Below, one piece after another: positions 1 through 64,000 of a DNA stretch of 64,000 nt (positions are counted from its first letter, which is position 1; each line of letters opens with the position of its first letter). A program made the position numbers and the translations under genes. This stretch comes from Gonapodya prolifera JEL478 (taxonomy: Eukaryota > Monoblepharomycota > Monoblepharidomycetes > Monoblepharidales > Gonapodyaceae), in contig KQ965790.1 of assembly GCA_001574975.1 (NCBI GenBank), positions 128,313 to 192,312 of the forward strand, written 5' to 3'. The notes under the pieces are model-generated. The model was not told the DNA's origin, did not search any database, and worked only from the letters and a program-made list of their open reading frames with translations.

Positions 1-1147
<1,147 letters not shown>

Positions 1148-1329
1148 ACCACCCAGAGCGAGTGCATTATCTTGTCACATATTACTCATTTCTGTACCAT
1201 GCAAATAAATTCATGTATAGCCTAGAATAATGAGCACCTTGGCAGGTGTTGGTGGGGGCGCTTTCGTGAAACGTAATAATGCATATCCCAAAACGGTGTC
1301 GTCACAAGAAATGACATAGTAATATATCA

Positions 1330-2748
1330 CTACTCAGACCAGTCGATCCAGCGCGTGTTACCCGCCTTGTTCGAGAACGGGAACTTGAAAACGCGGTCCA
1401 CACTTTTGTATGGTGCGTACTCCTTCTCAGTAAGCACTTTCGTGACATTCTGGGCCCATGCGGCTTCGTCGGCTCCTGGGCCGTACGATCCGTACACAGC
1501 CATAAACGTTAGGTTGTTGATGCGCGGATCACTGTCCTGCCATTTAATGTACCCCGACACGGTGTCGTCGAAGAATGTGTTCGCGAAAATGGATTTATGT
1601 TGCGCGTTCTATGTGAAGTATGTGCCCAGTCAGTGATTGGAACCAGGGCGTTCAAACATAAGTGCTACCCACCCATGGTCGCCCCAGAGGACATTTCCCC
1701 TTGATATCGAGTGTCGCGTTCGCTTTCCGGACTTCCGAGTCAACGATGTAAACGCCATACATGTTGGTGAAGGTCGTGTTGGTGCCCTTCCAAGCAGTGA
1801 TGCCCCCTCCGCATCCGCGAAGAGAAAGAAGACTCGATTGGATCCAGAGGGTACCGAACCCGTATAAGAAGTCAGTTTGACCTGCAATAATGCTGTCGTA
1901 GATGTACGTGTTTCCAATCTTTCCAATGTAGACCTACGGCGAGGCAACATAAGTTAATGGTGCGGGGTAGCCGAAACCTATGACTTGCATCTCACAGTGT
2001 CTTGGTAGCTGTAGAAGCCGCAATGATAGAAACTAGCGTTTGCGTAGCTCACGCTGAGAGCAAGAGATGGACCGGCAGTGAAAGGACTGCGGGTGGGTCG
2101 AGTGGTGTTCAGCCATATGCCAGCGGTATGCAATGACTGCAACATACCGGTAGAAGTTCTCAAAATCAACTGCAGAATGCGAAAGTTGGGTGAGTATTTT
2201 GTCCAAAAAGCGGTGCATCTGTTCTGATACCAACTGTTGTACGCCCGGAAATCCTCGTTCCCCATCGGGGTTCCGTCCGGAACTGCGAAGCCTGTGGGCC
2301 CCTTCCCAGTCAAGGATGCGTTCAAGGTTGGCGCGACGGTTAAAACCGACGTGTAAGCATTGTCGAAGGTGCTGTTGGTGATTCCGGCTGTCGCATTGTT
2401 CCAATACACCTTCACCAAGTTGCGGCATGACGATTGCGGAGACAGTGTTTGCCCAAGAAGCGTTATGGGTGCACGGCGAGTTACGTTAACTTGTTCGGTG
2501 TAGATACCGGGGAGAACCAGAATGGTTGCCGGAGTAGTGAGGTTTGCAATCGAAGCGACAGCCGCTTGGATTGACGAGAAAACATTCTTGCCGGTGGCGT
2601 TAGACTGTGACACCACTAAGGTCCCTGGGGGACACCCCTCCAAAGGGTCGAGTGTGGGAGATTGGCACCGCACACGGTTGTAGGAGTGCCCGAGTGTCGC
2701 GATTGGGAGCGCTAGCAGCAGCGCGAGAAGGATCGGAAATTTCGGCAT
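1330..2748 (-). CDS. secreted pectinesterase (CE8)
   Basis: Pectin methylesterase that removes methyl groups from homogalacturonan of plant or algal walls. Exons on the minus strand: 2748-2235, 2169-2148, 2086-1996, 1933-1673, 1608-1330; they total 1167 nt (388 aa), as expected for fungal CE8 enzymes. Starts with a hydrophobic signal peptide (LLALLLALPIATLGHS) and has no other membrane segment. The CE8 active-site blocks are all present in order: GPSLALSVSYANASF, YSYQDTV with Gln/Asp, GQTDFLYG with the catalytic Asp, and LGRPW with the substrate Arg and Trp. The second exon is only 22 nt. Expected to be extracellular and to support saprotrophy on pectin. Divergently transcribed from TFIIB. 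Very sure of family, fairly sure of splicing. Confidence 0.93.
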
Positions 2749-3338
2749 GATTGTATCCCGGTGGCAGACTCATGGTCCTTTATGTCCGTCCGAGACCTTT
2801 GTCTCCTACCTGATGAAGCATCAAAAAATGCCCGACTGCCTGCCAAGGCGATTTTCGCAACAGCCCGTCCGCTCCTCTCCCAAGAAGTTTCGCAAATGTG
2901 TATCGTAAATCAAAAAATATGTCTCGCGGTGCGCGTAGCATATGATCGTGGGAGCAACACAAGCAGGTTCCGAATTGTGCACGCGAGGTCAAACCCATCT
3001 TCCGTCAATCGGACAAGAGCCCAAGTGTAGGATTGGCGCTTCCAACCGCTTTCAAGCTCGGATTGGACTTTGATCGATCCGATCCCAGTGACAAGATGTG
3101 TGCTGTCATAATGGCAGTTCTGACGGATTATCTAATTGAACACGCCCTTGAATGGTCTAAGTTGTAGCTTACTGGTATCATTATTCTCTTGTGATTTCGC
3201 TTCTGTGTGATTTTGAAAAGGGCCGAGAACAACCAGATTCACAATTGCGAAACTAGGAATTTCTAAAATTAGTATAGCTTAAAGCATTTATAGCTTTAGT
3301 ACACTCGCCCACAATCATTCACCAGTTCTCCAAACGCC
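2749..3338. promoter_or_regulatory. divergent intergenic region between pectinesterase and TFIIB
   Basis: About 590 bp separate two start codons pointing away from each other, so both promoters must lie here. The half next to TFIIB (about 3120-3330) is AT-rich with several TATAA/TTATA-like stretches, for example near 3276 and 3290. No specific operator can be assigned by eye. Confidence 0.45.
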
Positions 3339-4745
3339 ATGTTCGCACTATCTGCATCAGACCGCTTCTTGCAAGAACAGATGAAGGCTATGAATGAGAC
3401 GGTGGCTCTTCAGGATACCGTTGAAGAGCACAGCGACGATGTCGAGGAGGCGAGGGTGAGATTTGGTGACCTACAAGTTCGGTTCCAATGCAAGTACTGC
3501 AAGGACCCAGTTCCGAACATTGTTGAAGATTTGAAGGGAGGAATGCTCTGCTGTGGGCGGTGTGGTGAGTGTCACAGGAAGCGGAGAACGTGCTGGCGCA
3601 TTTGCATGGTTTGATTGGCGTATCAAGGGTACGTGTACGTCACGAGGCTACTCGACAGCGGAGCAGAGTGGCGCAACTTTGCTGATGAAGGACAGGACAA
3701 GTCTCGTGTCGGTGAGTGCCTTGCATCCGCCCTTGACTGTTCTGCTCCAAAGCGAAGCTGGGCACAGGAGGTCCAAGCAATCACCTTTCCGGCCCCAATC
3801 ACTTGGACGCTACGAGCATTGGCACGTTGTGTAGTGACAAAGGCCTCGTGAAGGCGCAGAGAACCCTCGAGACCCATGTATCAGACAAAGACGCTCTTCG
3901 CGACATCGATACGATTTGCGGGCGGATGGGACTTCCACAGTATGTCGCAGACCACGCAAAGCGTGTTTATGCACAAGCGACAGACATGAAAATTCGGGGA
4001 AAGGTATCATCTCATCGTTTCGCTTCACCACAATTCTTTACACCTCAATCTAGACTGTGGAGGCCAAAATTGGAGCGTGCTTATATCTTGCATGTGGTGC
4101 TGCTAAGCTCAAAAGACCGTTCGAAGCACTCGCTCCTGTAGTTGGAGCAGATATTAAGTCAATTGCGAGGGTGAGTTGTTCGGAACTTGCGAACATCAAT
4201 AACATCGCTCACGGGAGCACAGGTGTGTCGGGCCATTATGAAGAAAACTGCTCCCCAAACGAATGTGAACGTGCGCACACACCTTCAAGATGGTACAGAG
4301 CTGAGGAACCAAATCGAGGCCGTTGTAAATCAGCTCGCGCTTCCCTACAAAATTGCAAAAGCTGCATCGGATCTAGCGATTGAAGTCAAGAAAAGCGAGA
4401 TCCTGACTGGGCGTCACATCAAAACGATTATTGCAGCCTGTGTGTTCACAGTTTGCAGCGAATCGACCATCTCAGCATTCAGGAAAGGTGCACGTGAGAT
4501 TGCTCAAGTAGGTCACCATTTCCGTTTTGCGCATTGGTCTCTAGCATTGGAGGCGATCTGGGGCTCGCGAGTCAATTTTTGTTCCTCTGTTGGAGAATGG
4601 AAGCTGATGTTTACGTTCGCCTTTCCCACCCCTTGTGGTGAAGCTGTGCGGATGCGTCGAGAGTACCATCCACAGTGCGCACAAGATTATTCGCGAGAAC
4701 CGCGAAAGCGCTAAGCGAGCGGCGGGGTTGGACGGGGTGATGTGA
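3339..4745 (+). CDS. SUA7: transcription initiation factor IIB (TFIIB)
   Basis: General RNA polymerase II initiation factor that bridges TBP at the promoter to the polymerase. The N-terminal zinc ribbon is readable across the first intron (C-x2-C in FQCKYCKDP, then CCGRCG), followed by the B-reader-like LLDSGAEWRNFADEGQDKSRVG. Two cyclin-like repeats follow: DIDTICGRMGLPQYVADHAKRVY with TVEAKIGACLYLACG, and LRNQIEAVVNQLALPYKIAKAA with HIKTIIAACVFTVCSE. It ends in a helix-rich segment with stop TGA at 4743-4745. Introns: 3565-3627, 3712-3767, 4004-4053, one beginning near 4171 and one ending near 4640. The start ATG at 3339 is the first in frame. A non-conserved acidic stretch precedes the ribbon. 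Confidence 0.93.
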
Positions 4746-4980
4746 CATTTGGCGAAGTTGAAGGATTATTGGAAGAAGATACACAAATTTCCTTGTATTA
4801 ATCTGCATAATCAATAAGATGTTCTTTGAAATTACTGTAATGTAACAGCTTGTGAAGAAGAAGTTCAACGAATGCAGTGCTTCAGTCCAGTTTCATCACA
4901 CGAGGGAAATTCCGCGTCCGGTAACCCCATTCAATTGCGCGACAGACTGGGACACAGCGGTCTGGGTACCGACTAAAGCG

Positions 4981-7900
4981 ATGATCTGGCCTGTCATTTT
5001 GGCGATTGTCTTCGTCGCGCTGGTGACTGTCTGCATCTTGTGGTACTTGGGCGACAATGTTTCCGCAGCCCGTGATGCCGAAGGCATTCGTGGACCAGTT
5101 CAGTCTGAAGGAAAGGTGCGCTGGTATGCGCAACTCACAGCCTTCCTTGGATGGTTCTTCCCCTTCTGCGTTCCCCTGTTGCTACCGATCGATTTAGCCT
5201 CTGTAAGCTCTTTCAATGGTTTATTGCACGGAACCCCCAAGATAAAGATGCATATTTTCTTCAGGCTCTCTATCGACTGAGGTGCGCTGATGAAATTGGC
5301 AACTCAACCAACGTTGCGGTGTCGGCGATGCCACAAGCGTTGGACTTTCGAACGTTCAACTCTTCTGACCCCATCATCCCTGATCCAGCATGGTGTCAAG
5401 AGAGGATGCCAATTGCATTCGTAAGCTCGGAGTTCATGTATATCTTCTGGGAGCTTAATTATTGGACATCATTTTTCCTGACATGGTATGTGAAGCAGAC
5501 ATTTGATGTTCATATTCTCCAACGACGTCTACGTAAAAAGGGTAGTCATCCCAATAATGCAAGGATACCGCCGCTCTGGAAAGTTCTCTGCATTGGACAA
5601 ACTAAAGGAAGCTGTGTGGTCCAACATTGTGTATCTCTTGGCTGTTGGAGTTGTCGGAGCGGGCTTTATCATTTACATAGCTGTCGCAAATGGACTTGAT
5701 TTGTGAGTGTGTGCGCGATCCATTTGCTCACCAAACCAACCTCCTTCTATTGCAAATAGTAAAACACTGACTTCCCTCCTGATTGCTGCGTCTAACGCTT
5801 ATGGTCTCACACATATTGCTCTCTTCTTGGGACACGGACTCGTTTCGTTTCCCTCTTCCCTGTTCAGGTCTGCTTCACATCGCTACTCCCTCAGAACCCT
5901 CGAGGGAAAAGCCCCCAAGAATAAGGAAAAGGCCGTGGATGCGGAAAGCGATTATCTTGAGGTCGTTCGAGACATTGCTGGGGTGTGGCAGAGATTGGGT
6001 GGTGGTGGCAGTCGATCACAAGGAAGGAAGGTTGTACGCTCCCGCGGGAGAGCTCAGGAGCAGCCGGAAACGAGTGAAGAAGATACGGAGAGACTTCGAA
6101 AGCGAGCAGAGAGACTCGTAGAGAAGGTACTTCTATCACCGGCTTTCAATTGCATGGAACGATACATGAATATCTTTTCAGTGTCCGCTGGCTCTTTCAC
6201 CTCACCACGTTGGTGCTCACGACGACTCAGATTCCACGGTACCATCAGTTATAACTGAAGCCTACCTCGAATCTCTTCACGTGCGACTAAAAACGGCAAT
6301 AGTGAACAAAGACCGAAGTGACGCACAGTGGGAGCGGCTTCTCCGACAGGCGTGGTTCTTGCAGGACATTGTTGAAACAGAAGACGGGGGCGAGAGGTGG
6401 GTGTCGGATTTGTGTTTTCTAAAAATCGTATCCAAAGGCTATCAAATACATAGGAAACTGTTTTCGCCCCTCTACCCTCCACCTCCTTCTCTCCACCCTG
6501 GCACGCGCGATGCGATCTTGCGCCTGAGGTGGTATTGGTTCGTGATCGTCTACCCTTCCGTGAAACGCTTCTTTGGTGTTGTGTTTGCTCTCTTCTCAGT
6601 CTGCATTGTTTGGAGCGAAGTGACTTTTCAATTTGGTGCTAAAGTGGGAAGGACCCTCACACTTTTCGGTCTATTCGTTGAAAATGACGATTTAGGGTAT
6701 GGTGTGTTGGAGGTTAGTGTAACCGGCGCGTTTCTTTTACTCCACAGACTGAAAGTTCCTTCTGCTGATGGTAAGATGGTCTCATTTGTCACTATGCTTT
6801 ACTTGTGTGTTTGTGCATACTCTTCACTGATGAAGATGAGGGTGTTCAGCATGTATGTGCTGGTGCCGGACCATCACACGGACGAAGGAAGCATGCTGTT
6901 CTTTGCAGCGTACTTTTGGTGAGTGAGCTATTGAATTGTAATTGTGGCTTCAATCTTTGATGCTTTGGCCACTCGCGACAAGTCGTCTGAACTTCCCTCT
7001 CTGCTACAACTTCCTTAATCTGCTAACAACAGCGGATAGCGCGAACACACCAGCGACGGCTACGACATTCGTCCGGGTGATCGGAAAGATTGACTTGGTT
7101 CCCCTCCTCGGTGGCGAGTTCAATCTCTACTTCCCGTTGGTCATTGTTGTCATCTGTGCTGTGGTCTTCTTTAACGTTCACGGACGCCTTCTAAGGATGT
7201 GTGGAGGCTTCGGCGATATGTTTTTTGATGACGATGAACCAGCGGAAGACATCATAATGGAAGGAAGGCAGTTGATTGAACAGGCGAGGGCCATGGAGGA
7301 AAGGCGATTGGGTCGTGGGAATGGAGGGGGGACAAGAGATGCAGGGGCAGGTACCAGGAACGGCCGATATGGAGGCGTATCTGCAACAGATCGGCGCAGA
7401 AGAATTACAAGTGATAATGAGACAACGGGCACCAGTGCTGATGTGCGACCAAACCAGGAAGACATCGAGGTGAGTTAATTGAAACGCCATCACAGTTCTA
7501 TAGTATTTGAATCTTGACCAATTTCAATACAGACATCCGTTCCTTCCCTCACTTCGCGCCTTGTCAAACCTTTCTTGAAGAATGGAAACAAGGACCCCAT
7601 CACCCAGACGAACTTTTTACCGCCATCTCGAATGTCACAACCAAGCACCAGTCGCTCTTCGGTTCCAAGTAGGCAGTCGCAAGCTCGGCAGTCGGGTGAC
7701 TCGGATGTAGGGGATTCTGAGCGACGCGAACTCTTAGGTCCAGCGAGACCTGATTCTCGAACGAGTCAGAAACTTGGAGGTGGGCCGAGTGGGCTCGGAA
7801 TCGGACAGATGTTTGGTGGGCGAAGTAGGGGAATCACGGGAGAGGGTGGTGGTATGAGTGGGCCGGAGCGAGAATCCGATTTTGCTGGCGGGGGTTACAG

Positions 7901-8159
7901 CATGGACAGCGGGCAATCTGAGGGAGGATTTTCGAGTGCCATTAAAGGTTTCCTGGGGAAGTGGAATGGCACAGCGCCGAAGAGTGGCGGGTATACAAGT
8001 TTGGGAGGTGGAGCAGGTGGAGGAGGAAGTGCCCAGGCGGCAGTTTCTCCTGCAGCGCGACAGTTGTCACCGTCGCCGCGAAAGACCACTCCAACATTTG
8101 CGAGAGCTGGTGGAGCACCGAAGAAAACAATCCCCACAGGCCTGTTTGATGACATTTAA
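4981..8159 (+). CDS. LMBR1-domain multi-pass membrane protein (LMBD2-like)
   Basis: Member of the LMBR1/LMBD family of polytopic membrane proteins; the fungal members are of uncertain function. The start at 4981 opens directly into a first transmembrane helix (MIWPVILAIVFVALVTVCI) followed by family-typical WYAQLTAFLGWFFPFCVPLLLPID. Later exons give EFMYIFWELNYWTSFFLTW, VLPIMQGYRRSGKFS-like segments, AASNAYGLTHIALFLGHGLVSFP and further helices to about 7200. The last roughly 330 codons are soluble, rich in Ser, Gly, Pro and Arg and presumably a disordered cytoplasmic tail. Introns of 50-110 bp interrupt the gene about eight times; not all were placed exactly. It ends 14 bp before the convergent F-box gene stop. 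Confidence 0.85.
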
Positions 8160-8172
8160 GACTCTGATATAT

Positions 8173-9782
8173 TTAATCTTCGGCATGTTTGTAGTTAGAA
8201 TGATTTGAGCCGAACCTCGCTCGTAATTGGCATGCATCACCAGTATTCAGAACACTGTCTTCGTCATAACTGAAAATTTTTAGTTTCGGATGGTTGACAA
8301 TGTCAGACACATGACCCAATAGCGATAACCCTCGGCACTGAACATGCAGTTCTCTTAGGTTTCGCAGCCGACGGGCAACTGTTCCGACACAATCACCCAA
8401 GGAAACCTTTGTGCCATTCACATTCAAAAACTCAAGTTTTTCGCAGTGGGCCGCAACAGAGTCCACTGAACAGTTTGCGAAACCCACAGCACCTTCGACG
8501 TCTAAAGAAATAAGATTCTGAAGATAGGGGAGAAAGTCCGCGTACTGCATATGCTGCAGGTTCACATCGTTGCGAAGACACAACTCCTGCAACCGGGGAA
8601 GTCGACACAACATCCCCACTAGGTGCTGCACTTGTGTCAAGGTTTCCAAGCGTATGTCCAGTCGCAACTCCCTCAGCCCGGGACACGTGGTTGCGATTGC
8701 GTTGAAGAGACTCCCTGAAATGGTATCGTCTGTTATAACTACCATGACAAGGGAGAGTTCCCTCATTGCAGACCAATTCAAGATCGTCGAGTGCCAAAAT
8801 TCTGGGTTCTGAAGGGTAAATCCTTCGATCGCCAAGAATTCCAGTCGCGGGAATAGCTGGATTGCTTCCAAGAGCGATTGCTCCTCCAATGCGAGGTGAA
8901 ATCCATTGGCCGTATCGGGATCTTCAGTTCCTTCGAGCCCTTCCACCAGGAGTTCAGACGCATTCTCGACGAGGGGAGACCCGATCAAAGTGTGCAAAGC
9001 GCGGGCTGGCAGATTTGTAAGGTTCAAAGCTAATCTTCTGATTGTGGAGCGGTCACGGAGAGCGAACACTGGGTGTTTAAACGCCGCGGCAACGTTGAAT
9101 GTTTCGAGACGTACACGCTGCTCTGAAGGAAGCTCGCATACGGAGAGGTTGGTGAATTGAGACAAAAGGAGGCGCGCTAGGGACCACTGCTCGAACGACA
9201 TGTCGTCGACGAAATACAATGATCGCACAGTGTGGGGGTTGCCCCAAAGCTCCCACACGGACTCTACATCCGCGCAGAGTCCCAAAAGGCGGGAAAAACT
9301 GAGTGTAATTTCAGTCACTGCAAGATTGTTGGGTAGAGAATGTGGGGATTGCTTGTGGATTTTATGAAAACACATCCTCTCAGCGAGTTCGCTGAAACAG
9401 ACAAGGGACATTGCTGACCAGAGCACTTTACGTGCCTCTGCGGACCAAGACCGACTATCAGACATGAAAATGCTTGTCAGCTTGGTGAAATCGCGTGATT
9501 TCAAGGTCATTTGGGCATCACGAACCACACATGCGAAGCTGCTTTCAAGTCCTTGTTCGCATTCACGTAACGAAGGATGTGAAGAATAACCTCCGCAGGC
9601 AGCTGTCGCGCTTTACAACGCTCCAACCGGTGGAGATGTTCCCGGCAATCCGAAATGAGCGATCGTAGTTGCTCGGTGCGATGTTCGAGGGGGATCGATA
9701 GTGAGGCAGTCAGCGTTCGCCGAACGAAATCCGGGTTGATGTCTGTCGCTGATGAACGTTCACACATGGCTCTTTGAAACAC
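8173..9782 (-). CDS. F-box / leucine-rich protein, apparent frameshift near 9525
   Basis: Putative substrate receptor of an SCF ubiquitin ligase. The 5' part (9782-9510) encodes a coiled N-terminus and an F-box-like helix set (ARQLPAEVILHILRYVNANK then DLKAASHV). The 3' part (about 9528-8173, 450 codons) is an irregular leucine-rich solenoid, with strings such as LRELRLDIRLETL, LPRLQELCLRNDVNL, LISLDVEGAVGF and CEKLEFLNVNGT. The two parts are in different frames and no intron of usual size fits: the only candidate would be about 28 bp and would delete the F-box end. One missing base around 9520-9530 would join them directly. It may be an assembly error or an early pseudogene. Substrate unknown. 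Confidence 0.72.
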
Positions 9783-10250
9783 CTTGCAGTCAAATAAGTT
9801 CTCGCAAACGGGTAGGTTGGGCCGCAGTCAATACGGTTGAAATTCTGCCGGACATCCAATCATGTTTATTCGACCACGCTTGAAGAACTAGTTTGATAAG
9901 CTAGTAGTTTATCCTTCTTCTGCTGTTTTCATTCTCGGACATAATCATATTGACGGGTGTAGACCGGCAACAGTTGACACACGTGTAGTGAAGTACAAAT
10001 AGACAAGGCAAGAAGTGGGCACAGGCTGGCCTGGTACAACCTGGCGCTCTGACCCCATCGTCATCTCTGTACCAACTAATACTATTGCTGATTTTATCCT
10101 CCCCGCCGACATCCTCCCACCCAGGGCAGTAACGGTTCCCTACCCATGTTCGCAACCTTACCCAGACAGGGAAATGGAGACGAAAACCAAGAGTCAAGTG
10201 CGCGCGTAAAGGCCACACACCACTGTTTTAAGGGCCAGTTCAGTAAAGGA
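9783..10250. other. intergenic spacer, no gene recognised
   Basis: About 470 bp upstream of the F-box gene. Only short unrelated open frames are present on both strands, and no RNA gene could be recognised. CpG frequency is still normal to about 10210 and then falls. Confidence 0.5.
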
Positions 10251-10915
10251 TTCTCAAAGAGATGGTGTTGTAAAAGAAGAAGAAAGAAAAGTGTTGAAAG
10301 CTGCACATAACCAAAGATTAGGTCCGCCGCATGTAATAAAAAAATCCTTATCACTCACACCAATGAACAACTAGCAACGAGGTTGTTTGAAGGGTTGGGG
10401 CCTGATGATGGTATTGGTAGCGTTCATTAGAAGAAAAGGAACAGAATGTTACAGGTGGCATTGACATCTCTTTTGCAAATGCAGTCGCAATGCAAGCAAG
10501 ATCTGTGAAAGAAGGTGATGGGATGAGGTGAAGCAGTAACTCAATGGTGTCACAGAAGAACCCACCAAATTGCTGTACACTCTGCTTTGTTCCACTCTCC
10601 TTTGGAAACGCATGGTGGCATTGCAAGCCAATATTGCTTGTCTGGAACTTGTTGACAAGGACAACTGTAATGTCAGCATTAACAAACGCCCTACAAATAA
10701 GCTTGTTAGGGCTTGTTCAGTGTCTGCAGCTGGATTGGTTGAACTTGGCCGATCCCCATGCAATGATGCATTCTGATGGCTTGTGCTTACTGACAAACTT
10801 CTGGAACAGTGCAGATAGGGCAGCCTGCTGGCCCTGCTTCAATGCAAATCAAGGCCTGTGTTGAAAAGCGTAATCAGAGGATGGTTGGCAAACCTGCCTT
10901 TTAGAGAATATATGC

Positions 10916-13900
10916 TTACATCTTCCATCTCTTTTGCTTGTAAAACTTGAGAATGGTTAGCAGGTGGCAGAGGAAGAATGCAGCATGCTCTTCAAGGACA
11001 TGAAGATCTATAGTTTTTGTGGTGGGCATCCCACAGTTGATGAGGGTAATCTTTGGGTCCTGCGCCATTAGCTTTTCACAGGTTTTCCTGCAGAGAAGAG
11101 TTATTCAGATATGAAGCATCCCAAAAGGTGATTTTCTAAACACTCACTGAGCTGAGTTGAACTTAGCCCAATGATAGTACTCATTCATGGAGAGACTGCA
11201 ATTAACATTGTTGAGCCAGTATTTGAAGTCACTGTGGCAAAGAAAAGGTCAGGGAGGTATGATTGTGGAGGGTACTTGCTACACAACCTAGGTGAGCTGC
11301 ACAAGCCTGTAAACTGCAGGAACTTGTATGTGTGATCAAATATACATAACAAGTTGTAATGTGCATGGAACTCACCTGCAGGAACGTGATGCCAAGCTTA
11401 GGGCACGTCCTGCAGGTGTGCACATCTAAACCCGCGGCCACAGTAGTGGCACAGCAGCTAATACCCAACACTCATACTACTCTATATATTCCACATTTGT
11501 GAATGTCAATGTGACAGTACTGCCACCATCATATGGGTTGTTGTTCTGTCATCCCAGGGTCATTGGAGCCAACCAGCTTTCCTTTCAGCTTCTGGAGCCA
11601 CATGTCCATTGTGAGAGGCTCACTGGGAGGCTCCTTCTTGTGCATGTTCAGTCACGTATATATGCTGTCAGTCAAAGCACTGAGGGATGAGAATCGTAAA
11701 TGTGATGCTGAGGAAAGTTTGTATGATGGAGGAAAAAAATTTCCTTACCTCATGGCAAACTATGTCTGGATGTTTCAAACTCACCAAAGCACATAACTGT
11801 TCCCCATAATGCAACAGCAGCCTGCAGATGTAATGAGGGTAATGGAGGGAGAGGGAAGGTTCGGATATGCTGCTGTTCCACTAACGGCTCATTCTGGTGG
11901 TTCCATAGAGTTTGGGACAAACAAATAATCTCATGTAGCCCTTGCAGTGAGAACAGGAAGAGCCAAGATTGTCCATGGGCATGCGGGCAGAGTGAAAAGT
12001 TGCAGAAGATGCCTCCAATATTGTGGTTCCTGTCAAGCTTGTTCTTGATGTGGAGAAGTAATGGGAGCCACAACTGCCATTGTATGCAAACACTTGCAGC
12101 ATGGAGATTCTACTTGCCATAGAGCCAAAGAGCATAGATGAGGACATTGTTAATGCCCACAAACACGTGCTAGTAGAGGGATTGGTATCTGTGAGCTTGA
12201 AATTGCATGGTGTTGGCAAAATAGTCAAGGACAGTTTTGTTGAGGCTGAATGATTTGCCTGCATTGATTTGGGGGTTGAGTGCAGTCCAATGTCAGCATG
12301 CCATTAAGCATTCAAATTGACAGCAAAGGACACTTATGGTAGTAGAGGAGACCCCAAAGGTGACCTGCAAGCCAAATTGCCAATTGTTGGTGCCATTGCC
12401 CTCTGTTTATTGCTGCAAGAACCTTCCAAACCTTGAGTCACAGATCCTGCTTAGTTTGATGGTCTAAGTTGACTGTGACCATAACTTGACTGTTGACCAT
12501 TAATTGGTCAAGTGCACCAGCAATAATTTTTGATGAGATCACACCAGGGTAGCAAGGAGAGAATAAGCAGGAAAAACTTACACTGAGGTCTTGCATACTG
12601 CATACCATTGGGGCAGCAAGTACAATAATGACAGAGGACATAATCTGTCATAGGGGACAATTTGAGGTGTGTTTGGGGCAGCAGGGTGCTGTTGTGAGAC
12701 AGCAAGACTACAATGGTGGAGGCATTTGCCATCAAGCTGTGGAAAGATGCAACAAAGTTAAACAAGTCTCAGAAACTGAAATGCTCAGTATAATCACCTC
12801 ACAACCAGTTTCATACACTGTTGGGACTCTGTCCAGGTAGGTAAATGGTAGTTGCATTCCCCACCCAAGCTCATACGTGATCCAAGGGGTATATGCAGAG
12901 AACCTTGATTTCCAATTAGTGGGGGTAGTGGTGGAATACTGGTGCTGGTGGAAGATGGACAGGAGGTGGTGGGAGAGCAGAGCAGCGAGAGGTGCTGATG
13001 CTGGTGCTGCTGGAATAGGGGGTGCAAGTTGCATCTGGACTGTGATTTGCCAGCAGTGGCCATGCCAAGCAGCAAGGTCAGCTTGTTAGTCAATGTGTGA
13101 TAGCTCCCGCAGAATGTGTGCACTGTACATGTTGTACAAGAGGGAGGATTTGGCACACAACTGCACGATCTATGAGGCAATACGTCAGTAAATATACTAA
13201 ACAAAAACATGATTGATACACTCATGCAGAAACTGACAGCTCCTTTTATCAAATGCAGAGTGACCAGCCCAACCACATGTGGGGGTCTTTGAGGCATCAC
13301 AGCTTTGCCCAAAGACTTGATGTCTTGGAGGGAGGTGGGTTTGAGGAGATGAAGGGAAACAAGATTTGGAGGTGGTAGGCATGGACAAATGGGGTAACAA
13401 TGTGTAGTACCAATGCCAGTTGGATGTGGAGGAGTGCAGTGGTGTAATTGGTGAGACAGCAGATGGAATGGAACTGAATGTGGACTTGAATAGCAACAAC
13501 ATTGGTTTTGCCCCCATCAATGATCACAATGCAGGTGATGACTACAATGACAGTGATGGCCATGACAACAGTAATGGTCACAACAAGGGAGATGGCCACA
13601 ACAGCAACAATGAAGAGGAGGGCCACAAGGGCCATGAGGACCATGGGAACCACATGATACACAAAGACACGGTCACTGGGAACAAGGGGTTGATGCAGCA
13701 CAGCCACAGATCACCTGCTAAGTCAAAGTGGGTTTGGCAAAAGACAGAACTCAGTCAACTGGAACTAAGTGAAAGAGGGAATCCTCTTCTGCAATGCAAA
13801 CATACCATTGTGCTAGTTTAGAACCATGTGTTGTTGTTGATATGGTTTTCTAACCACTCATTCTCCACTTGCTTCTTCAGCTCTGCAATAGGATTCAAAG

Positions 13901-13976
13901 ACCTTGCATGCAACTGTCGATGCCTCTGTTGGAGCCTTTTGCCAGTGCGGGAGCTATGAGGTTTGGAAGGAACCAT
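10916..13976 (-). pseudogene. decayed multi-exon gene of unknown family inside the CpG-poor island
   Basis: Several minus-strand stretches look clearly coding but do not form one clean gene. A possible start at 13976 gives a basic N-terminus (MVPSKPHSSRTGKRLQQRHR). Segment 13169-12798 is followed by a 61-bp intron and segment 12736-12582. Segment 12268-11785 includes HIKNKLDRNHNIGGIFCNF. Segment 11231-11148 joins 11087-10916 across a 60-bp intron and ends FYKQKRWKM-stop. In-frame stops interrupt the coding stretches: TAA at 13085-13087, TAG at 12170-12172 and TAG at 12110-12112. Splicing between 13830 and 13170 is unresolved. The protein resembles no family I can name; a transposase or other element-encoded protein is possible but unproven. 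Confidence 0.5.
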
Positions 13977-14541
13977 GCCATTTTACAGTAGATGGATGAT
14001 GTGGATGGTGAGATTTGGTGGCACTAACGACCACACATCCTCTTGTAGGACGCCAGTGGATGCTAAGTGGGCTTTGACAGCACGGATTGTCTCAGCTTCT
14101 GGAAGAATCATCAAGTCAATCTGCAGACTGTTGCATGGAGACACATCAGAATTGGAGGATACCATGTCCAGTCAACCCCCAATGCCTGGTGCGCAGACTT
14201 GGGGTACAGAGCCACAAAGACTCACTTGAGAATCAATGGATGGATAAATGGAAAGTTTTTGTTGGCCAGGTGCTTTGCACAGGTCAGATGAAATGAAATG
14301 AAGCATATTGAAACAATTTAATGAAACTTTTCTTGACCACACCAACTTGTGTATTGTAAATAATTCTATCAATCAATTTTACAACAACAGATGCCAGATC
14401 CACTGCTTGAGGTCTTGTGTCTATCTTTCTCCAGTTTTCAGTGGAGTATGCAAGAATTGTACCAAGACAGGTGGGTGAAAGTCCGCAGCAACATCATGAC
14501 AAGGGTTCTCAAAACTATTCACACTTCTTTCAGAGCAACAT

Positions 14542-14940
14542 GTGGTAAAAGACAGGGGCTTTGATTTAAACAGGCAACAACTCATTGCCACCATCAAGGC
14601 TCTCCATGCTGCAAAAGTCATGGTGTCTGAACTGGCTTGTAGAGTCTATGTCACTTGGAAGGGAGTGTACAACTGGATCCAAGATCCCCACTCTGCACAC
14701 CCCCAAAGGGTTTTCACTGGAAGAAAGCACAAATTGTCACCAATTGAAGAATGGGCAGTGGTGACTTGGTTGGAGAGTGAAAATGGTGGAACACCAAAGG
14801 ATGCTGCAAGGGCTGTAGCAGTGTTTTACAGAGTGAAAGTTACACAGCAAACCATCTCCAATATTGTAAAACAAGTAGAAACAAGGCGCAAGAAAGCAAT
14901 GGGGATGGGACTGCAGCCTTCATCAACAAGTCTTCCATGA
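14542..14940 (+). CDS. helix-turn-helix ORF, possible transposase DNA-binding domain
   Basis: A single open frame of about 130 codons in the CpG-poor island. It has two HTH-like halves: RQQLIATIKALHAAKVMVSE with TWKGVYNWIQDP, and LSPIEEWAVVTWLESENGGTP with VKVTQQTISNIVKQVE. Bipartite helix-turn-helix heads of this kind are found in pogo/Tc1-like and other DNA transposases and in CENP-B-like proteins. No catalytic DDE block follows: the frame stops at 14940 and the next 230 bp are AT-rich without a gene. No ATG is placed well at the start; an upstream exon about 14395-14540, in another frame, reads as coding (MQELYQDRWVKVRSNIMTRV) and could be spliced to it. Function inferred only from fold-like pattern. 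Confidence 0.45.
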   Translation: MVKDRGFDLNRQQLIATIKALHAAKVMVSELACRVYVTWKGVYNWIQDPHSAHPQRVFTGRKHKLSPIEEWAVVTWLESENGGTPKDAARAVAVFYRVKVTQQTISNIVKQVETRRKKAMGMGLQPSSTSLP

Positions 14941-15174
14941 CAAAACTATTTGCACTTGATTGTATAGTGTGGTAAATTTATCATTACCTTAAAGAATATA
15001 TCTACAAGATTATTACACATGTTTGCTGAACCAATTTTGAGCCAGATCAGATGGGGCGAGGGTGCTTTGGTCGAGTTACCCAATATTCTTGTACAAAATG
15101 TGAAAAATGATAGGCCCTCATTCTTGGTAAGACAGAAGACAGTACACATACTAAAATAGTTATTGAAAGCAACA

Positions 15175-18100
15175 TTATGGCCTCCCCACGTCAATGCTGC
15201 CGATCCGCTCCTTGGTTTTCCCTTCAAAGAGAGATAGCCGCCGCTTGTCCACATCGGACGCACGACCCGTTACGTTTGTCTCTGGGATCGGCAACTGCTT
15301 CAGTGTATCAGCAAGGACCAGGCTTCCTTCATCCTCGGGTATGGTCGCCTGGGAAGAAAGGATGTCGCGCGAAGAAGACTGTTTCTTTCGTTTCACTTTC
15401 TTGGTACTTGCGATTTTCTGTTGTGAAGAGGTGATCGAAGGCTCCACTGGAATTGCTTGTACATCGGTGCTGGCGAGGCTGTGCGCCACTGTTTGTGAAG
15501 ACTCCTGTCTTCCGATCTGCGACGTGACATTTGTTTGAGAAACCATAGCAGTGTAGCTTTCTTCCGGGCTTTCGTGGGTACGAAACGTATCGTGAAGGCA
15601 TGAACCGACCGTCATATTGCTTTGAAGTTTCTCGTCCGAATCACTCAATCCCCTGAATGAGAGTCTCCGGCTGTGCAAGGGCGCGTTAGCACTGGCATGT
15701 TCTCTCGATTGAGCTCCTTCCGGCTTCTCGTACTTGTACACTACAAGAGGTTGCCTTTCTCCAAAGCCACCAATCGCCAAAAAGTGATCCAGTGGGTGAA
15801 AGGAGAGCGTCAAAACTGGCGTTGGCTTTCCTGACCGGGAAGTTCTCGCCGAAAAGAATGGGAATGGAGGCCGAAAGTCATCGACAGTTCGCATACTTGT
15901 GACGGGTTCATCTTCCAAAGTCTCGTCCTGTGGCTCGTCCGCATACGTCGCAGCGATATATCCCGTCTCGGCATTGAACATGTAAACGCGCCCGTCTGTC
16001 GAGCCCGCCACAACATAAGTCCCACACGGAGTGAACTCGGCCGACACCAGGGCCAAGTGGGTCGGGTTGACGTCGGCGAACGTTTCCCTTCCACCCACCA
16101 AGGTGGTCACGGATGTGGCTGTCGGTGACCGGGATCTCAAAAGGGTCGGACTAGCGCTCCGACTATGCACTGAAACAGCTGCTGATCCCGCAAGCCGTGT
16201 GCCATCTCGGTGCGTGTGTGATGCGCCCTCGCCAGCGAGGGTGGTCAGGGTGCGGTGGACCCGCACATCTACCGTGCGCAAGACGGAGCCCTCCGAGGGC
16301 GTCGAGGCAGAGAGAAAAAGAAGCTTACGGTTCGTCGGGTGCATGCGAAGCGACCGAATCGGAGCACGCTAGCGAGAGTAAATGGCATCAACGGTTGAGC
16401 TCAGAATGCAACAAACGCCAGCATCCCTCGAACCCACAGCAACAGTGATAATCTTAATGCACTCAAACGCCATCCAATCAGGCTCTTTCATTGGTGTATC
16501 TTCCTCTCTTCTCCCCTCAGCACTCTGCCCAACCGTGCAACTCCACACCCTCACCATCCCACCTCCGTCGCCCGAGAACATTTTCGTCCCATCACCCGTG
16601 AACGCGATGCAATTCACATAGGTCTCGTGGCCAGAAAAGATGCCCACTGGCCTCGCAGAGCCATTGTCAACTTCTCCAGCGTCAGCCCCTTCGCATCGCC
16701 ACGCCCTGACGCGGCTATCCCAGCCACCCGTAAAGAGGATCCTCGGCCAGTCCGCCATAGGATGCCACGCGCACGTGTACACGTATCCAGGGTGGCGGAA
16801 CGAGTGCGTCTGACGAACTCCGGATTCGGAGATGGTCCACACTCGTGCCGTGCTGTCTGCAGAGGCAGACGCGAGGAGAGAGTCATCGTGAGACCACGCG
16901 AGCTGGTAGACGGGGCCGTGGTGGCCTGGAAGGGACGCGACGCGGGTGTATGACGGGAGGTGGTAGAGCTTGATTGGGTGGGAGGACGCGATTGGGGAGT
17001 TGGAGGGCGGGGAAAGGGCGGCAAAGGAGAGGTAAAGGCCTTGGTGCGAGAATGCGAGCGTGGAGCAACCCCTTCGAAGTGTCGATATGTGAGAGAAAAA
17101 AGTACATGAGAGATGTTTCGCTTCAGTCGACTCACTTGGGCCCCGCATCGATGGTGCACTGAAGCCTGTTTGGAATCTTGCACTGCTGCCCTCGAGACCG
17201 TCGCCAATTCGGCTACACGGGCGAGAGCGCGTTAAAAATGCCGCTGAGCCTTCCTTCGCCTCTAACAACTGATTGCAGTACCAACCCACCCACCTTTTCA
17301 ACCATCCCCACCAAGCTTCTCCACACCCCGCCTCCACCCTCCACCCTCCTCTTCCACTCCTCCACCATGTCATCGTACCCGACCTTGCCCACTTCCACGT
17401 CGGTCGCAAACACAGGCCGCCCGCCCACCCTCCTCGCCCCGATTGCGACGTGTGCCTTGATGGTCACGAACAGGGACCCAGGGTACTTGATCCTGCCCGG
17501 GCGGGGAAAGAACGATAGCAGTGGCTGCGGGCGGAGCGAAGGGTAGACGGGGCAAATGCGGTCGCGGTCGCCGAGGACGGCAGAGTGTTTGCGGTAGTGG
17601 TACAGCTGCAGCCGCACTGTAGATTCAGTGTTGGCCCTCGGGTATCCGTGTGCACCGGGGCCCGTTCGCCCGACCAGCTTGAGGAACGCAAACGCGACCC
17701 GGCGCCACCCCGAGAGCTCCACATCCGGGTCTCGCGCCTGCGCCTTGGGGAAAGACCGCAGGGGCGTCCACTCGTGCTTCTGCTTCACCCTCTGCTCAGC
17801 AGGGCGGCTCGACGTCGACGGGGACGTGTACCCCGGCGGAAGGGGCGTGTGGTCGTCCCAGTCGAGAATCTCGAAAACGGCCGCGGCAGACGGGTGCGCG
17901 AGGATGTGCAGGTAGTCTTCGTTAAAGATGAGCTCTTCGGACCATTGAGGGGTGATGGTGGCGTGGGAGGGTAGGTCGAACGGCTGGCAGGGGGTTGGGC
18001 GTATGTGTGAGTTGAACACCAAGAGCAGAGCGGGCCGTTCCGTACCTTTGTAACGATGGGGAGAATGTAGTCGATGGCGCCCTCGCGAGGCGCGGAAACG

Positions 18101-19538
18101 GGGCGGGCGGGGTCGGATTTGCGTAAGTATTCGCCGGTTTCGAGGTCTGCAGAGGGGTGGGGTGGATGGAGTGACACGAGGCGGTCAAGTCGTCAGATGT
18201 CTTTGGCGAGGATGGTTGCTTCAAACAAAATCCAATGCCAAAATGACACGCACCAATGAACGACACTCTCACGACAGGCGTGCGCACTCTGATATCGGGC
18301 ACGAGAGATAGCTGGTCCGTGCGATGGACAGTGACGGAGACGCAGTGGTCGGCGAAGTCGGACGGGGTTGTTGGTGGATGCAGGTGGGAGAACAGGTGCG
18401 GTGGGTGGGTGGGCGGTTGGGTCTGAGGTGATGCCGAGAAGGTGACGGGGGGTGCTGATGCTGGGGAAGGAGTGGGAACGGCGTGGGGGGCAAATGCTCC
18501 TGGAATAGGAGTGGACGAAGATGTTTCTGTGGCGATGGCAGGCGGTGCAGGGAGAGGAGGGGGCGGGGGCTCGGTTGACTTTCGTTTTCTTGACGATGAT
18601 CTGCCTTGTCTGGCAGAGGGGTTGCTCGGTTCTTCCACAGTCTGTAATTCAATTTCCACCTTATCCGTCCCTGTCCCTGCGCTGTCCTGTTTCTCGGAGG
18701 GCGTGCGATGCTTGTGCTTGCGTTGTCGTCTCGGCGTGTCGCTTGGAGTGCCCTCGACGGGTGGTCTTGGAACGAGCTGGTCCACCGCACTTGAAGCCGA
18801 AGTCATCCGAGTTCCAGTTGCTTCTTTCATTTCGATCATTGCGAAAGAGTCCGCGTGAGGGTCGTTGCCTTCACCTTCCTTTGTGGGGTGCTCTTTGCCC
18901 CGCTTGGTCTTGCGACGTCCTCGGGGACTTTCACAACCATTCTCGCCGTCTCCAAACACCTCCCGCACCTGCCCGCGCACCTCTTCCGTGTTCTTTCGGT
19001 GACGCCGGTGCCTTCCTTCCCGCGTCGGTGCGGCGGTCTCTACAGTATCTGCGAAGGGATCCACTGACACGGGCAATGAGTCTTCATGATTCGGTGCATT
19101 CCCCGCCACGTTCCCTGCCTGACCCGATTTGCGACGAGACCGACTTCGACGATTGCGTGGAGACTCAGAGGCGCCCACGATATTCCCGCCCGCCGCGTCC
19201 ACCTCCCGCGTCTCCCCCTGCCCCTCTGTGATCCCAACAGCCCCTTCCACCCCGCTTAAACCGTTCATTGCCTGTTTTCCAGCACTGTCGCGCGTCTTCT
19301 TCCGCTTTCTACGTTCTCGAGGACGCTCCGGTGTATCCGAGAACGGATTCTCGTTCTGAGCATCGGGTGTTGTGTCAAGATCAGCTGCTGTGGGTGGTGA
19401 TGCCAATCCGCGGACGATGGGAAGGTCTCGCTTCCAGTTTTGAAGCTCCGTGGGCGTGGGCGTGGTCATGGGCTGGTGTTGGTTGGGGGCAGATCGCGAA
19501 GGTCTGAAAGACTCCGGTTCAACTTTGCGAGATGACAT
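15175..19538 (-). CDS. AHI1: Jouberin (AHI1) homologue, ciliary transition-zone protein
   Basis: Six exons (19538-18254, 18146-18046, 17983-17219, 17176-17136, 17071-16438, 16368-15175) total 4020 nt, 1339 aa. The N-terminal 420 residues are disordered, basic and proline-rich. A C2-like region follows, as in AHI1: IRVRTPVVRVSFI, DLETGEYLRKSD, DYILPIVTK, ITPQWSEELIFNEDY, FEILDWDD and GWRRVAFAFLKLVG. After a short GCSTLAFSHQGLYLSFAAL lead come WD40 repeats (GHHGPVYQLAWSHDDSLLAS, ADSTARVW, HPGYVYTCAWHP, FSGDGGGMVRVW, MHPTNRKLLF, FHPLDHFLAIGGFGERQP). Animal AHI1 acts at the base of cilia; here it should serve the zoospore flagellum. The C-terminal 250 residues are low complexity. One intron (17177-17218) is only 42 bp. 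Confidence 0.9.
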
Positions 19539-19687
19539 TTAGCCGCCTTCCCGCCAACAGGTGAGCAACGAAGCGAAAGAAATACACCGAGCTGTAAGGT
19601 CCTCAGTCCAACCACAATCGCTTTGAAATTTCAATTAATTGGGTATTCATTGAAAGTCTAATATGTAATAGAATCTAGACCCACAAT

Positions 19688-20710
19688 CTACTTTCGTTCT
19701 TTCCCCTCGTAATCAAACAACTCATTCACCTCCACTTGATCCGACCAGAACCGTCTCACCCACGCGTCCCGCAAGAACCGCCCTCGTGGGGACTCTACTG
19801 CACCCGCACCCGCACCAGGTGACGCAGGTCCCGCACTCTCGGCGCCCTTCCCGTCAACGACAAAGCGCCCCTCCCACACGTCCACATTGCGCATCTTCCA
19901 CTTCACCTCCTCCTCACCACCGCCACCGCCCCTACCGTGGTTCATGAGAAGTTTGAAGTGGTAAGCATGTCCCACAACCACAATAGTCCGCTCCGGCCGT
20001 GCCGCAAGCCACCCCGCGAACCGTCTTACCCTGCCGTCCAGCGGCGCCGGGCTGAAAAACTCTGGCACCGACCGCTCCCTCAGAGCCGATGTCGCAATCA
20101 CAGGCGGCAACCCGGGTGCGACGCTCTTGGGCTCCCCAAACGTTCCCTCGCCTCGATCCGTGGCCGCGATCGTGACGTGCGCGGGCGCAGGGACACCCAT
20201 GATTCCGTACGCGGTCTCGGTCGTCCGGCGCATGTCCGAGTGCACGAGCAGGTCCGGTTTGGACGACCCCGTCCAGAACGACGCCGCCGCGAGCTTGTCC
20301 CGCACCTCGGCGATCTGCCGGCGCCCCAGTGGCGACAACTCGGCGTCCGAGCCGAGGATGGAGGTGAACGACGTCGTTGCGGACGCGAGGCCTGCGATTC
20401 GGCCAAAGAACCCGGGGGTCACCTGCTCCTTTGGCGTTTGGTCCCCGTCCGCGCTGGGCCGCGCCGGTGGTGTCGAGTACAACCCGCGGAACGAGTCGAT
20501 GAGCGTGATGGTGGCAACGTTTTCCTCAGATTCGGCGTGGCGGACGAGGTAGACGGTTTTGGTGTTGCCTGAGGTCGTGGACGCGGAAGCGGAAGCCATT
20601 GAGGAGAGGCGGCGGGATCTGAGCGACGAGGATGATTGCAGGTGGCGTGAGACGGTGATAATGAGCGTGCGGTGCGGGATCGCCGCCCAAAATCGCATAT
20701 AAATGGTCAC
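19688..20710 (-). CDS. histidine phosphatase superfamily protein, possibly mitochondrial
   Basis: Single-exon 340-codon gene. The phosphoglycerate-mutase-like catalytic signature YLVRHAESEENV carries the phospho-accepting His, LSPLGRRQIAEVRDKL and LLVHSDMRRTTETAYGI give the second Arg region and the acid Glu, and TIVVVGHAYHFKLLM provides the second catalytic His. The order matches branch 1 of the family. Two starts are possible: ATG 20710 adds an Arg/Ser-rich, acid-free leader resembling a mitochondrial targeting sequence (RHLQSSSSLRSRRLSS), while a Met about 38 codons later would give a cytosolic protein. Substrate is not predictable. Stop lies 150 bp downstream of the Jouberin start, same strand. 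Confidence 0.85.
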   Translation of the reverse strand: MTIYMRFWAAIPHRTLIITVSRHLQSSSSLRSRRLSSMASASASTTSGNTKTVYLVRHAESEENVATITLIDSFRGLYSTPPARPSADGDQTPKEQVTPGFFGRIAGLASATTSFTSILGSDAELSPLGRRQIAEVRDKLAAASFWTGSSKPDLLVHSDMRRTTETAYGIMGVPAPAHVTIAATDRGEGTFGEPKSVAPGLPPVIATSALRERSVPEFFSPAPLDGRVRRFAGWLAARPERTIVVVGHAYHFKLLMNHGRGGGGGEEEVKWKMRNVDVWEGRFVVDGKGAESAGPASPGAGAGAVESPRGRFLRDAWVRRFWSDQVEVNELFDYEGKERK

Positions 20711-20862
20711 TAGTGGGGTTGTGGCCGTGGAGCAATATTGTCGTCACCACAAACATAAAAACTACATTCATTCCCCAGAACGCACAACTACATCCATGTG
20801 AAAAAGAAAGGCACTCTACGACAGACACCGCACCCCTCCCAACCTCCCCACACCACTTCACT

Positions 20863-23330
20863 TCACTTCCCACCCGTAGTCCCTAGCCCCATCATCGTCT
20901 TCCACGTGTCGTAGATATACCACTGCACGCCCGTCAGCGTGCCGTACATAAACACCCTGGTGCCCAGCCCGCGGGTAGCGATATTCCACAGACCCGTTTC
21001 GCGGATCAGGTCGCGGACGGATTTTCCCCTGTAAAGGCGGCGGGTCGAGGCACGTTAGTCTCGGTGTAGTATCCCCGCACACGCGGGGTGCACACAGACT
21101 CAAACCCACCTATTCCCATCCTTGCCCAACAACGACACGATCGAGTCCGCCGGGTGGGACACGACCGCGCACGCCACGCCGGCAATGTACCCCGAGGCGA
21201 ACGTGACCCCGAGCTGGGTCAGCTTGGAGTAGGTCTCTTTGGGGTTGGTCAGGAGGTGCGTGTAGAAGAGGGATACGGACTGCGTGGGGAGGGGGGGGGG
21301 GCAAGATTTTGGTTAAAGGAGGGTGGGAGAAGCACGTGTGTGGCATGGATTACAAACCTGCTCGAAAAACACAAACTTGGCCACCGTATACGGAATCTGT
21401 CTCGCCCACAGGGCATTCAAGCTTCCAAACGGGAACCCGGTCCTCGCACGGTCAGTCCACATTTGAGTCCAGGCTGGAGCAAACGCCGTGGGCCATGTCC
21501 CGCGGGGGGAGGTCTGGACTTTTATTTTGGTCATTTCGAAGGGGACGAGGGCGATGTCTGGTGGGGTGTGGGTTGAAGGGGGGGTTGAGGGTGGTGGTTG
21601 GTATTAAGGGATTGGGTTGTTGGTGAGGGAAGAGGGAAAAGCGACGTGTAGATGAATTGAGTATCAGGTACCCATCCCTCCCTCACCAGCAAACCCCACA
21701 CCACTCACCAGCAAAGAACTCGGCCGACGCAGATCCAGCAGCCCAGATCCACGCGCGGTACTGCTTTGCGTACTCTTCGCCAGCGGCGTTGGAGTAGAGG
21801 TCTTTGAAGACCTGGCGGGGTGGGGAGAGACGGGTGTGGGTTGAGAAAGGACGACACGAAAACGAGGTGTGCGAACCCGGTCGATACGGGCTCCAGCTCC
21901 GCGAGTACAATTACACTCCGCGGTGTATTCGCCTCCGGTGGGAAAATGCCCTCCGCGCTCTGGACAATACCGCTTCCCGACAGTTAATCCGCCTCCTCCA
22001 GTGGAATCCTCGGTGAGCGCTAACACGCCTAGGCGTCTAGTACTATCCCGCTTGGCGGTAGGAGTATGCACTCCGGGCTGTGTCATTCGCGCTTCGCGCA
22101 GGTAATCCGCCGCCTCTGGCGGACGTCTCGCCTCACTCGTAGGCCTCGAACTCGCTCCGCGACGCGAGTACTCTCCCGCTCTGCGGTGTTATCGCCTCAG
22201 GCGAATAGCCTCGGTCGGCACTGTCGCGCCTAGGCCTCGGTGACGGTGACCTCCGGTGGGAAAATGCGTTCCGCGCCGTGCCATTCGCGCTTCGCGCAGA
22301 TCATTCGCCTCCGGCGGACGTCTCGCTTCACTCAACAGCCTCGGTCAGCGCTATCCCGCCAAGGCCTCGGAGTGCTCGCTCGTCCGGCGCTTGGCCTCCG
22401 TCACTCGACAGCGTCGTCAGCGCTATTGCGCTTAGGCCTCGGAGTCGTCAATCGGCTCGGCGCTCGAACAGCTCGGTCCTGCGTGCTTCGCACTCCAGAC
22501 CTCGCAATTCCCGAGACGCACCTCATACAACCCAAACTTGAGCGCCCCCTGCAACGAATACCCCACAAATGTTGGCGTTACGCCCTTCCAAACCGCCGCT
22601 GCGCCTTCTTCTTTCGCGATGGTCCGAAGGGCGGTTGTGGAGCTTGTGTACTTGATGGGGTCGATCTGGGCGGTGGGTAATGGGTGGTGGGAGGCAAAGG
22701 TCAACGGTCAACATGGTGTGTGAGTTGAATCGCCCGGTAAAAGGAAAAAGACAAACGGAAAATGCAATGATTCGCAAAGCTAGACTGTGACCTGATCTTC
22801 AGCCCCGGAACATTCCGACGCACGGGGTACTCGCCTCCGGCGGTCAGCGTCGGTCCTCGGTTAGCGCTATCGCGCCTGGGCCTCGGGTTCGCTCCGCGAG
22901 GAACATTCCACTTCACGGGGTATTCGCCTCCGGCGGACACCGCTCGGTCCTCGGTCAGCGCTGCGCGCTGAGGCCTCGGAGTCCTCCCTCCGCTCGCGTT
23001 GCTCGCTCCAGTCGGACCGCGCGCAGGCCTCCGTTGCTCGAGCCCCCCCCNAGACAACGAACCTGCACATTCGTCTTTGCGACGTCCAACGGGGTCACAG
23101 CCGCGTGAGTCATGCCACAGGCGAGCACGCCGCCCCAGAGACATTTATTGTAGTACGAGACTAAGCCATAGCGAGAAGATCAGCGATGGATTGAATTCGG
23201 GCGTGGGCAGGGAAGTGGGAAAAAGCAGAGCGAAAAGAGGGAAAAGACAAGACTGCTTACGGTCGTGTGGAACATGACCTGCGAATCTCGCGTTCCACTT
23301 TGGATTCGCGATTGCTGGAGGAGCGGACAT
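20863..23330 (-). CDS. MIR1: mitochondrial phosphate carrier (SLC25A3/Mir1 type)
   Basis: Imports inorganic phosphate across the mitochondrial inner membrane. Seven exons (23330-23261, 23160-23063, 22665-22522, 21811-21709, 21557-21358, 21279-21110, 21028-20863) give 951 nt, 316 aa, the usual carrier length. Three mitochondrial-carrier repeats are visible: HAAVTPLDVAKTNVQ then WKGVTPTFVGYSLQGALKFG; DIALVPFEMTKIKVQT then LNALWARQIPYTVAKFVFFE; VVSHPADSIVSLLGKDGNR then TRVFMYGTLTGVQWYIYDTW. The PLDVAKTNVQ signature separates phosphate carriers from other SLC25 proteins. Two introns are greatly enlarged (22666-23062 and 21812-22521) and filled with the GC-rich repeat described separately. An unresolved base N lies at 23051, just inside a donor site, in a homopolymer run. 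Confidence 0.93.
21860..22505 (-). repeat. GC-rich intronic repeat, cluster A (phosphate carrier intron 3)
   Basis: Several degenerate units of a GC-rich repeat inside a 710-bp intron. On the plus strand the recurring words are TCGCCTCCGGCGGAC, CCTCGGTCAGCGCT and GCCTAGGCCTCGG, with GCTCCGCGA-type spacers. The best unit runs about 22300-22375. On the sense strand of the gene these read as TCCGCCGGAGGCGA and AGCGCTGACCGAGG. The words are internally palindromic (AGGCCT, CCTAGG, GGCGCC-like). Confidence 0.85.
22796..23050 (-). repeat. GC-rich intronic repeat, cluster B (phosphate carrier intron 2)
   Basis: About two units inside a 397-bp intron, each with an ACATTCC..CACGGGGTA lead, CGCCTCCGGCGG, CCTCGG(T)TCAGCGCT and GCCTCGG. 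Same orientation as cluster A. It ends close to the 5' splice site of the host intron beside a C-run with one unresolved base. Confidence 0.85.
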
Positions 23331-24379
23331 TGCTGCGAGTCGAGGCGAGTCGGTGCAGCCGCACCATAAAGGCCGCGGTTCCGGGCGGCGCAGAGGTTAC
23401 GAAACGTGTCGTGGTGGGGCAACCCGAGATTCCCGACTCCAAGCGGGCGGTGACCCGGATGAACGAGTTGATACGAGGGCCGCAGGAGGCCGGGATGTAT
23501 TTCATTTTTGATAGGTTAGGGGTGCTGTAATAATAGAAAATAAAGACTTGGGGGTTGGTGTGCACTTGGCTTCCCACCTGCTGGGGGGGAAGGTTTTCCC
23601 TGCAGCCTGATTTCCACCCTCCAACTCCTGGGACGCGATGGACAGCGCGAGCCAATGTCACCATTCAACCCGCAGCGACAGAGCACGCATCTAGTGACAG
23701 CACCCATGCTTATTCATCCTCATCCCACTTGCGCAAGTGCAGACTCGGGAAAAACCACCTTGATTCACACTCGGCACCGCGCAGATTATGTATGTACAGC
23801 CGAGCGAGTCCCGCCACACGGGAGAGCTTGGGCGAGAGGCACCGTCTGTCTGAGACATGTACATGCATGGATCACAGCTGCTTGTTTTGGGAAAATGTTG
23901 CGCTACAGTGTGTCGTGCGATTTTCCTTGTCTTTTCGCGTGATTTCATACCTTTGCAAGGGTCCACCATCTGTTCCAAACGCACTCAATGGGTCGAAGCT
24001 AAAGGCCATCAACCGAGCTCGTACGGCACAGAGCTCGGATAAGGCTCACAACCAGTCCGTTTTGTCTATACCTCCTTTCAGTGATACGGGGCCTGCTTGC
24101 AATCCTGAGACTGAATATAGGTCGTCCCGCCACCCGTCGAACTTGACGACCAAGTCTGAAAGAGGACAGACGAGTGACCAAAGCACGACGACGGGGTACG
24201 AGTGCAAAAGCCGTGATTTTGAACGTTTCAGGCGGACTCGCGGTCAGGTGGCAGGTGCTAGGTGGAGGCAGGACGACGACCTTCCAAACGTTGAATTCCC
24301 GCCAGCACACAACCCCTTTTTTCAAACCATTTTCACCACCATTTTGAACCCCTATTTAGCGAGCTTTTGTAGTTCCAGT
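23331..24379. other. intergenic, no convincing gene
   Basis: Upstream of the carrier start. A 277-codon open frame on the plus strand (23555-24388) has no recognisable domain, a Ser/Arg/Cys-scattered composition, and competes with open frames on the other strand; I do not call it a gene. The last 100 bp may belong to the MYND fragment that follows. Confidence 0.4.
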
Positions 24380-24696
24380 GAAATTTGAGCAAGGGGGCGA
24401 AGCTCAAGAGATGCTCTGGGTGTGGGGTTGTGTGGTGAGTGAACTGATGCGGAAGGGACGGATTGCGTCATATGTACTTATTATCAAAGTCGCCATGGTC
24501 GCCCTGCAGGTACAAAGCGTGCCAGAGAGCCGACTGGCCAGATCATAAAGCGGAATGTGTCGCTTTGTCGTCAGTAGTACTGCTCAAATGCGTGGTCTTC
24601 AAAGCATGTGATTCCTCGTTCATCAGTTGTGATAAGCATTTTTGTTTGTTTGAAGCTGCCATGTACATAATAAATATTTGTCGTCTTTGCTTTTGA
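24368..24696 (+). pseudogene. MYND zinc-finger gene fragment with homopolymer frameshift
   Basis: Two pieces joined by a 75-bp intron (24435-24509) encode a MYND-type finger: CSGCGVVW, then YKACQRADWPDHKAEC, with the typical C-x2-C, the CQ-x3-W-x2-H-K-x3-C core and one expected Tyr-Cys pair replaced. The upstream coding stretch (FVVPVKFEQ) is in a different frame; the two frames would meet if the run of five G at about 24392 were four. The frame continues past the finger without conserved sequence to 24696. A near-identical FVVPVKFE stretch recurs at about 27220. MYND fingers bind proline-rich partners; no other domain remains here. Confidence 0.6.
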
Positions 24697-24939
24697 AAAC
24701 TATTTTGCAGCCTAATCGCATTCGCGCGTTCCTCACACCTAGAATGTGAAGAATTGCGACCTCCCCAAAATACAAGATACAGGAGTATCAATGTGTATTT
24801 ACTTGCCCACACAGCACATGTATCGATCTATATAATGTCTCAACGCGTCCCTGTCCTGTACACCATCCACCCTCCGCCACCGCAAACACCTCCTTCCCCA
24901 TCCACCCGTCCACCCATCCGCCCGTCACTCCTCGCCACG

Positions 24940-25136
24940 TCACAGCTTGCTCCCACCCTTCCCCCCGCCTTTGCCATGCCCCGCCGCCTCGTCATCCTTG
25001 GCGCCCGTATGCACCTCCATTCCTACACGCGCGAGGTACTCGTTGCGCGGGGCGACGAAGACTGGGCGGGTCGTGGTGGTGGTGGTGGGAGGGGTGAGAC
25101 AACACGCAACGTTAGACACAATCTTACCCCCCCGCG

Positions 25137-25176
<40 letters not shown>

Positions 25177-26984
25177 TACGCTCAACTCACGCCCCTCGCT
25201 CATAATCAACGGCTTCGCGTCCTCCTCCTTCCGCGCGCCAGCGTACAGGTTACAGTAGGGCCAGGACTTGCGGCCCTCGATCCGGCTCACGCCCGCGTGT
25301 AGCCGGATGACCCCGCCGAGGGGCACGCCTTGTTTGTAGGTGACGTTGAGGGTGAGTGTGCTTGAGGGGTGAGCGGGGGAAGGGGAAGGGAAGGGGAAGG
25401 GGGGTTAGGGGGGTTAGGTGGGTTGGTAGGACACGAGTGCGGACCATGTGACTCACCGGCAGGGTTGTGTCCGCATCAGAATCCCACTGGTTCCGAATCC
25501 GAGAATCATGTCCACGAATGTGGCGATGGATCCGCCGTCTGGACACGTGTGAACCGAGGGAGTGGGGTGGGGTATATCATACGGTCACATTGCAAACATA
25601 TGTAAACGCGTGCGTGTGGAGCCACGCCTCAACAAAACACGCGCCACGCCACCACCACCACCACTCTCCTCACTCACGGCAAAACCCCGGCGGCCCTTCA
25701 CAAAACTCTGTAAAATATCCCGCCCCCCAAAACTCCAGTGTGGGTTTGGGCTCCTCGGCGCGTCGACGCGCGTCTTCGGCGGCGTAGGCGGACCAGTCGG
25801 AGGGTTGGAGGTACTATGGGGTATGGGGGGAGGTGAGGGGGAGGTGAGCGGAGGTGAGGTGAGGTCTGAGGACATTACAGCGAAGCAGGCGCTGTATATC
25901 GCTCTGCGTAAGATCATTCGCCTCCGGTGGACTCCTCGGTCAGTAGTTCACACTTTGGCCTCGACGCTGACTCTGCGAGAGTATTTCGCTCCTTCCGCTT
26001 CGCGGAGAGTCCGCCTCCGGCGAACAGCCTCGGTCAGCGCTCACGCGCCTAGGCCTCGGTGTCCTCGCTGGTTCGTGCTATCACACTTTGACCTCGAGTC
26101 TGCGCTTAATCCGTGAATCATTCGCCTCCGGCGGACTCCTCGGTCAGCGCGAACGCGTTTACGCCTCGGGTCTCCCTTCGCTCGGTCTTCGTGGGATCAT
26201 TTGCCTCCGACAGACAGCCTCGGTCACTGCTGTCGCGCCTAGGCCTCGACGTCGCTCCGCGACGTATGCCTCGGTCAGCGCGAACACGCTTCGGCCTCGG
26301 GTTCGCTCCGCGAGAGTTCATTCCGCTTCGCGAGTCACTCGCCTCTGGCGGACAGCCTCGGTCAGCGCCTTGCGGCCCGTAGGGACCGACTCACCCTCCT
26401 CACCCACGGCCTCACCGCCCTCTTCACAAACAGCACCGAAAACATCCTCCCATCGACCCTGAAATAAAACCTCGACTGGCCGTTCGCGGCCCTCCCCTTG
26501 CGCTCTTCGTTCGTCCATGCGTGTTTCAGTGGGAGGAGGTCGGGAGAGGATAGGAGTTCGATGAGGACGGGGTGCAGCGTGCCTGAGGGGAGGCGGGGGA
26601 AGTACTGGGGGGTCGACGGGGGAGGGATGCGTGAGTGTGTGGGATGAGGTTTGATGGGGAATCGTGCCGTGCCGTGCCGTGGAGACCTCGGGTCGTATGA
26701 ATATAACACCTCGGTCGGCGATGCCGCGCCTCTGCCGGCCTCGAGCTCGCTCCGCTCCGCGGGGTGATTCGCCCTTCGGCGGCTAGCTTCGGTCAGCGCT
26801 ACCGCGCCTAGACCTCGGGGTCCGAGCGAAGCGAGGACCGCGTACGTACTCTAGCGTCGGGCTGGACTGCGACGAGGTACTCGAATTTCTTCTCGAGCGG
26901 GAGATTATGGGCGTACGCAAACGGGGGATCGGACGGGTCGAGTAAGGGCGCGGCGGGGGCGTCGACGGGGGTCAGCAGGGCCAT
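24940..26984 (-). CDS. hotdog-fold thioesterase (PaaI/THEM4-like)
   Basis: Acyl-CoA thioesterase-like protein. Six exons (26984-26850, 26604-26404, 25813-25678, 25538-25457, 25360-25191, 25061-24940) give 846 nt, 281 aa. The N-terminal half is a variable segment (FAYAHNLPLEKKFEYLV, RFYFRVDGRMFSVLFV). The hotdog core begins across an exon junction with the catalytic HGG motif (HGGSIATFVDMILGFG), then TLTLNVTYKQGVPLGG, IRLHAGVSRIEGRKSWPY and KPLIMSEGLFV. It ends in a Gly/Lys tail. Introns 1 (245 bp) and 2 (590 bp) contain the GC-rich repeat, and intron 5 contains a long homopolymer. The THEM4/5 and fungal YlEF-like groups are the nearest relatives I can name; substrate unknown. Confidence 0.88.
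25137..25174. repeat. poly-C tract (poly-G on the sense strand) in an intron
   Basis: Nearly 40 consecutive C on the plus strand, inside the last intron (25062-25190) of the minus-strand thioesterase and starting about 16 nt downstream of its 5' splice site. The true length is probably uncertain because such runs are poorly sequenced. Confidence 0.9.
25900..26395 (-). repeat. GC-rich intronic repeat, cluster C (thioesterase intron 2)
   Basis: The largest cluster: about five to six units in tandem, with CCTCGGTCAGCGC-type words near 26029, 26134, 26218, 26270 and 26356, each preceded by a CGCCTCCGGCGGAC-type word and usually followed by GCCTAGGCCTCGG and GCTCCGCGA. It fills most of a 590-bp intron. 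Confidence 0.87.
26705..26836 (-). repeat. GC-rich intronic repeat, cluster D (thioesterase intron 1)
   Basis: Two units (near 26710 and 26785) with CCTCGGTCGGCG and TTCGGTCAGCGCT words and GCGCCTAGACCTCGG, ending 13 bp from the 5' splice site of a 245-bp intron. Same orientation as clusters A-C. Confidence 0.85.
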
Positions 26985-27189
26985 GGGGGGTGGGGATTGG
27001 GTGGTAACGGTGGGGTTCGGAAGGTTCGGTCGGATGCTTCCACGCGGCGCCACAGCCGCCACCATTTTTCGTGAGGTACCAGAGTGTACATATGTACGAC
27101 AGCCGCAAATTACAGCTGTTTGTGAAACAGGTTGCACTTTGCACTTGGACATCAATAAGGTTTTGCAATTACTGTAAATAATTTAATTT

Positions 27190-27237
27190 GTGCTGTGATT
27201 ATACCGTCACGAATTTTTTGTAGTCCCAGTGAAATTT
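27190..27237 (+). pseudogene. short fragment matching the MYND-gene piece at 24.37 kb
   Basis: The sequence TTTTGTAGTCCCAGTGAAAT followed by TTGAG matches 24368-24392 with one substitution. In translation it is synonymous (GTT to GTC in FVVPVKFE) and is here followed by a TAA stop. A silent difference suggests shared coding ancestry. Nothing else of the gene is visible. Confidence 0.4.
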
Positions 27238-27721
27238 GAGTAAAATTTGGATCAAAAAGGGGATCCACAATCGACGAATTCTGTGTGATTTTGGTTGGCA
27301 ATTTTGACGAGTATCATGAAAGTCAAGCCTCAGTTTGGTTTTGACGCCACGCCCGTGCCCTCTGGAGTCAGACAGTTCGATGAGCGACGACGTCATGTTC
27401 TTTGAAGCCGTCTCGCACGAGTTGATGGAGCTCCTCTGCCGTAATGAGCGCCCCGATTGCCGAGTTGTTTGCCATGAGCGCCTGTCGACGGACTAGCGGA
27501 GCACTGGAAGGCTAACGGAGTTCGGGAGTCGGAGCGAAACCGGAGGTGAAAGACGTCATTGATGAGAGGCATTCCAACTGGACGGAGGCTTATGTGCAAA
27601 CTGGGTTTGGCTACTTTCCCTAAAAGGGTTCTGCCAGTAGCACACTTGAGCTCTCAACGCACTATAAATTCGTTTTCAATTTGGATCCCTTTTGGATCCC
27701 CATTTCGTATCCACACGCTTC

Positions 27722-29182
27722 TCATCGCTCCAGATCAACATACTCCTCGCCGCGAAGGGGGTCGAACAGAGGGTTGTTTTGCCTCCATGACGCCAGATCA
27801 TCATTGAACCGCGTCTCGGTGAGTGCAAGGTACGACTTCCACGAGTCCTGCACAAAGGGAAGGATCACGTTCGCGCCTTGGAGAAGCTGCTTGTGCTCGT
27901 CCATGCCGTCTTTGAACGGGCTGCGGAATGTGTGTCTCTTCTTCGTCGCACTGAACAGGGGGACTCTGACGTTGCCAATGACTTCCGTGCCGGACAAAAA
28001 GCCTTAGGAGCCACGGAACAAATTAGTTGTGATGTTAAAACCCAGTCAGTGTGGGGGATAAAACGCAATTCCCTCACCATCATCTTCACTGTCGTCATCG
28101 TCGTGGTCCTCTTCGCTTTCACTGTCCTCGCCTTCACGTTCTTCGTAGTCGTCATCGTCATCTTTTGAGATTATAAGCTTCAACTCGAAGAAACGGAACC
28201 CGTCGCTTGGATCGACAAGATGCTCCGCCAAGATAACAGCCGTCGCGAGAACCCAGTCATACTCAGAAACTTGGTCGAGAATTTTGGAAAAAAGGCTTTT
28301 TTCGTGGTGCTGTACGAATCGCGGATATACCCCTCGTATCCGGTGTTGATAATCACGGTCGTTACGAGCCGTTTCTCAGAAAGAGCGTTCACGGAGATTG
28401 GTTCCACCATGTCGTATCCTGCATCTTTCTGAATGCGGAGGCACCCACCATGAAGTTTGCCTTGATACACAACTTCGCTTATCCTTCCCTGTTATACAAC
28501 TTCGAGGTCGTCTCACACCTACCTGGAGCAAAGACAAGCAAGACAAAATATGCTTGCTTTCATCGCCCCGCGTAGCAAGTACCGCGCACTCGTAGGAATA
28601 GTGGCGTACGCGGGTGCGAAAGATGACAAGGCGGCGGGGTAGAGCAAGGGCGGTGGATGGAGAACCTGTGACGTGGAGACTGGAGACGAGGAGGGTGGGT
28701 ATTGTACAGTGCGTTGATGCGTATGTAAACCATGCTTGTGTGCTGCAATCGAGCTCAAGGATGCACCTGAACTTCCGTTGTCGTAATGCGATGGTGTCAA
28801 ATGACTCACCCTGCAATCAAAACTGCGCACCACAGAACCCGATCCCGCAGCCGTCTCTTTGCCCCGCTACATCACAACCTGCCAACTCAACTCTACACAA
28901 AACCGGATAGACAAACTCCTTTCCAGGTGTGATATCCCTCCAGGGCATCATCAAAAAGCTCTTCGCGAAAAAGCCGAAATTTCCATCTCAGTTATATCCC
29001 CTGACCGGTTTCATGTGAAAATCGGTTCAGAATTGGAGCCCCTAACACTAGTCATCTTCCAGTCGGAGCGCATACGTCAAGAATCGCTCGGACATCATCG
29101 TACATCGAAATTGAGGCATCGGATGTGGAAATTCGTGACTCGAAAAGACATACGGCCTTCATTTTCGCAGTCGATGTACCTG
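27722..29182 (-). pseudogene. probable multi-exon gene remnant of unknown family
   Basis: Minus-strand coding-like segments: about 29182-29078 after a strong acceptor (nine T then CAG) reading TSTAKMKAVCLFESRIS and SMYDDVRAILD before a GTATGC donor; about 28490-28270 reading ISEVVYQGKLHGGCLRIQK and VEPISVNALSEKRLVTTVII; then, in another frame, about 28330-28050 reading FSKILDQVSEYDWVLATAV and AEHLVDPSDGFRFFELKLII followed by an acidic KDDDDDYEE tract; and 27997-27722 ending DPLRGEEYVDLER-stop. The switch between the second and third segments cannot be explained by an intron of workable length, so a frameshift is likely. Flanking MYND pieces on the other strand suggest this is one decayed gene neighbourhood. 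Function unknown. Confidence 0.4.
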
Positions 29183-29685
29183 AAAAAAAAAACCCGCATA
29201 AGTCACGCATTAGTCCCAACCCGTTGAATATGCCACGTACCAATCTCGCTACTCGCCAATCCTTGATTGCACAACGTTAAAATCCGTTTCAACTCACTGG
29301 CTAAAAGTGCTTGCACTTGCAATGTTTTTGGAATTTGAGATTTGCAAAAGACTTGGACTTTCAGGCGAAGGTGTCATTCCTTCCGAATCGCCACGCGAAA
29401 CCTAAAAAATACTCCTTTGGCGATTCTAATGTTGTCTTCGGGCATAGATGCCGATGAAGTACACAACGTTTCCCTCGTAACTCCAACTTCTCCTTCCGAT
29501 CGTCTCCTTTTGTTTGTTTCGAGTATTCGGATAGATCTTGGAATTCCAGGAATCTTTTCGATACTGCAGTACTTCCCGTTACGGATGAAATTGTGCAGGA
29601 GCTGGAGCCCTCTTTTCGGAGCTGACAGCGGAATACTCACGTCAGATCACGGGTCGCGGAGAGTGAAATGGCCCTATAGAAGGTA

Positions 29686-30157
29686 ATGCTCCCTTCGTGC
29701 GTTGAGCGGTGCAGAGAATGGATCCACGAGGATGATTGTGAGTATGGACGGTGCCACTCTCAAGGTCTTGCGGTGAACGAGTCTTGTGTTCATGCGGAGG
29801 AGTTTTTCCGAATTCTTTTGGGGCGGAGAAATGTTTCCCAATTGGGAGCTCGCGAAGACATTTGTGACCAGGGCATCAATAGCTCCTGTGTTCTCAATGT
29901 CCTTGATCGAAGAACGAACGATCAAGCATTTTACTTCTGGGCAACTCATAGACGCTATACGGCGAGGTACGCTGGATGGATCTGGACCTTGGCAAACATG
30001 CCGACTGTGTGAAAAGAAAAAGGAAGAAATGGTACCGCGACTATTGAAATGTGGCGGTTGTGCGAAGATGAGGTATTGCTGCAAGGACTGCCAGGTCAAA
30101 GACTGGAAGCGACACAAAGTTGAGTGTTCTGGCAATAAGCGAGATTCTCGCAAGTAA
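29686..30157 (+). CDS. MYND zinc-finger protein, C-terminal exon(s)
   Basis: The C-terminus is a complete MYND finger: CRLCEKKKEE, then LLKCGGCAKMRYCCKDCQ and DWKRHKVEC, with all zinc ligands in place (C-x2-C, C-x2-C, YC-x3-C, H-x3-C). Upstream lies an ordinary helical stretch (FPNWELAKTFVTRASIAPVF, QLIDAIRRGTLDGSGPWQT). The frame is open from an ATG near 29786, but the 5' side is unclear: coding-like sequence continues upstream past an in-frame TGA at about 29774, so either an intron or a disabling stop lies there. MYND domains recruit transcriptional or chromatin partners. Confidence 0.6.
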
Positions 30158-30376
30158 ATGATATTAGTCATGACACGGTCTCTGTCTTGATAATCTTACC
30201 CGCATTGAAACGTGAAATGAATGAATTTTTCCCACAAGAGATCCTCTTTGAAATTTATTTCCTTCTAATAGCGTTCAAGATATGCAATACAATGGTTCTG
30301 TCATCGTAAAACGTTGAATACCAAAATTTGACACATGTACAAGGTTTTTATTTTCATGCTGATGAAGCAAGGCGTC

Positions 30377-32484
30377 TTACATCCTTCTCGTCTCACCCGA
30401 TTCATTCCCAAACACCAGCGTGTGACTCGAATTCGACGGCAGGGTGGTGCTCGCCCCTGGGGACAGATCCTTGCGGAGCGATGTCGCCACGTTTGGAGAA
30501 GGACCCTGGACATCCTGAGCAGAGCAGCGAACGTTAAACATTCATTCACCTTCCTTCGGCGTCCACCTTACCTGCGGCTGCTGCTTGGAAACTGATCCCC
30601 AGTAGTAGCTCGACCCCGGCACTTGCGCATGTCTGCCGCTGTTCCACGCAACGGACTCCATTCTGCGACTCGGCTGCTGCCACTGGGGCATTGCTTCAGC
30701 TAGCCGAAGGCAGTCACTACGAGGAGTTGGTTTGGGCGTATGAACGAGACCGCAACCCCGCGATGAGGAACGAGAGGTACTCACATCGGTGCGACACCAG
30801 TTTCGCCAGTTTCGACGTTGGTTACAATGCTCCATCCGTCCCTGAACACTGTCTGAACGGCGATAAATGTTCCTGGGACGAGAGCCAGCTCATCAGAAGA
30901 TGTAGGATTGAACTGAAGATCATGATGGGTTCTGGTAAGCTGGGAAACAAAACGCGCACTTTCGAAATCTGCCTACCCGTAGTTCAACCAAGTAGGGACC
31001 CTGCTCCGTACACTCCACGCTCTCAGCGTTCTCTAAGCCAGCTGGTCCTGCCATTCGCAGGAAGAACCAGTGGGGCCGGACCGTGCCACTTCCATCCAAG
31101 GCGACTGACCCAGAGTATTGTGATGGGTTTGCCGTTCCCGTGCCCGAGGACCCGCTGCCAGGAGGGTAGGCAAAGGATGTGTTTTCAGGGAAGGCAGTGA
31201 CACCAGATCGACCCGAGGGTGGAGCTGAAGGAGCATTTCCGTCAATGGCAGCTTTGAGTGGGGTCTTTTCGTCGTGGGAGGATCCTGAGCACTCATGGCG
31301 TTTAGAGGGCTAACAGAGTGCTTGTAAAAGACATAGACTACTCACCTCTAGCCTTCCATCCCCTTCGATTCTTCACGACAAAGATGGCTGCGACGATTAG
31401 AGCCACTCCAACAACTGCACCAACCACTCCTCCTACAATCCGGACAGTTTTATTGGGTGGAGCGGTGGAGGCTTGGGGGGTGGAGCTTGCGGAGGGTGAG
31501 GATGACGCGGCAGCGGCAGTGCCAGTCCGAGTGACACTTGATGTGGATGAGCGTGTCGAAGGTGTTGCCGTGGCGGGGTAGCTCAGCACAGTCCTGCTGC
31601 TGCACTCTGAGCTTCCTCCAACGACAAAGCCCTGCGTGAAGTTCTTCTTGCATGATTCGGGGATGCACCCGGCGGAACAAGCGACAATGCCGGGGTTTGT
31701 GGCTCCCGCAGTGAGACTGCACGTGTGCAGGAACTGCGGTAAGTAGCAGTCGAGCACCCCCGAAAGGGAATTCTCACTGAGAAAGATGCTGGTGAGATTG
31801 TAGTAGCGAGAGTAGTCGGGGAGAGTGCCAGTGAGGTTGTTGGAGGAGACGTCAAGGTAATCGAGCATTGGAGGCAGCGCGGAGAACATGGAGCCCGTGA
31901 ACAAATTCTGGCTCAAGACGAGATATTTGAGTTTGGGTACCTCCGAAAGCGAGGGAAGCGAACCCGTGAAGCTGTTGTTGCGCAGGTCTACCCAATCAAG
32001 GTTGGGCAGGTTTGTGAAGCGGGGTGCCGATCCGTTGAGGTTGTTGGAGTAGAGGTCCATTCGTGTGAGGGAGGTGAGTCCATCGAGTGCTGGAAAGGGT
32101 CCAGAAAGGCCTCGCTCGTAGAGATAGACCTGCTGCACTCGCGCAGTGGGGTCGCTTGAGTTATCGGGAGTGCAGACAAAACTTTGAAAGGCGCAGCAAC
32201 GGGACTTGGGCCAATTGTAAGTTTTGTTGGATTGGTCGTAGAGGGTCTCGAATGGAGCGCAGTCAGAAGCCTGATTCTGTGCGCGTACAGGGAGGGACAG
32301 CAGCGCCAGGAGGGACAGCAGAAAGAACGCGTTGGGTTTGAGGGTGGGGAGCCCCTTGGAGGCTGTGTTAGAATTGCAAAAACCGACAGTTCAGAGTTTT
32401 TTGACTTGTTGTTTAGAGTGATGTCTGACCCCTACCGTATTTCGTGCGCCCAATGTGTCCTGGCGTCGGCATCGTCTGTCGCAT
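30377..32484 (-). CDS. leucine-rich-repeat, transmembrane, SH3-domain receptor-like protein
   Basis: Six exons (32484-32436, 32362-31346, 31284-30977, 30939-30785, 30716-30572, 30514-30377) give 1812 nt, 603 aa. Order: secretion signal (NAFFLLSLLALLSLPVRAQ) after a 20-residue lead; an ectodomain with Cys-containing cap and five or so plant-like LRRs (LTSLTRMDLYSNNLNGSAP, LDWVDLRNNSFTGSLP, LDYLDVSSNNLTGTLP); Ser/Thr stalk; one TM helix (VGGVVGAVVGVALIVAAIFV) then KNRRGWK; a Ser/Gly/Pro tail; an SH3-like domain (DELALVPGTFIAVQTVFRDG, then WSIVTNVETGETGVAP). Likely a plasma-membrane sensor recruiting cytosolic partners through SH3. The first exon is the weakest part of the model, and one intron is only 37 bp. 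Confidence 0.82.
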
Positions 32485-32639
32485 TGTCCTCGCTTCAATA
32501 CCAGTATCATCCCTTTGTATTGGACGGTCCCACGGCAATCCTGTCTTTTCCTCCGCACCGTCGAGGGGATTTGTCGAGAGAAAACTGCGATCGCTCCCTT
32601 TTGGAGTGCGGGGGACGTTGGCTGAAGGGATGAGGGAGA

Positions 32640-33812
32640 GGTGCACCTGAATTTTACTGCACGGAACCATCGATGGATAAGCCGGTGATTGCGATCGTGA
32701 CGAGAGAGTTCGGGCTATTCTATTTGGCTTTGGCCGTTCCGAAGAAAGGAAAGAAAGGGAAGGGAAGGACCGGTGCAGCGGTGGTTGTGGGGCTGTGTCG
32801 GTTCCCCGACTTTCATTCGGTCATTGTCCTCTTATTTAGCCCTTCTATTCAGCCGCCTCAACACCTGCTTTTTCAACACCGGAAATATTCTGGTGCCAGC
32901 TCGCACCTAGTTTACCTGATACGACGTGACTTGCCCCACTATACCTTGGTAGACATTCCGAAAACCATCACTAACCGTTCCCTCCCGCAGCCAGCACCCA
33001 TCACTGCTATGTAGAGGTACAAACCATGTACTCTAAGTCTAGACGACCCACTCATATCCAGTCATGAAGCCATAATGCAAGCAATACATAACTCAAGCGA
33101 TGGGGGAATGCTGTGGCCTCGAGGCTCCTCCAAACATGAACGGTCCTCATGCACAGCTCCATAGCTGAATGCGTCAGACATGCGTGCGCGCGATTCTCTG
33201 CGATCGCACCACAGATGTGTAAAAATGTATCTGTCATCATCCCGTCTTGTGGACGGATCAACCACCCATCAATACACTCCAATATTTTATTTTGCGCGAC
33301 GTCCGAAAGTGACGCATTATATTTCTTTCCCACCACCCCCAGACTTCACCTGAAACTCCAGCATTCAATGGCATACTTCTGTTGCCATTGAGGTTGCTTT
33401 TCCTTTAGTTAGTGCTTCACTGGCTTCATCATCCCGTTCGCAGGAGCACGCCTACCTTTCTTTTATCTCAATCTCGCGGAGGATTGCGCGGACTTCGTGT
33501 TGTTCTTCCACCAATCCAACATTCCTCTTCCCGTGGCTATCTAAGCCTATTGGGAACTCGTTTTCGATTTTGAGCTTCGCGGGTAACGAAGCTGGCAGAT
33601 CTCCCATGTGTGTCTTCACAGTAACTATAAAACTCCTGGCGTGGGGATTGAGAAGAGTTGGTTCCAAGCTTCTAAAAATGAAGTTGCCAATTCACCCCAG
33701 AACCCACCCGAACCAAACCAATTCAACAACTGTGTGATTCAAGCGATCTCGCCGCAACCGAAACTCCGTACCCCTTCCACACATTTCATCGGCGCGGTAT
33801 CCTCTCGCTCCC
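32640..33812. other. intergenic, no convincing gene
   Basis: About 1.2 kb between two divergent genes. A 113-codon open frame (32673-33014, plus) starts with MDKPVIAIVTREFGLFYLAL but shows no domain and no support beyond length; it could be a small gene. The last 300 bp should contain the RING gene promoter. Confidence 0.4.
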
Positions 33813-35811
33813 ATGGCCAGCGGCAGCCCGGGCGGTGCGGGTGGTAGTCCACCCTCCCACACCCCCGCGCCGGCCGCGCCCCTGTACGAGCGCCTCCCTT
33901 CGCTGCGCTCTGCGCTGATGCTGGGCCCCATGTGGGCGCGGACGCGGGAGCCCAAGGAAATAGCGGAAGAATGCGCGATCTGTCTGGAGGGCCTGGCGAG
34001 CAAACCAAAGGTGACGCTGGTGTGCTCGCACGTGTTTCATTTCGATTGCTTGGGGACGGCCTTTAATGCCGCAGGTGAGTCGTGTGGGGTGTGGTTGTGG
34101 TGGGACAATGGGGAAGTTGGAATATGTGGACGGATGAGTGATGCGGAACAAAAGGGCGTGGGCATGGAGCTCGGTACGAGGCAGAACTTTTCGCTTGTTG
34201 TCGGATGAGAGTACAACTTGGAGCAACAACGATGTTCGGTACTCCTGACGAAAGTCAATCCACTACGGACACAAATTCATCCATTTCTAACTTCTTCCTA
34301 CGAGGAGTCATCTGACTCAAAGCAACTCTTCTATTCTCATAGCGCGCCTCCTCTGTCCATTGTGCCGTGCGCAGCAACCAGGCTCGTGGTCATACACCTC
34401 TGGCCCCATCAACCCTCCCGAGCAACACCAACCTCAGGGCCTGCGCTTCCCACTTGACTTCTCCCTCCAGGGGAACTCCATGGGCGGAAGTATGGGTGGA
34501 ATGGACATTGTCGACCTCATCAACGCTGCAGCACCCGAGCTGGCACATCTCACCGGTGGACGCGGAATGACTTACGGCATGGACAGCGGGAATGGGCCGT
34601 GGGTACCTTCCAACACAAGGGCGCCCAACTCACAGACGGGGGTACGGGGGAATGGTGCTCGGCAGGGGTCTCGAAGTGGTGCGGCATCGAGCGGGTCCCG
34701 ACAGGGAGCGGCTTCGTCTTCGTCTGCGGGCCCAAGTCGGTCCTCCTCTGGTGCCGGTACACCGCGGGCGTCGTCGCCGCATGCGCATATTCACGTCACG
34801 GGGATGTACGCCACGCCGAGCGGGATACATATCTTCTCGTCGAGCTCCAACTCTCAGCGCGGTGGGGGGGCATCTGGATCGCGCGGGTCCAGGTCAAGTG
34901 CAGGCGGGAGGAGCCGGCCTGCAACGGGGGCCGACGACGACATGCCTCCGTTGGCGTCGTCCGATTCTGACTCAGACGCGCCACGGTGTGCGCAACGGGG
35001 TGGGCGCGGTGGAGGCAACGGGGCAAGGGGAAGGGGGCGAGGACGAGGAGCGGCGGCTGGGTCCAGTCGAACCACACAGACGGCGTTCGACGACGACTTG
35101 CCTCCTCTTATCAACAGCGATTCCGAGCCCGAGACCCAGCGGCGTGTAGCGAGGGCTGCGCAGGGGCCGAGAGGAGGTGCGCGAGATAATCGGAAACAGC
35201 GAAGCTCGGACGGCGATAATGATGATATGCCAGTGCTAGTGACGTCTGAGTCGGACGAGGAGTCTGGTGGGCCAGTGCGTCAGAGTGGCGGAGCAAGTAG
35301 AGGCGGTCGTGGCGGCCGTGGCGGCCGTGGAGCACCCTCGGGAGGTGGAAGGAGCAGCTCACCGACGGACATACCCGCACTTGTCGCTTCGGACGACGAG
35401 GCACCACCGCAATTCCGTAACAGGGGCGAGGGGACCAGCGGTGTCACTGGCCGACCTGGAGTGCGTGGTGGGATGTCTGGAGGCGGGCGAGGTGGAAGGA
35501 CTGGAACGGGAGCGAGGAACGAGGTGCAGTCAGACAGCGACGATGAGAGTGATTACGGCTCGGTTCCAGGGTTGGAGAGCGACGATAGCGACGACGATGA
35601 CGGCCAAGTAGGTAGGAGGGCCAATGGCGGCGAGGGGAGTGCAGGGGACAATGAGATAGGCTGGGAGGATACGGACGAGGGGGAGGAGGAAGAGGACGAA
35701 GAGGACGAAGAGGACGAAGAGGAGGGATCGAGTGGTTGGGAGACTGACGAGTCGCCGCGGAGACCAGGGAGGGGAGGGGGAGGACGGGGACTGCCGACGT
35801 ATGTGTTTTAG
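33813..35811 (+). CDS. RING-H2 protein with repeated acidic SIM-like motifs
   Basis: Probable E3 ubiquitin ligase, 576 aa from two exons (33813-34074 and 34343-35811). The RING-H2 finger is split by the intron: CAICLEGL at residues 53-56, CSHVFHFDCL, then CPLCR in exon 2 (C3H2C3 spacing). The rest is disordered, with Gly/Arg/Ser-rich blocks (RGGRGGRGGRG type) and a recurring motif about every 45-65 residues, at residues near 288, 340, 383, 431 and 495: DDMPPLASSDSDSD, DDLPPLINSDSEPE, DDMPVLVTSESDEE, TDIPALVASDDE and SVPGLESDDSDDDD. Several fit a hydrophobic core followed by acidic/phosphoserine residues, as in SUMO-interaction motifs. SUMO-targeted ligase activity is inference. Confidence 0.85.
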
Positions 35812-36148
35812 GGTTGGTGCAGGACAGCGGGATGGAAGGCGCGCCTGTGAGTCGGATTCCTGAATGTGCGGGAGACTGCATGGAGATTGAATTACTCTTA
35901 ACATACATACTTACCGAGTTAATGTGAACATAATTTTCTTGAGTACGTGCATTAGCAGCAAAGTACCAGATGATAATCCCGAAAGACCCGGCCGCGAGAA
36001 AAAAGGAGGCGCAAAACAGGGTAACACAATGGTAAACCAGCTTTATCCACGCAACACGTTTGGACTTGCGTTCTGCTCGCTTTTAATGCACATTGTTGGA
36101 TAATCGAGTATCTCAAATCAACATTCTACAGCATATTAATTCGTACAT

Positions 36149-37478
36149 ATGGCAACCTCAAAGCGCGTCGTAAGTTCGCCATGATTCACGAGTGACATAA
36201 TCAGCCACACTAACATCCTGAATCCTATCAGATCTTCATCTTCGGCGCTACCGGACAGCAAGGCGGTGCACTCCTCGCGTCTCTGCTGGCGCGCCACAGC
36301 GACATCTTCACCTTCCGTGTGCTCACTCGAAACCCAGACTCTCCCAAGGCCAAGGCAATTGCACAAAAAGGCGTGGAGGTCATCAAGGGCGACATGGCAG
36401 ACGAATCCACCTACAGCGACGCGTTAAAGGCCGTGTGGGGAGCTTACTTAGTGACGATATTTGGAAAGAGTACGGAGGAAGAGTTTCGAGAGGTGAGATT
36501 TCGTGTGTTCTTTCGGAGGCTGACTCAGACCCATTCTAAACTCAATTGCGCCACAGGGTAAAACTGCCGTGGATGCCGCACACAAAGCAGGAGTGAAGTA
36601 CATTGTGTTTTCGTCTGCCGGGGGCTTGGACAAGAAAGAAGCTCAGTGAGTCACCTGCTTTCCATCTTCTGCGCCTATTATCTAAGCTCATGCGTATCCT
36701 ATCAGGCAAATCCCAATTTGGGCAGCCAAACATCAAATCAGCGAGTACATCAGAACAAAGACATGGACCGAAGGATATAGTATTCTCTCCCCCGTAGGTG
36801 GGTCGAGAGCTTCGCAGCCTTTTACTTGGACGACGCGACGCAGTCTTCAACCTCTGTATCGTCCCACTTAGGCTTCTTCGAAAACCTCGAAATGTTTGGA
36901 CGCATCACAGAGGGCAAGATTTCCAGCTTATTCAAACCAGATATGAAGGTGAGAGCAAATGCGTGTTAACATCCGGCCCGTGTCATCATCTCACCTTCCA
37001 ACCACACTGTAGGGTCCCTCCGTTTCCGTCCGCGACATTGGCGACGTGGCTGCCCTGGCGTTTGCCAAGCCCGAGAGCTTTCGCGGGCGGGATACGATGA
37101 TCGTCGGGGACGTTATATCCGGTGACGAAATGGCATCAGTGAGTTCGCTCGTCCAAGCTCGGGTCGACCTCGCAATCGAAATCTCACACTTCACACCTGC
37201 ACCTTTAGACTCTCTCCAATCTGACAAAGCGCCCATGGAAATACACACAAGTGCTTCCCCCTTTCCTGCAACGCCTCCTCATCCCACGAGTATACCCAAT
37301 GGTACAATTCCTCGAGAGCTCGCCAATGGATCTCACGGTGGAGATTGCCCATCTGAAGGCACTCAAACCCGACATGCAGGACTTCCGCGCTTGGTGTATC
37401 AGCAAGGGGTTAGTGGCAGAAAAGGAGGGGAAGGTCGCTTACAAATACGCCGAGAAGAAGTGGTGGGGGCTGTTTTAG
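36149..37478 (+). CDS. NmrA-like NAD(P)-binding protein
   Basis: Atypical short-chain dehydrogenase of the NmrA/HSCARG group, Rossmann fold, often a redox sensor or reductase. Exon 1 is tiny (36149-36169, MATSKRV) and splices to IFIFGATGQQGGALLASLLA, whose GATGxxG is the dinucleotide loop. Then FRVLTRNPDSPKA (Arg selecting the NADP phosphate), VIKGDMADESTYSDALK, YLVTIFGKSTEEEF, AGVKYIVFSSAGGLDKK, FLGFFENLEMFG-like sequence after an intron, VRDIGDVAALAF and a C-terminal MQDFRAWCISKGL. Four or five introns; all boundaries beyond the first were read only approximately. The gene stands alone, with no pathway neighbour. Confidence 0.86.
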
Positions 37479-39016
37479 AAGATTGGATTTGGCGATGTGG
37501 TAGAGGGTGATCATGTTTAACATTTAGTCTTTCATTTTTTGATTTCATTTTGTAGATTGCAGGAGTATTGACGTGAATACCGAATTCGAATAATTGGTCA
37601 GATTGTTATTGGGGGATTCTTGCTCGAGATGCAACCCAATGGCTAGGCCACACAAACTTTGCTGTTTGCATTTTATGATTGAGGAGCCAACAGCAGACAT
37701 GTTATCGACAAGGCAGCCAACATTCGGAAGGGTGGTATATGAAACATTGAAACTGAAAAAGGCAGGCAGCCGCACTACAGCGAATGTTGCCGGTGGGGTG
37801 CACGAGCGTTGGGCCTCAGTGGCATGGGGAAACAAGCGGATCAAAGTTTGAAAGTCATTAATTTCTCAACATCCAAAATCCAGACCTCCAGCGCGAACTA
37901 TCTCCGGCCAGAACAGGCGGCGAAATGAATCCAGTTCCAAGAAAGAAATGTTGTCGCAATCAGAAAGTGCAATTAACGAGACACTTGGGGATCAAGAATC
38001 AGGTGGTTCATGGCTCCATTAATTTTAAACTCCACAACAGAGCAAGATCCAATCTCGTGTATGGCACCGGGAGGAGATCTACCTTCATTACGTAGTTGAA
38101 AAATAATTAAGAAACACGATTGCAGGTGGCGTGGTGACCAGGTGCTCTTTCTCGGTCTACGGAGTCTCAAGAGCACCTGCCGCGTTTCGACCAGCAGTGG
38201 AAACCAGAACACTGAGTGTTTAAGACCGTGGTTCTGCGGCAAAACGTGGTGCTTGTCTACTTGCGCATCGAGCCACGGGAAGAGACATAACAGAGTCCCC
38301 ATGGTAGCACTGTACAACGTCTTTGTAAACAACGGTGCGGGGTCCCTTCGACGAACATGCGTCTCCTCAAAGACCCGCCGCGTTTTGGTCAGCAGTGGAA
38401 ACCACAACACTGCGTGTTTAAGACCGTGGTTGTGCGGCCAAAACCTCCCCGAGCCAAGGTTGCGAAAGCAATGGCTCATGAAACATCATATCTCAGCAAA
38501 TGGGGGCAACGGAGTAGTGTCAAACAGTACTTCAAGAGAAACCACGTCCCCAAGTAGCATGGGAGTCGGCTTGTTCAATACATCATAGAATCGCGTCGAA
38601 GACGAGCCAGACATAGGAGAGAGCCCCCGTTCCAGTCCCAGGTTGTCGCTATGAAGATGTCGAACACGAAGTTGTGTGAATGCTGGACTGGGACTGGTTC
38701 TGTGCGTTGTGGCAGCATACTCGGCGTACAGCCCGGTGCCGTAGAACTCTCTCTCGCCTCGAGTTCGCCCCGTCTCCAGCTGGTCACCGGCGCTGGCAAG
38801 GAGGGATAGCGGTCGCCTTAACAAAGCGATTGCGCTCTCGAGGCCCGGACCCGGTAGTCCGTCGGCGCAAACTTGCGGTAAGTGGTTCTCAAGAAGACCA
38901 AGAGAAGCACTTCGATGTGGGGGAGTGGGGTGAAAAAGGGGTTTGGTAATTACTACATTTGACTGGTAAGAGTATGCAGCTTTATTATTGTTCTGCTGCC
39001 CTTCGAGTGATTTATC
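37479..39016. other. intergenic, contains a dispersed direct repeat, no clear gene
   Basis: About 1.5 kb. A 168-codon minus-strand frame (38479-37973) is open across both copies of the direct repeat listed separately and would encode two similar blocks (NHGLKHAVLWFPLL and NHGLKHSVFWFPLL). Nothing resembles a known domain, so I leave it uncalled. Confidence 0.4.
38178..38444. repeat. imperfect 65-bp direct repeat
   Basis: Copy 1 at about 38178-38241 and copy 2 at about 38379-38444 share CAGCAGTGGAAACCA, AACACTG and GTGTTTAAGACCGTGGTT cores, about 85-90% identical, spaced about 200 bp start to start. The copies are in the same frame relative to one open minus-strand frame. Confidence 0.8.
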
Positions 39017-42000
39017 ATGGAACCCCCCCAAAAACGCGCAAACAATGAGAACAGCAGTGCGCGATCATCGGGATCGAACTCTTATCACCGAGCTAAAGGG
39101 AAATCGGGAGTAATGGCAGCGAATCGGGCCATGCCAGACTCGGCACCTGCGGCGGACACGGAAGAGCGGCTCCAGCGCGAAAGCCAGATGGCTGAGCTGT
39201 GTGAAAAATGGACAAGTGAGTGATGTTAATCCAGGAGTAAGGACGGGGCAAGCGTGGTGGAGAGACTGGAACAACTTCCTGTTCCCCATGATTTGGCATC
39301 ATTCTCTCAGAGGAACTGTCGCAAGAAATCGTGCAGTTATGCCGTGCGCAGCTCGTATCAATACTTCATGACTTGGAACTGTCGACTCATTTTCCTGTAT
39401 ATCTGAGGTCGGTGAAAATGTCTTCGCATTGAGTTAAAATTCGACTGAACCATTTTGTACCTACTCAGCACCTTGGCTCTTCATAATTCGAATCCCCGAC
39501 TATCACAGGAGCTCTTTTTCGAGAACAGCGATGGATTTCGTCAGCGGAGCCACGTTCTGGAAGATGCAGTGCAAGCCGCTCAGTTCCTAATTCACGAAGA
39601 GCTTCGTAAGACTGAGGAGAGTATTTATTTTCGGATGAAGGAGCACGTGCATTTGCGACTGAAAGAGTGAGGACGTGCAACCTTCTCCCTGGACTCTTGT
39701 AACTTCAGCCGTTCATGCCCAAAAAGCTTTCACGCTCTCCGTGACCGATCAGTCTTTTTCACTTCGCTACCTCGCTCCTCCAGTTTGGGAAGCCTTATTT
39801 CTCTCCGTGGAACCGTTGTAAGGGCAGGAATGGCAAAGGTTCTGGAGTACGAGCATTTGTTTGAGTGTGCCAAATGCCACGGTGTCTTTCGAGTACGAGC
39901 CGATAGGGAAGAATATCATGTCGTGAAGCGGCCATCCCGCTGTGGGGCTGAAAAGGGGGACGACCGATGTGACGGCACAAAGTTCCGGCAAGTCGAACAG
40001 AAAGACAGGCCCACAAAAGACTACCAGGAAATTAAGGTACTTGGCATTGCATTGGACCCCTTTTGGTGTGCTCCCACTTTTCCCGCGGTGCACTTTGTCA
40101 GATTCAAGAAAATGTGGGGAGCCTCACCGTTGGACGCATTCCGCGTTCCATGACTGTAATTCTGGAGGATGATCTCGTCGACTCATGTAAACCAGGTGAT
40201 GATGTGGCTATTACGTGAGTTATGAATACACCTGAGCAATTTGTTTCTATCACGTCTCGACTCATTTTCTTGATAGTGGCACACTTATTCGGCGGTTTCC
40301 ACAACTTAAAGTGGGTGAACGCGCCGACCATGAGCTGGTACTGTTCGCGAACTACGTGCATACGCGAAACCATGCTGATCGGGCGGCAGACGAAGTTGAC
40401 GAAGATGTTCGGAGGATGTTCGAAGAGTTCTGGACGCTTGCGAAAAGTACTGGAAGAGAAGTGGAAGGTGAGATATGCGATCGGCATTTGGGTGGATCTA
40501 TTTGGTGAACCCTGCATTGCCGTTCAAGCTCGAAACCTCATTCTGGCTTCCTTCTGTCCTCGAGTGTTCGGTCTCTATTTCGTCAAACTAGCCATATTGC
40601 TTGTGCTTATGGGTGGCGTTGAATCTATAGAGACTGGATCGAAGGTGCGCGGCGATTCGCACCTTCTGCTGGTTGGGGATCCGGGTGAGTTGACAAAAAA
40701 ATGGTGCTGTTCGATGTCTCTAGGAGCCAACCCCATGACATTTTAAAGGTACCGGAAAGTCGCAATTCTTGAGACATGCTGCTCTCCTTGTTCCGAGAGC
40801 AGTTCTTACGACAGGGGTGGGATCAACCAACGCGGGGCTGACGGTCACGGCAGTTCGTGAAAGCGGGGAATGGCAACTAGAAGCTGGTGCACTGGTACTT
40901 GCCGATCGAGGAGTCTGCTGTATCGATGAGTTTGGAAGTGTAAAGAAGGGCGAGCAAGCCAGTGTTCTTGAAGCGATGGAGCAACAGGTGAAGATTGAGG
41001 ATTCTATGAGCGTTGCTCTCTGAATAACAGTGACTCAAACCTCAGACAATAAGCGTTGCGAAAGCAGGAATAGTTGCGAAGCTACTCACCCGGTGTTCTG
41101 TCCTTGCCGCTACGAATCCAAAAGGATCTTATGATCCTCAACAATCGATTCAAGTCAATACAGCTCTTAACTCTCCACTAATTAGTCGCTTTGATCTCGT
41201 TCTCGTTCTCATTGACGGTAGAGATGAAGCCTGGGATCGGTGAGATATTCATTATGGTTGGCGAATGTTTCGTCCAACGCACAAACGTGCTTCTTCAATA
41301 GGATGGTATCCTCATTTATTCTGAGTAATGAAGTTCAGTCTACGTCCGGTATCTCTCGAGACACTTCGGCCTCCCCTTCATTATGGTCCTATGACCTGCT
41401 GAGACTTTATGTCCAATATTGCCGGAGCAAGTTTAAACCCAAGCTCAACCCCGAGGCAGAGGCTGTTTTGAAGTCTTATTTCTTGGCAAAACGTAAAGCC
41501 GAGCGGGCAGACCTGGGCCGGACAACAGTTCGATTACTGGAGAGTTTGATTCGACTGTCGCAGGCACACGTGAGCATAAACGGAGTTTTTTTTTCGGAGA
41601 TTTTTTCTTAAGTTTAATAATGATTTTGCCACAAGGCAAAGCTCATGTTTCGTGATTCGGTCACTCTACAGGACGCAGTGGTGGCTGTTCATTTGATGGA
41701 ATGTTCAGTGTCCTCCTCGGCGCTCCTCGGCTTTGTAGACGACGCAGTTCCATCTGGTATCAAGGGTGTTCTCCGGTCTGCCTTTCCCGAAGAGCCAGAT
41801 GATGATTACAGAAAAGTCGGCGAGTTGAAAACCAGGAACGCGTTTAAGCGTCATTCTTGGTTGTGTTAACATTACACATTGTCAACAGAGTCCGCCGTGC
41901 TCAGTCAGTTGGGTCTCAAGGAGCTTATACCAACAGATCCCCAGCAATCTGCCCGAACTTCGGAATCACCGAAGCCACCATTACCCACACGACCATCGAA

Positions 42001-43423
42001 ACGGCATCTCCACCAACCTGTCTCAACATCAGAAGAGACGAAAGCACCGTCACCAGAGAGAACGGCCTTGCAAGATCCCGAGCAAAGACAGCAAGGTGCC
42101 CAAAGGGCGCCAGATGTTCGTGTTCAGGCAGATGCTCCGAATCGTCCGAGTCAGACGTTTGTTGCGGTGTCGAATAATGCGAAAGAGGCAAGCTCGACCC
42201 AGCAATCACAAAGAAACCCCTCTCGATCAGCGCCGCCGAAGCCTGTTGAAGTCGCCCCTCCAAAGATACCCTTTCCTTCACATCCACCTTCACAGCCAGC
42301 AAATGTGACTCAATTGTCAATGAGGATGCCTTCTGGTTTCGGTCCACAGAGCAGTCAGAGTCAAATGGATTCTACGCAGACGGTTTCGGGCGTTAAGCGA
42401 AAACCAGGAGCTTTGCTTGAAGACATTGGAGAGGCTGCAGATGGACTTGCCGGAGACGTCTCGACTCCTCCTAGCTCCAGTCACCTAGGAAAACTGGGGC
42501 GATTCGTTTTCAATCGTAAGCCGATTACCACCGCTCCCCCATCGAAGACGGAGCAGACGGTGCACTCATCCGCAACGCCTCCAGTGAGGGATGCTCCTCC
42601 GCAACTGTCGAACCTTCCAATCCCGGCGCCACTATTGGTTGTTGAGAAGGCGACTGGCGGTCAAGTCGTCCCCAATCACCCCGTCCCTTCTGCTCCACTG
42701 ACTTCAAAACATTCCGCCACTCCTCCAATATGGAAAACTGCATCGTCTGCATCTGCTCCTCCAGGTGCACCTTTTGTTGGAGGGAATCACCAAAACACAC
42801 CGGGTCGTTTCGCTCCACCAAATCCGCCTTCCTTGAGCCTTGAAAATCACGGCGTTCCCTCTGCTGCTTCACCATGGAGTGGGAATAATCAAATTGCAAT
42901 GGGCCGCTCGGCTCCCCCAAACCCACCTTCCATCCCCCAAGTCGTACCGTCAGCTGTTTCTTCAGGTATTGGAAATCTTCAAAAGACATTGGGCCGACCG
43001 GTGCCTCAGAATCCCGTTTCCATCACCACTGCGAATGATGCAACACCTTTTCCTCCCGGCCCCAGTGACGACGATGACTTTGACTTCGACATCGACCCCG
43101 AGCTGCTCGCCCTAATTGATGATGAAGAACTGTTAGACACACCTGTTGTTTCTGCACACCAAGGCTTTCAATCGACGAAACCAGCAGATCCTGACAACAG
43201 ACCGGACGTTCCGGAAGTTGAGACACCCCACGGACTTGGAAACACAATCCCGGTCCCCACACATTCTGCACCTTCTGAAGTGGTAAACCCCCCGAACAAT
43301 GGCGCTGTCGATGACTTTGATGAAATGGACTTGGGGTGGGATTTGGACAGTCACGATTTGTCGCCTGCCACATGTGCAGAAGATGCCACGCGACAATCCA
43401 AAAAACGACGTTTTCTTGTATAA
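39017..43423 (+). CDS. MCM9: MCM9-type helicase
   Basis: Hexameric-helicase family protein acting with MCM8 in homologous recombination and fork repair. N-terminal MCM fold with zinc ligands ([25 protein letters not shown]), [18 protein letters not shown]-like loop across an intron, [20 protein letters not shown], then Walker [14 protein letters not shown] (split by an intron ending at 40748), [13 protein letters not shown], Walker [25 protein letters not shown], sensor [10 protein letters not shown] and arginine-finger SRFDLVLVL. The helicase part ends near 41820. A long C-terminal exon to TAA 43421-43423 adds about 500 disordered residues with three NPP-type repeats and acidic patches ([20 protein letters not shown]). 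These features favour MCM9 over MCM2-8. About ten introns. Confidence 0.9.
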
Positions 43424-43522
43424 TATCATCGCTAGCATAATATAATGATAATGTGGTAAATCTGAAAGAAACGAAGAGTGATTCAAGAATTATTTTTTTA
43501 AGTAATGGTACGTACGACCCCA

Positions 43523-46500
43523 CTACAACGCCTCTAGCGCGTGCCCCTCCATGGTCATTTTTCGTACTCTCGCATACAACTGTTGGAACTGCTCGTGGGC
43601 CACATGAGGCACTCCCTCCTCGTCCGACAGGTAATCGTCCTCCTCCGAGAAATCCACAACTGCAGACAAATTGTCCGCGTCGACGGTGTGCGAACGGAAG
43701 GGGAAGTAGTACCGGCTCTCCTTTTTCTGAGGCGCCATCGTCTCTTGTGCGAGCTGGGGAGTCTCGGGGTGCACCTGCCGCAGATTGGAGTCGCTGAGCC
43801 ACTTGTTCCAAAACTTTCTGGGTCGGGTTGGGCTGATGGCTTCGTACGACGGACGATCTCCGCTCCGGCGCCCGTCCGCGCTGCCGGGCGCCGTCGGGGG
43901 GTCTACCGCGGGTGGGACCGGTGGATTCGTGAGGTGCTCCTCCGAGTTGCTTCGGCTTCTCCGTCGTGACAGCGAGCGCAACAACCTCGTCATCGAATTT
44001 TCCTTCTTCGCCGGTGCCGATTTTGTGGCGGTTGCTGCCACCACGGTGATGTCTGCCGAAACCCTCGGGGATGGCGGCTCCCCTGCACTACTTGCGTGGG
44101 ACCTTGCCGGAGACGCCGACCTGCGCCGCGACTCATCGTCCTCATTCGACTGTACGGACCCTCTCCTCTTCGCAATCCACTCGTATGGCATCTTGACCAC
44201 CTCGAGCACATGACTCGGGCTCGGCGGACGAGGAAGTGAGTTAGCAAGTCCTTCGAACGACCTGCGGATGGACGACGTCGCGGCCTTCTTTGCCGCCGCG
44301 CGCTTGACGACGGCGTCCATTTGTGCGCGCGCCAGCTCTATCTCGCGCTCGATGATGTCGGTGGCGGCGCGCACGCCGTCCTCTTGCGCGATTTGGGCAG
44401 CAATGCGGAGCGCGTTGGCTCGCATTTCGGACCAGGTCGTGATCTGAGTGATGGCGGAGACGAACTCGTCGACGGTCGTTTTCTTGATCCTGTTTTCGGG
44501 GGTGGGGGTAGGGTTGGAGTTCGTCGCAGAACAGAACGTGTGAATGACCTTCTGGACAAACAACCCCCCACGAACCTCCCAGTACAAAACCCTCACCTCA
44601 CTCCGACCTTCGCCCTCTCCAAAATATCCCCCCAGAAATGCTGATCTCCAAAAAACGGGTGCACAGCCGTCGGTTTCCCGGCCCTCAACCCGGCCGCCAC
44701 TGTTCCCGCACCACCATGATGCACCACGGCGTCCACCTGGGCAAACAAGTAGTCGTGCGGGACGGCCCCGATCTTGATCACATTCTCCGGCCACTCCACT
44801 GCCGCGCCTGCCGCATGCGCACCACCGGCGCCGGGCTTCCCGCGGCCGCTCCACCCTTCAGCGACCACAAACGCCGCATCGCACTTCCTCGCAGTCTCCG
44901 CCACGACGCGGGAGAACGCCACGGCGTCGTCGATGACGATAGAGCCCGTGCCAATGTACACGATGGGCCGCGTCCCGCGGTGTTTGGTTAGGAAGGAGGT
45001 CAGCGCAGCGGGCGGTTCGTACCCCACGTCGGGGTTGTCGAGGAAGAAGTAGCCCGGGACGTGTGCGGTGGCGGGCCAGTCGGGGGGGGAGGGGAGGACG
45101 CTGGGCGCTGTGTGGGTTGTGCGATGAGGGTGGGACAAGTTGGTGGGAACGTTCAAGTGGCCGTGCACGAAACTGCCGGGACAACCAAAAAACTCACAGT
45201 AACAGTAAATCGTGGGTATCTCGCCCGCCCATATGGGCCCGAATAGCGTCGTGGGATCCAGCCCAATCCGCTTCCGGAACTTGTTGATTTGCCTAAGGGT
45301 GTGGGATATGTTAGGATCGGTGTTCCCCTTTTCGCTCCCTCCCCCCCCNCCCCCCTCTCGCGGCCCCCAAAACGCACATATACATCCCCAACGCCATCCC
45401 ATCGCTCGTCAGCTTATGCGTGAGCAAATTCCACCCGCCGCCCATGGCCGCGTTGGGGACGAAGAAGGGGTGGGCGAATGCGCGCGTGGCGTGCCAGGGC
45501 ATCGTCATAGCGGAGATGTACTGGGGGCGGAAGTTAGAAGGGAACAAGTAAAAACACGGAATGAGCACAACAACCCAGTAGCAGTCCGTGAAACTCCCCG
45601 ATAAGCCACAACAGACTCAACGACACCCAATCACTCCGGTGAGCCCACAAAGGCCCCATGAAACCCAACAAAGCCACACAAGCACATACCAAATCCAAGC
45701 GAACAGAACCAAACCCACCCACCCACCAAACTCACCGGCACATGATACGCCTCCGCGACATGCACCCCACACAACGCCGAGGGCGTGCCAATAATCAAAT
45801 CCGTCCCTTTACACGCCTGATACGCCGTGAGCATCATATCATCGATCCACGGCCTGAGCACAAACTGGCCCTCTGCCAAGAACCGCGGTGTGAACATGCC
45901 CTTCTCGGTCGCGAACGCCATGATGAGCACCGGGTCCCCTGCGACGGGCGCGAATTCGAGACCGTGCGAGAGAACAAAGGACCGGAATTCGGTGAATGTG
46001 GCGATACGGACTGTGTAGTTGTGCGGAGCGGAGGCGAGGTGCTTGCCCCAGGCGATGAAGGGCTGCACGTCCCCGCGCGAGCCGATGGTGAAGATTGTGA
46101 TGTGTCGCACGGGGCGCGCGGCCGTGTCGGTGGGTGAGAGGGGTGAGAGTGGCGCTGTTGCTGATGCGGATGGGGATGGGGATGGGGGAGCCGAGATGGA
46201 GATGGAAGCCGTCGAATGGGTTGGTGAGGGCGGGTCGTGGGCGTGGGCGTGGGCGTGTGCTTGGGAGTGCGAGGGGTCCACGGAGGCGTTCGAAGAGGCG
46301 TTCGTGGACGAGAGCGACGACGTGGGTGAGGGCGGGTCCAGCAGCGGCGAGACGACTGTGGCGGTGGACGGGCGGACGATTGAGATTGTGGGTAGGGGCA
46401 GGTTGCGCGCTATGGCAGCGGGAGTGGGAGTGGGAGGTGCGCGGGTGGGAATGGGAGTTGCGAGAGTGGAGAGGTGCGCTTGAGGGGGAAGAGTAAGAGC

Positions 46501-47549
46501 AGGTCCAGGTCCAGGTGCGAGAGCGGGTTGGGACGGGTGGTGGAGCGTGAATGGAGTAGGTGAGTGAGGACGCAGTGGCGAGGATGGAGAAGAGGGGAGA
46601 GCGAGCGTGGCGGGGTGTGTGGCGTATTGTCTGGAGGTTTGGGCGGGTATGGGAACAGTGACCAGGGCGAGTATCGTGAGAAAAAGAGGCGAAAGGGGAG
46701 TTGGAGGAGTGAGAATTGGTGAAAGGGAAGTAGAATAGTGAGAACACAAACTCGCAGCACCGCCTAAAAGAGAACCGAGCAGCACCGCCGAACAGAAGTA
46801 CTCACTCAACCAACCCTCTCAACACGCCCAACAACCCATCCCTAACTCTCTTTGCGTAAAAGTGCATCTCCAAATCCAACATCGCAGTGTGGTCATCCGC
46901 GACGTGCACCTTGAGCGCGGCCATGAACCCGTCCGTGCCCGACACGGACACGCGCGTCGATGGTGCGGTGCAGGGTACGACGACGGAGCACTGCTCGTGG
47001 TCCGAGGCGCAGGGGGAGGAAGGGTCAAGACACACGACCCCGAGGATTGTGGTGAGCGAGGGGCTGATGTGTTGGAATGCGAGGTGGCGTTCGAAGCTTT
47101 TGGTAGGTGGGTAGGGGGTGGGGGGTAGAGGGAAGGGGTAGAGGGTAGGGGGAGGAAGAGTGAGTGAGTGAGGTGAGTGGTGACGAAATGAGCAAAGCAG
47201 AAAGAGTTATCATGTCTGCACGGTGCGGATCCAGGCGTGTTGATGTGATCCGAGTCACAGATCCAATGACTGATCCGCTCCGCGGTGTATTCGCTTCCTG
47301 CCTCCCACAGGTCTCGCCCTCGTTCCCGAGAGTATTCGACCCCGTAGATCATTCGCCTCCGGCGGGAGTACGCGGATGAGCCGGTTCGCCGGGATATCTG
47401 CCTCCGACGGACTTCCTCGGTGAGCCCTCTCGTACCTCGACCTCGGCTTCGCACCGCGAGAGTATTCCACTTTGTGTGGATCATCTGCCGCCTCCGTCTC
47501 TCGCAACACTCACAGGTACACCTTCCCCCTTCGCCAGACCCCGCCGACA
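43523..47549 (-). CDS. sterol glucosyltransferase-like UDP-glycosyltransferase with GRAM-like N-terminus, 5' end unresolved
   Basis: Glycosyltransferase family 1/28 enzyme like fungal sterol 3-beta-glucosyltransferases (Ugt51/Atg26). The N-terminal PH/GRAM-like segment is split by an intron: FITVGGVWRRGKVYL then FERHLAFQHISPS. A long Pro/Ser-rich linker follows. The catalytic part starts ITIFTIGSRGDVQPFIAWGKH and continues FAPVAGDPVLIMAFATEKGM, LIIGTPSALCGVHVAEAYHVP, YISAMTMPWHATRAFAHPF, GLDPTTLFGPIWAGEIPTIY, RPIVYIGTGSIVIDD, and the donor-binding VHHGGAGTVAAGLRAGKPTA then HPFFGDQHFWGDIL. The C-terminus is a basic-acidic tail, stop at 43523. An intron of roughly 400 bp near 47110-47510 carries GC-rich repeat cluster E. 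Base 45349 is N in an intronic homopolymer. Exons upstream of 47549 were not found. Confidence 0.83.
47205..47500 (-). repeat. GC-rich intronic repeat, cluster E (glycosyltransferase intron)
   Basis: Diverged units with ATTCGCCTCCGGCGGG (about 47350), TGCCTCCGACGGAC (about 47400), CCTCGGTGAGCCCT, ACCTCGGCTTCGC and CGCGAGAGTATTCCA. Lies between the coding pieces ending in GKVYL and beginning with FERHL, so it is intronic, in the same sense-strand orientation as clusters A-D. Confidence 0.8.
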
Positions 47550-48664
47550 GTGATGAAGCACTTTGACGACTGGTGGACTGTTGATAAATTCGCTCATCAG
47601 CTCTCTGCTCTCTTGTCCCCCTTCCGCTCCCCTCTCCTACTCACACTGCTCGTCGCTCATCACCAGTCCGAACCTCGTCCATGGATTCGCCTCGTATTGT
47701 CCGCTCCTCGTCGGCCCGGCCCCATGTCGCCCGTCCTTGTCTCTTCCAGATCCTCCCCGTGTGTCGTTAGAAGCGTCTCTGGTGGGTGATGGATGCGAAT
47801 GTCCCTCGCCGTGGGACGGAACCGGAGATAGAGACAAAGGCCGCATCATTACGCTGACTTGTCTCGCGGACTGGACTCTGCGACGATGCAACGGATGCGA
47901 TCGCTGGTCGCCGCTCTCTCTGCGCCGATCAGCCGAGACTTGTTCCTTCTCTTGTCAAGAGCGGAGTCCGCGGACAGGTGGTCGGGTGAATTCTCAGTTC
48001 AGCCTGATCCAGGTTGTCGAGGGTTTCGATACAATCGCAACTCAGCAATTTGCACGTGGCGCAGGTATTCCCGGAATGTACTCGGTGTGTTTACCCGTCG
48101 CGCTTGTGTATTCGTCGAATAAGGAGCCGGAATATTTCTGTACCCCTCCTCGTCTTTGTGGCCGGTCACAACACCATCCCGCAACATCGCATTTGTTCCC
48201 ATCACATAACCCTCTCCGTGGTTCATCTACAAACACCGGCCAAAGTACATCTCGAATTGATCTCACCAGTTCATTCACGTCATGAACACAGCCGGAGCAG
48301 GTACTGTAGCAAAGGTGTTTCATGGTACCGTTTGGACTTTGGCGGCCCCTTCGCCTCTCCACCCCTCGTCCGTCGTGAGTGACGGAAGCGCAGCGAGGCA
48401 TTTGCCCGAGGCCAGTGTCTCCGCGGAGACCGAGTGGAATGCATACTCATCGCGGACCGATATCGACGCCCAAGTGCGAAGCACTTCTGAATCCATTTTG
48501 TTCTTCTTCGTTTGAATGTTGTTTTTCGGGGAGGTGGTGAAGCGGGATTGGGGACGTTTTGGGACTGTATTGAAATCGGCCCTGCCGAGAACGAGCGCGC
48601 CAAGAGAACAAAGTATAGAGTAGCATGAGAGCAGAGACCTGCGTCGGACCATTTTTATCACTCG
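47550..48664. other. unresolved stretch, possible 5' exons of the glycosyltransferase gene
   Basis: About 1.1 kb with long open frames on both strands (for example 240 codons plus at 47563-48285, 119 and 113 codons minus at 48401-48042 and 48661-48320). None has a recognisable domain. The glycosyltransferase needs an upstream exon and a start somewhere here. Confidence 0.4.
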
Positions 48665-49294
48665 CTATGCTCATTCGAACTAGTTTGGAGCTCGGACACA
48701 ACGTATGGTGCGTACATGGTTGGTGGAAATCCAACAGCCAGGGCGTTCGTCCGGTGGTTTGAGACCAACATCTCCCACAAAATCGCCAATTTCAACCCAC
48801 GACTCGACGATGCGATTAAAGCTGGGTACACCATCTCGTCCAAATTCGCCGACGTGGGGTATTTCGAAAACGTTGTTGTGGAACGGGCTCAAGCCTTGAC
48901 ATGGGCCGAATTTCGCAAGCTCCAGCGCGGGGAATGCTCTCTTGTGGAGGCTGCCAACGATATCTGTGCTTTGTGGGATCTGGGAGAGGGACTGAAGAAC
49001 GCGCATTACTATAGCGTGACTCTGGTGAAGGTGAGCTTCTGTTCATTTTCTTAATTCTTACCAATGTCACATCAATTGGTTTGTCTTCGCCCACTGCCAA
49101 TGTGAACCATTGCAATCAAAAGGCAAGGAAACGACTCGGAACACGACCCATTGAAATTCCCAAGCAGCAAGCCAATTTCCCCGACGCAGGTGAAACAGCC
49201 ACAGCCACAGTTGCGGTCGCAGGGAATTTGGGTGTGGAAGAAAGTGAGGTCGCAAGCTGCCGAACAAAGAAACTTGGGCGGGCTGAGAATTGAA
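48665..49294 (+). CDS. hypothetical protein, C-terminal part
   Basis: Coding-like from about 48665 in the frame reading SFELVWSSDTTYGAYMVGGN, then FVRWFETNISHKIANFNPRL, AGYTISSKFADVGYFENVVV and CALWDLGEGLKNAHYYSVTL, up to a GTGAGC donor at about 49030. A second exon beginning near 49123 (ARKRLGTRPIEIPKQQANF) would end TGA at 49292-49294. The 5' end is unknown. The general look (a small alpha/beta tail after an acidic Trp-rich start) recalls the C-terminal part of SAM-dependent methyltransferases, but no signature motif is present, so no function is assigned. Confidence 0.45.
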
Positions 49295-49309
49295 ATATGA
49301 GGGTGGTAC

Positions 49310-49603
49310 TTAGGTGCACACCGTGGACTCTTCAACTGGATTCTTTGGCCTTTGCACGTAATTAAACATGAGCAAGTGCGGACCATATTGTACCATATTG
49401 TACGTTTCTTCAAAACTTTTGAAAGTGAATTTGAATGCCTCGTTGAAAGCAGCAAATTCAAACGCGGGGTTGATGAGCTCGAGACCCGAAGGTTGTAGCA
49501 AAATGATCGAACACGTCGAATCGGGGGGTCGTGGTGATGGGTATGGGATGGATGGTGTTGTTGAGAGCAGGATTGCGGAGAGAGCGAGGTTGTAGAGGCG
49601 CAT
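49310..49603 (-). CDS. hypothetical small secreted protein
   Basis: A 97-codon open frame starting with a plausible signal peptide (MRLYNLALSAILLSTTPSIP) and continuing as a soluble chain (LELINPAFEFAAFNEAFKFT, YNMVQYGPHLLMFNYVQRPK). The frame is open further upstream, so the start is chosen only because of the signal-like sequence. It converges with the hypothetical gene ending at 49294. No family recognised; this may be a chance frame. Confidence 0.35.
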   Translation of the reverse strand: MRLYNLALSAILLSTTPSIPYPSPRPPDSTCSIILLQPSGLELINPAFEFAAFNEAFKFTFKSFEETYNMVQYGPHLLMFNYVQRPKNPVEESTVCT

Positions 49604-49800
49604 TTGCACGGGATATGTATCAGCGATACATTTAGCCATCGAAGACCACTCCACCTTGGTTGCCCTTGTGGTTCTTCTACATATGTTTGTGGGGGAAGTG
49701 TCCGCAGGGTGTTCGGCCAAATCGCGATCATCGGAACTTTTTTTGGCCATCATCCCCCACAAGCGCCCGCCGCATTCCCCGCACCCACTGCATCCACCGC

Positions 49801-52091
49801 ATGCCGCACGCGCAGCGGCCATCGCGCGATCTGCATGTGCACGACGAGGAAACCGCCGAGGCAAAGGCAGACGCAGAGGCATCGACCGAAGAAGACGCTG
49901 CACACCACGGCCACCCGCCCGTGTCGGCATCGCTCATCTGGGTCCTCTCGATTCTGTCCGGCGTCACAGTCGCAAACCTGGTGCGTGCTGCTGCTGTCAC
50001 GCTTGTAATCCTCGATGACCGATGGCCGATGCCGAGACCAACGCGCTATTTGTTGTTGTTGTTGTCGCGCTCGTTTCCCACTTCCTAGTACTACGCGAAT
50101 CCCCTGCTCGAACTGTTGCGCGAGAGTTTCGACGTCGACGAGTACCGGGCAGCAAGCATCAATGCTTTGTTGCAAGGAGGCTACTGTGCTGGGCTGTAAG
50201 TCAGTCCGCCGCTTCTTGCCTAATGCCCCGTCGCTTCAATCGTGCCGACTGCCGTGCTTTGCATCACGCCCACTCCACCTCTCCTCATTCAAAAGACTCT
50301 TCGTAACACCTCTCGGCGACCTCCTCCCCCGCAAACACCTCATCCTCACACTCGTCTTCACATGCGGCCTTCTATCCCTCGGACTCGCGTACGCGCCCTT
50401 TCTCGCCTTCCAGACGCTTTCCTTCGTCATGGGCGTCGCGACCGTGGCGCCGCAGATCATCATCCCACTCACCGCCGATCTCAGCGCTCCTCAAGTTATG
50501 GGCAGCAATGTGGGCAAGGTGAGAGCGGCGCGACAGGAGGGAATGATCCGTGCGTGCGTGAAGCGCGAATGACAGAGCGCGGGGTGCATAAATCCCGCCC
50601 GTTATAAGTGTGTCCGAGATCCGAGTCTAAGCGGACTGAGCCTCGTGTCATAACTCTAAAACTCTCGAATTTTTGTCCCGACTCCCGCCTCCCTCCAGGT
50701 ACTGAGCGGAACTCAAATCGGGATTCTCCTCGCGCGCGTCCTCTCCGGCGTCCTGGCCGACCACATCACCTACCACGGCGTTTTCCTCCTTGCCGGCGGG
50801 CTGCAACTTGTGCTCGCACTCATCGTCGTCTGGCTCATGCCCGCCGTCCCGCGCAACAACAATGACATGAGCCTGTGGGAGGTCTACAAGAGCTGCTGGG
50901 TCTTGTTGACGAGGGAGCCCAAGCTGCAACAATGCTCCATTATTGCGCTTCTTTGCTATGCGTCATTTGGTGCGTTATGACGGGGCCGCGAGGTCTGGAG
51001 TGCAAAGAACGGAAGACCGAGCACGGAGGCCTAAGCGCCGCTAGGCACTGACCGAGGAGTCCGCCGGAGGCGAGCGCCCCGTAAAGTGGAATACTCTCCC
51101 GTTCCGTCCCGCTTCGCGTGCCAAACACCTTCTCACGTCACCTATTCGAATCATACAGCGACCTTTTGGACAACCTCCACGTTCTTGCTCGCCAACGATC
51201 CGTACCACTACACGTCGACGCAAATAGGGCTGCTTGGCTTGGCAGGCATATCGGGAACTCTGTTTGCAGCCGTGGGCGGGAAACTTGCTGTAGGTCTCTT
51301 CCGTCCTTTCCGTCTGTTGTTCACCTGTGATGCGGCAAACACCTTCCCCCTCCCTCTCGCGCGCATTTTCGCCCAAAACAAGGATCACATCGGCGGATCC
51401 TTCTTCGTCATACTGATTGGGATAGTCTTCAAGCTGATCGCATGGACCATGGCCGTCTTGTTCGGAACGAGACACATTGCGGCGCCCATCGTCGCGGCGT
51501 TCTGCTTGGACGGGGGCAGACGGATGCAGCAACGTACGTGTCGTGTGGCAGGAAGTAAAGTTGGCAGTTGCTCGGCTTCGAATGATACCTTGTGACGACT
51601 GTGCAAACTTCAAAACTTTTTCTTCGTTTTTTAATGGTTTTGGTTGCCAGTCGCGAATCAGCTCCGGGTGTACACCATTTCTTCGACAGCACGATCAAGA
51701 GTGAACGCGGTCTACATGATTATAGGTGTGTCGCTTTATTTTATATGTCAATGGCCACCGCGACAGCGTGACGAAACCCTCTTTTTTCTTTGCGTGTATT
51801 GGTGTCCCGTCACGCTGTTTGCGGGTGCGCGGACTGGTCCACATAGGGTACTCTGGAACTTTTATCGGATCGCTCGTCGGAACAGCCTGCTGGGTCGCTG
51901 GCGGCTGGACGCTTGTGTGCGGCGCAGGTTTTTCAATGGTGGGAGCTGCGCTGGTCGCTTGGGCAGCGTGGAACGAGCAGGGACGGTTCAGGCTTTCGGA
52001 ATGGTACCGTCGCTACCGCTACAGGCAAAAGCCAAGAGGTGGCGATGTCGTGAGCGGAGTCGCAACCGAAGAGAAGGGAATCCTGGCGTAA
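49801..52091 (+). CDS. MFS transporter, DHA1 type resembling bacterial YnfM-like proteins
   Basis: Twelve-helix major facilitator. The start ATG at 49801 opens a His/Glu-rich cytosolic head of 40 residues, then LIWVLSILSGVTVANLYYAN, PLLELLRESFDVDEYRAASI, GGYCAGLLFVTPLGDLLPRK (signature loop 2-3 with G-D-x-x-x-R-K), TLVFTCGLLSLGLAYAPFLA, MGVATVAPQIIIPLTADL, GTQIGILLARVLSGVLADHI and a second half ending with FIGSLVGTACWVAGGWTLVC. The YYANPLL element after helix 1 is like the YYNQPLL of bacterial DHA1 proteins. About seven introns; one (50970-51158) contains repeat cluster F. Substrate unknown. Placement of exons between 51295 and 51830 is approximate. Confidence 0.85.
50985..51115 (+). repeat. 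GC-rich intronic repeat, cluster F (MFS intron), plus-strand sense
   Basis: One unit inside the 189-bp intron 50970-51158. It reads GGAGGCCTAAGCGCC, CACTGACCGAGG, TCCGCCGGAGGCGA and GTAAAGTGGAATACTCTCCC on the plus strand, the reverse complement of clusters A-E. Because this host gene is on the plus strand, orientation relative to transcription is the same as in the other five clusters. Confidence 0.87.
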
Positions 52092-53860
52092 TTTATACCC
52101 CTGTTTATACCGATTGTATGTGCGCATAACGCAAATAACACAAGTAGGAAGAATTTCGACATGCGATGCTTGGGAAGCACTGTGAGGCAATAATGCCAAA
52201 CACAGATGCCGACGGCGGATGGACTGAGGCGGTCGTAGCAAATGATATATTTGACGCTAAAGCAAATACACGTCGCCGTGGAAACTCACCTGAGGCAGTC
52301 ATAGCAAATGATTGCTTCCTGCCCCAGGTTTAGTCCGGGAAGCCTGACGAAACCACGGCGTTAGGGTACAAGGTGGTGTGGGCACCAGCCTGACCCAAGC
52401 CGTGGAACATTATTGAGTGCACGATTATAATTTGAGTGGACAGGCTGGCTCCCCGGCCTACCCCAGGTTGACAAAAACGTGGCCAAGTGCCAGTGTGCAC
52501 GGGCCACGCGACCGCAGCGGGCGATTGGCGTGACAGCACCAGGCACAAACGGCATGTGGAAACTTTGCAATCCTCCAGACCTTATTGGGACGTTGCACCA
52601 TTTCGCACATGTCAGAGTGAGTGGACCCCAAAGTACGCTCATAATGCAAGGGTGGGGTACTTTTGAGTCGCACCGTGTCATTCAGAACATTTGTGCTCTC
52701 GTGCTGAATTTGTGTGCTTTGAGAGGCGGAAACGCTGATGATCACAGTGCCAACATTGCATTAGAGTAGGGGCAGGAAAATGAATCAAGGGGGTGATAAC
52801 AAGGTGTCCCGTATTCAAAATTGCTCTCTGCTGAACCTCACTGCCAAGCACCTTAGCAGAAGATACCTACACTACAGTAGTGATATGGTCACTTGCCAAG
52901 AAACCCGAGTCACCGCTGCAAACTCTTGGCACGACTGGGGACAGAGCTACGGCCAGTTGGCGGTGCCTCGAGGGATAAAAACGGACTCCAAAGGCATGGC
53001 GGTATCGCCCTAAAAACTCCATTGACACATTCGCACTCTCAATGGCACGTGGTGGAGTAGGGCCACGGCGCGTCCCACTCGCTTGCTCTTCCTTCCTCGG
53101 TCTTGTCTGTGCCCTTTCGCTCTTCTCCGTGGCGACTAGGACCTCGCAATGCAATCTTCGGCGCGGTTCTTCCGCTTGGCAGCCTTTCATGCCGTAATGG
53201 CAGTATGATGTGTGTACACCGGCCCAGAAATCGTCATTCCGCCAGACGACGACGAACCGCCGACTAATCCCAGCCCACCGACTGGTCCTGACCCACATTC
53301 TCTGTTCCCGTGCCGGACAATTGAAAATGCTGCATCGAGAGCAAGACTGGTGTGATAACAATAATTCGGTTCCGACTTTCTGAGTGCAATAAATGAAGTT
53401 CTATCCAATTTTACAATCACTCTGTCACTCTGCATGAAAAGCGACATTGTGATGAGTGATGCAGCCCATTGCTAGGGAGTGGTCAAGTACCAGAAGCCGC
53501 CATCACCTCTCGCCCGACGGAGCGCCACTCAGACAGTAGTGCAATTGCCACATGGACGAACCTCGGTTTGAATTGACAATCGTCACTTGCGCGCAGGTAA
53601 CCGCGAGCTGTGAGTGCGATTCGCAACATCACACCAGATGATGTTCGCGGGGAATGGCATGGAGACAGTTATATGCAATTGATCAAGCAGCGTACCTTTG
53701 GGGTTTGTGGAAGATATTGCGGGAACTCGACTTCATAGCTTGAGCTGGAGCTGGAAATTTGAAATCGCTCTCACACCTAACATAAGAGCAGCCCTTGCGA
53801 ACTCTCACACCCAACACAACTCTACCGCTATGGTTTGACTCCCCAAACTAAACTAACTTT
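52092..53860. other. gene-poor stretch of 1.8 kb
   Basis: Only short overlapping frames on both strands; the longest (164 codons, minus, 53361-52867) is Arg/Cys-rich without domain or bias. No RNA gene seen. A short direct repeat at 52224-52312 is listed separately. Confidence 0.5.
52224..52312. repeat. 22-bp imperfect direct repeat
   Basis: TGAGGCGGTCGTAGCAAATG at 52224 and TGAGGCAGTCATAGCAAATG at 52291, each followed by AT, spaced 67 bp. Two G/A differences. Confidence 0.7.
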
Positions 53861-53915
53861 GTGCTCATTCGATTAGACAAAATTTTGACGAGGTTCATTC
53901 ATTCCACCAATACAA

Positions 53916-54437
53916 ATGTCCACTCTACTGATAGCTATCGTGACCCGTTCGCCAACGACCCCAAAGGAGAGCCGTCGCCCAGAGAGCACCCCACGAGAAG
54001 GACAGTCACTACGGTGCCCCATACAGAATCCACCACTACACGAGCTGTCCCTGCCAGAAAGCACCCCAAAGCGTCTCTCCTTTCGACAACGCATCCGGCG
54101 TGCATGCAGCGGTAGGACCGCCGTCCCCAAGCCCCAAAAAGAGATCCAGGTCCGTCAGCAGAAGCATCAACATGTGCCGGCGAGCGCATCCACGCTATCC
54201 ATCTATCCGCGCTCTGCCCTCTTCGAAGTCGTCGTTGTTGCTGGTAGGTCCCCCGGATCCCGTCCTTCGTCCACGCCGCCGATACGCGCAACGGTAGGAG
54301 CGCCGTCCCCAAGCCCGACATGCGGACCCAGGTCCGTCAGCCGAAGCATTTCTCTCGAACGCGACTCGGCCAGCGCATCCGATTCCCCCCCTCTCCAGAC
54401 GTGCTTCCGGCTCGGGTATGCTCGAGTGGTAATGTGA
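53916..54437 (+). CDS. hypothetical Ser/Pro/Arg-rich protein with internal repeat
   Basis: A 173-codon frame of low complexity (Ser, Pro, Arg, Thr), beginning MSTLLIAIVTRSPTTPKESR. Two DNA blocks 182 bp apart (about 54107-54171 and 54289-54353) are about 80% identical and both encode an SPSP...RSVSRSI motif, but in different frames of this stretch (182 is not a multiple of three), so an intron or a different exon structure is likely. The flanks are AT-rich. It could be a phospho-regulated disordered protein or not a gene at all. Confidence 0.35.
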   Translation: MSTLLIAIVTRSPTTPKESRRPESTPREGQSLRCPIQNPPLHELSLPESTPKRLSFRQRIRRACSGRTAVPKPQKEIQVRQQKHQHVPASASTLSIYPRSALFEVVVVAGRSPGSRPSSTPPIRATVGAPSPSPTCGPRSVSRSISLERDSASASDSPPLQTCFRLGYARVVM

Positions 54438-54855
54438 CCCTTTTATCCTCGAAGTCGGTCAACGATTTTCGTGGTTTAGGTGACGCAGGATTTTGTTGGC
54501 AAAACCAGCAAAACCAGTCAAGAGGTTCTTTGGCGTCAAAGGGGAATAGTGAAGTCTGAGAGTAGGAACTGCGTTTGACAATGGAACTCCGAGTCGCTTT
54601 CGTGCAAGGTCCCCGCAGTCCTGCGGACCATCCCCTTCCTCAATGTCTTGCTAATAATAACCGCTCGGTGTACAGAATGACGGAAGGGGAGGAGCGAGGG
54701 GATTTGAAACCTCTCTCGAATACATATTGGAAATGTGCACGTGATGAAGCTCACATATCAATGTATTGAAAGAGGAACGATTATTACTGTAAGACAAGAT
54801 TTATTTCCAGCGTTTCCATCGGACGCCCACTCACAGGGCACAATGTCACCTTTCC

Positions 54856-56731
54856 TCACTCAACCACTGGCGCCAAAGCCGGCAACCTCTCCTTCAAATC
54901 AGTCACATCTCCCGCGCTCAACCCGCTCTTCAGGTACCCTCCAACTTTCTGCCACTCGGTAGGTTCCTTCTCCGCCAGAGCGAGCGAAATGTTGTGCATA
55001 TACTGCATGCGCTCCTGGGGCGTGAGGGGCTCAAGGATGAAGGGAAGTAGGACTTCAAGAGAAGGGGAGGTATGGTGGTAGATCTTGCATCATGTAGAAG
55101 TCAGAGTGTGGGACATTGGGTGAGACCACGCTCAGAGCACCGGCCCAATCCCCATTGCTACATCGAGGGCCTCACCTTGGTGAATACGCCAATCTCCTTA
55201 TCACCCAGCTGTGCCGTCATGGGGAACAGATCCTTCTCCTCGCCCGCCATGTGCTCGTCCATTTCTTTCTTCCAGTGTTCCAAACCATCCAAAAACGCGC
55301 CGTACTCCTTCTTGACCGTCGTCACGACGGTAGACCCCACCTCGATCTGCGGCGCAGATCTAACACTTGATGATGAGGATTCTAGCGAGGCGCTGGACCC
55401 TTGATTGGAAGTGGACTTTCCCAAATTGCGCAGACTGCCTGCGACCGCACCGAACACCTTCTTTGCTCGCTGGACGACCCCAACCTTCGATTTTGCCTCC
55501 GGTTCCGCCGCCGCCGCTGCAGTCGCGGAAGTCGTTCCGTTCGCAGGTGGCGCAAGTACGACTTCGAGAGCGGCCTTGTAGTCTTTGTCAAACTTGGCGA
55601 GTACAGCGACATCGTGGGTGTGTTCCGAGTGCGCTCGAGACGTCGAACCCGGTGTCATCTCTTCAAAGACAGGGTATACCACCTCTTCTTCGAAACTTGC
55701 GTGGGTTTGGATGAGCAGAACAAGCGTGGTGACTCTGCAAATGCGAACGGGGGTCATCGTCACTGGTCTGTGTTCAAGCTGCCACAACCACAACAATGGC
55801 CAGGCCCGGGCCCACACGTACCGTCTCGTCAACTCCTTTGCAATTTCCTTGGCTCGCTCCTCCTCCCCATCGCCGAGTCCCTCGAGCTCCTTGTGCAACT
55901 GGAGCGCCTTGTCGTAGTGCCTCCTAATGGCCATGTGCTGCAACCTCCCCATACTCATGGGCTTCATCTTTGGAAGCGTTTTGATGAAGAACTGTTTCAT
56001 CTGCTGCATGTCGTACGAGGTGCTCGTGAAGCTCGTGTTGGATTCCAAAAACCGCACGTAGGCGTCGATTGTATCGTTCGAGAACGTAACACCCCGGAAG
56101 TAGGCAATCAGTGGCAGTCGTTGCAGGACCGGGTACACGATCGCGTCGACCGATGTGGGTGTCTGGGTGCCGAGGAAGTAGGTTACCTCTGGTCGGGACT
56201 AGAGAAAGGTTGAAGTATCAGCCACAATCGCACGAAAAATATACCCCAAAAACGAGTCACGTGGTGAATACAAGACATCGTATTGCGTTAGATCCCGCAT
56301 GTTCTCACCTTGAGCTGTTCTGTAACAAGAGCCAATGCTTCCTTGAGCTTTGGCCTGAACTCGGCCTGGATGTCCGGGTTTGCTGCCATCAAGACCTTGA
56401 GCGCCGGCTGGACAAGCCCGGGTCGGACCTTGGCTTCCCAGGTCTTAACATCCTCCACGCGATCTTCGGGGTACAGGGACGGGGCGTCTGCGCCCTTGGC
56501 CTCGCTCGCGATGACTATCATCTTGGCCGACGAGTTTGTGTACGACCCGTCCGGCAACTGAAGCACGGGGAAGGTCCCGTCCGGCGATGCCGTTTTCCAC
56601 CAATCGGGAAACGATTCCTGCGGCTGGTAGCGAGTGAACTCGTGAGGGACGCTGCTCGCTGTCAGCGCGATGCGCGCCATCTGGGTGAAGGGGCAAAAGC
56701 CCTTGGAGTACAGGTGGTAGCCGCCGGACAT
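54856..56731 (-). CDS. glutathione S-transferase / hemerythrin fusion protein
   Basis: Four exons (56731-56309, 56198-55822, 55734-55176, 55083-54856) give 1587 nt, 528 aa. Residues 1-90 form a thioredoxin-like GST N-domain (YHLYSKGFCPFTQMARIALT, PDGTFPVLQLPDGSYTNSSA, CPFT as the catalytic loop of omega/DHAR-like GSTs). Residues 95-240 are the helical GST C-domain (PEVTYFLGTQTPTSVDAIVY). From about 250 a hemerythrin HHE domain follows: LQHMAIRRHYDKALQLHKEL, TLVLLIQTHASFEEEVVYPV, HSEHTHDVAVLAKFDKDY, FLDGLEHWKKEMDEHMAGEE and KDLFPM, with the His/Glu ligands of a di-iron site. An Ala/Ser linker splits the bundle. The combination suggests redox, metal or oxygen handling with glutathione. Confidence 0.85.
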
Positions 56732-57293
56732 TGGCTGATTGCGGTGGAGTGGAAGGCGTTAATGTTTTGGAAGGGTCAGCGCCGCATTATCCCGTATCCA
56801 AGCAGCTACCTGCATGTGGGGAAAGCAACGAACAACTCAAGTTCGCGAGGAGAGGTTCAGGGCTAGGAATTTCCGGCGAAGCGACCGCGAGAGGGATTCG
56901 AAGAAAGATAGTTCGAGAGAGCGTGAATGTTAAGAATGTGATATTGAGTGGCTTAACAAATTACATATGTCCGTTTTACCCTGCCTGGCATGGGCGGAAC
57001 TGCTTCCGACTCCCCACAGCCAGTGATTCTTGGCGCGGGCCACACTGCAATAGCACATGCGTGGCTTTTGAAGACTGAGAAAGACTTGCTGCTTGCAAAA
57101 CTACTGAAAGTTTCATGGCAGCACCCTCCGACGCCACAGCACATTGCTTCAATATATCTCCGTCGGCGATTTGTAATACTTATGAAAGAGACGAACGCCT
57201 CGCTTCGCCATCATGTCAGTGAAGAAAACCGAAAAAGAGTAATCAAATCGGTAAGTAAAGTCCCCAATCCGGCCGCCATCCTGTTGTCCATGC
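56732..57293. other. intergenic, promoter of the GST-hemerythrin gene expected
   Basis: About 560 bp between two minus-strand genes. A 103-codon plus-strand frame (56990-57301, MGGTASDSPQPVILGAGHTA) has no recognisable domain and overlaps the end of the next gene; not called. Confidence 0.4.
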
Positions 57294-59373
57294 CTAAATA
57301 AGAGACCATTCAAACGTCGTCACGGTATTTCTCGCCTTTGTGGAATCTAGTGGCAATGGCAGTGCGTGTAATACGGGAAGTGGGGAGTGGGGTGAGTCCA
57401 GGTGGTATTGGTGGAACAGAAACGAGACTATTTTGCGCACAACGACACGACACGCACCTCCGGGATAGACAGCGAAAATGTACGCGTTAACGCCACCAAA
57501 GATGGCTGTCACGACCAGAGCGATGATGGACGCGCAGCCTGTATGGTCGGGCGGGGGTGAGTCGCATTGGTTGCCGGCGGGGCCGTCTTCGCGTGCACGT
57601 TCAACTCATCGCTAACGAGCATAACGTACTGCACTTTCCTTTCCCACGGCGCAGGGTTCGACCTAACTGACCCCGTCAAGAGGCTGTACAGGCAGAGCAC
57701 GTTGTTGAGAAAGACGACGCCAGAGCAGATGCAGAACACCGTGACGTTGGCGACGGATCGTGCTGCAATCTGGATTGTGCATGGTTACTCAAGGGTGAGG
57801 CCCTCGAGCCTCAAAAGCAAGCAGCAAAGAACTCACCGCGCTGTTGCCCAGCGAGTACAGCAGCCACGTCCCGTCGAGGTAAAACACTACGAAGAAGACG
57901 TCAGTGGCCATGACGAAGAAGAGCTGCGGGACCACGCCGAGGAAGATGAAGTAGAGCAAGACGAGCACGAGGAAGAGGACGTCGATTTTGAGGAGCAACT
58001 GTAACCAAATGTGTGAAGTTTGAGTGAGGGGAGGGCGAGGTTAGATGTGAGTGAGTTACCAACTTGGAAAATGTTTGTGATGGAAACAAGGCCTGTCGAT
58101 ATGTTCAACAGCCGTGAGTACAGTGTGGGCGGTTGCGACTCAGAGGCCTGTGCGACTTACCCTTCACCCTCGTACTCGCGCCATTATACACATAAATCCT
58201 CCACCCCAGTCTGAAATACAGCTTCCACGTCACATACACCCACACCACACCTCCCACCGTATTCAGCCCCGCCACGAAGGATCCAGTTGACGAGCATGCG
58301 GAAGAAGTGGCCGAGGCTGGAGAGCAAGTGGGAGTGGGAACAAAATAAGGGGCGGTTGAGTGATGGTAAAGTGAGTGAATACGCCGTGACAACTGCCAGG
58401 AAAAGTGCTTACAGTTCGGCTTGGTTTGCGGTCGTGACCTACATCCATGTTTAAAGTAATGGTAAGCCGTAAGCGGCAGCACACAGACGACCCCGAACAA
58501 CCGCGGCAAAGGGGGCTTACCGAGCTCAAGTACATCCAGAACTCGAACATTTGAGTGAAGAGGTAGGCCAGGGTGTAGAGTTTCAGAACTGTGTCGCGTT
58601 CCTGTAGAATACAAACAGCAAATAGTATCGGTCAAACTTTTTTTGACTATTGAAGAGCAGTGAGCACTCACCGTAACGACCGCCGTGGTCCCACCCGACG
58701 TCTTGGCTCTCTTCTCCGACCGTGTGAGTGCGACGATGATGGCGCAGAAGAGGGCCATGGCGAATAGGATCTGGAGGGTGGAGAGGAATATGCCGAGTAC
58801 GAATGTGCGGCGGACAGCCAGGGGCATCTGCTGGAGATTGGGCACCGAGGATAAAGGATGGACGGACGTACTGAATGGGGGATCACAACTTGACGTCATG
58901 GGGATTAACATACCGTTTCATCTTTGGCCAGTTTGGGCTTAGTCAAGTTGTCCCCGCTCGCCGAAGCTCCCCTGGCCTCCTCGTTGTTGCTGTCGTCCGT
59001 TGAGCAACGTGGTCACCGTCCACTCGATAGAGGATTCCACGTTGACAATGTGTTCCGGCTCGTTCCGCCATCGATTTGCGGTTCTCTCATCCACGGGTGG
59101 AGAAGCAAGGAGTGCTGACTGCCCTGCCGCAACCGGTTCCTGGATGGAGGGAACAGTTGCAGGAGGAGGAGTAGCCTTGCGACTTGCTGGGAAGACGACC
59201 TCCAACGACGAGAGGTCAGATGCCCACTGTGGGGTCCCCGCCCAAGCAGCGCGTGCGCATCGTCCAGCTCGACGGTGGCTCCCGGGTGTGCGCCTTCCTG
59301 TCTCTCGCGCTCGCCGCCCCCGCTTGCGACGCTGCCGTGGACTGCTGCGATAATTGTTCTGAATGCTCCGCCT
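57294..59373 (-). pseudogene. decayed copy of the multi-pass membrane protein family (copy 1)
   Basis: Paralogue of the intact gene at 59405-62315, transcribed the other way. The 3' half is well preserved (LLKIDVLFLVLVLLYFIFLG, ATDVFFVVFYLDGTWLLYSL, CSGVVFLNNVLCLYSLLTGS, TAIFGGVNAYIFAVYPG, EWSLI-stop at 57294). Against the intact copy it has: a one-base loss near 59225, where AVHGSVASGG...PHSGH and LEVVFPASRK fall in different frames; a stop and frame change before PKLAKDET near 58945; and a missing block of about 110 bp after LVNWIL near 58290 that shifts frame and removes one helix. Three independent lesions make a functional product unlikely. Introns (MPLAVRRTF start of the membrane part at about 58830) are conserved. 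Confidence 0.7.
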
Positions 59374-59404
59374 GACAATATACTGTGCAATATATTCACA
59401 CGTG

Positions 59405-62315
59405 ATGGCCTCCGCCTCAGCAGCGTCCTTTGCTGAGGTTGCAATCCCTGCACTTTGTTCCGCACGACACTTCGCTCGCTTACACACCTCCACTCGCCAC
59501 ACCACGATGAAGCGCATCACCACGCGATCCCACACGGGATTCACTGACGTCAGCCGCGCAGCTGTCCACGGCAGCGTCGCCAGCGGAGGCAGGGGCGAGC
59601 GGGACACGCAGGCAGCCAGATATGCGGGGAACGCTCTCGAGATGGACGATGCCCACGCGCTGCTGGAGCGGAAACCCCACAGCGGGCATCAGAGCTTCTC
59701 GTCGGTGGAGGTCGTGTTTCCAGCAAGTCGGAAAGCGGCTGGTGGAACTGTTCCCAACAATCCAGGCGGAGAAGAGTCACAGGGGCAACTCCATTCCGCA
59801 GCAATAATAGCTTCTCCACCCGTAAATGGGGCACTCCGAAACGGATGGACCAACGAGCCGGAACACGTTGTCGACGTCGAATCGTCCATCGGGCGCACCG
59901 CGACGACGTTGCTCAACGGACGACCACTGGCAGGACGAACCAATTTCGTAACACAGCTGTTTGAGCGGCGTGTCAGCAATCGAAGCGCCAGTCTGGACGC
60001 AGCGGTGCTCGATGAGAACCAGACGGCCGCTGACGAGCTGAGCGCCGCTGACTGGGACACGAACCGCCGAGATCGATTTGCAGAGGCAGAGGGGGAGGGC
60101 GAGAGGGAGGGTGGTGGAGAGACTCGTGGGATAAATGACTCGGCCCGCGGTCGCGACGGTGAACATTTGGCGGGCGGCGGGGTAACTTCAAGCGAGCCCA
60201 AATTGGCCAAAGACGATACAGTACGTACATATCCATCGAAGTGGAGTTCTGCAGTCTTGGAGTCCTGGGGAATTAAGTTTCCATGGATGTGGAGTTTTTT
60301 TGGGGGGGAATTTCCTTGAACGTGGAGTGTTCGAGTGTTGGAGTCTGATACTTCCATGTACGTGGAGTCTTGTGCATGGAGTTTTGTCCGAAGTTCCATT
60401 GACGTGGAGTCGTGTGCAAATGTCCAATGACGTGCACTTTTGGAGTCTTGTGCGAATTCCATGGATATAGTCTTGGAGTCCCTGCGCGAATTTCCATGAC
60501 CGTCGATCCTCACCCTCACACATTTGTTCCCACCCCGCTCCCCTGCCCCTGCCCTCAAGATGCCCCCCACCGTCCGCCGCGCCTTTCTACTCGGCCTCTT
60601 CCTCGCCACGGTCCAGGTCCTGTTCGCATTTATCCTCTTCAGCTCAATCATTGTCGCCCTCACGCGGTCTGAGAGAAAAGCCGAAACGTCAGGCGGGTCT
60701 ACGGCAGTTGTTACGGTGAGTGATGGTCAGGGGGAGGGGGAGAGCAGGAGAGGGAAGAGGGGGAGAGGGAAGAGGGCAGTTGGCAGAGGGCGGTTGTGAA
60801 GATAACATTGCCTGACACCTGGGCTGCCCTTTCCCCACAGGAACGCGACATGGTCCTGAAACTGTACACCTTGGCGTACCTCTTCGTACAAATGTTTGAG
60901 TTCTGGATGTACTTGAGCTCGGTAAGCTTGTGCAAGGTGTGTCCGGTCGCTTGGCTGCCATGGGGCTTACCGGGCCACCGCACTTTCACCATGGATGCAG
61001 GTCACAACCTCAAACCAAGCCGAACTGTAAGTTTCGTTTTTTTGTCCTGCCCGGCCCATGCACTCAAACACCCAACCGCCCCCCCCCCCCCTTACCACTC
61101 CCAACAGCCTCGGCCACGCCTTCCTCGCAATTATCAACTGGGTCCTCTCCGGTCTCATGACCTACGAAGACTTCCTGCTCCGCGCCGACCTTCACCAGAT
61201 CTACCCCGACCTGAACTACTACGGCCTCGACCGCCTCTCCCGCGTCGTCACCATCTTCTCGGTCGGGGTAAATACAATTGGAGGTGTGGTCTGGATTTAT
61301 GTGACGTGGAAGCTGTATTTCAGACTGGGGTGGAGGATTTTTGTGTACAATGGCGCCAGTACGAGAGTGAAGCGTGAGTCGCACCGGCCTCTGAGTAACC
61401 CGCGTTGTACTCACGGCCATATCGACAGGCCTCATATCCGTCACGAACATTTTCCAAGTTAGTATTGCCTGCGCCCTCATCCACTTCAACCCCATTTACG
61501 TTTAACCTTCCACCTTGCGCCCTTAAACCCTCACAACCACTGTCACCCCCCAACCACAGGTCCTCCTCAAAATCGACGTTCTCTTCCTCGTGCTTGTCTC
61601 GCTCTACTTCATCTTCCTCGTCGTCGTGCCCCAGATCTTCTTCGTCATGGCCACCGACGTCTTCTTTTTGGTGTTTTATATCGGCGGGACGTGGTTGTTG
61701 TATTCGTTGGGGAACAGCGCGGTGAGTTTTTTATTTTTTATTTGGATTTTTGCTTCGCTTGCTCAGGGATTCGAGAGCGCAGAGGCGGGTCCCCAGTGTG
61801 ACTTGACACTTGAGGTTTGATACTGGAGTTCTGCACGCTTGACTAACCCCACCACCCCCACCAGATCGCGGCTCGCTCTGTCGCCACGGTCACGCTGTTC
61901 TGCATCTGCTCCTGCGTCGTGTTCCTCAACAACGTGCTGTGCCTGTTCAGCCTCATGACCAGCGTCGCCGGCGTAAACCCAACTCCGTGGGAACGGAAAG
62001 TACAGTTTGTTATGTTGGTCAGCGGTGAGTTGAACACACGAGCCCCTTGGTAACCATAGCGTCACACTCTCCGCCCGCCCGGCCCCCTGTGACCGTGTAG
62101 GCTGCGCTTCCATTGTCGCCCTCGTTGTGACAGCAATCTTTGGCGGCGTCAACGCCTACATATTCGCGATTTATCCCGGAGGTAATCTGTCCTGTGTTGT
62201 TCCGACTTCTCACAACGTGGATCACCCTTCTCACCCCCACCTCGCACGCACTGCACCACCAGATTCCACAAAGGCGAGAAATACCCTGACGTCGATTGAA
62301 TGGTCGCTTATTTAA
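59405..62315 (+). CDS. multi-pass membrane protein of unknown family (copy 2, intact)
   Basis: Ten exons; from 60560 on they are 60560-60715, 60841-60921, 61001-61026, 61108-61373, 61429-61457, 61560-61721, 61865-62024, 62101-62181 and 62263-62315. The first exon, to 60220, encodes a 270-residue soluble head with AVHGSVASGG, MDDAHALLERKPHSGH and PKLAKDDT. Then about seven hydrophobic helices: FLLGLFLATVQVLFAFILFS, KLYTLAYLFVQMFEFWMYLS, LGHAFLAIINWVLSGLM, GVNTIGGVVWIYVTWKLYF, DVLFLVLVSLYFIFLVVVPQ, CICSCVVFLNNVLCLFSLM, SIVALVVTAIFGGVNAYIFA. About 609 aa if ATG 59405 is the start (59363, 59507 and 59641 are alternatives). Topology is reminiscent of a 7TM sensor, but I recognise no family. Confidence 0.75.
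60230..60505 (+). repeat. intronic minisatellite, period about 30-42 bp
   Basis: Inside intron 60221-60559 of the membrane-protein gene, about seven degenerate units of the form TTCCATGNACGTGGAGTCTT followed by a variable spacer with GTGCGAA or GTCCGAAG. Unit starts are near 60280, 60311, 60351, 60396, 60428, 60460 and 60495. Confidence 0.75.
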
Positions 62316-62805
62316 GCATGGAAAACGGTGTGGAGGACCGAATTTCGTGCTTTTGTTTATTTACTTCATACCAATTTGATTATTATTTTCGCTATTCCGC
62401 CATATATAGTATGGTGAAGCGAGGCACTCGTCTCTTTGAATTTTCCTTGTGGCTGACAGAAGACAGACCCGGAACGGGATTCTGTAAGGGAGAATGACAT
62501 CATCTTCCTATCAACCTGCAATTGATGATTGAGAATAAAAGATAGGATGCCTGACTGACATGGCCCAAGAAAAATAAGTAATAAATTTCTGTATGTGCTC
62601 TACGATCTCTTTCAATTAACTAATTGGTTATCTTTACGTGTCGTGAGCTAATTTGATAACACCACTGGAGTTTTGCTACTTATGGTGCAGGGGAGGTTTA
62701 AGCTCCTTGACATCACTTCCTGTGATTGTAGTACGATGGTGAAATACATGTGTGTGTCTAACATAAATTAAGTTGTGAAAGTCTGAGTTCAGACTGAGCA
62801 ATGAA
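62316..62805. other. AT-rich intergenic spacer between convergent paralogues
   Basis: About 490 bp between two stop codons, strongly AT-rich; no gene. Both 3' untranslated regions and polyadenylation signals are expected here (AATAAAA-like near 62533). Confidence 0.5.
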
Positions 62806-64000
62806 TTATACGAGCGACCACTCGACCGTCTTTTTCGAGCTTTTCTTACGTGTGATGGGTACTGAGAAAAAAGTGACCGGTCCCGAATAATGAGCAACCA
62901 ACTCGGACAAAAGCAACGCATTTGTCATCCTTACCTTCCGGGTATACGGTGAACAAATAAGCATTGTACGCACCCGCGACGGCCGTGACCACCAGTGCCG
63001 CGATACAGACGCACCCTTCATGAAAAGAGCCTGATCATCACGTGTGTCGTAACCGCGCCAAAAGGAAGAGACCTACCGGCAACAAGCATGACGATCTGCA
63101 CTTTGCGCTCCCACACGCTCGGGTTCGATCCCACGGTGCCCGTCATCAGGCTGTAGAGGCACAGCACCGTCGCGAGGAATTCAACGCACGAGGTGGTGCA
63201 GAAGAGCGTCATGGTGGCGGTCGAGCGGAATTCAATCTGGTAGAGACATTTGGGGGTTGTGGGGGGCGAGGGGGGCGAGGGTTCAACGGCGTCCCACCAC
63301 GAATGGCATATTGCACGAACGTGGTGCAGCTCACCGCATTCACGCCCAACGAGTACAGCATCCCGGTCCCGCCGAGGAAGAAGACGAGAAAGATGGTATC
63401 GGTAGCCATAACGAAGAAGAGTTGCGGGATCACGACGAGGAAGATGAAGAAGATGCTCACGAGGATGAGGAAGAGGACGTCGATTTTGAGGAGGACCTGG
63501 GTGGGGCAGAGTCGGTGTGTAAGGACACACGAGAGAAGTTTCAGATGGGGCGGGAGAGTCGTACCTGGAAGATGTTGAGGATTGACACGAGACCTGTTGG
63601 ATTTGAGAGGTAGTAAGTTTACTCCACGATATAACTTATCCTCGCTCTATGCATCACTCACGCTTCACGACCGTATTCGCGCCATTATACACATAAATCC
63701 TCCACCCCAGCCTAAAATACAGCTTCCACGACACGTAGCACCACACGACCACCCCAACTGAGTTGAGGGAGGCCGCAAGCAGGGTCAGGAGCCGCGTCAT
63801 CCGGTCCAGGCCGTAGTACTGCAGGTCGGGGAATAACTCGCGGAGGGACCGCCGGAGTGCGATGTCTTCGTAGGCCATGACGCCTGTGAGGATCCAGTTG
63901 GCAAAGACGAGGAAGACGTGGCCGAGGCTGGGGTGGGACGGAGGGGGTGGGCGTTAATGTGTGGGTGTGTGGGTGGAGGGAAGAGACAGGGGGGGGGGGG
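62806..64000 (-). CDS. multi-pass membrane protein of unknown family (copy 3), 5' end beyond window
   Basis: Third paralogue, partial. Reading from the window edge: LGHVFLVFANWILTGVMAYE, RELFPDLQYYGLDRMTRLLT, SVGVVVWCYVSWKLYFRLGW, RIYVYNGANTVVK, LLKIDVLFLILVSIFFIFLV, ATDTIFLVFFLGGTGMLYSL, TTSCVEFLATVLCLYSLMTG and NPSVWERKVQIVMLV; it ends TVEWSLV-stop at 62806. Exon structure matches the intact copy (intron after VVK, after FQ, after the SLG(V)NA exon). The final exon is more diverged than in the other copies (KKSSKKTVEWSLV). No lesion seen in the visible part, unlike copy 1. Confidence 0.75.

Follow-up and report, generated by a model that had tools for sequence, protein, structure and literature searches.

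The window analysed in the current study, a stretch of 64 kb, holds a CpG-depleted island between an ORF with weak similarity to leucine-rich-repeat proteins and a WD40 gene, both of normal CpG content (Table 1). Between 10,230 and 15,174 the observed/expected ratio (o/e) of CpG is 0.15 (36 observed, 243 expected), and both TG (504 observed, 319 expected) and CA (472 observed, 286 expected) are in excess, a combination expected from cytosine methylation and deamination. The rest of the window has a CpG o/e of 1.0 (4377/4374), with values of 1.05-1.12 on both flanks of the island and no spreading of the depletion into the outer flanks. The nine windows of 500 bp from 10,501 to 15,000 range from 0.04 to 0.21, and the remaining ones from 0.55 to 1.36. 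All of the 11 longest CpG-free gaps in the window lie inside the island, where a stretch without any CpG extends between CpGs starting at 12,166 and 12,876. The longest run of C without a following G is 134, while 1000 random draws at the mean rate of the window gave at most 46.

These counts bear out an earlier note on this DNA, which had described about 4.9 kb (10,250-15,170) almost without CpG, with none at 12,168-12,875 and with abundant TG and CA, between normal genes. Its abrupt edges near 10.25 and 15.17 kb hold for CpG, as a two-state change-point segmentation placed them at 10,213 and 15,189 (2-lnL support 10,213-10,488 and 15,181-15,201; log-likelihood gain 191), with 0.037 CpG per C inside and 0.280 outside. 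They do not hold for the inserted DNA, however, as repeat-derived DNA starts at ~9,990, some 220 bp beyond the left CpG edge.

Table 1. Features of the island and its flanks (window coordinates).
Feature	Position	Strand	Remarks
Left flanking ORF	8173-9528	-	CpG-normal; weak leucine-rich-repeat match, below cut-off
Degenerate LTR-like repeat, ~145 bp	9836-9985	+	Just outside the island; CpG o/e 1.08 (normal)
Segment A, repeat	9991-11185		Second copy on contig C1, ~89% identity; left end placed to 2-3 bp
Outer ~240 bp of segment A	9991-10230		CpG largely retained; o/e 0.64 here, 0.57 in the C1 copy
CpG-depleted island	10213-15189		Two-state maximum-likelihood change-point segment
Empty hAT site	10860-10867		C1 copy has a hAT transposon here, between an 8-bp duplication
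Target-site duplication of solo LTR, left copy	11272-11276	+	5 bp
Solo LTR, TG...CA	11277-11516	+	240 bp; ~40 other genome rows, most at 92-96% identity
Target-site duplication of solo LTR, right copy	11517-11521	+	5 bp
Core	11522-13528		Single-copy in the assembly except one ~70-bp match; contains the longest CpG-free gap
Segment B, repeat	13529-14399	+	Common to contig C64, ~80%
ORF like the N-terminal HTH region of a DDE (IS630/Tc1-like) transposase	14542-14940	+	HTH matches below curated cut-off
Segment C, right-terminal repeat	14740-15134	+	Common to L005-L009 (88-93%), with fragments in L022 and L023 as well
Right flanking WD40 gene, two ORFs	15175-17409	-	CpG-normal; ORF end coincides with the island edge

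Repeats and transposon remnants in the island

Roughly 2.5 of the 5.0 kb of the island, about half, have copies elsewhere in the genome. The other half, mainly the core, is single-copy but for the ~70-bp match. The insert that segment A carries in its C1 copy was identified as a hAT transposon by both its hAT dimerisation domain and its 8-bp target duplication. The solo LTR has TG...CA ends and a target duplication within the 4-6-bp range of such elements, and retains four of the eight CpG sites of its family. The ORF towards the right end of the island, found at 18 places in the genome (itself included), is likely a transposase fragment; no catalytic DDE part was found in the window, and in a distant relative at another locus (L010) DDE_3 matched weakly, below cut-off (E 0.0011). 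When ten island frames were compared with protein families, only weak HTH matches and, in one frame, a weaker YdaS match were obtained. The LTR-like repeat outside the left edge, which has 40 further rows at 78-87% identity, is classed as copia-like from the surroundings of one copy (L025): what looks like the reverse-transcriptase/RNase H end of a copia element and a polypurine tract were read by eye 5' of one copy.

We looked for inverted repeats or a target duplication that would enclose the island as a whole, but no repeat pair brackets its ends and none lies on the edges as read, which is consistent with a mosaic. By its parts, the island reads as a nested mosaic of transposon remnants rather than as one inserted element.

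Less expected, both copies of segment A retain CpG over their outer 240 bp, and a simple rule by which a whole element is methylated does not predict this. In this part, seven of 12 CpG sites are common to the two copies, and three of 12 are changed to TG or CA.

CpG decay between repeat copies and alternative explanations

Between copies of the same repeat, CpG decays faster than other C sites. In the solo LTR family (29 of 31 aligned copies, two of a divergent LTR subfamily being left out), 91 of 230 CpG dinucleotides read TG or CA, with a per-base change of ~20%, compared with 57 C>T or G>A changes among 2859 non-CpG C/G positions. The truncated copy L018_2063 was kept, and its 32 non-CpG differences work against this contrast. 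When copies are compared pairwise and without a consensus, CG stands against TG or CA in 48% of the comparisons for the solo LTR and segment C and in 71% (10/14) for the interior of segment A; the value for the 145-bp repeat in CpG-normal DNA is 21% (20/95), with hardly any such bias. The degree of decay also differs within one locus, as the hAT insert in the C1 copy has a CpG o/e of 0.55 versus 0.07 and 0.26 in segment A on its two sides. As a younger nested insertion in a sister copy, the hAT is less decayed than its host and could act as a clock. The direction of the changes was probably from CpG to TG and CA.

Repeat-induced point mutation (RIP), a premeiotic process, would have repeats as its targets, as is the case here, and in the solo LTR family CA shows the highest rate among the three non-CpG contexts (34/1414, versus 11/839 for CT and 12/606 for CC). 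Nevertheless, C>T changes outside CpG are rare whatever the context (2.4% at CA and 2.0% at CC), TA is not elevated in the island (206/376, o/e 0.55, versus 1738/3063, 0.57, in the rest of the window), and CpG retention by individual solo LTRs is graded, from one to eight of eight, rather than all-or-none. RIP, for which C>T mainly in non-CpG contexts and raised TA are diagnostic, was rejected as extremely improbable. A compositional constraint or a foreign, CpG-suppressed donor would imply that the element never had CpGs, and it would fit with the single-copy core, for which no close relative was found in the genome. This origin was also rejected, as very improbable, because copies of the same family differ far more at CpG than elsewhere, mostly as CG versus TG or CA, and because LTR, hAT and DDE types within the same tracts are depleted to differing degrees.

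The core might otherwise be degraded host DNA that lay between transposons and was methylated along with them, a possibility that is compatible with methylated transposon remnants on either side. The core is single-copy and CpG-depleted, and a search for further copies matched only contig C64, an absence of matches that does not show rarity. The frames scanned in it gave no Pfam match, which would suit decayed host DNA, but neither did they reveal any cellular family, and the depletion has not spread into the outer flanks; we consider host DNA unlikely. The neighbours of the core and the depletion it shares with them point to a probable transposon origin.

Depleted tracts and methylation genes in the genome

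The island is one of many, since CpG o/e is bimodal in a random genome sample and below 0.5 in 22 of 175 windows, in draws that were limited to the first 275 kb of contigs C1-C60 and may under-count repeats. Of 20 stretches drawn, one inside the 64-kb window was excluded, and of the remaining 19 one was wholly and two were partly N. We compared 93 ORFs of 90 aa or more, taken from depleted tracts in 34 loci, mostly chosen for repeats (17 of the 93 came from the random stretches), with the 80 longest of 343 CpG-normal ORFs, a choice that biases the comparison. The former gave only weak Pfam matches, several of them to HTH or DDE transposase families and four to others (Cas12f1-like_TNB, Fer4_12, PSD4 and IFT57; best E 0.0007), whereas the latter gave strong cellular families. 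This contrast indicates that depletion is no mark of ordinary genes; many ordinary genes depleted to the same degree, which the earlier note had named as speaking against its reading, were not seen in these sets.

The genome encodes DNMT1, with RFD and methylase pieces above cut-off, whereas its two BAH matches fall short of the threshold (25.3 and 28.0 vs 30.8 bits). For the last piece, 26 of 29 solved-structure rows are DNMT1, and the catalytic Cys motif is, by reading, interrupted by an apparent intron. On contig C9, a PHD ORF immediately precedes an SRA ORF, a pair that by these two domains is a candidate for the UHRF1 type. No de novo methylase was recognised among the three PF00145 matches in the genome, and the methylases of this type that were found are DNMT1 and a DNMT2-like one. 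The absence of methylation machinery together with single-copy content, also named in advance as contrary evidence, is thus not what the genome holds.

Proposed origin of the island and known systems

Considering these findings, the island is very probably an old cluster of nested transposon remnants that has long been CpG-methylated, most likely through DNMT1/UHRF1-type maintenance, and in which CpG turned into TpG and CpA. Nested elements would have accumulated at the site and persisted as remnants, the maintenance system would have held them methylated, and deamination of methylated CpG would have outpaced any restoration. The mutation patterns suggest that the island may be methylated at present, methylation would have silenced the elements, and the DNMT1 found may be the enzyme responsible. 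The long-term methylation and deamination proposed in the earlier note is thus supported by the CpG-specific decay between copies. Its silenced inserted element survives as transposon remnants, in a nested mosaic instead of a single insert and with silencing as a plausible consequence; of the other copies and terminal repeats it had proposed to search for, the former exist for about half of the island and the latter do not bracket it.

As CpG is kept in the outer ~240 bp of segment A at two unrelated sites, element ends may bound methylation. It is conceivable, though rather unlikely, that methylation stops at a set distance inside element ends, with these ends or the junctions with active genes as boundaries and with DNMT1 as the sole non-DNMT2-like PF00145 methylase found.

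Sequence alone thus reveals what appears to be a sharply bordered, methylation-scarred transposon compartment in an apparent flagellated fungus. A CpG-normal repeat family serves as internal control and nested insertions as clock, and with these two the rate of methylation and its reach can be tested directly.

The RFD, BAH and methylase set found here is that of DNMT1-RFD, which combines the three in a single gene and prefers CpG (PMC13297926, PMC7862722). PMC13297926 places DNMT1-RFD under Basidiomycota, while the present genome is from an apparent flagellated fungus; the fungal DNMT groups described in PMC7862722 were built with Chytridiomycota included, and a DNMT1 in such a fungus is therefore no surprise. 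A point against the proposed origin is that, according to one of these reviews, the role of 5mC as the main mark has largely passed to 6mA in early-diverging fungi (PMC13297926). As described for Spizellomyces and other early-branching fungi, transposons bear 5mC and 6mA marks expressed genes (PMC12695648), and here, similarly, CpG is scarce in transposon tracts and at normal levels in genes, although 5mC was measured there and is deduced from mutation here. In the rust Austropuccinia psidii, younger transposons are CpG-richer, RIP was judged unlikely and historic 5mC deamination was invoked (PMC12774611). The depletion in transposons, weaker in younger ones, is shared with that rust, where it is reported as genome-wide in a 1-Gb genome, while here it forms sharp islands in a mostly CpG-normal assembly of 47.6 Mb. 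With transposon-confined 5mC and CpG loss already published for fungi, the island is a clean instance of a known process.

Limits and contents of the CpG-depleted island

The window (C60:128313-192312, in an assembly of 47.6 Mb and 207 contigs) contains a sharply bounded CpG-poor island, as the earlier note had claimed. Between 10,230 and 15,174 we counted 36 CpG dinucleotides against 243 expected, while the remainder of the window holds 4377 against 4374 expected. Change-point analysis placed the left edge at 10,213 (support to 10,488) and the right edge at 15,189 (support 15,181-15,201). Within the island, TG and CA are elevated and TA is not. The depletion shows no visible spreading, since the flanks have observed/expected ratios (o/e) of 1.12 (9,001-9,837) and 1.05 (15,190-15,700).

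Searching the genome for sequences similar to the island returned at least 53 rows, self included, and all row counts from this search are lower bounds because 40 of 380 first-look candidates were scored. Other copies of the island DNA, which the earlier note had proposed to look for, are present for ~2.5 of the 5.0 kb.

Repeats and reading frame in and adjoining the island (window coordinates)
Feature	Position	Matches and remarks
Degenerate ~145-bp LTR-like repeat	9,836-9,985	adjoins island; normal CpG; 40 further rows in genome, 78-87% identity
Segment A	9,991-11,185	second copy on contig C1, ~89% identity
Solo LTR (240 bp)	11,277-11,516	at least ~40 further rows, 80-96% identity, mostly 92-96%
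Core	11,522-13,528	single-copy except ~70-bp match
Segment B	13,529-14,399	copy on contig C64, ~80%
ORF overlapping segment C	14,542-14,940	Pfam HTH_32 and HTH_29 matches, below cut-off
Segment C	14,740-15,134	right-hand terminus of a family also present at loci L005-L009, 88-93%

The solo LTR was so called because TG...CA ends are common to the aligned copies, a 5-bp duplication lies on both sides of the window copy, matching 5-bp flanks were seen by eye in at least 8 of 31 copies, and six copies share, also by eye, a purine-rich sequence upstream, like the 3' LTRs of longer elements. The copies of segment C at L005-L009 have a different inner sequence, common to them. The protein of the overlapping ORF (frame 14,500-14,937) matches 18 places in the genome, itself included, and a distant relative (locus L010) has HTH_23/HTH_32 and, in a later frame, a weak DDE_3 match, all below cut-off; the ORF likely represents the N-terminus of an IS630/Tc1-type transposase.

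Two further loci, L022 and L023, carry a ~77-bp stretch from the right end of segment C (~15,058-15,134) that starts at an identical base in each; L023 also carries a longer segment C piece slightly upstream. The stretch may represent an independent mobile unit of very small size. The ORF of a WD40 gene ends at 15175, ~40 bp past segment C, whose insertion may have cut or set the 3' end of this gene.

CpG decay between repeat copies

For the solo LTR, a CpG site was defined as one with CG kept in at least 2 of 29 copies, a definition that somewhat favours finding decay. At the 8 such sites, 91 of 230 dinucleotides were TG or CA and 4 were something else, against 57 of 2859 for the same transition at C/G positions outside CpG sites, a gap of about tenfold per base. 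Repeat-induced point mutation (RIP) as the cause is spoken against by the low non-CpG rates in the CA (34/1414), CT (11/839) and CC (12/606) contexts. Pairwise counts made without a consensus agree: CG stood against TG/CA in 48% (1255/2615) of solo LTR comparisons, 48% (58/120, with 28 other changes) for segment C and 71% (10/14) for the interior of segment A, with non-CpG C/G transitions at 7.6%, 8.1% and 14.1%, respectively. Among 6 copies of the 145-bp repeat, whose 5 fetched loci have o/e of 0.74-1.09, the corresponding value was 21% (20/95), or ~10% per C, against 9.1% at other C/G sites. This repeat lies outside the depleted compartment and its CpG bias is almost nil, so that the family is a useful negative control. 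The copy differences at CpG thus argue for decay by methylation in the island repeats, as judged from mutation patterns.

A nested insertion offers a relative clock. On C1, segment A is interrupted by a 3.1-kb insert (locus L012, 5311-8418) flanked by an 8-bp duplication, with similar inverted ends (by reading) and an encoded hAT dimerisation domain (E 2.2e-15); the corresponding site in the window is empty. The insert has an o/e of 0.55, against 0.07 and 0.26 in the segment A sequence to either side of it, as expected if decay reflects time under methylation and the hAT arrived later. A related hAT on C64 (~3,500-5,800 of locus L013, pieces 72-78% identical) has o/e of 0.29-0.79, with neighbouring tracts at 0.00-0.26. 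Either element may also have started out with a lower CpG content. The element ends also complicate decay by methylation: both copies of segment A retain CpG over their outer 240 bp (o/e 0.64 and 0.57; 7 of 12 sites shared), and two CpGs common to most copies are present in the final 80 bp of segment C. In small numbers, these ends and the wholly spared 145-bp repeat count against the simple picture; the ends may be either unmethylated or shielded by flanking chromatin.

Methylation machinery, genomic extent and known systems

The methylation machinery on which the earlier reading depended has plausible counterparts in the genome: a DNMT1-type gene on C14, SRA domains and a PHD-SRA pair on C9. 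Five candidates for PF00145 yielded three matches, which fall in two genes. In the C14 gene, DNMT1-RFD is accompanied by two BAH matches that score below cut-off and by methylase pieces, in the last of which DNMT1 accounts for 26 of 29 solved-structure rows; the PCQ motif of the gene is, by reading, split by an apparent intron. The best solved relatives of the C12 gene are DNMT2. One exon-by-exon genome search, which can miss a gene, identified no DNMT3, DNMT5 or DIM-2. SRA domains were matched at six places, spread over four contigs; on C9 an SRA ORF comes immediately after a PHD ORF, and PHD then SRA is the domain order of UHRF1. Three SRA matches lie inside 2 kb on C29 (C29:130001-135000), possibly as duplicated SRA genes.

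Nineteen random 5-kb stretches from 19 contigs, one wholly N, gave 175 usable 500-bp windows, of which 144 had o/e of 0.7-1.2 and 22, all within 4 stretches, fell below 0.5. A translated search matched the solo LTR in two of these 4 depleted stretches (L047 and L055) and in none of the remaining random stretches. At an E threshold of 0.01, 93 frames from depleted tracts matched 10 Pfam families, with five of HTH type and DDE_3 among them and no E value below 3e-4. In CpG-normal DNA, the 80 longest frames matched 27 families at up to 3e-42, including kinesin, histone deacetylase, RhoGEF and the cilium-type families CFA20 and CATSPERB. These cilium-type families, together with 36 rows matching Chitin_synth_2, a family that also scores in 4 of 14 control genomes of bacteria and archaea, point to a flagellated fungus. 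Ordinary genes equally depleted, the other outcome raised against the island, were not seen in these sets, and within their biases (depleted loci mostly chosen by repeats, longest CpG-normal frames) CpG depletion is a mark of transposon-like DNA.

Published work describes 5mC restricted to transposons in Spizellomyces and other early-branching fungi (PMC12695648), CpG depletion from historic 5mC deamination in rust fungus transposons, with RIP judged unlikely (PMC12774611), and, in reviews, fungal DNMT1-RFD and TE-centred methylation (PMC13297926, PMC7862722). The island adds a clean new case to a kind of process already known.

Follow-up and report, generated by a model that had tools for sequence, protein, structure and literature searches.

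The nuclear genome of Gonapodya prolifera JEL478 carries hundreds of copies of a non-coding repeat built from tiny, very stable GC-rich hairpins. Every array that could be placed is intronic and in the sense orientation, close behind the 5' splice site, a placement unlike that of ordinary mobile DNA, and the repeat excludes the splice sites of its host introns. With a probability of roughly 0.38, this may reflect a hairpin element that is copied, or gains units, on the coding strand exposed when G-rich introns near the 5' end of genes are transcribed, while selection clears other placements.

A repeat profile run over 286 kb of sampled sequence matched 103 units in 44 clusters, compared to none in the same sequence reversed. 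Furthermore, the motif AGCGCTGACCGAGG occurs 230 times across the 47.56-Mb genome, where copies outside the 286-kb sample are known by motif position only, and its backwards reading does not occur at all. These counts exclude chance. No curated RNA family in Rfam matched positions 20000-52000 of the window (the whole 64,000-nt stretch of contig KQ965790.1 analysed here) at E up to 0.5, and the exact pattern of the core had no match in a viral contig collection.

Placement was determined with a gene finder on repeat-masked sequence, the errors of which were read manually. All 42 classifiable clusters, spread over 25 genes, are sense-intronic and none is antisense, with two further clusters unclassified, so that the intron-only, sense-only placement originally predicted from the window extends to the whole 286-kb sample. 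Introns make up 22% of this sample (64.3 kb), while its 88 kb of predicted intergenic DNA is free of the repeat, and Pfam domains cross 16 splice junctions of host introns. The gene finder reported two exceptions, L043 as antisense and L050 as intergenic. Both were rejected on reading by eye: L043 lies in sense in an intron of a ZMAT2/Snu23-like gene and L050 likewise in one of a Tubby-like gene, and L043 was again sense when the gene finder was rerun without an intron model. Similarly, 9-mers of the core were found in sense in 30 introns, in antisense in none and as "intergenic" at one place, which is the misread L050 intron. A genome-wide test at donor sites returned 24 cases of a 5' splice site followed by a sense module and a single antisense case, which overlaps a sense copy.

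Within the window, motif scan and profile matches agree on the six predicted clusters, five on the minus strand and one on the plus strand, all in sense to their host genes. These are four unrelated genes, as proposed, and the host introns span the expected 189-710 nt; ordinary introns have a median length of 100 nt (5-95% range 52-414). Two minus-strand arrays lie in a mitochondrial carrier gene. The first (21897-22446, six profile matches, intron 21812-22521, 710 nt) starts with module M2 (GCGAGGTCTGGAGTGCGAAGC) 16 nt from the 5' splice site, followed by core modules, and a Mito_carr domain spans the junction. The second (22809-23041, profile 22809-22983, intron 22666-23062, 397 nt) starts with module M1 (TCGAGCAACGGAGGCC) 21 nt from the 5' splice site, again at a junction spanned by a protein domain, and contains a 210-nt unit (22810-23024) with about 40 relatives elsewhere in the genome at 74-84% identity. 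A search for a second haplotype of this gene as an empty site returned repeat matches only. A 4HBT thioesterase gene hosts two further minus-strand arrays, at 25895-26373 (six profile matches, intron 25814-26394, 581 nt, with the 4HBT domain in an exon downstream) and at 26706-26836 (profile 26751-26822, intron 26605-26849, 245 nt, its acceptor corrected by hand). The fifth, at 47266-47496 on the minus strand (profile 47377-47451), has one strong and three weak units in an intron of a glucosyltransferase-like gene (47097-47513, 417 nt). The sixth, at 50988-51096 on the plus strand (profile 51024-51096), lies in an intron of an MFS transporter gene (50970-51158, 189 nt) with an MFS_1 domain across the junction. 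The six are not the full set. A degenerate seventh copy at about 48375-48490 on the plus strand (E 0.003, 12.7 bits) begins with GTGAGT and looks like part of the first intron of a plus-strand gene with its second exon at about 48680-49030, in a model made by eye. In addition, a short core fragment (GGAATGATCCGTGCGTGCGTGAAGCGCGAATGACAGAGCGCGGGGTGCAT) lies in sense at 50520-50605 on the plus strand, in the preceding MFS intron (50519-50698), below the profile threshold.

The arrays share a common anatomy. The 5' splice site is followed by a short G-rich spacer, a single 5' module (M0, M1 or M2, once per array), the iterated 90-nt core with module order B0-B-A-D-E, and a C-rich 3' tail of about 108 nt that is unrelated between host introns. 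Core units number from one to more than ten per array, and both copy number and array length are highly variable. The distance from the 5' splice site to the array is 6-67 nt (median 17 nt), and the spacers, varied in sequence, are 54% G; GGGG occurs in 60% of them compared to 20% (sd 8%) of length-matched starts of other introns. Host introns are also biased to the 5' end of the gene (relative CDS position 0.36 versus 0.57, p = 0.0007; within-gene permutation, p = 0.005).

An introner-like element, in which the array forms the centre of an intron that moved by transposition, exon insertions created the host introns and the G-rich 5' and C-rich 3' ends have since diverged, would account for the short distance to the 5' splice site and the fixed module order. 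It would also fit the GTGAGT donors of 17 of the 34 host introns, compared to 30% of others, and the absence of some host intron positions from paralogues: several SDR paralogues run across position 129.67 without a break, and positions in the ABC and MFS genes are missing from several distant and from distant paralogues, respectively. However, no homology of 5' ends, splice sites or 3' tails was found between host introns, with mean local scores for the 3' tails of 15.4 in host introns and 12.8 in other introns, against 42.2 for the array. Target-site duplications at the intron junctions are likewise lacking, the longest shared word being 3.35 nt versus 3.29 with shuffled partners. Moreover, an MFS paralogue on C12, 80-89% identical, has an intron at the position of the sixth array (about 565857-565926) of only about 65-70 nt rather than 189 nt, which leaves no room for an array, and the SDR intron near residue 100 is apparently common to paralogues in a shorter form of about 170-190 nt. 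As judged from the MFS comparison, arrays therefore seem to enter introns that already exist, although the array could instead have been lost from that paralogue. Of the interpretations first offered, a repeat that has to be transcribed in one direction is supported, while a strict introner is unlikely.

The exceptional property of the hairpins is their loops rather than their overall folding energy. In host introns, GNA and GNNA loops on the sense strand outnumber the reversed form by 92 to 2 (GNA:TNC 68:1, GNNA:TNNC 24:1), whereas elsewhere these ratios are near 1:1. The commonest closing pair is C-G, matching the rule for GNA/GNNA minihairpins, which with G-C stems are extraordinarily stable in DNA (PMC4686876). 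In the loop of the main hairpin, N varies while G and A are kept; the tetraloops go beyond the RNA-type GNRA, GATA being the most common, and literal GCGAAGC and GCGAAAGC cores are present. Under DNA fold parameters the sense strand is preferred in 18 of 22 arrays (p = 1.5e-4), which represent one property of one family rather than independent events, and under RNA parameters it is not favoured. Overall, the arrays folded about as well as dinucleotide-shuffled sequence (z about -0.5), and the suggested sense-strand consensus fold did not materialise, as RNAalifold returned no structure and hairpins were therefore tallied by hand-named pairs. The idea that hairpins bring intron ends together also failed, since end-to-end pairing, through hairpins or through the G-rich 5' and C-rich 3' ends, showed no excess over shuffled partners.

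Selection could instead have kept a functional intronic RNA or DNA signal that acts in sense near the start of early introns, other copies having been lost; putative roles are an aid to splicing or a boost to expression as in intron-mediated enhancement. The sense-only position beside the 5' splice site fits such a signal, as does the location near the gene start, as for intron-mediated enhancement. Compensatory changes also maintain pairing in the main hairpin (14 double changes observed versus 3.1 expected), and G-U exceeds A-C by 61 to 26 in helices H1 and H2. However, helix H3 has no such excess (31 to 38), and a coding-strand bias from C to T would equally yield one. The variable length and copy number, the absence from most introns, the unrelated host genes and the lack of general fold stability or end pairing make this explanation quite improbable. 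Finally, an ordinary transposable element with unrestricted insertion in either orientation, visible only where selection permits, is very unlikely and, given the intergenic and antisense counts, close to refuted. Strong acceptor-like sites are about four times as frequent in reversed as in sense arrays (7.9 versus 2.0 per kb), so antisense copies could disturb splicing, but other introns read in antisense are just as rich in such sites (8.2 per kb). This reading also leaves unexplained why arrays lie so close to the 5' splice site and are absent from intergenic DNA, and intronic retroelements studied in human genes are biased the opposite way (PMC1794541).

From this pattern of placement, we infer that hairpin copying on the coding strand would begin with an element that enters or expands in pre-existing introns. 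The target would be the coding (non-template) strand exposed by transcription, with copying as single-stranded DNA or through RNA templating. The G-clusters just 3' of the 5' splice site on the coding strand and the early position of the host introns are consistent with R-loops formed during transcription, where GNA/GNNA hairpins could arise on the displaced coding strand; the loop rule and the composition are the basis for proposing such a single-strand step. The compensatory changes in the main hairpin also speak for the model. Selection would purge exonic copies as well as antisense ones, which carry additional acceptor-like sites. Against this model, copies would also be expected in transcribed UTRs; none was observed, though the gene models used carry no UTR annotation. 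The element itself may, tentatively, be described as a mobile hairpin array without splice sites or coding capacity that inserts strand-specifically behind 5' splice sites and whose spread would be confined to transcribed introns by a dependence on the exposed, single-stranded coding strand or on intron RNA.

Strand-specific hairpins are also a feature of bacterial REP/RAYT and IS200/IS605 elements, whose relatives move as single-stranded DNA. Those systems are bacterial, however, and an IS200-type Y1 transposase (PF01797) had no match in this genome, whereas five controls were positive. Intron growth and colonisation are usually attributed to transposons that land either way and are then filtered, or to introners with their own splice sites. 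An intron-only, sense-only family without splice sites needs another link from transcription or splicing to insertion, for which an R-loop, intron RNA or selection are candidates, and hundreds of copies adjoin 5' splice sites. Introners and introner-like elements, as in Micromonas, fungi (ILEs) and Amoebophrya (IEs; PMC9860276, PMC4457414, PMC7789003), are likewise dispersed families in introns of many unrelated genes, and some, those of Amoebophrya, likewise have palindromic structure. Their repeated unit, however, is an intron with both ends, whereas neither splice sites nor 3' tails belong to the present repeat, target-site duplications are lacking, array length varies and a paralogue has at least one of the host introns in a form too short to hold an array. 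GC-rich palindromic repeats of Volvox carteri organelles (PMC2670323) and Fusarium mtDNA (PMC7218506) are also short, dispersed and apparently selfish, but they are organellar, with no tie to spliceosomal introns or the direction of transcription, while the present repeat is nuclear and sense-only. The DNA minihairpins such as d(GCGAAGC) share its GNA/GNNA loop rule (PMC4686876), but those are oligonucleotides, whereas here such hairpins make up a repeat in a genome and are confined to one strand.

The GC-rich hairpin arrays lie only within introns and only in the sense orientation of the host gene, beside the 5' splice site behind clusters of G and early in genes, with GNA or GNNA loops on the coding strand and a variable tandem core. 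The window (G000:C60:128313-192312, from a eukaryotic genome of 47.56 Mb in 207 contigs) was analysed together with further stretches taken around genome matches (20 of 10 kb each and several of 3 kb), giving a sample of 286 kb which by gene prediction comprises 64 kb of introns, 88 kb of intergenic DNA and 132 kb of exons. These regions were chosen at exact copies of one motif, a choice that is gene-neutral but favours better-conserved copies. Within the window, a scan allowing at most 1 mismatch recovered the motifs at every position originally claimed and at no others. Genome-wide, AGCGCTGACCGAGG has 121 forward and 109 reverse copies, and 0 when read backwards without complementing; copy number is thereby only bounded, at 230 exact copies of one 14-mer. 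A profile derived from the units detected 103 units in 44 clusters across the sample and 0 in its reversed sequence.

A simple self-trained HMM gene finder, with repeats masked so as not to vote, placed 40 of the 44 clusters in introns, 39 of these sense. The only antisense call (L043:4722-5078), when read by eye, lies sense in an intron between ...DHINGRK and HQRNLGISMK... of a ZMAT2/Snu23-like zinc-finger gene. L050:4982 is likewise sense, in an intron between ...SVKNFQ and YVLLQFGRVSEDAF... of a Tubby-like gene. L042, called exon in part, opens with GTGAGTGG and continues into the array. Leaving aside L034:2871 (46 nt, 17.5 bits) and L023:139, which sits at the locus edge, all 42 classifiable clusters are intronic and sense by the gene finder and by eye for the exceptions, as originally noticed for six clusters in the window. 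In a second run of the gene finder, introns had no content model, the splice matrices came solely from non-repeat introns and the mask extended 120 nt to either side. Here 39 clusters came out sense and 0 antisense; of the other five (L034, L042, L050, L023 and L049:4354), 3 were called intergenic and 2 exon. Furthermore, in 13 genes Pfam domains continue unbroken through a total of 16 host-intron junctions, always on the same strand as the repeat: carrier (2), MFS, methyltransferase, epimerase, SDR (2), PhyH, FAD monooxygenase, M20 peptidase, PHD, UCH, complex I subunit, ABC transporter and sulfotransferase (2). Core 9-mers occur sense in up to 30 introns, antisense in 0 and at 1 intergenic place, the misread L050. 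At 24 places genome-wide the sense module GAGGCCTAAGCGC lies no more than 30 nt downstream of GTGAGT; the reversed module does so at 1, where it overlaps a sense copy at C36:71366-71436.

Between the 5' splice site and the array lie 6-67 nt of spacer (median 17), of which 54% is G. Among spacers 12 nt or longer, 60% contain GGGG, compared to 20% (sd 8%) when the starts of other introns are matched for length. Next comes one of three unique modules, M0 GACGGAACGAACGAGGCGAAGC, M1 TCGAGCAACGGAGGCC or M2 GCGAGGTCTGGAGTGCGAAGC, typically single and at its 5' end, often followed by M3 GAGCGCAGCGAGC; the iterated core consists, in order, of B0 CACCGAGGCCTAAGCGC, B AGCGCTGACCGAGG, A TCCGCCGGAGGCGA, D CCGCGAAGCGGAAT and E CTCGCGGAGCGA. 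The tail from the last unit to the 3' splice site has a median of 108 nt, and 30 of 34 arrays are closer to the 5' splice site. Host introns are indeed longer, with a median of 347 vs 100 nt, and typically lie early in genes, although this test is blurred by models that merge some neighbouring genes. No homology between host introns was found in tails or spacers, and no target-site duplication at host-intron ends. Introns across the genome, with or without arrays, are G-rich after the 5' splice site and C-rich before the 3' splice site, more markedly so in long introns, and a poly-G run of ~35 nt (25140-25180) starts a thioesterase intron. A plus-strand gene at 48375-49030 was missed by the gene finder: it has a short first exon (ATG ~48283), GTGAGT at 48375 (+), then a degenerate hairpin copy, and a second exon at ~48680-49030. 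Three related multi-pass membrane protein genes, ~57509-58827 (-), ~59507-62100 (+) and ~62676-64000 (-), form a local gene family at 57509-64000. The GAS8/DRC4 family gene (PF13851) in sampled locus L037 indicates a flagellated lineage, and the overall gene content may point to a zoosporic fungus.

The originally proposed introner reading fails in its strict form because of paralogue comparisons for the MFS and SDR genes. A paralogue of the window's MFS gene (C12:564627-566090; main exons 80-89% identical) has matches that, at the 50970-51158 junction, stop at 565864 and restart at 565923 with a 4-residue overlap, which places an intron of ~65-70 nt at the same position. The window intron (189 nt) is ~120 nt longer, a difference equal to the array, and this favours insertion of the array into a pre-existing intron or its loss from the paralogue. 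Since more distant MFS paralogues match uninterrupted through the site, the host intron itself is not universal. In an SDR gene (L041), the residue-100 intron is seemingly common to paralogues, where it is shorter (~170-190 nt), and several paralogues read straight through position 129.67. To judge from these alignments, arrays may still have been linked to intron creation in some cases. Intron 3 of the C12 paralogue is ~380 nt, vs 180 nt in the window gene, and here it is perhaps the paralogue that carries an array.

Selection by itself does not account for the lack of arrays in intergenic DNA. It would act as an added factor on top of a bias in insertion or expansion: reversed arrays carry 7.9 strong acceptor-like sites per kb against 2.0 in sense arrays, a fourfold excess, yet their density does not exceed that of other introns read antisense. 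The substrate for insertion or expansion could be the intron RNA itself or, alternatively, the coding strand where R-loops form over G-rich intron starts and displace it.

Neither strand of the arrays has a more stable fold than its dinucleotide shuffles, and RNA energy parameters gave no sense-strand stability advantage across arrays. Under DNA energy parameters the sense strand has the stability advantage in 18 of 22 arrays, to be read as one shared family property and not 22 events. The main hairpin, AGCGC-loop-GCGCT, shows 14 compensatory double changes vs 3.1 expected from independent columns; the excess is small in the other two hairpins. Among perfect stems in host introns (4 bp or longer), GNA outnumbers TNC loops 68:1 and GNNA outnumbers TNNC 24:1, compared to ~1:1 in exons, intergenic DNA and other introns. 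Loops of the main hairpin (GAA, GATA, GGA, GAGA, GCA, GAAA and GACA) vary freely at N, keep the outer G and A fixed and include tetraloops beyond GNRA. According to the published rule, DNA minihairpins are extraordinarily stable when a GNA or GNNA loop is combined with at least 2 G-C pairs (PMC4686876).
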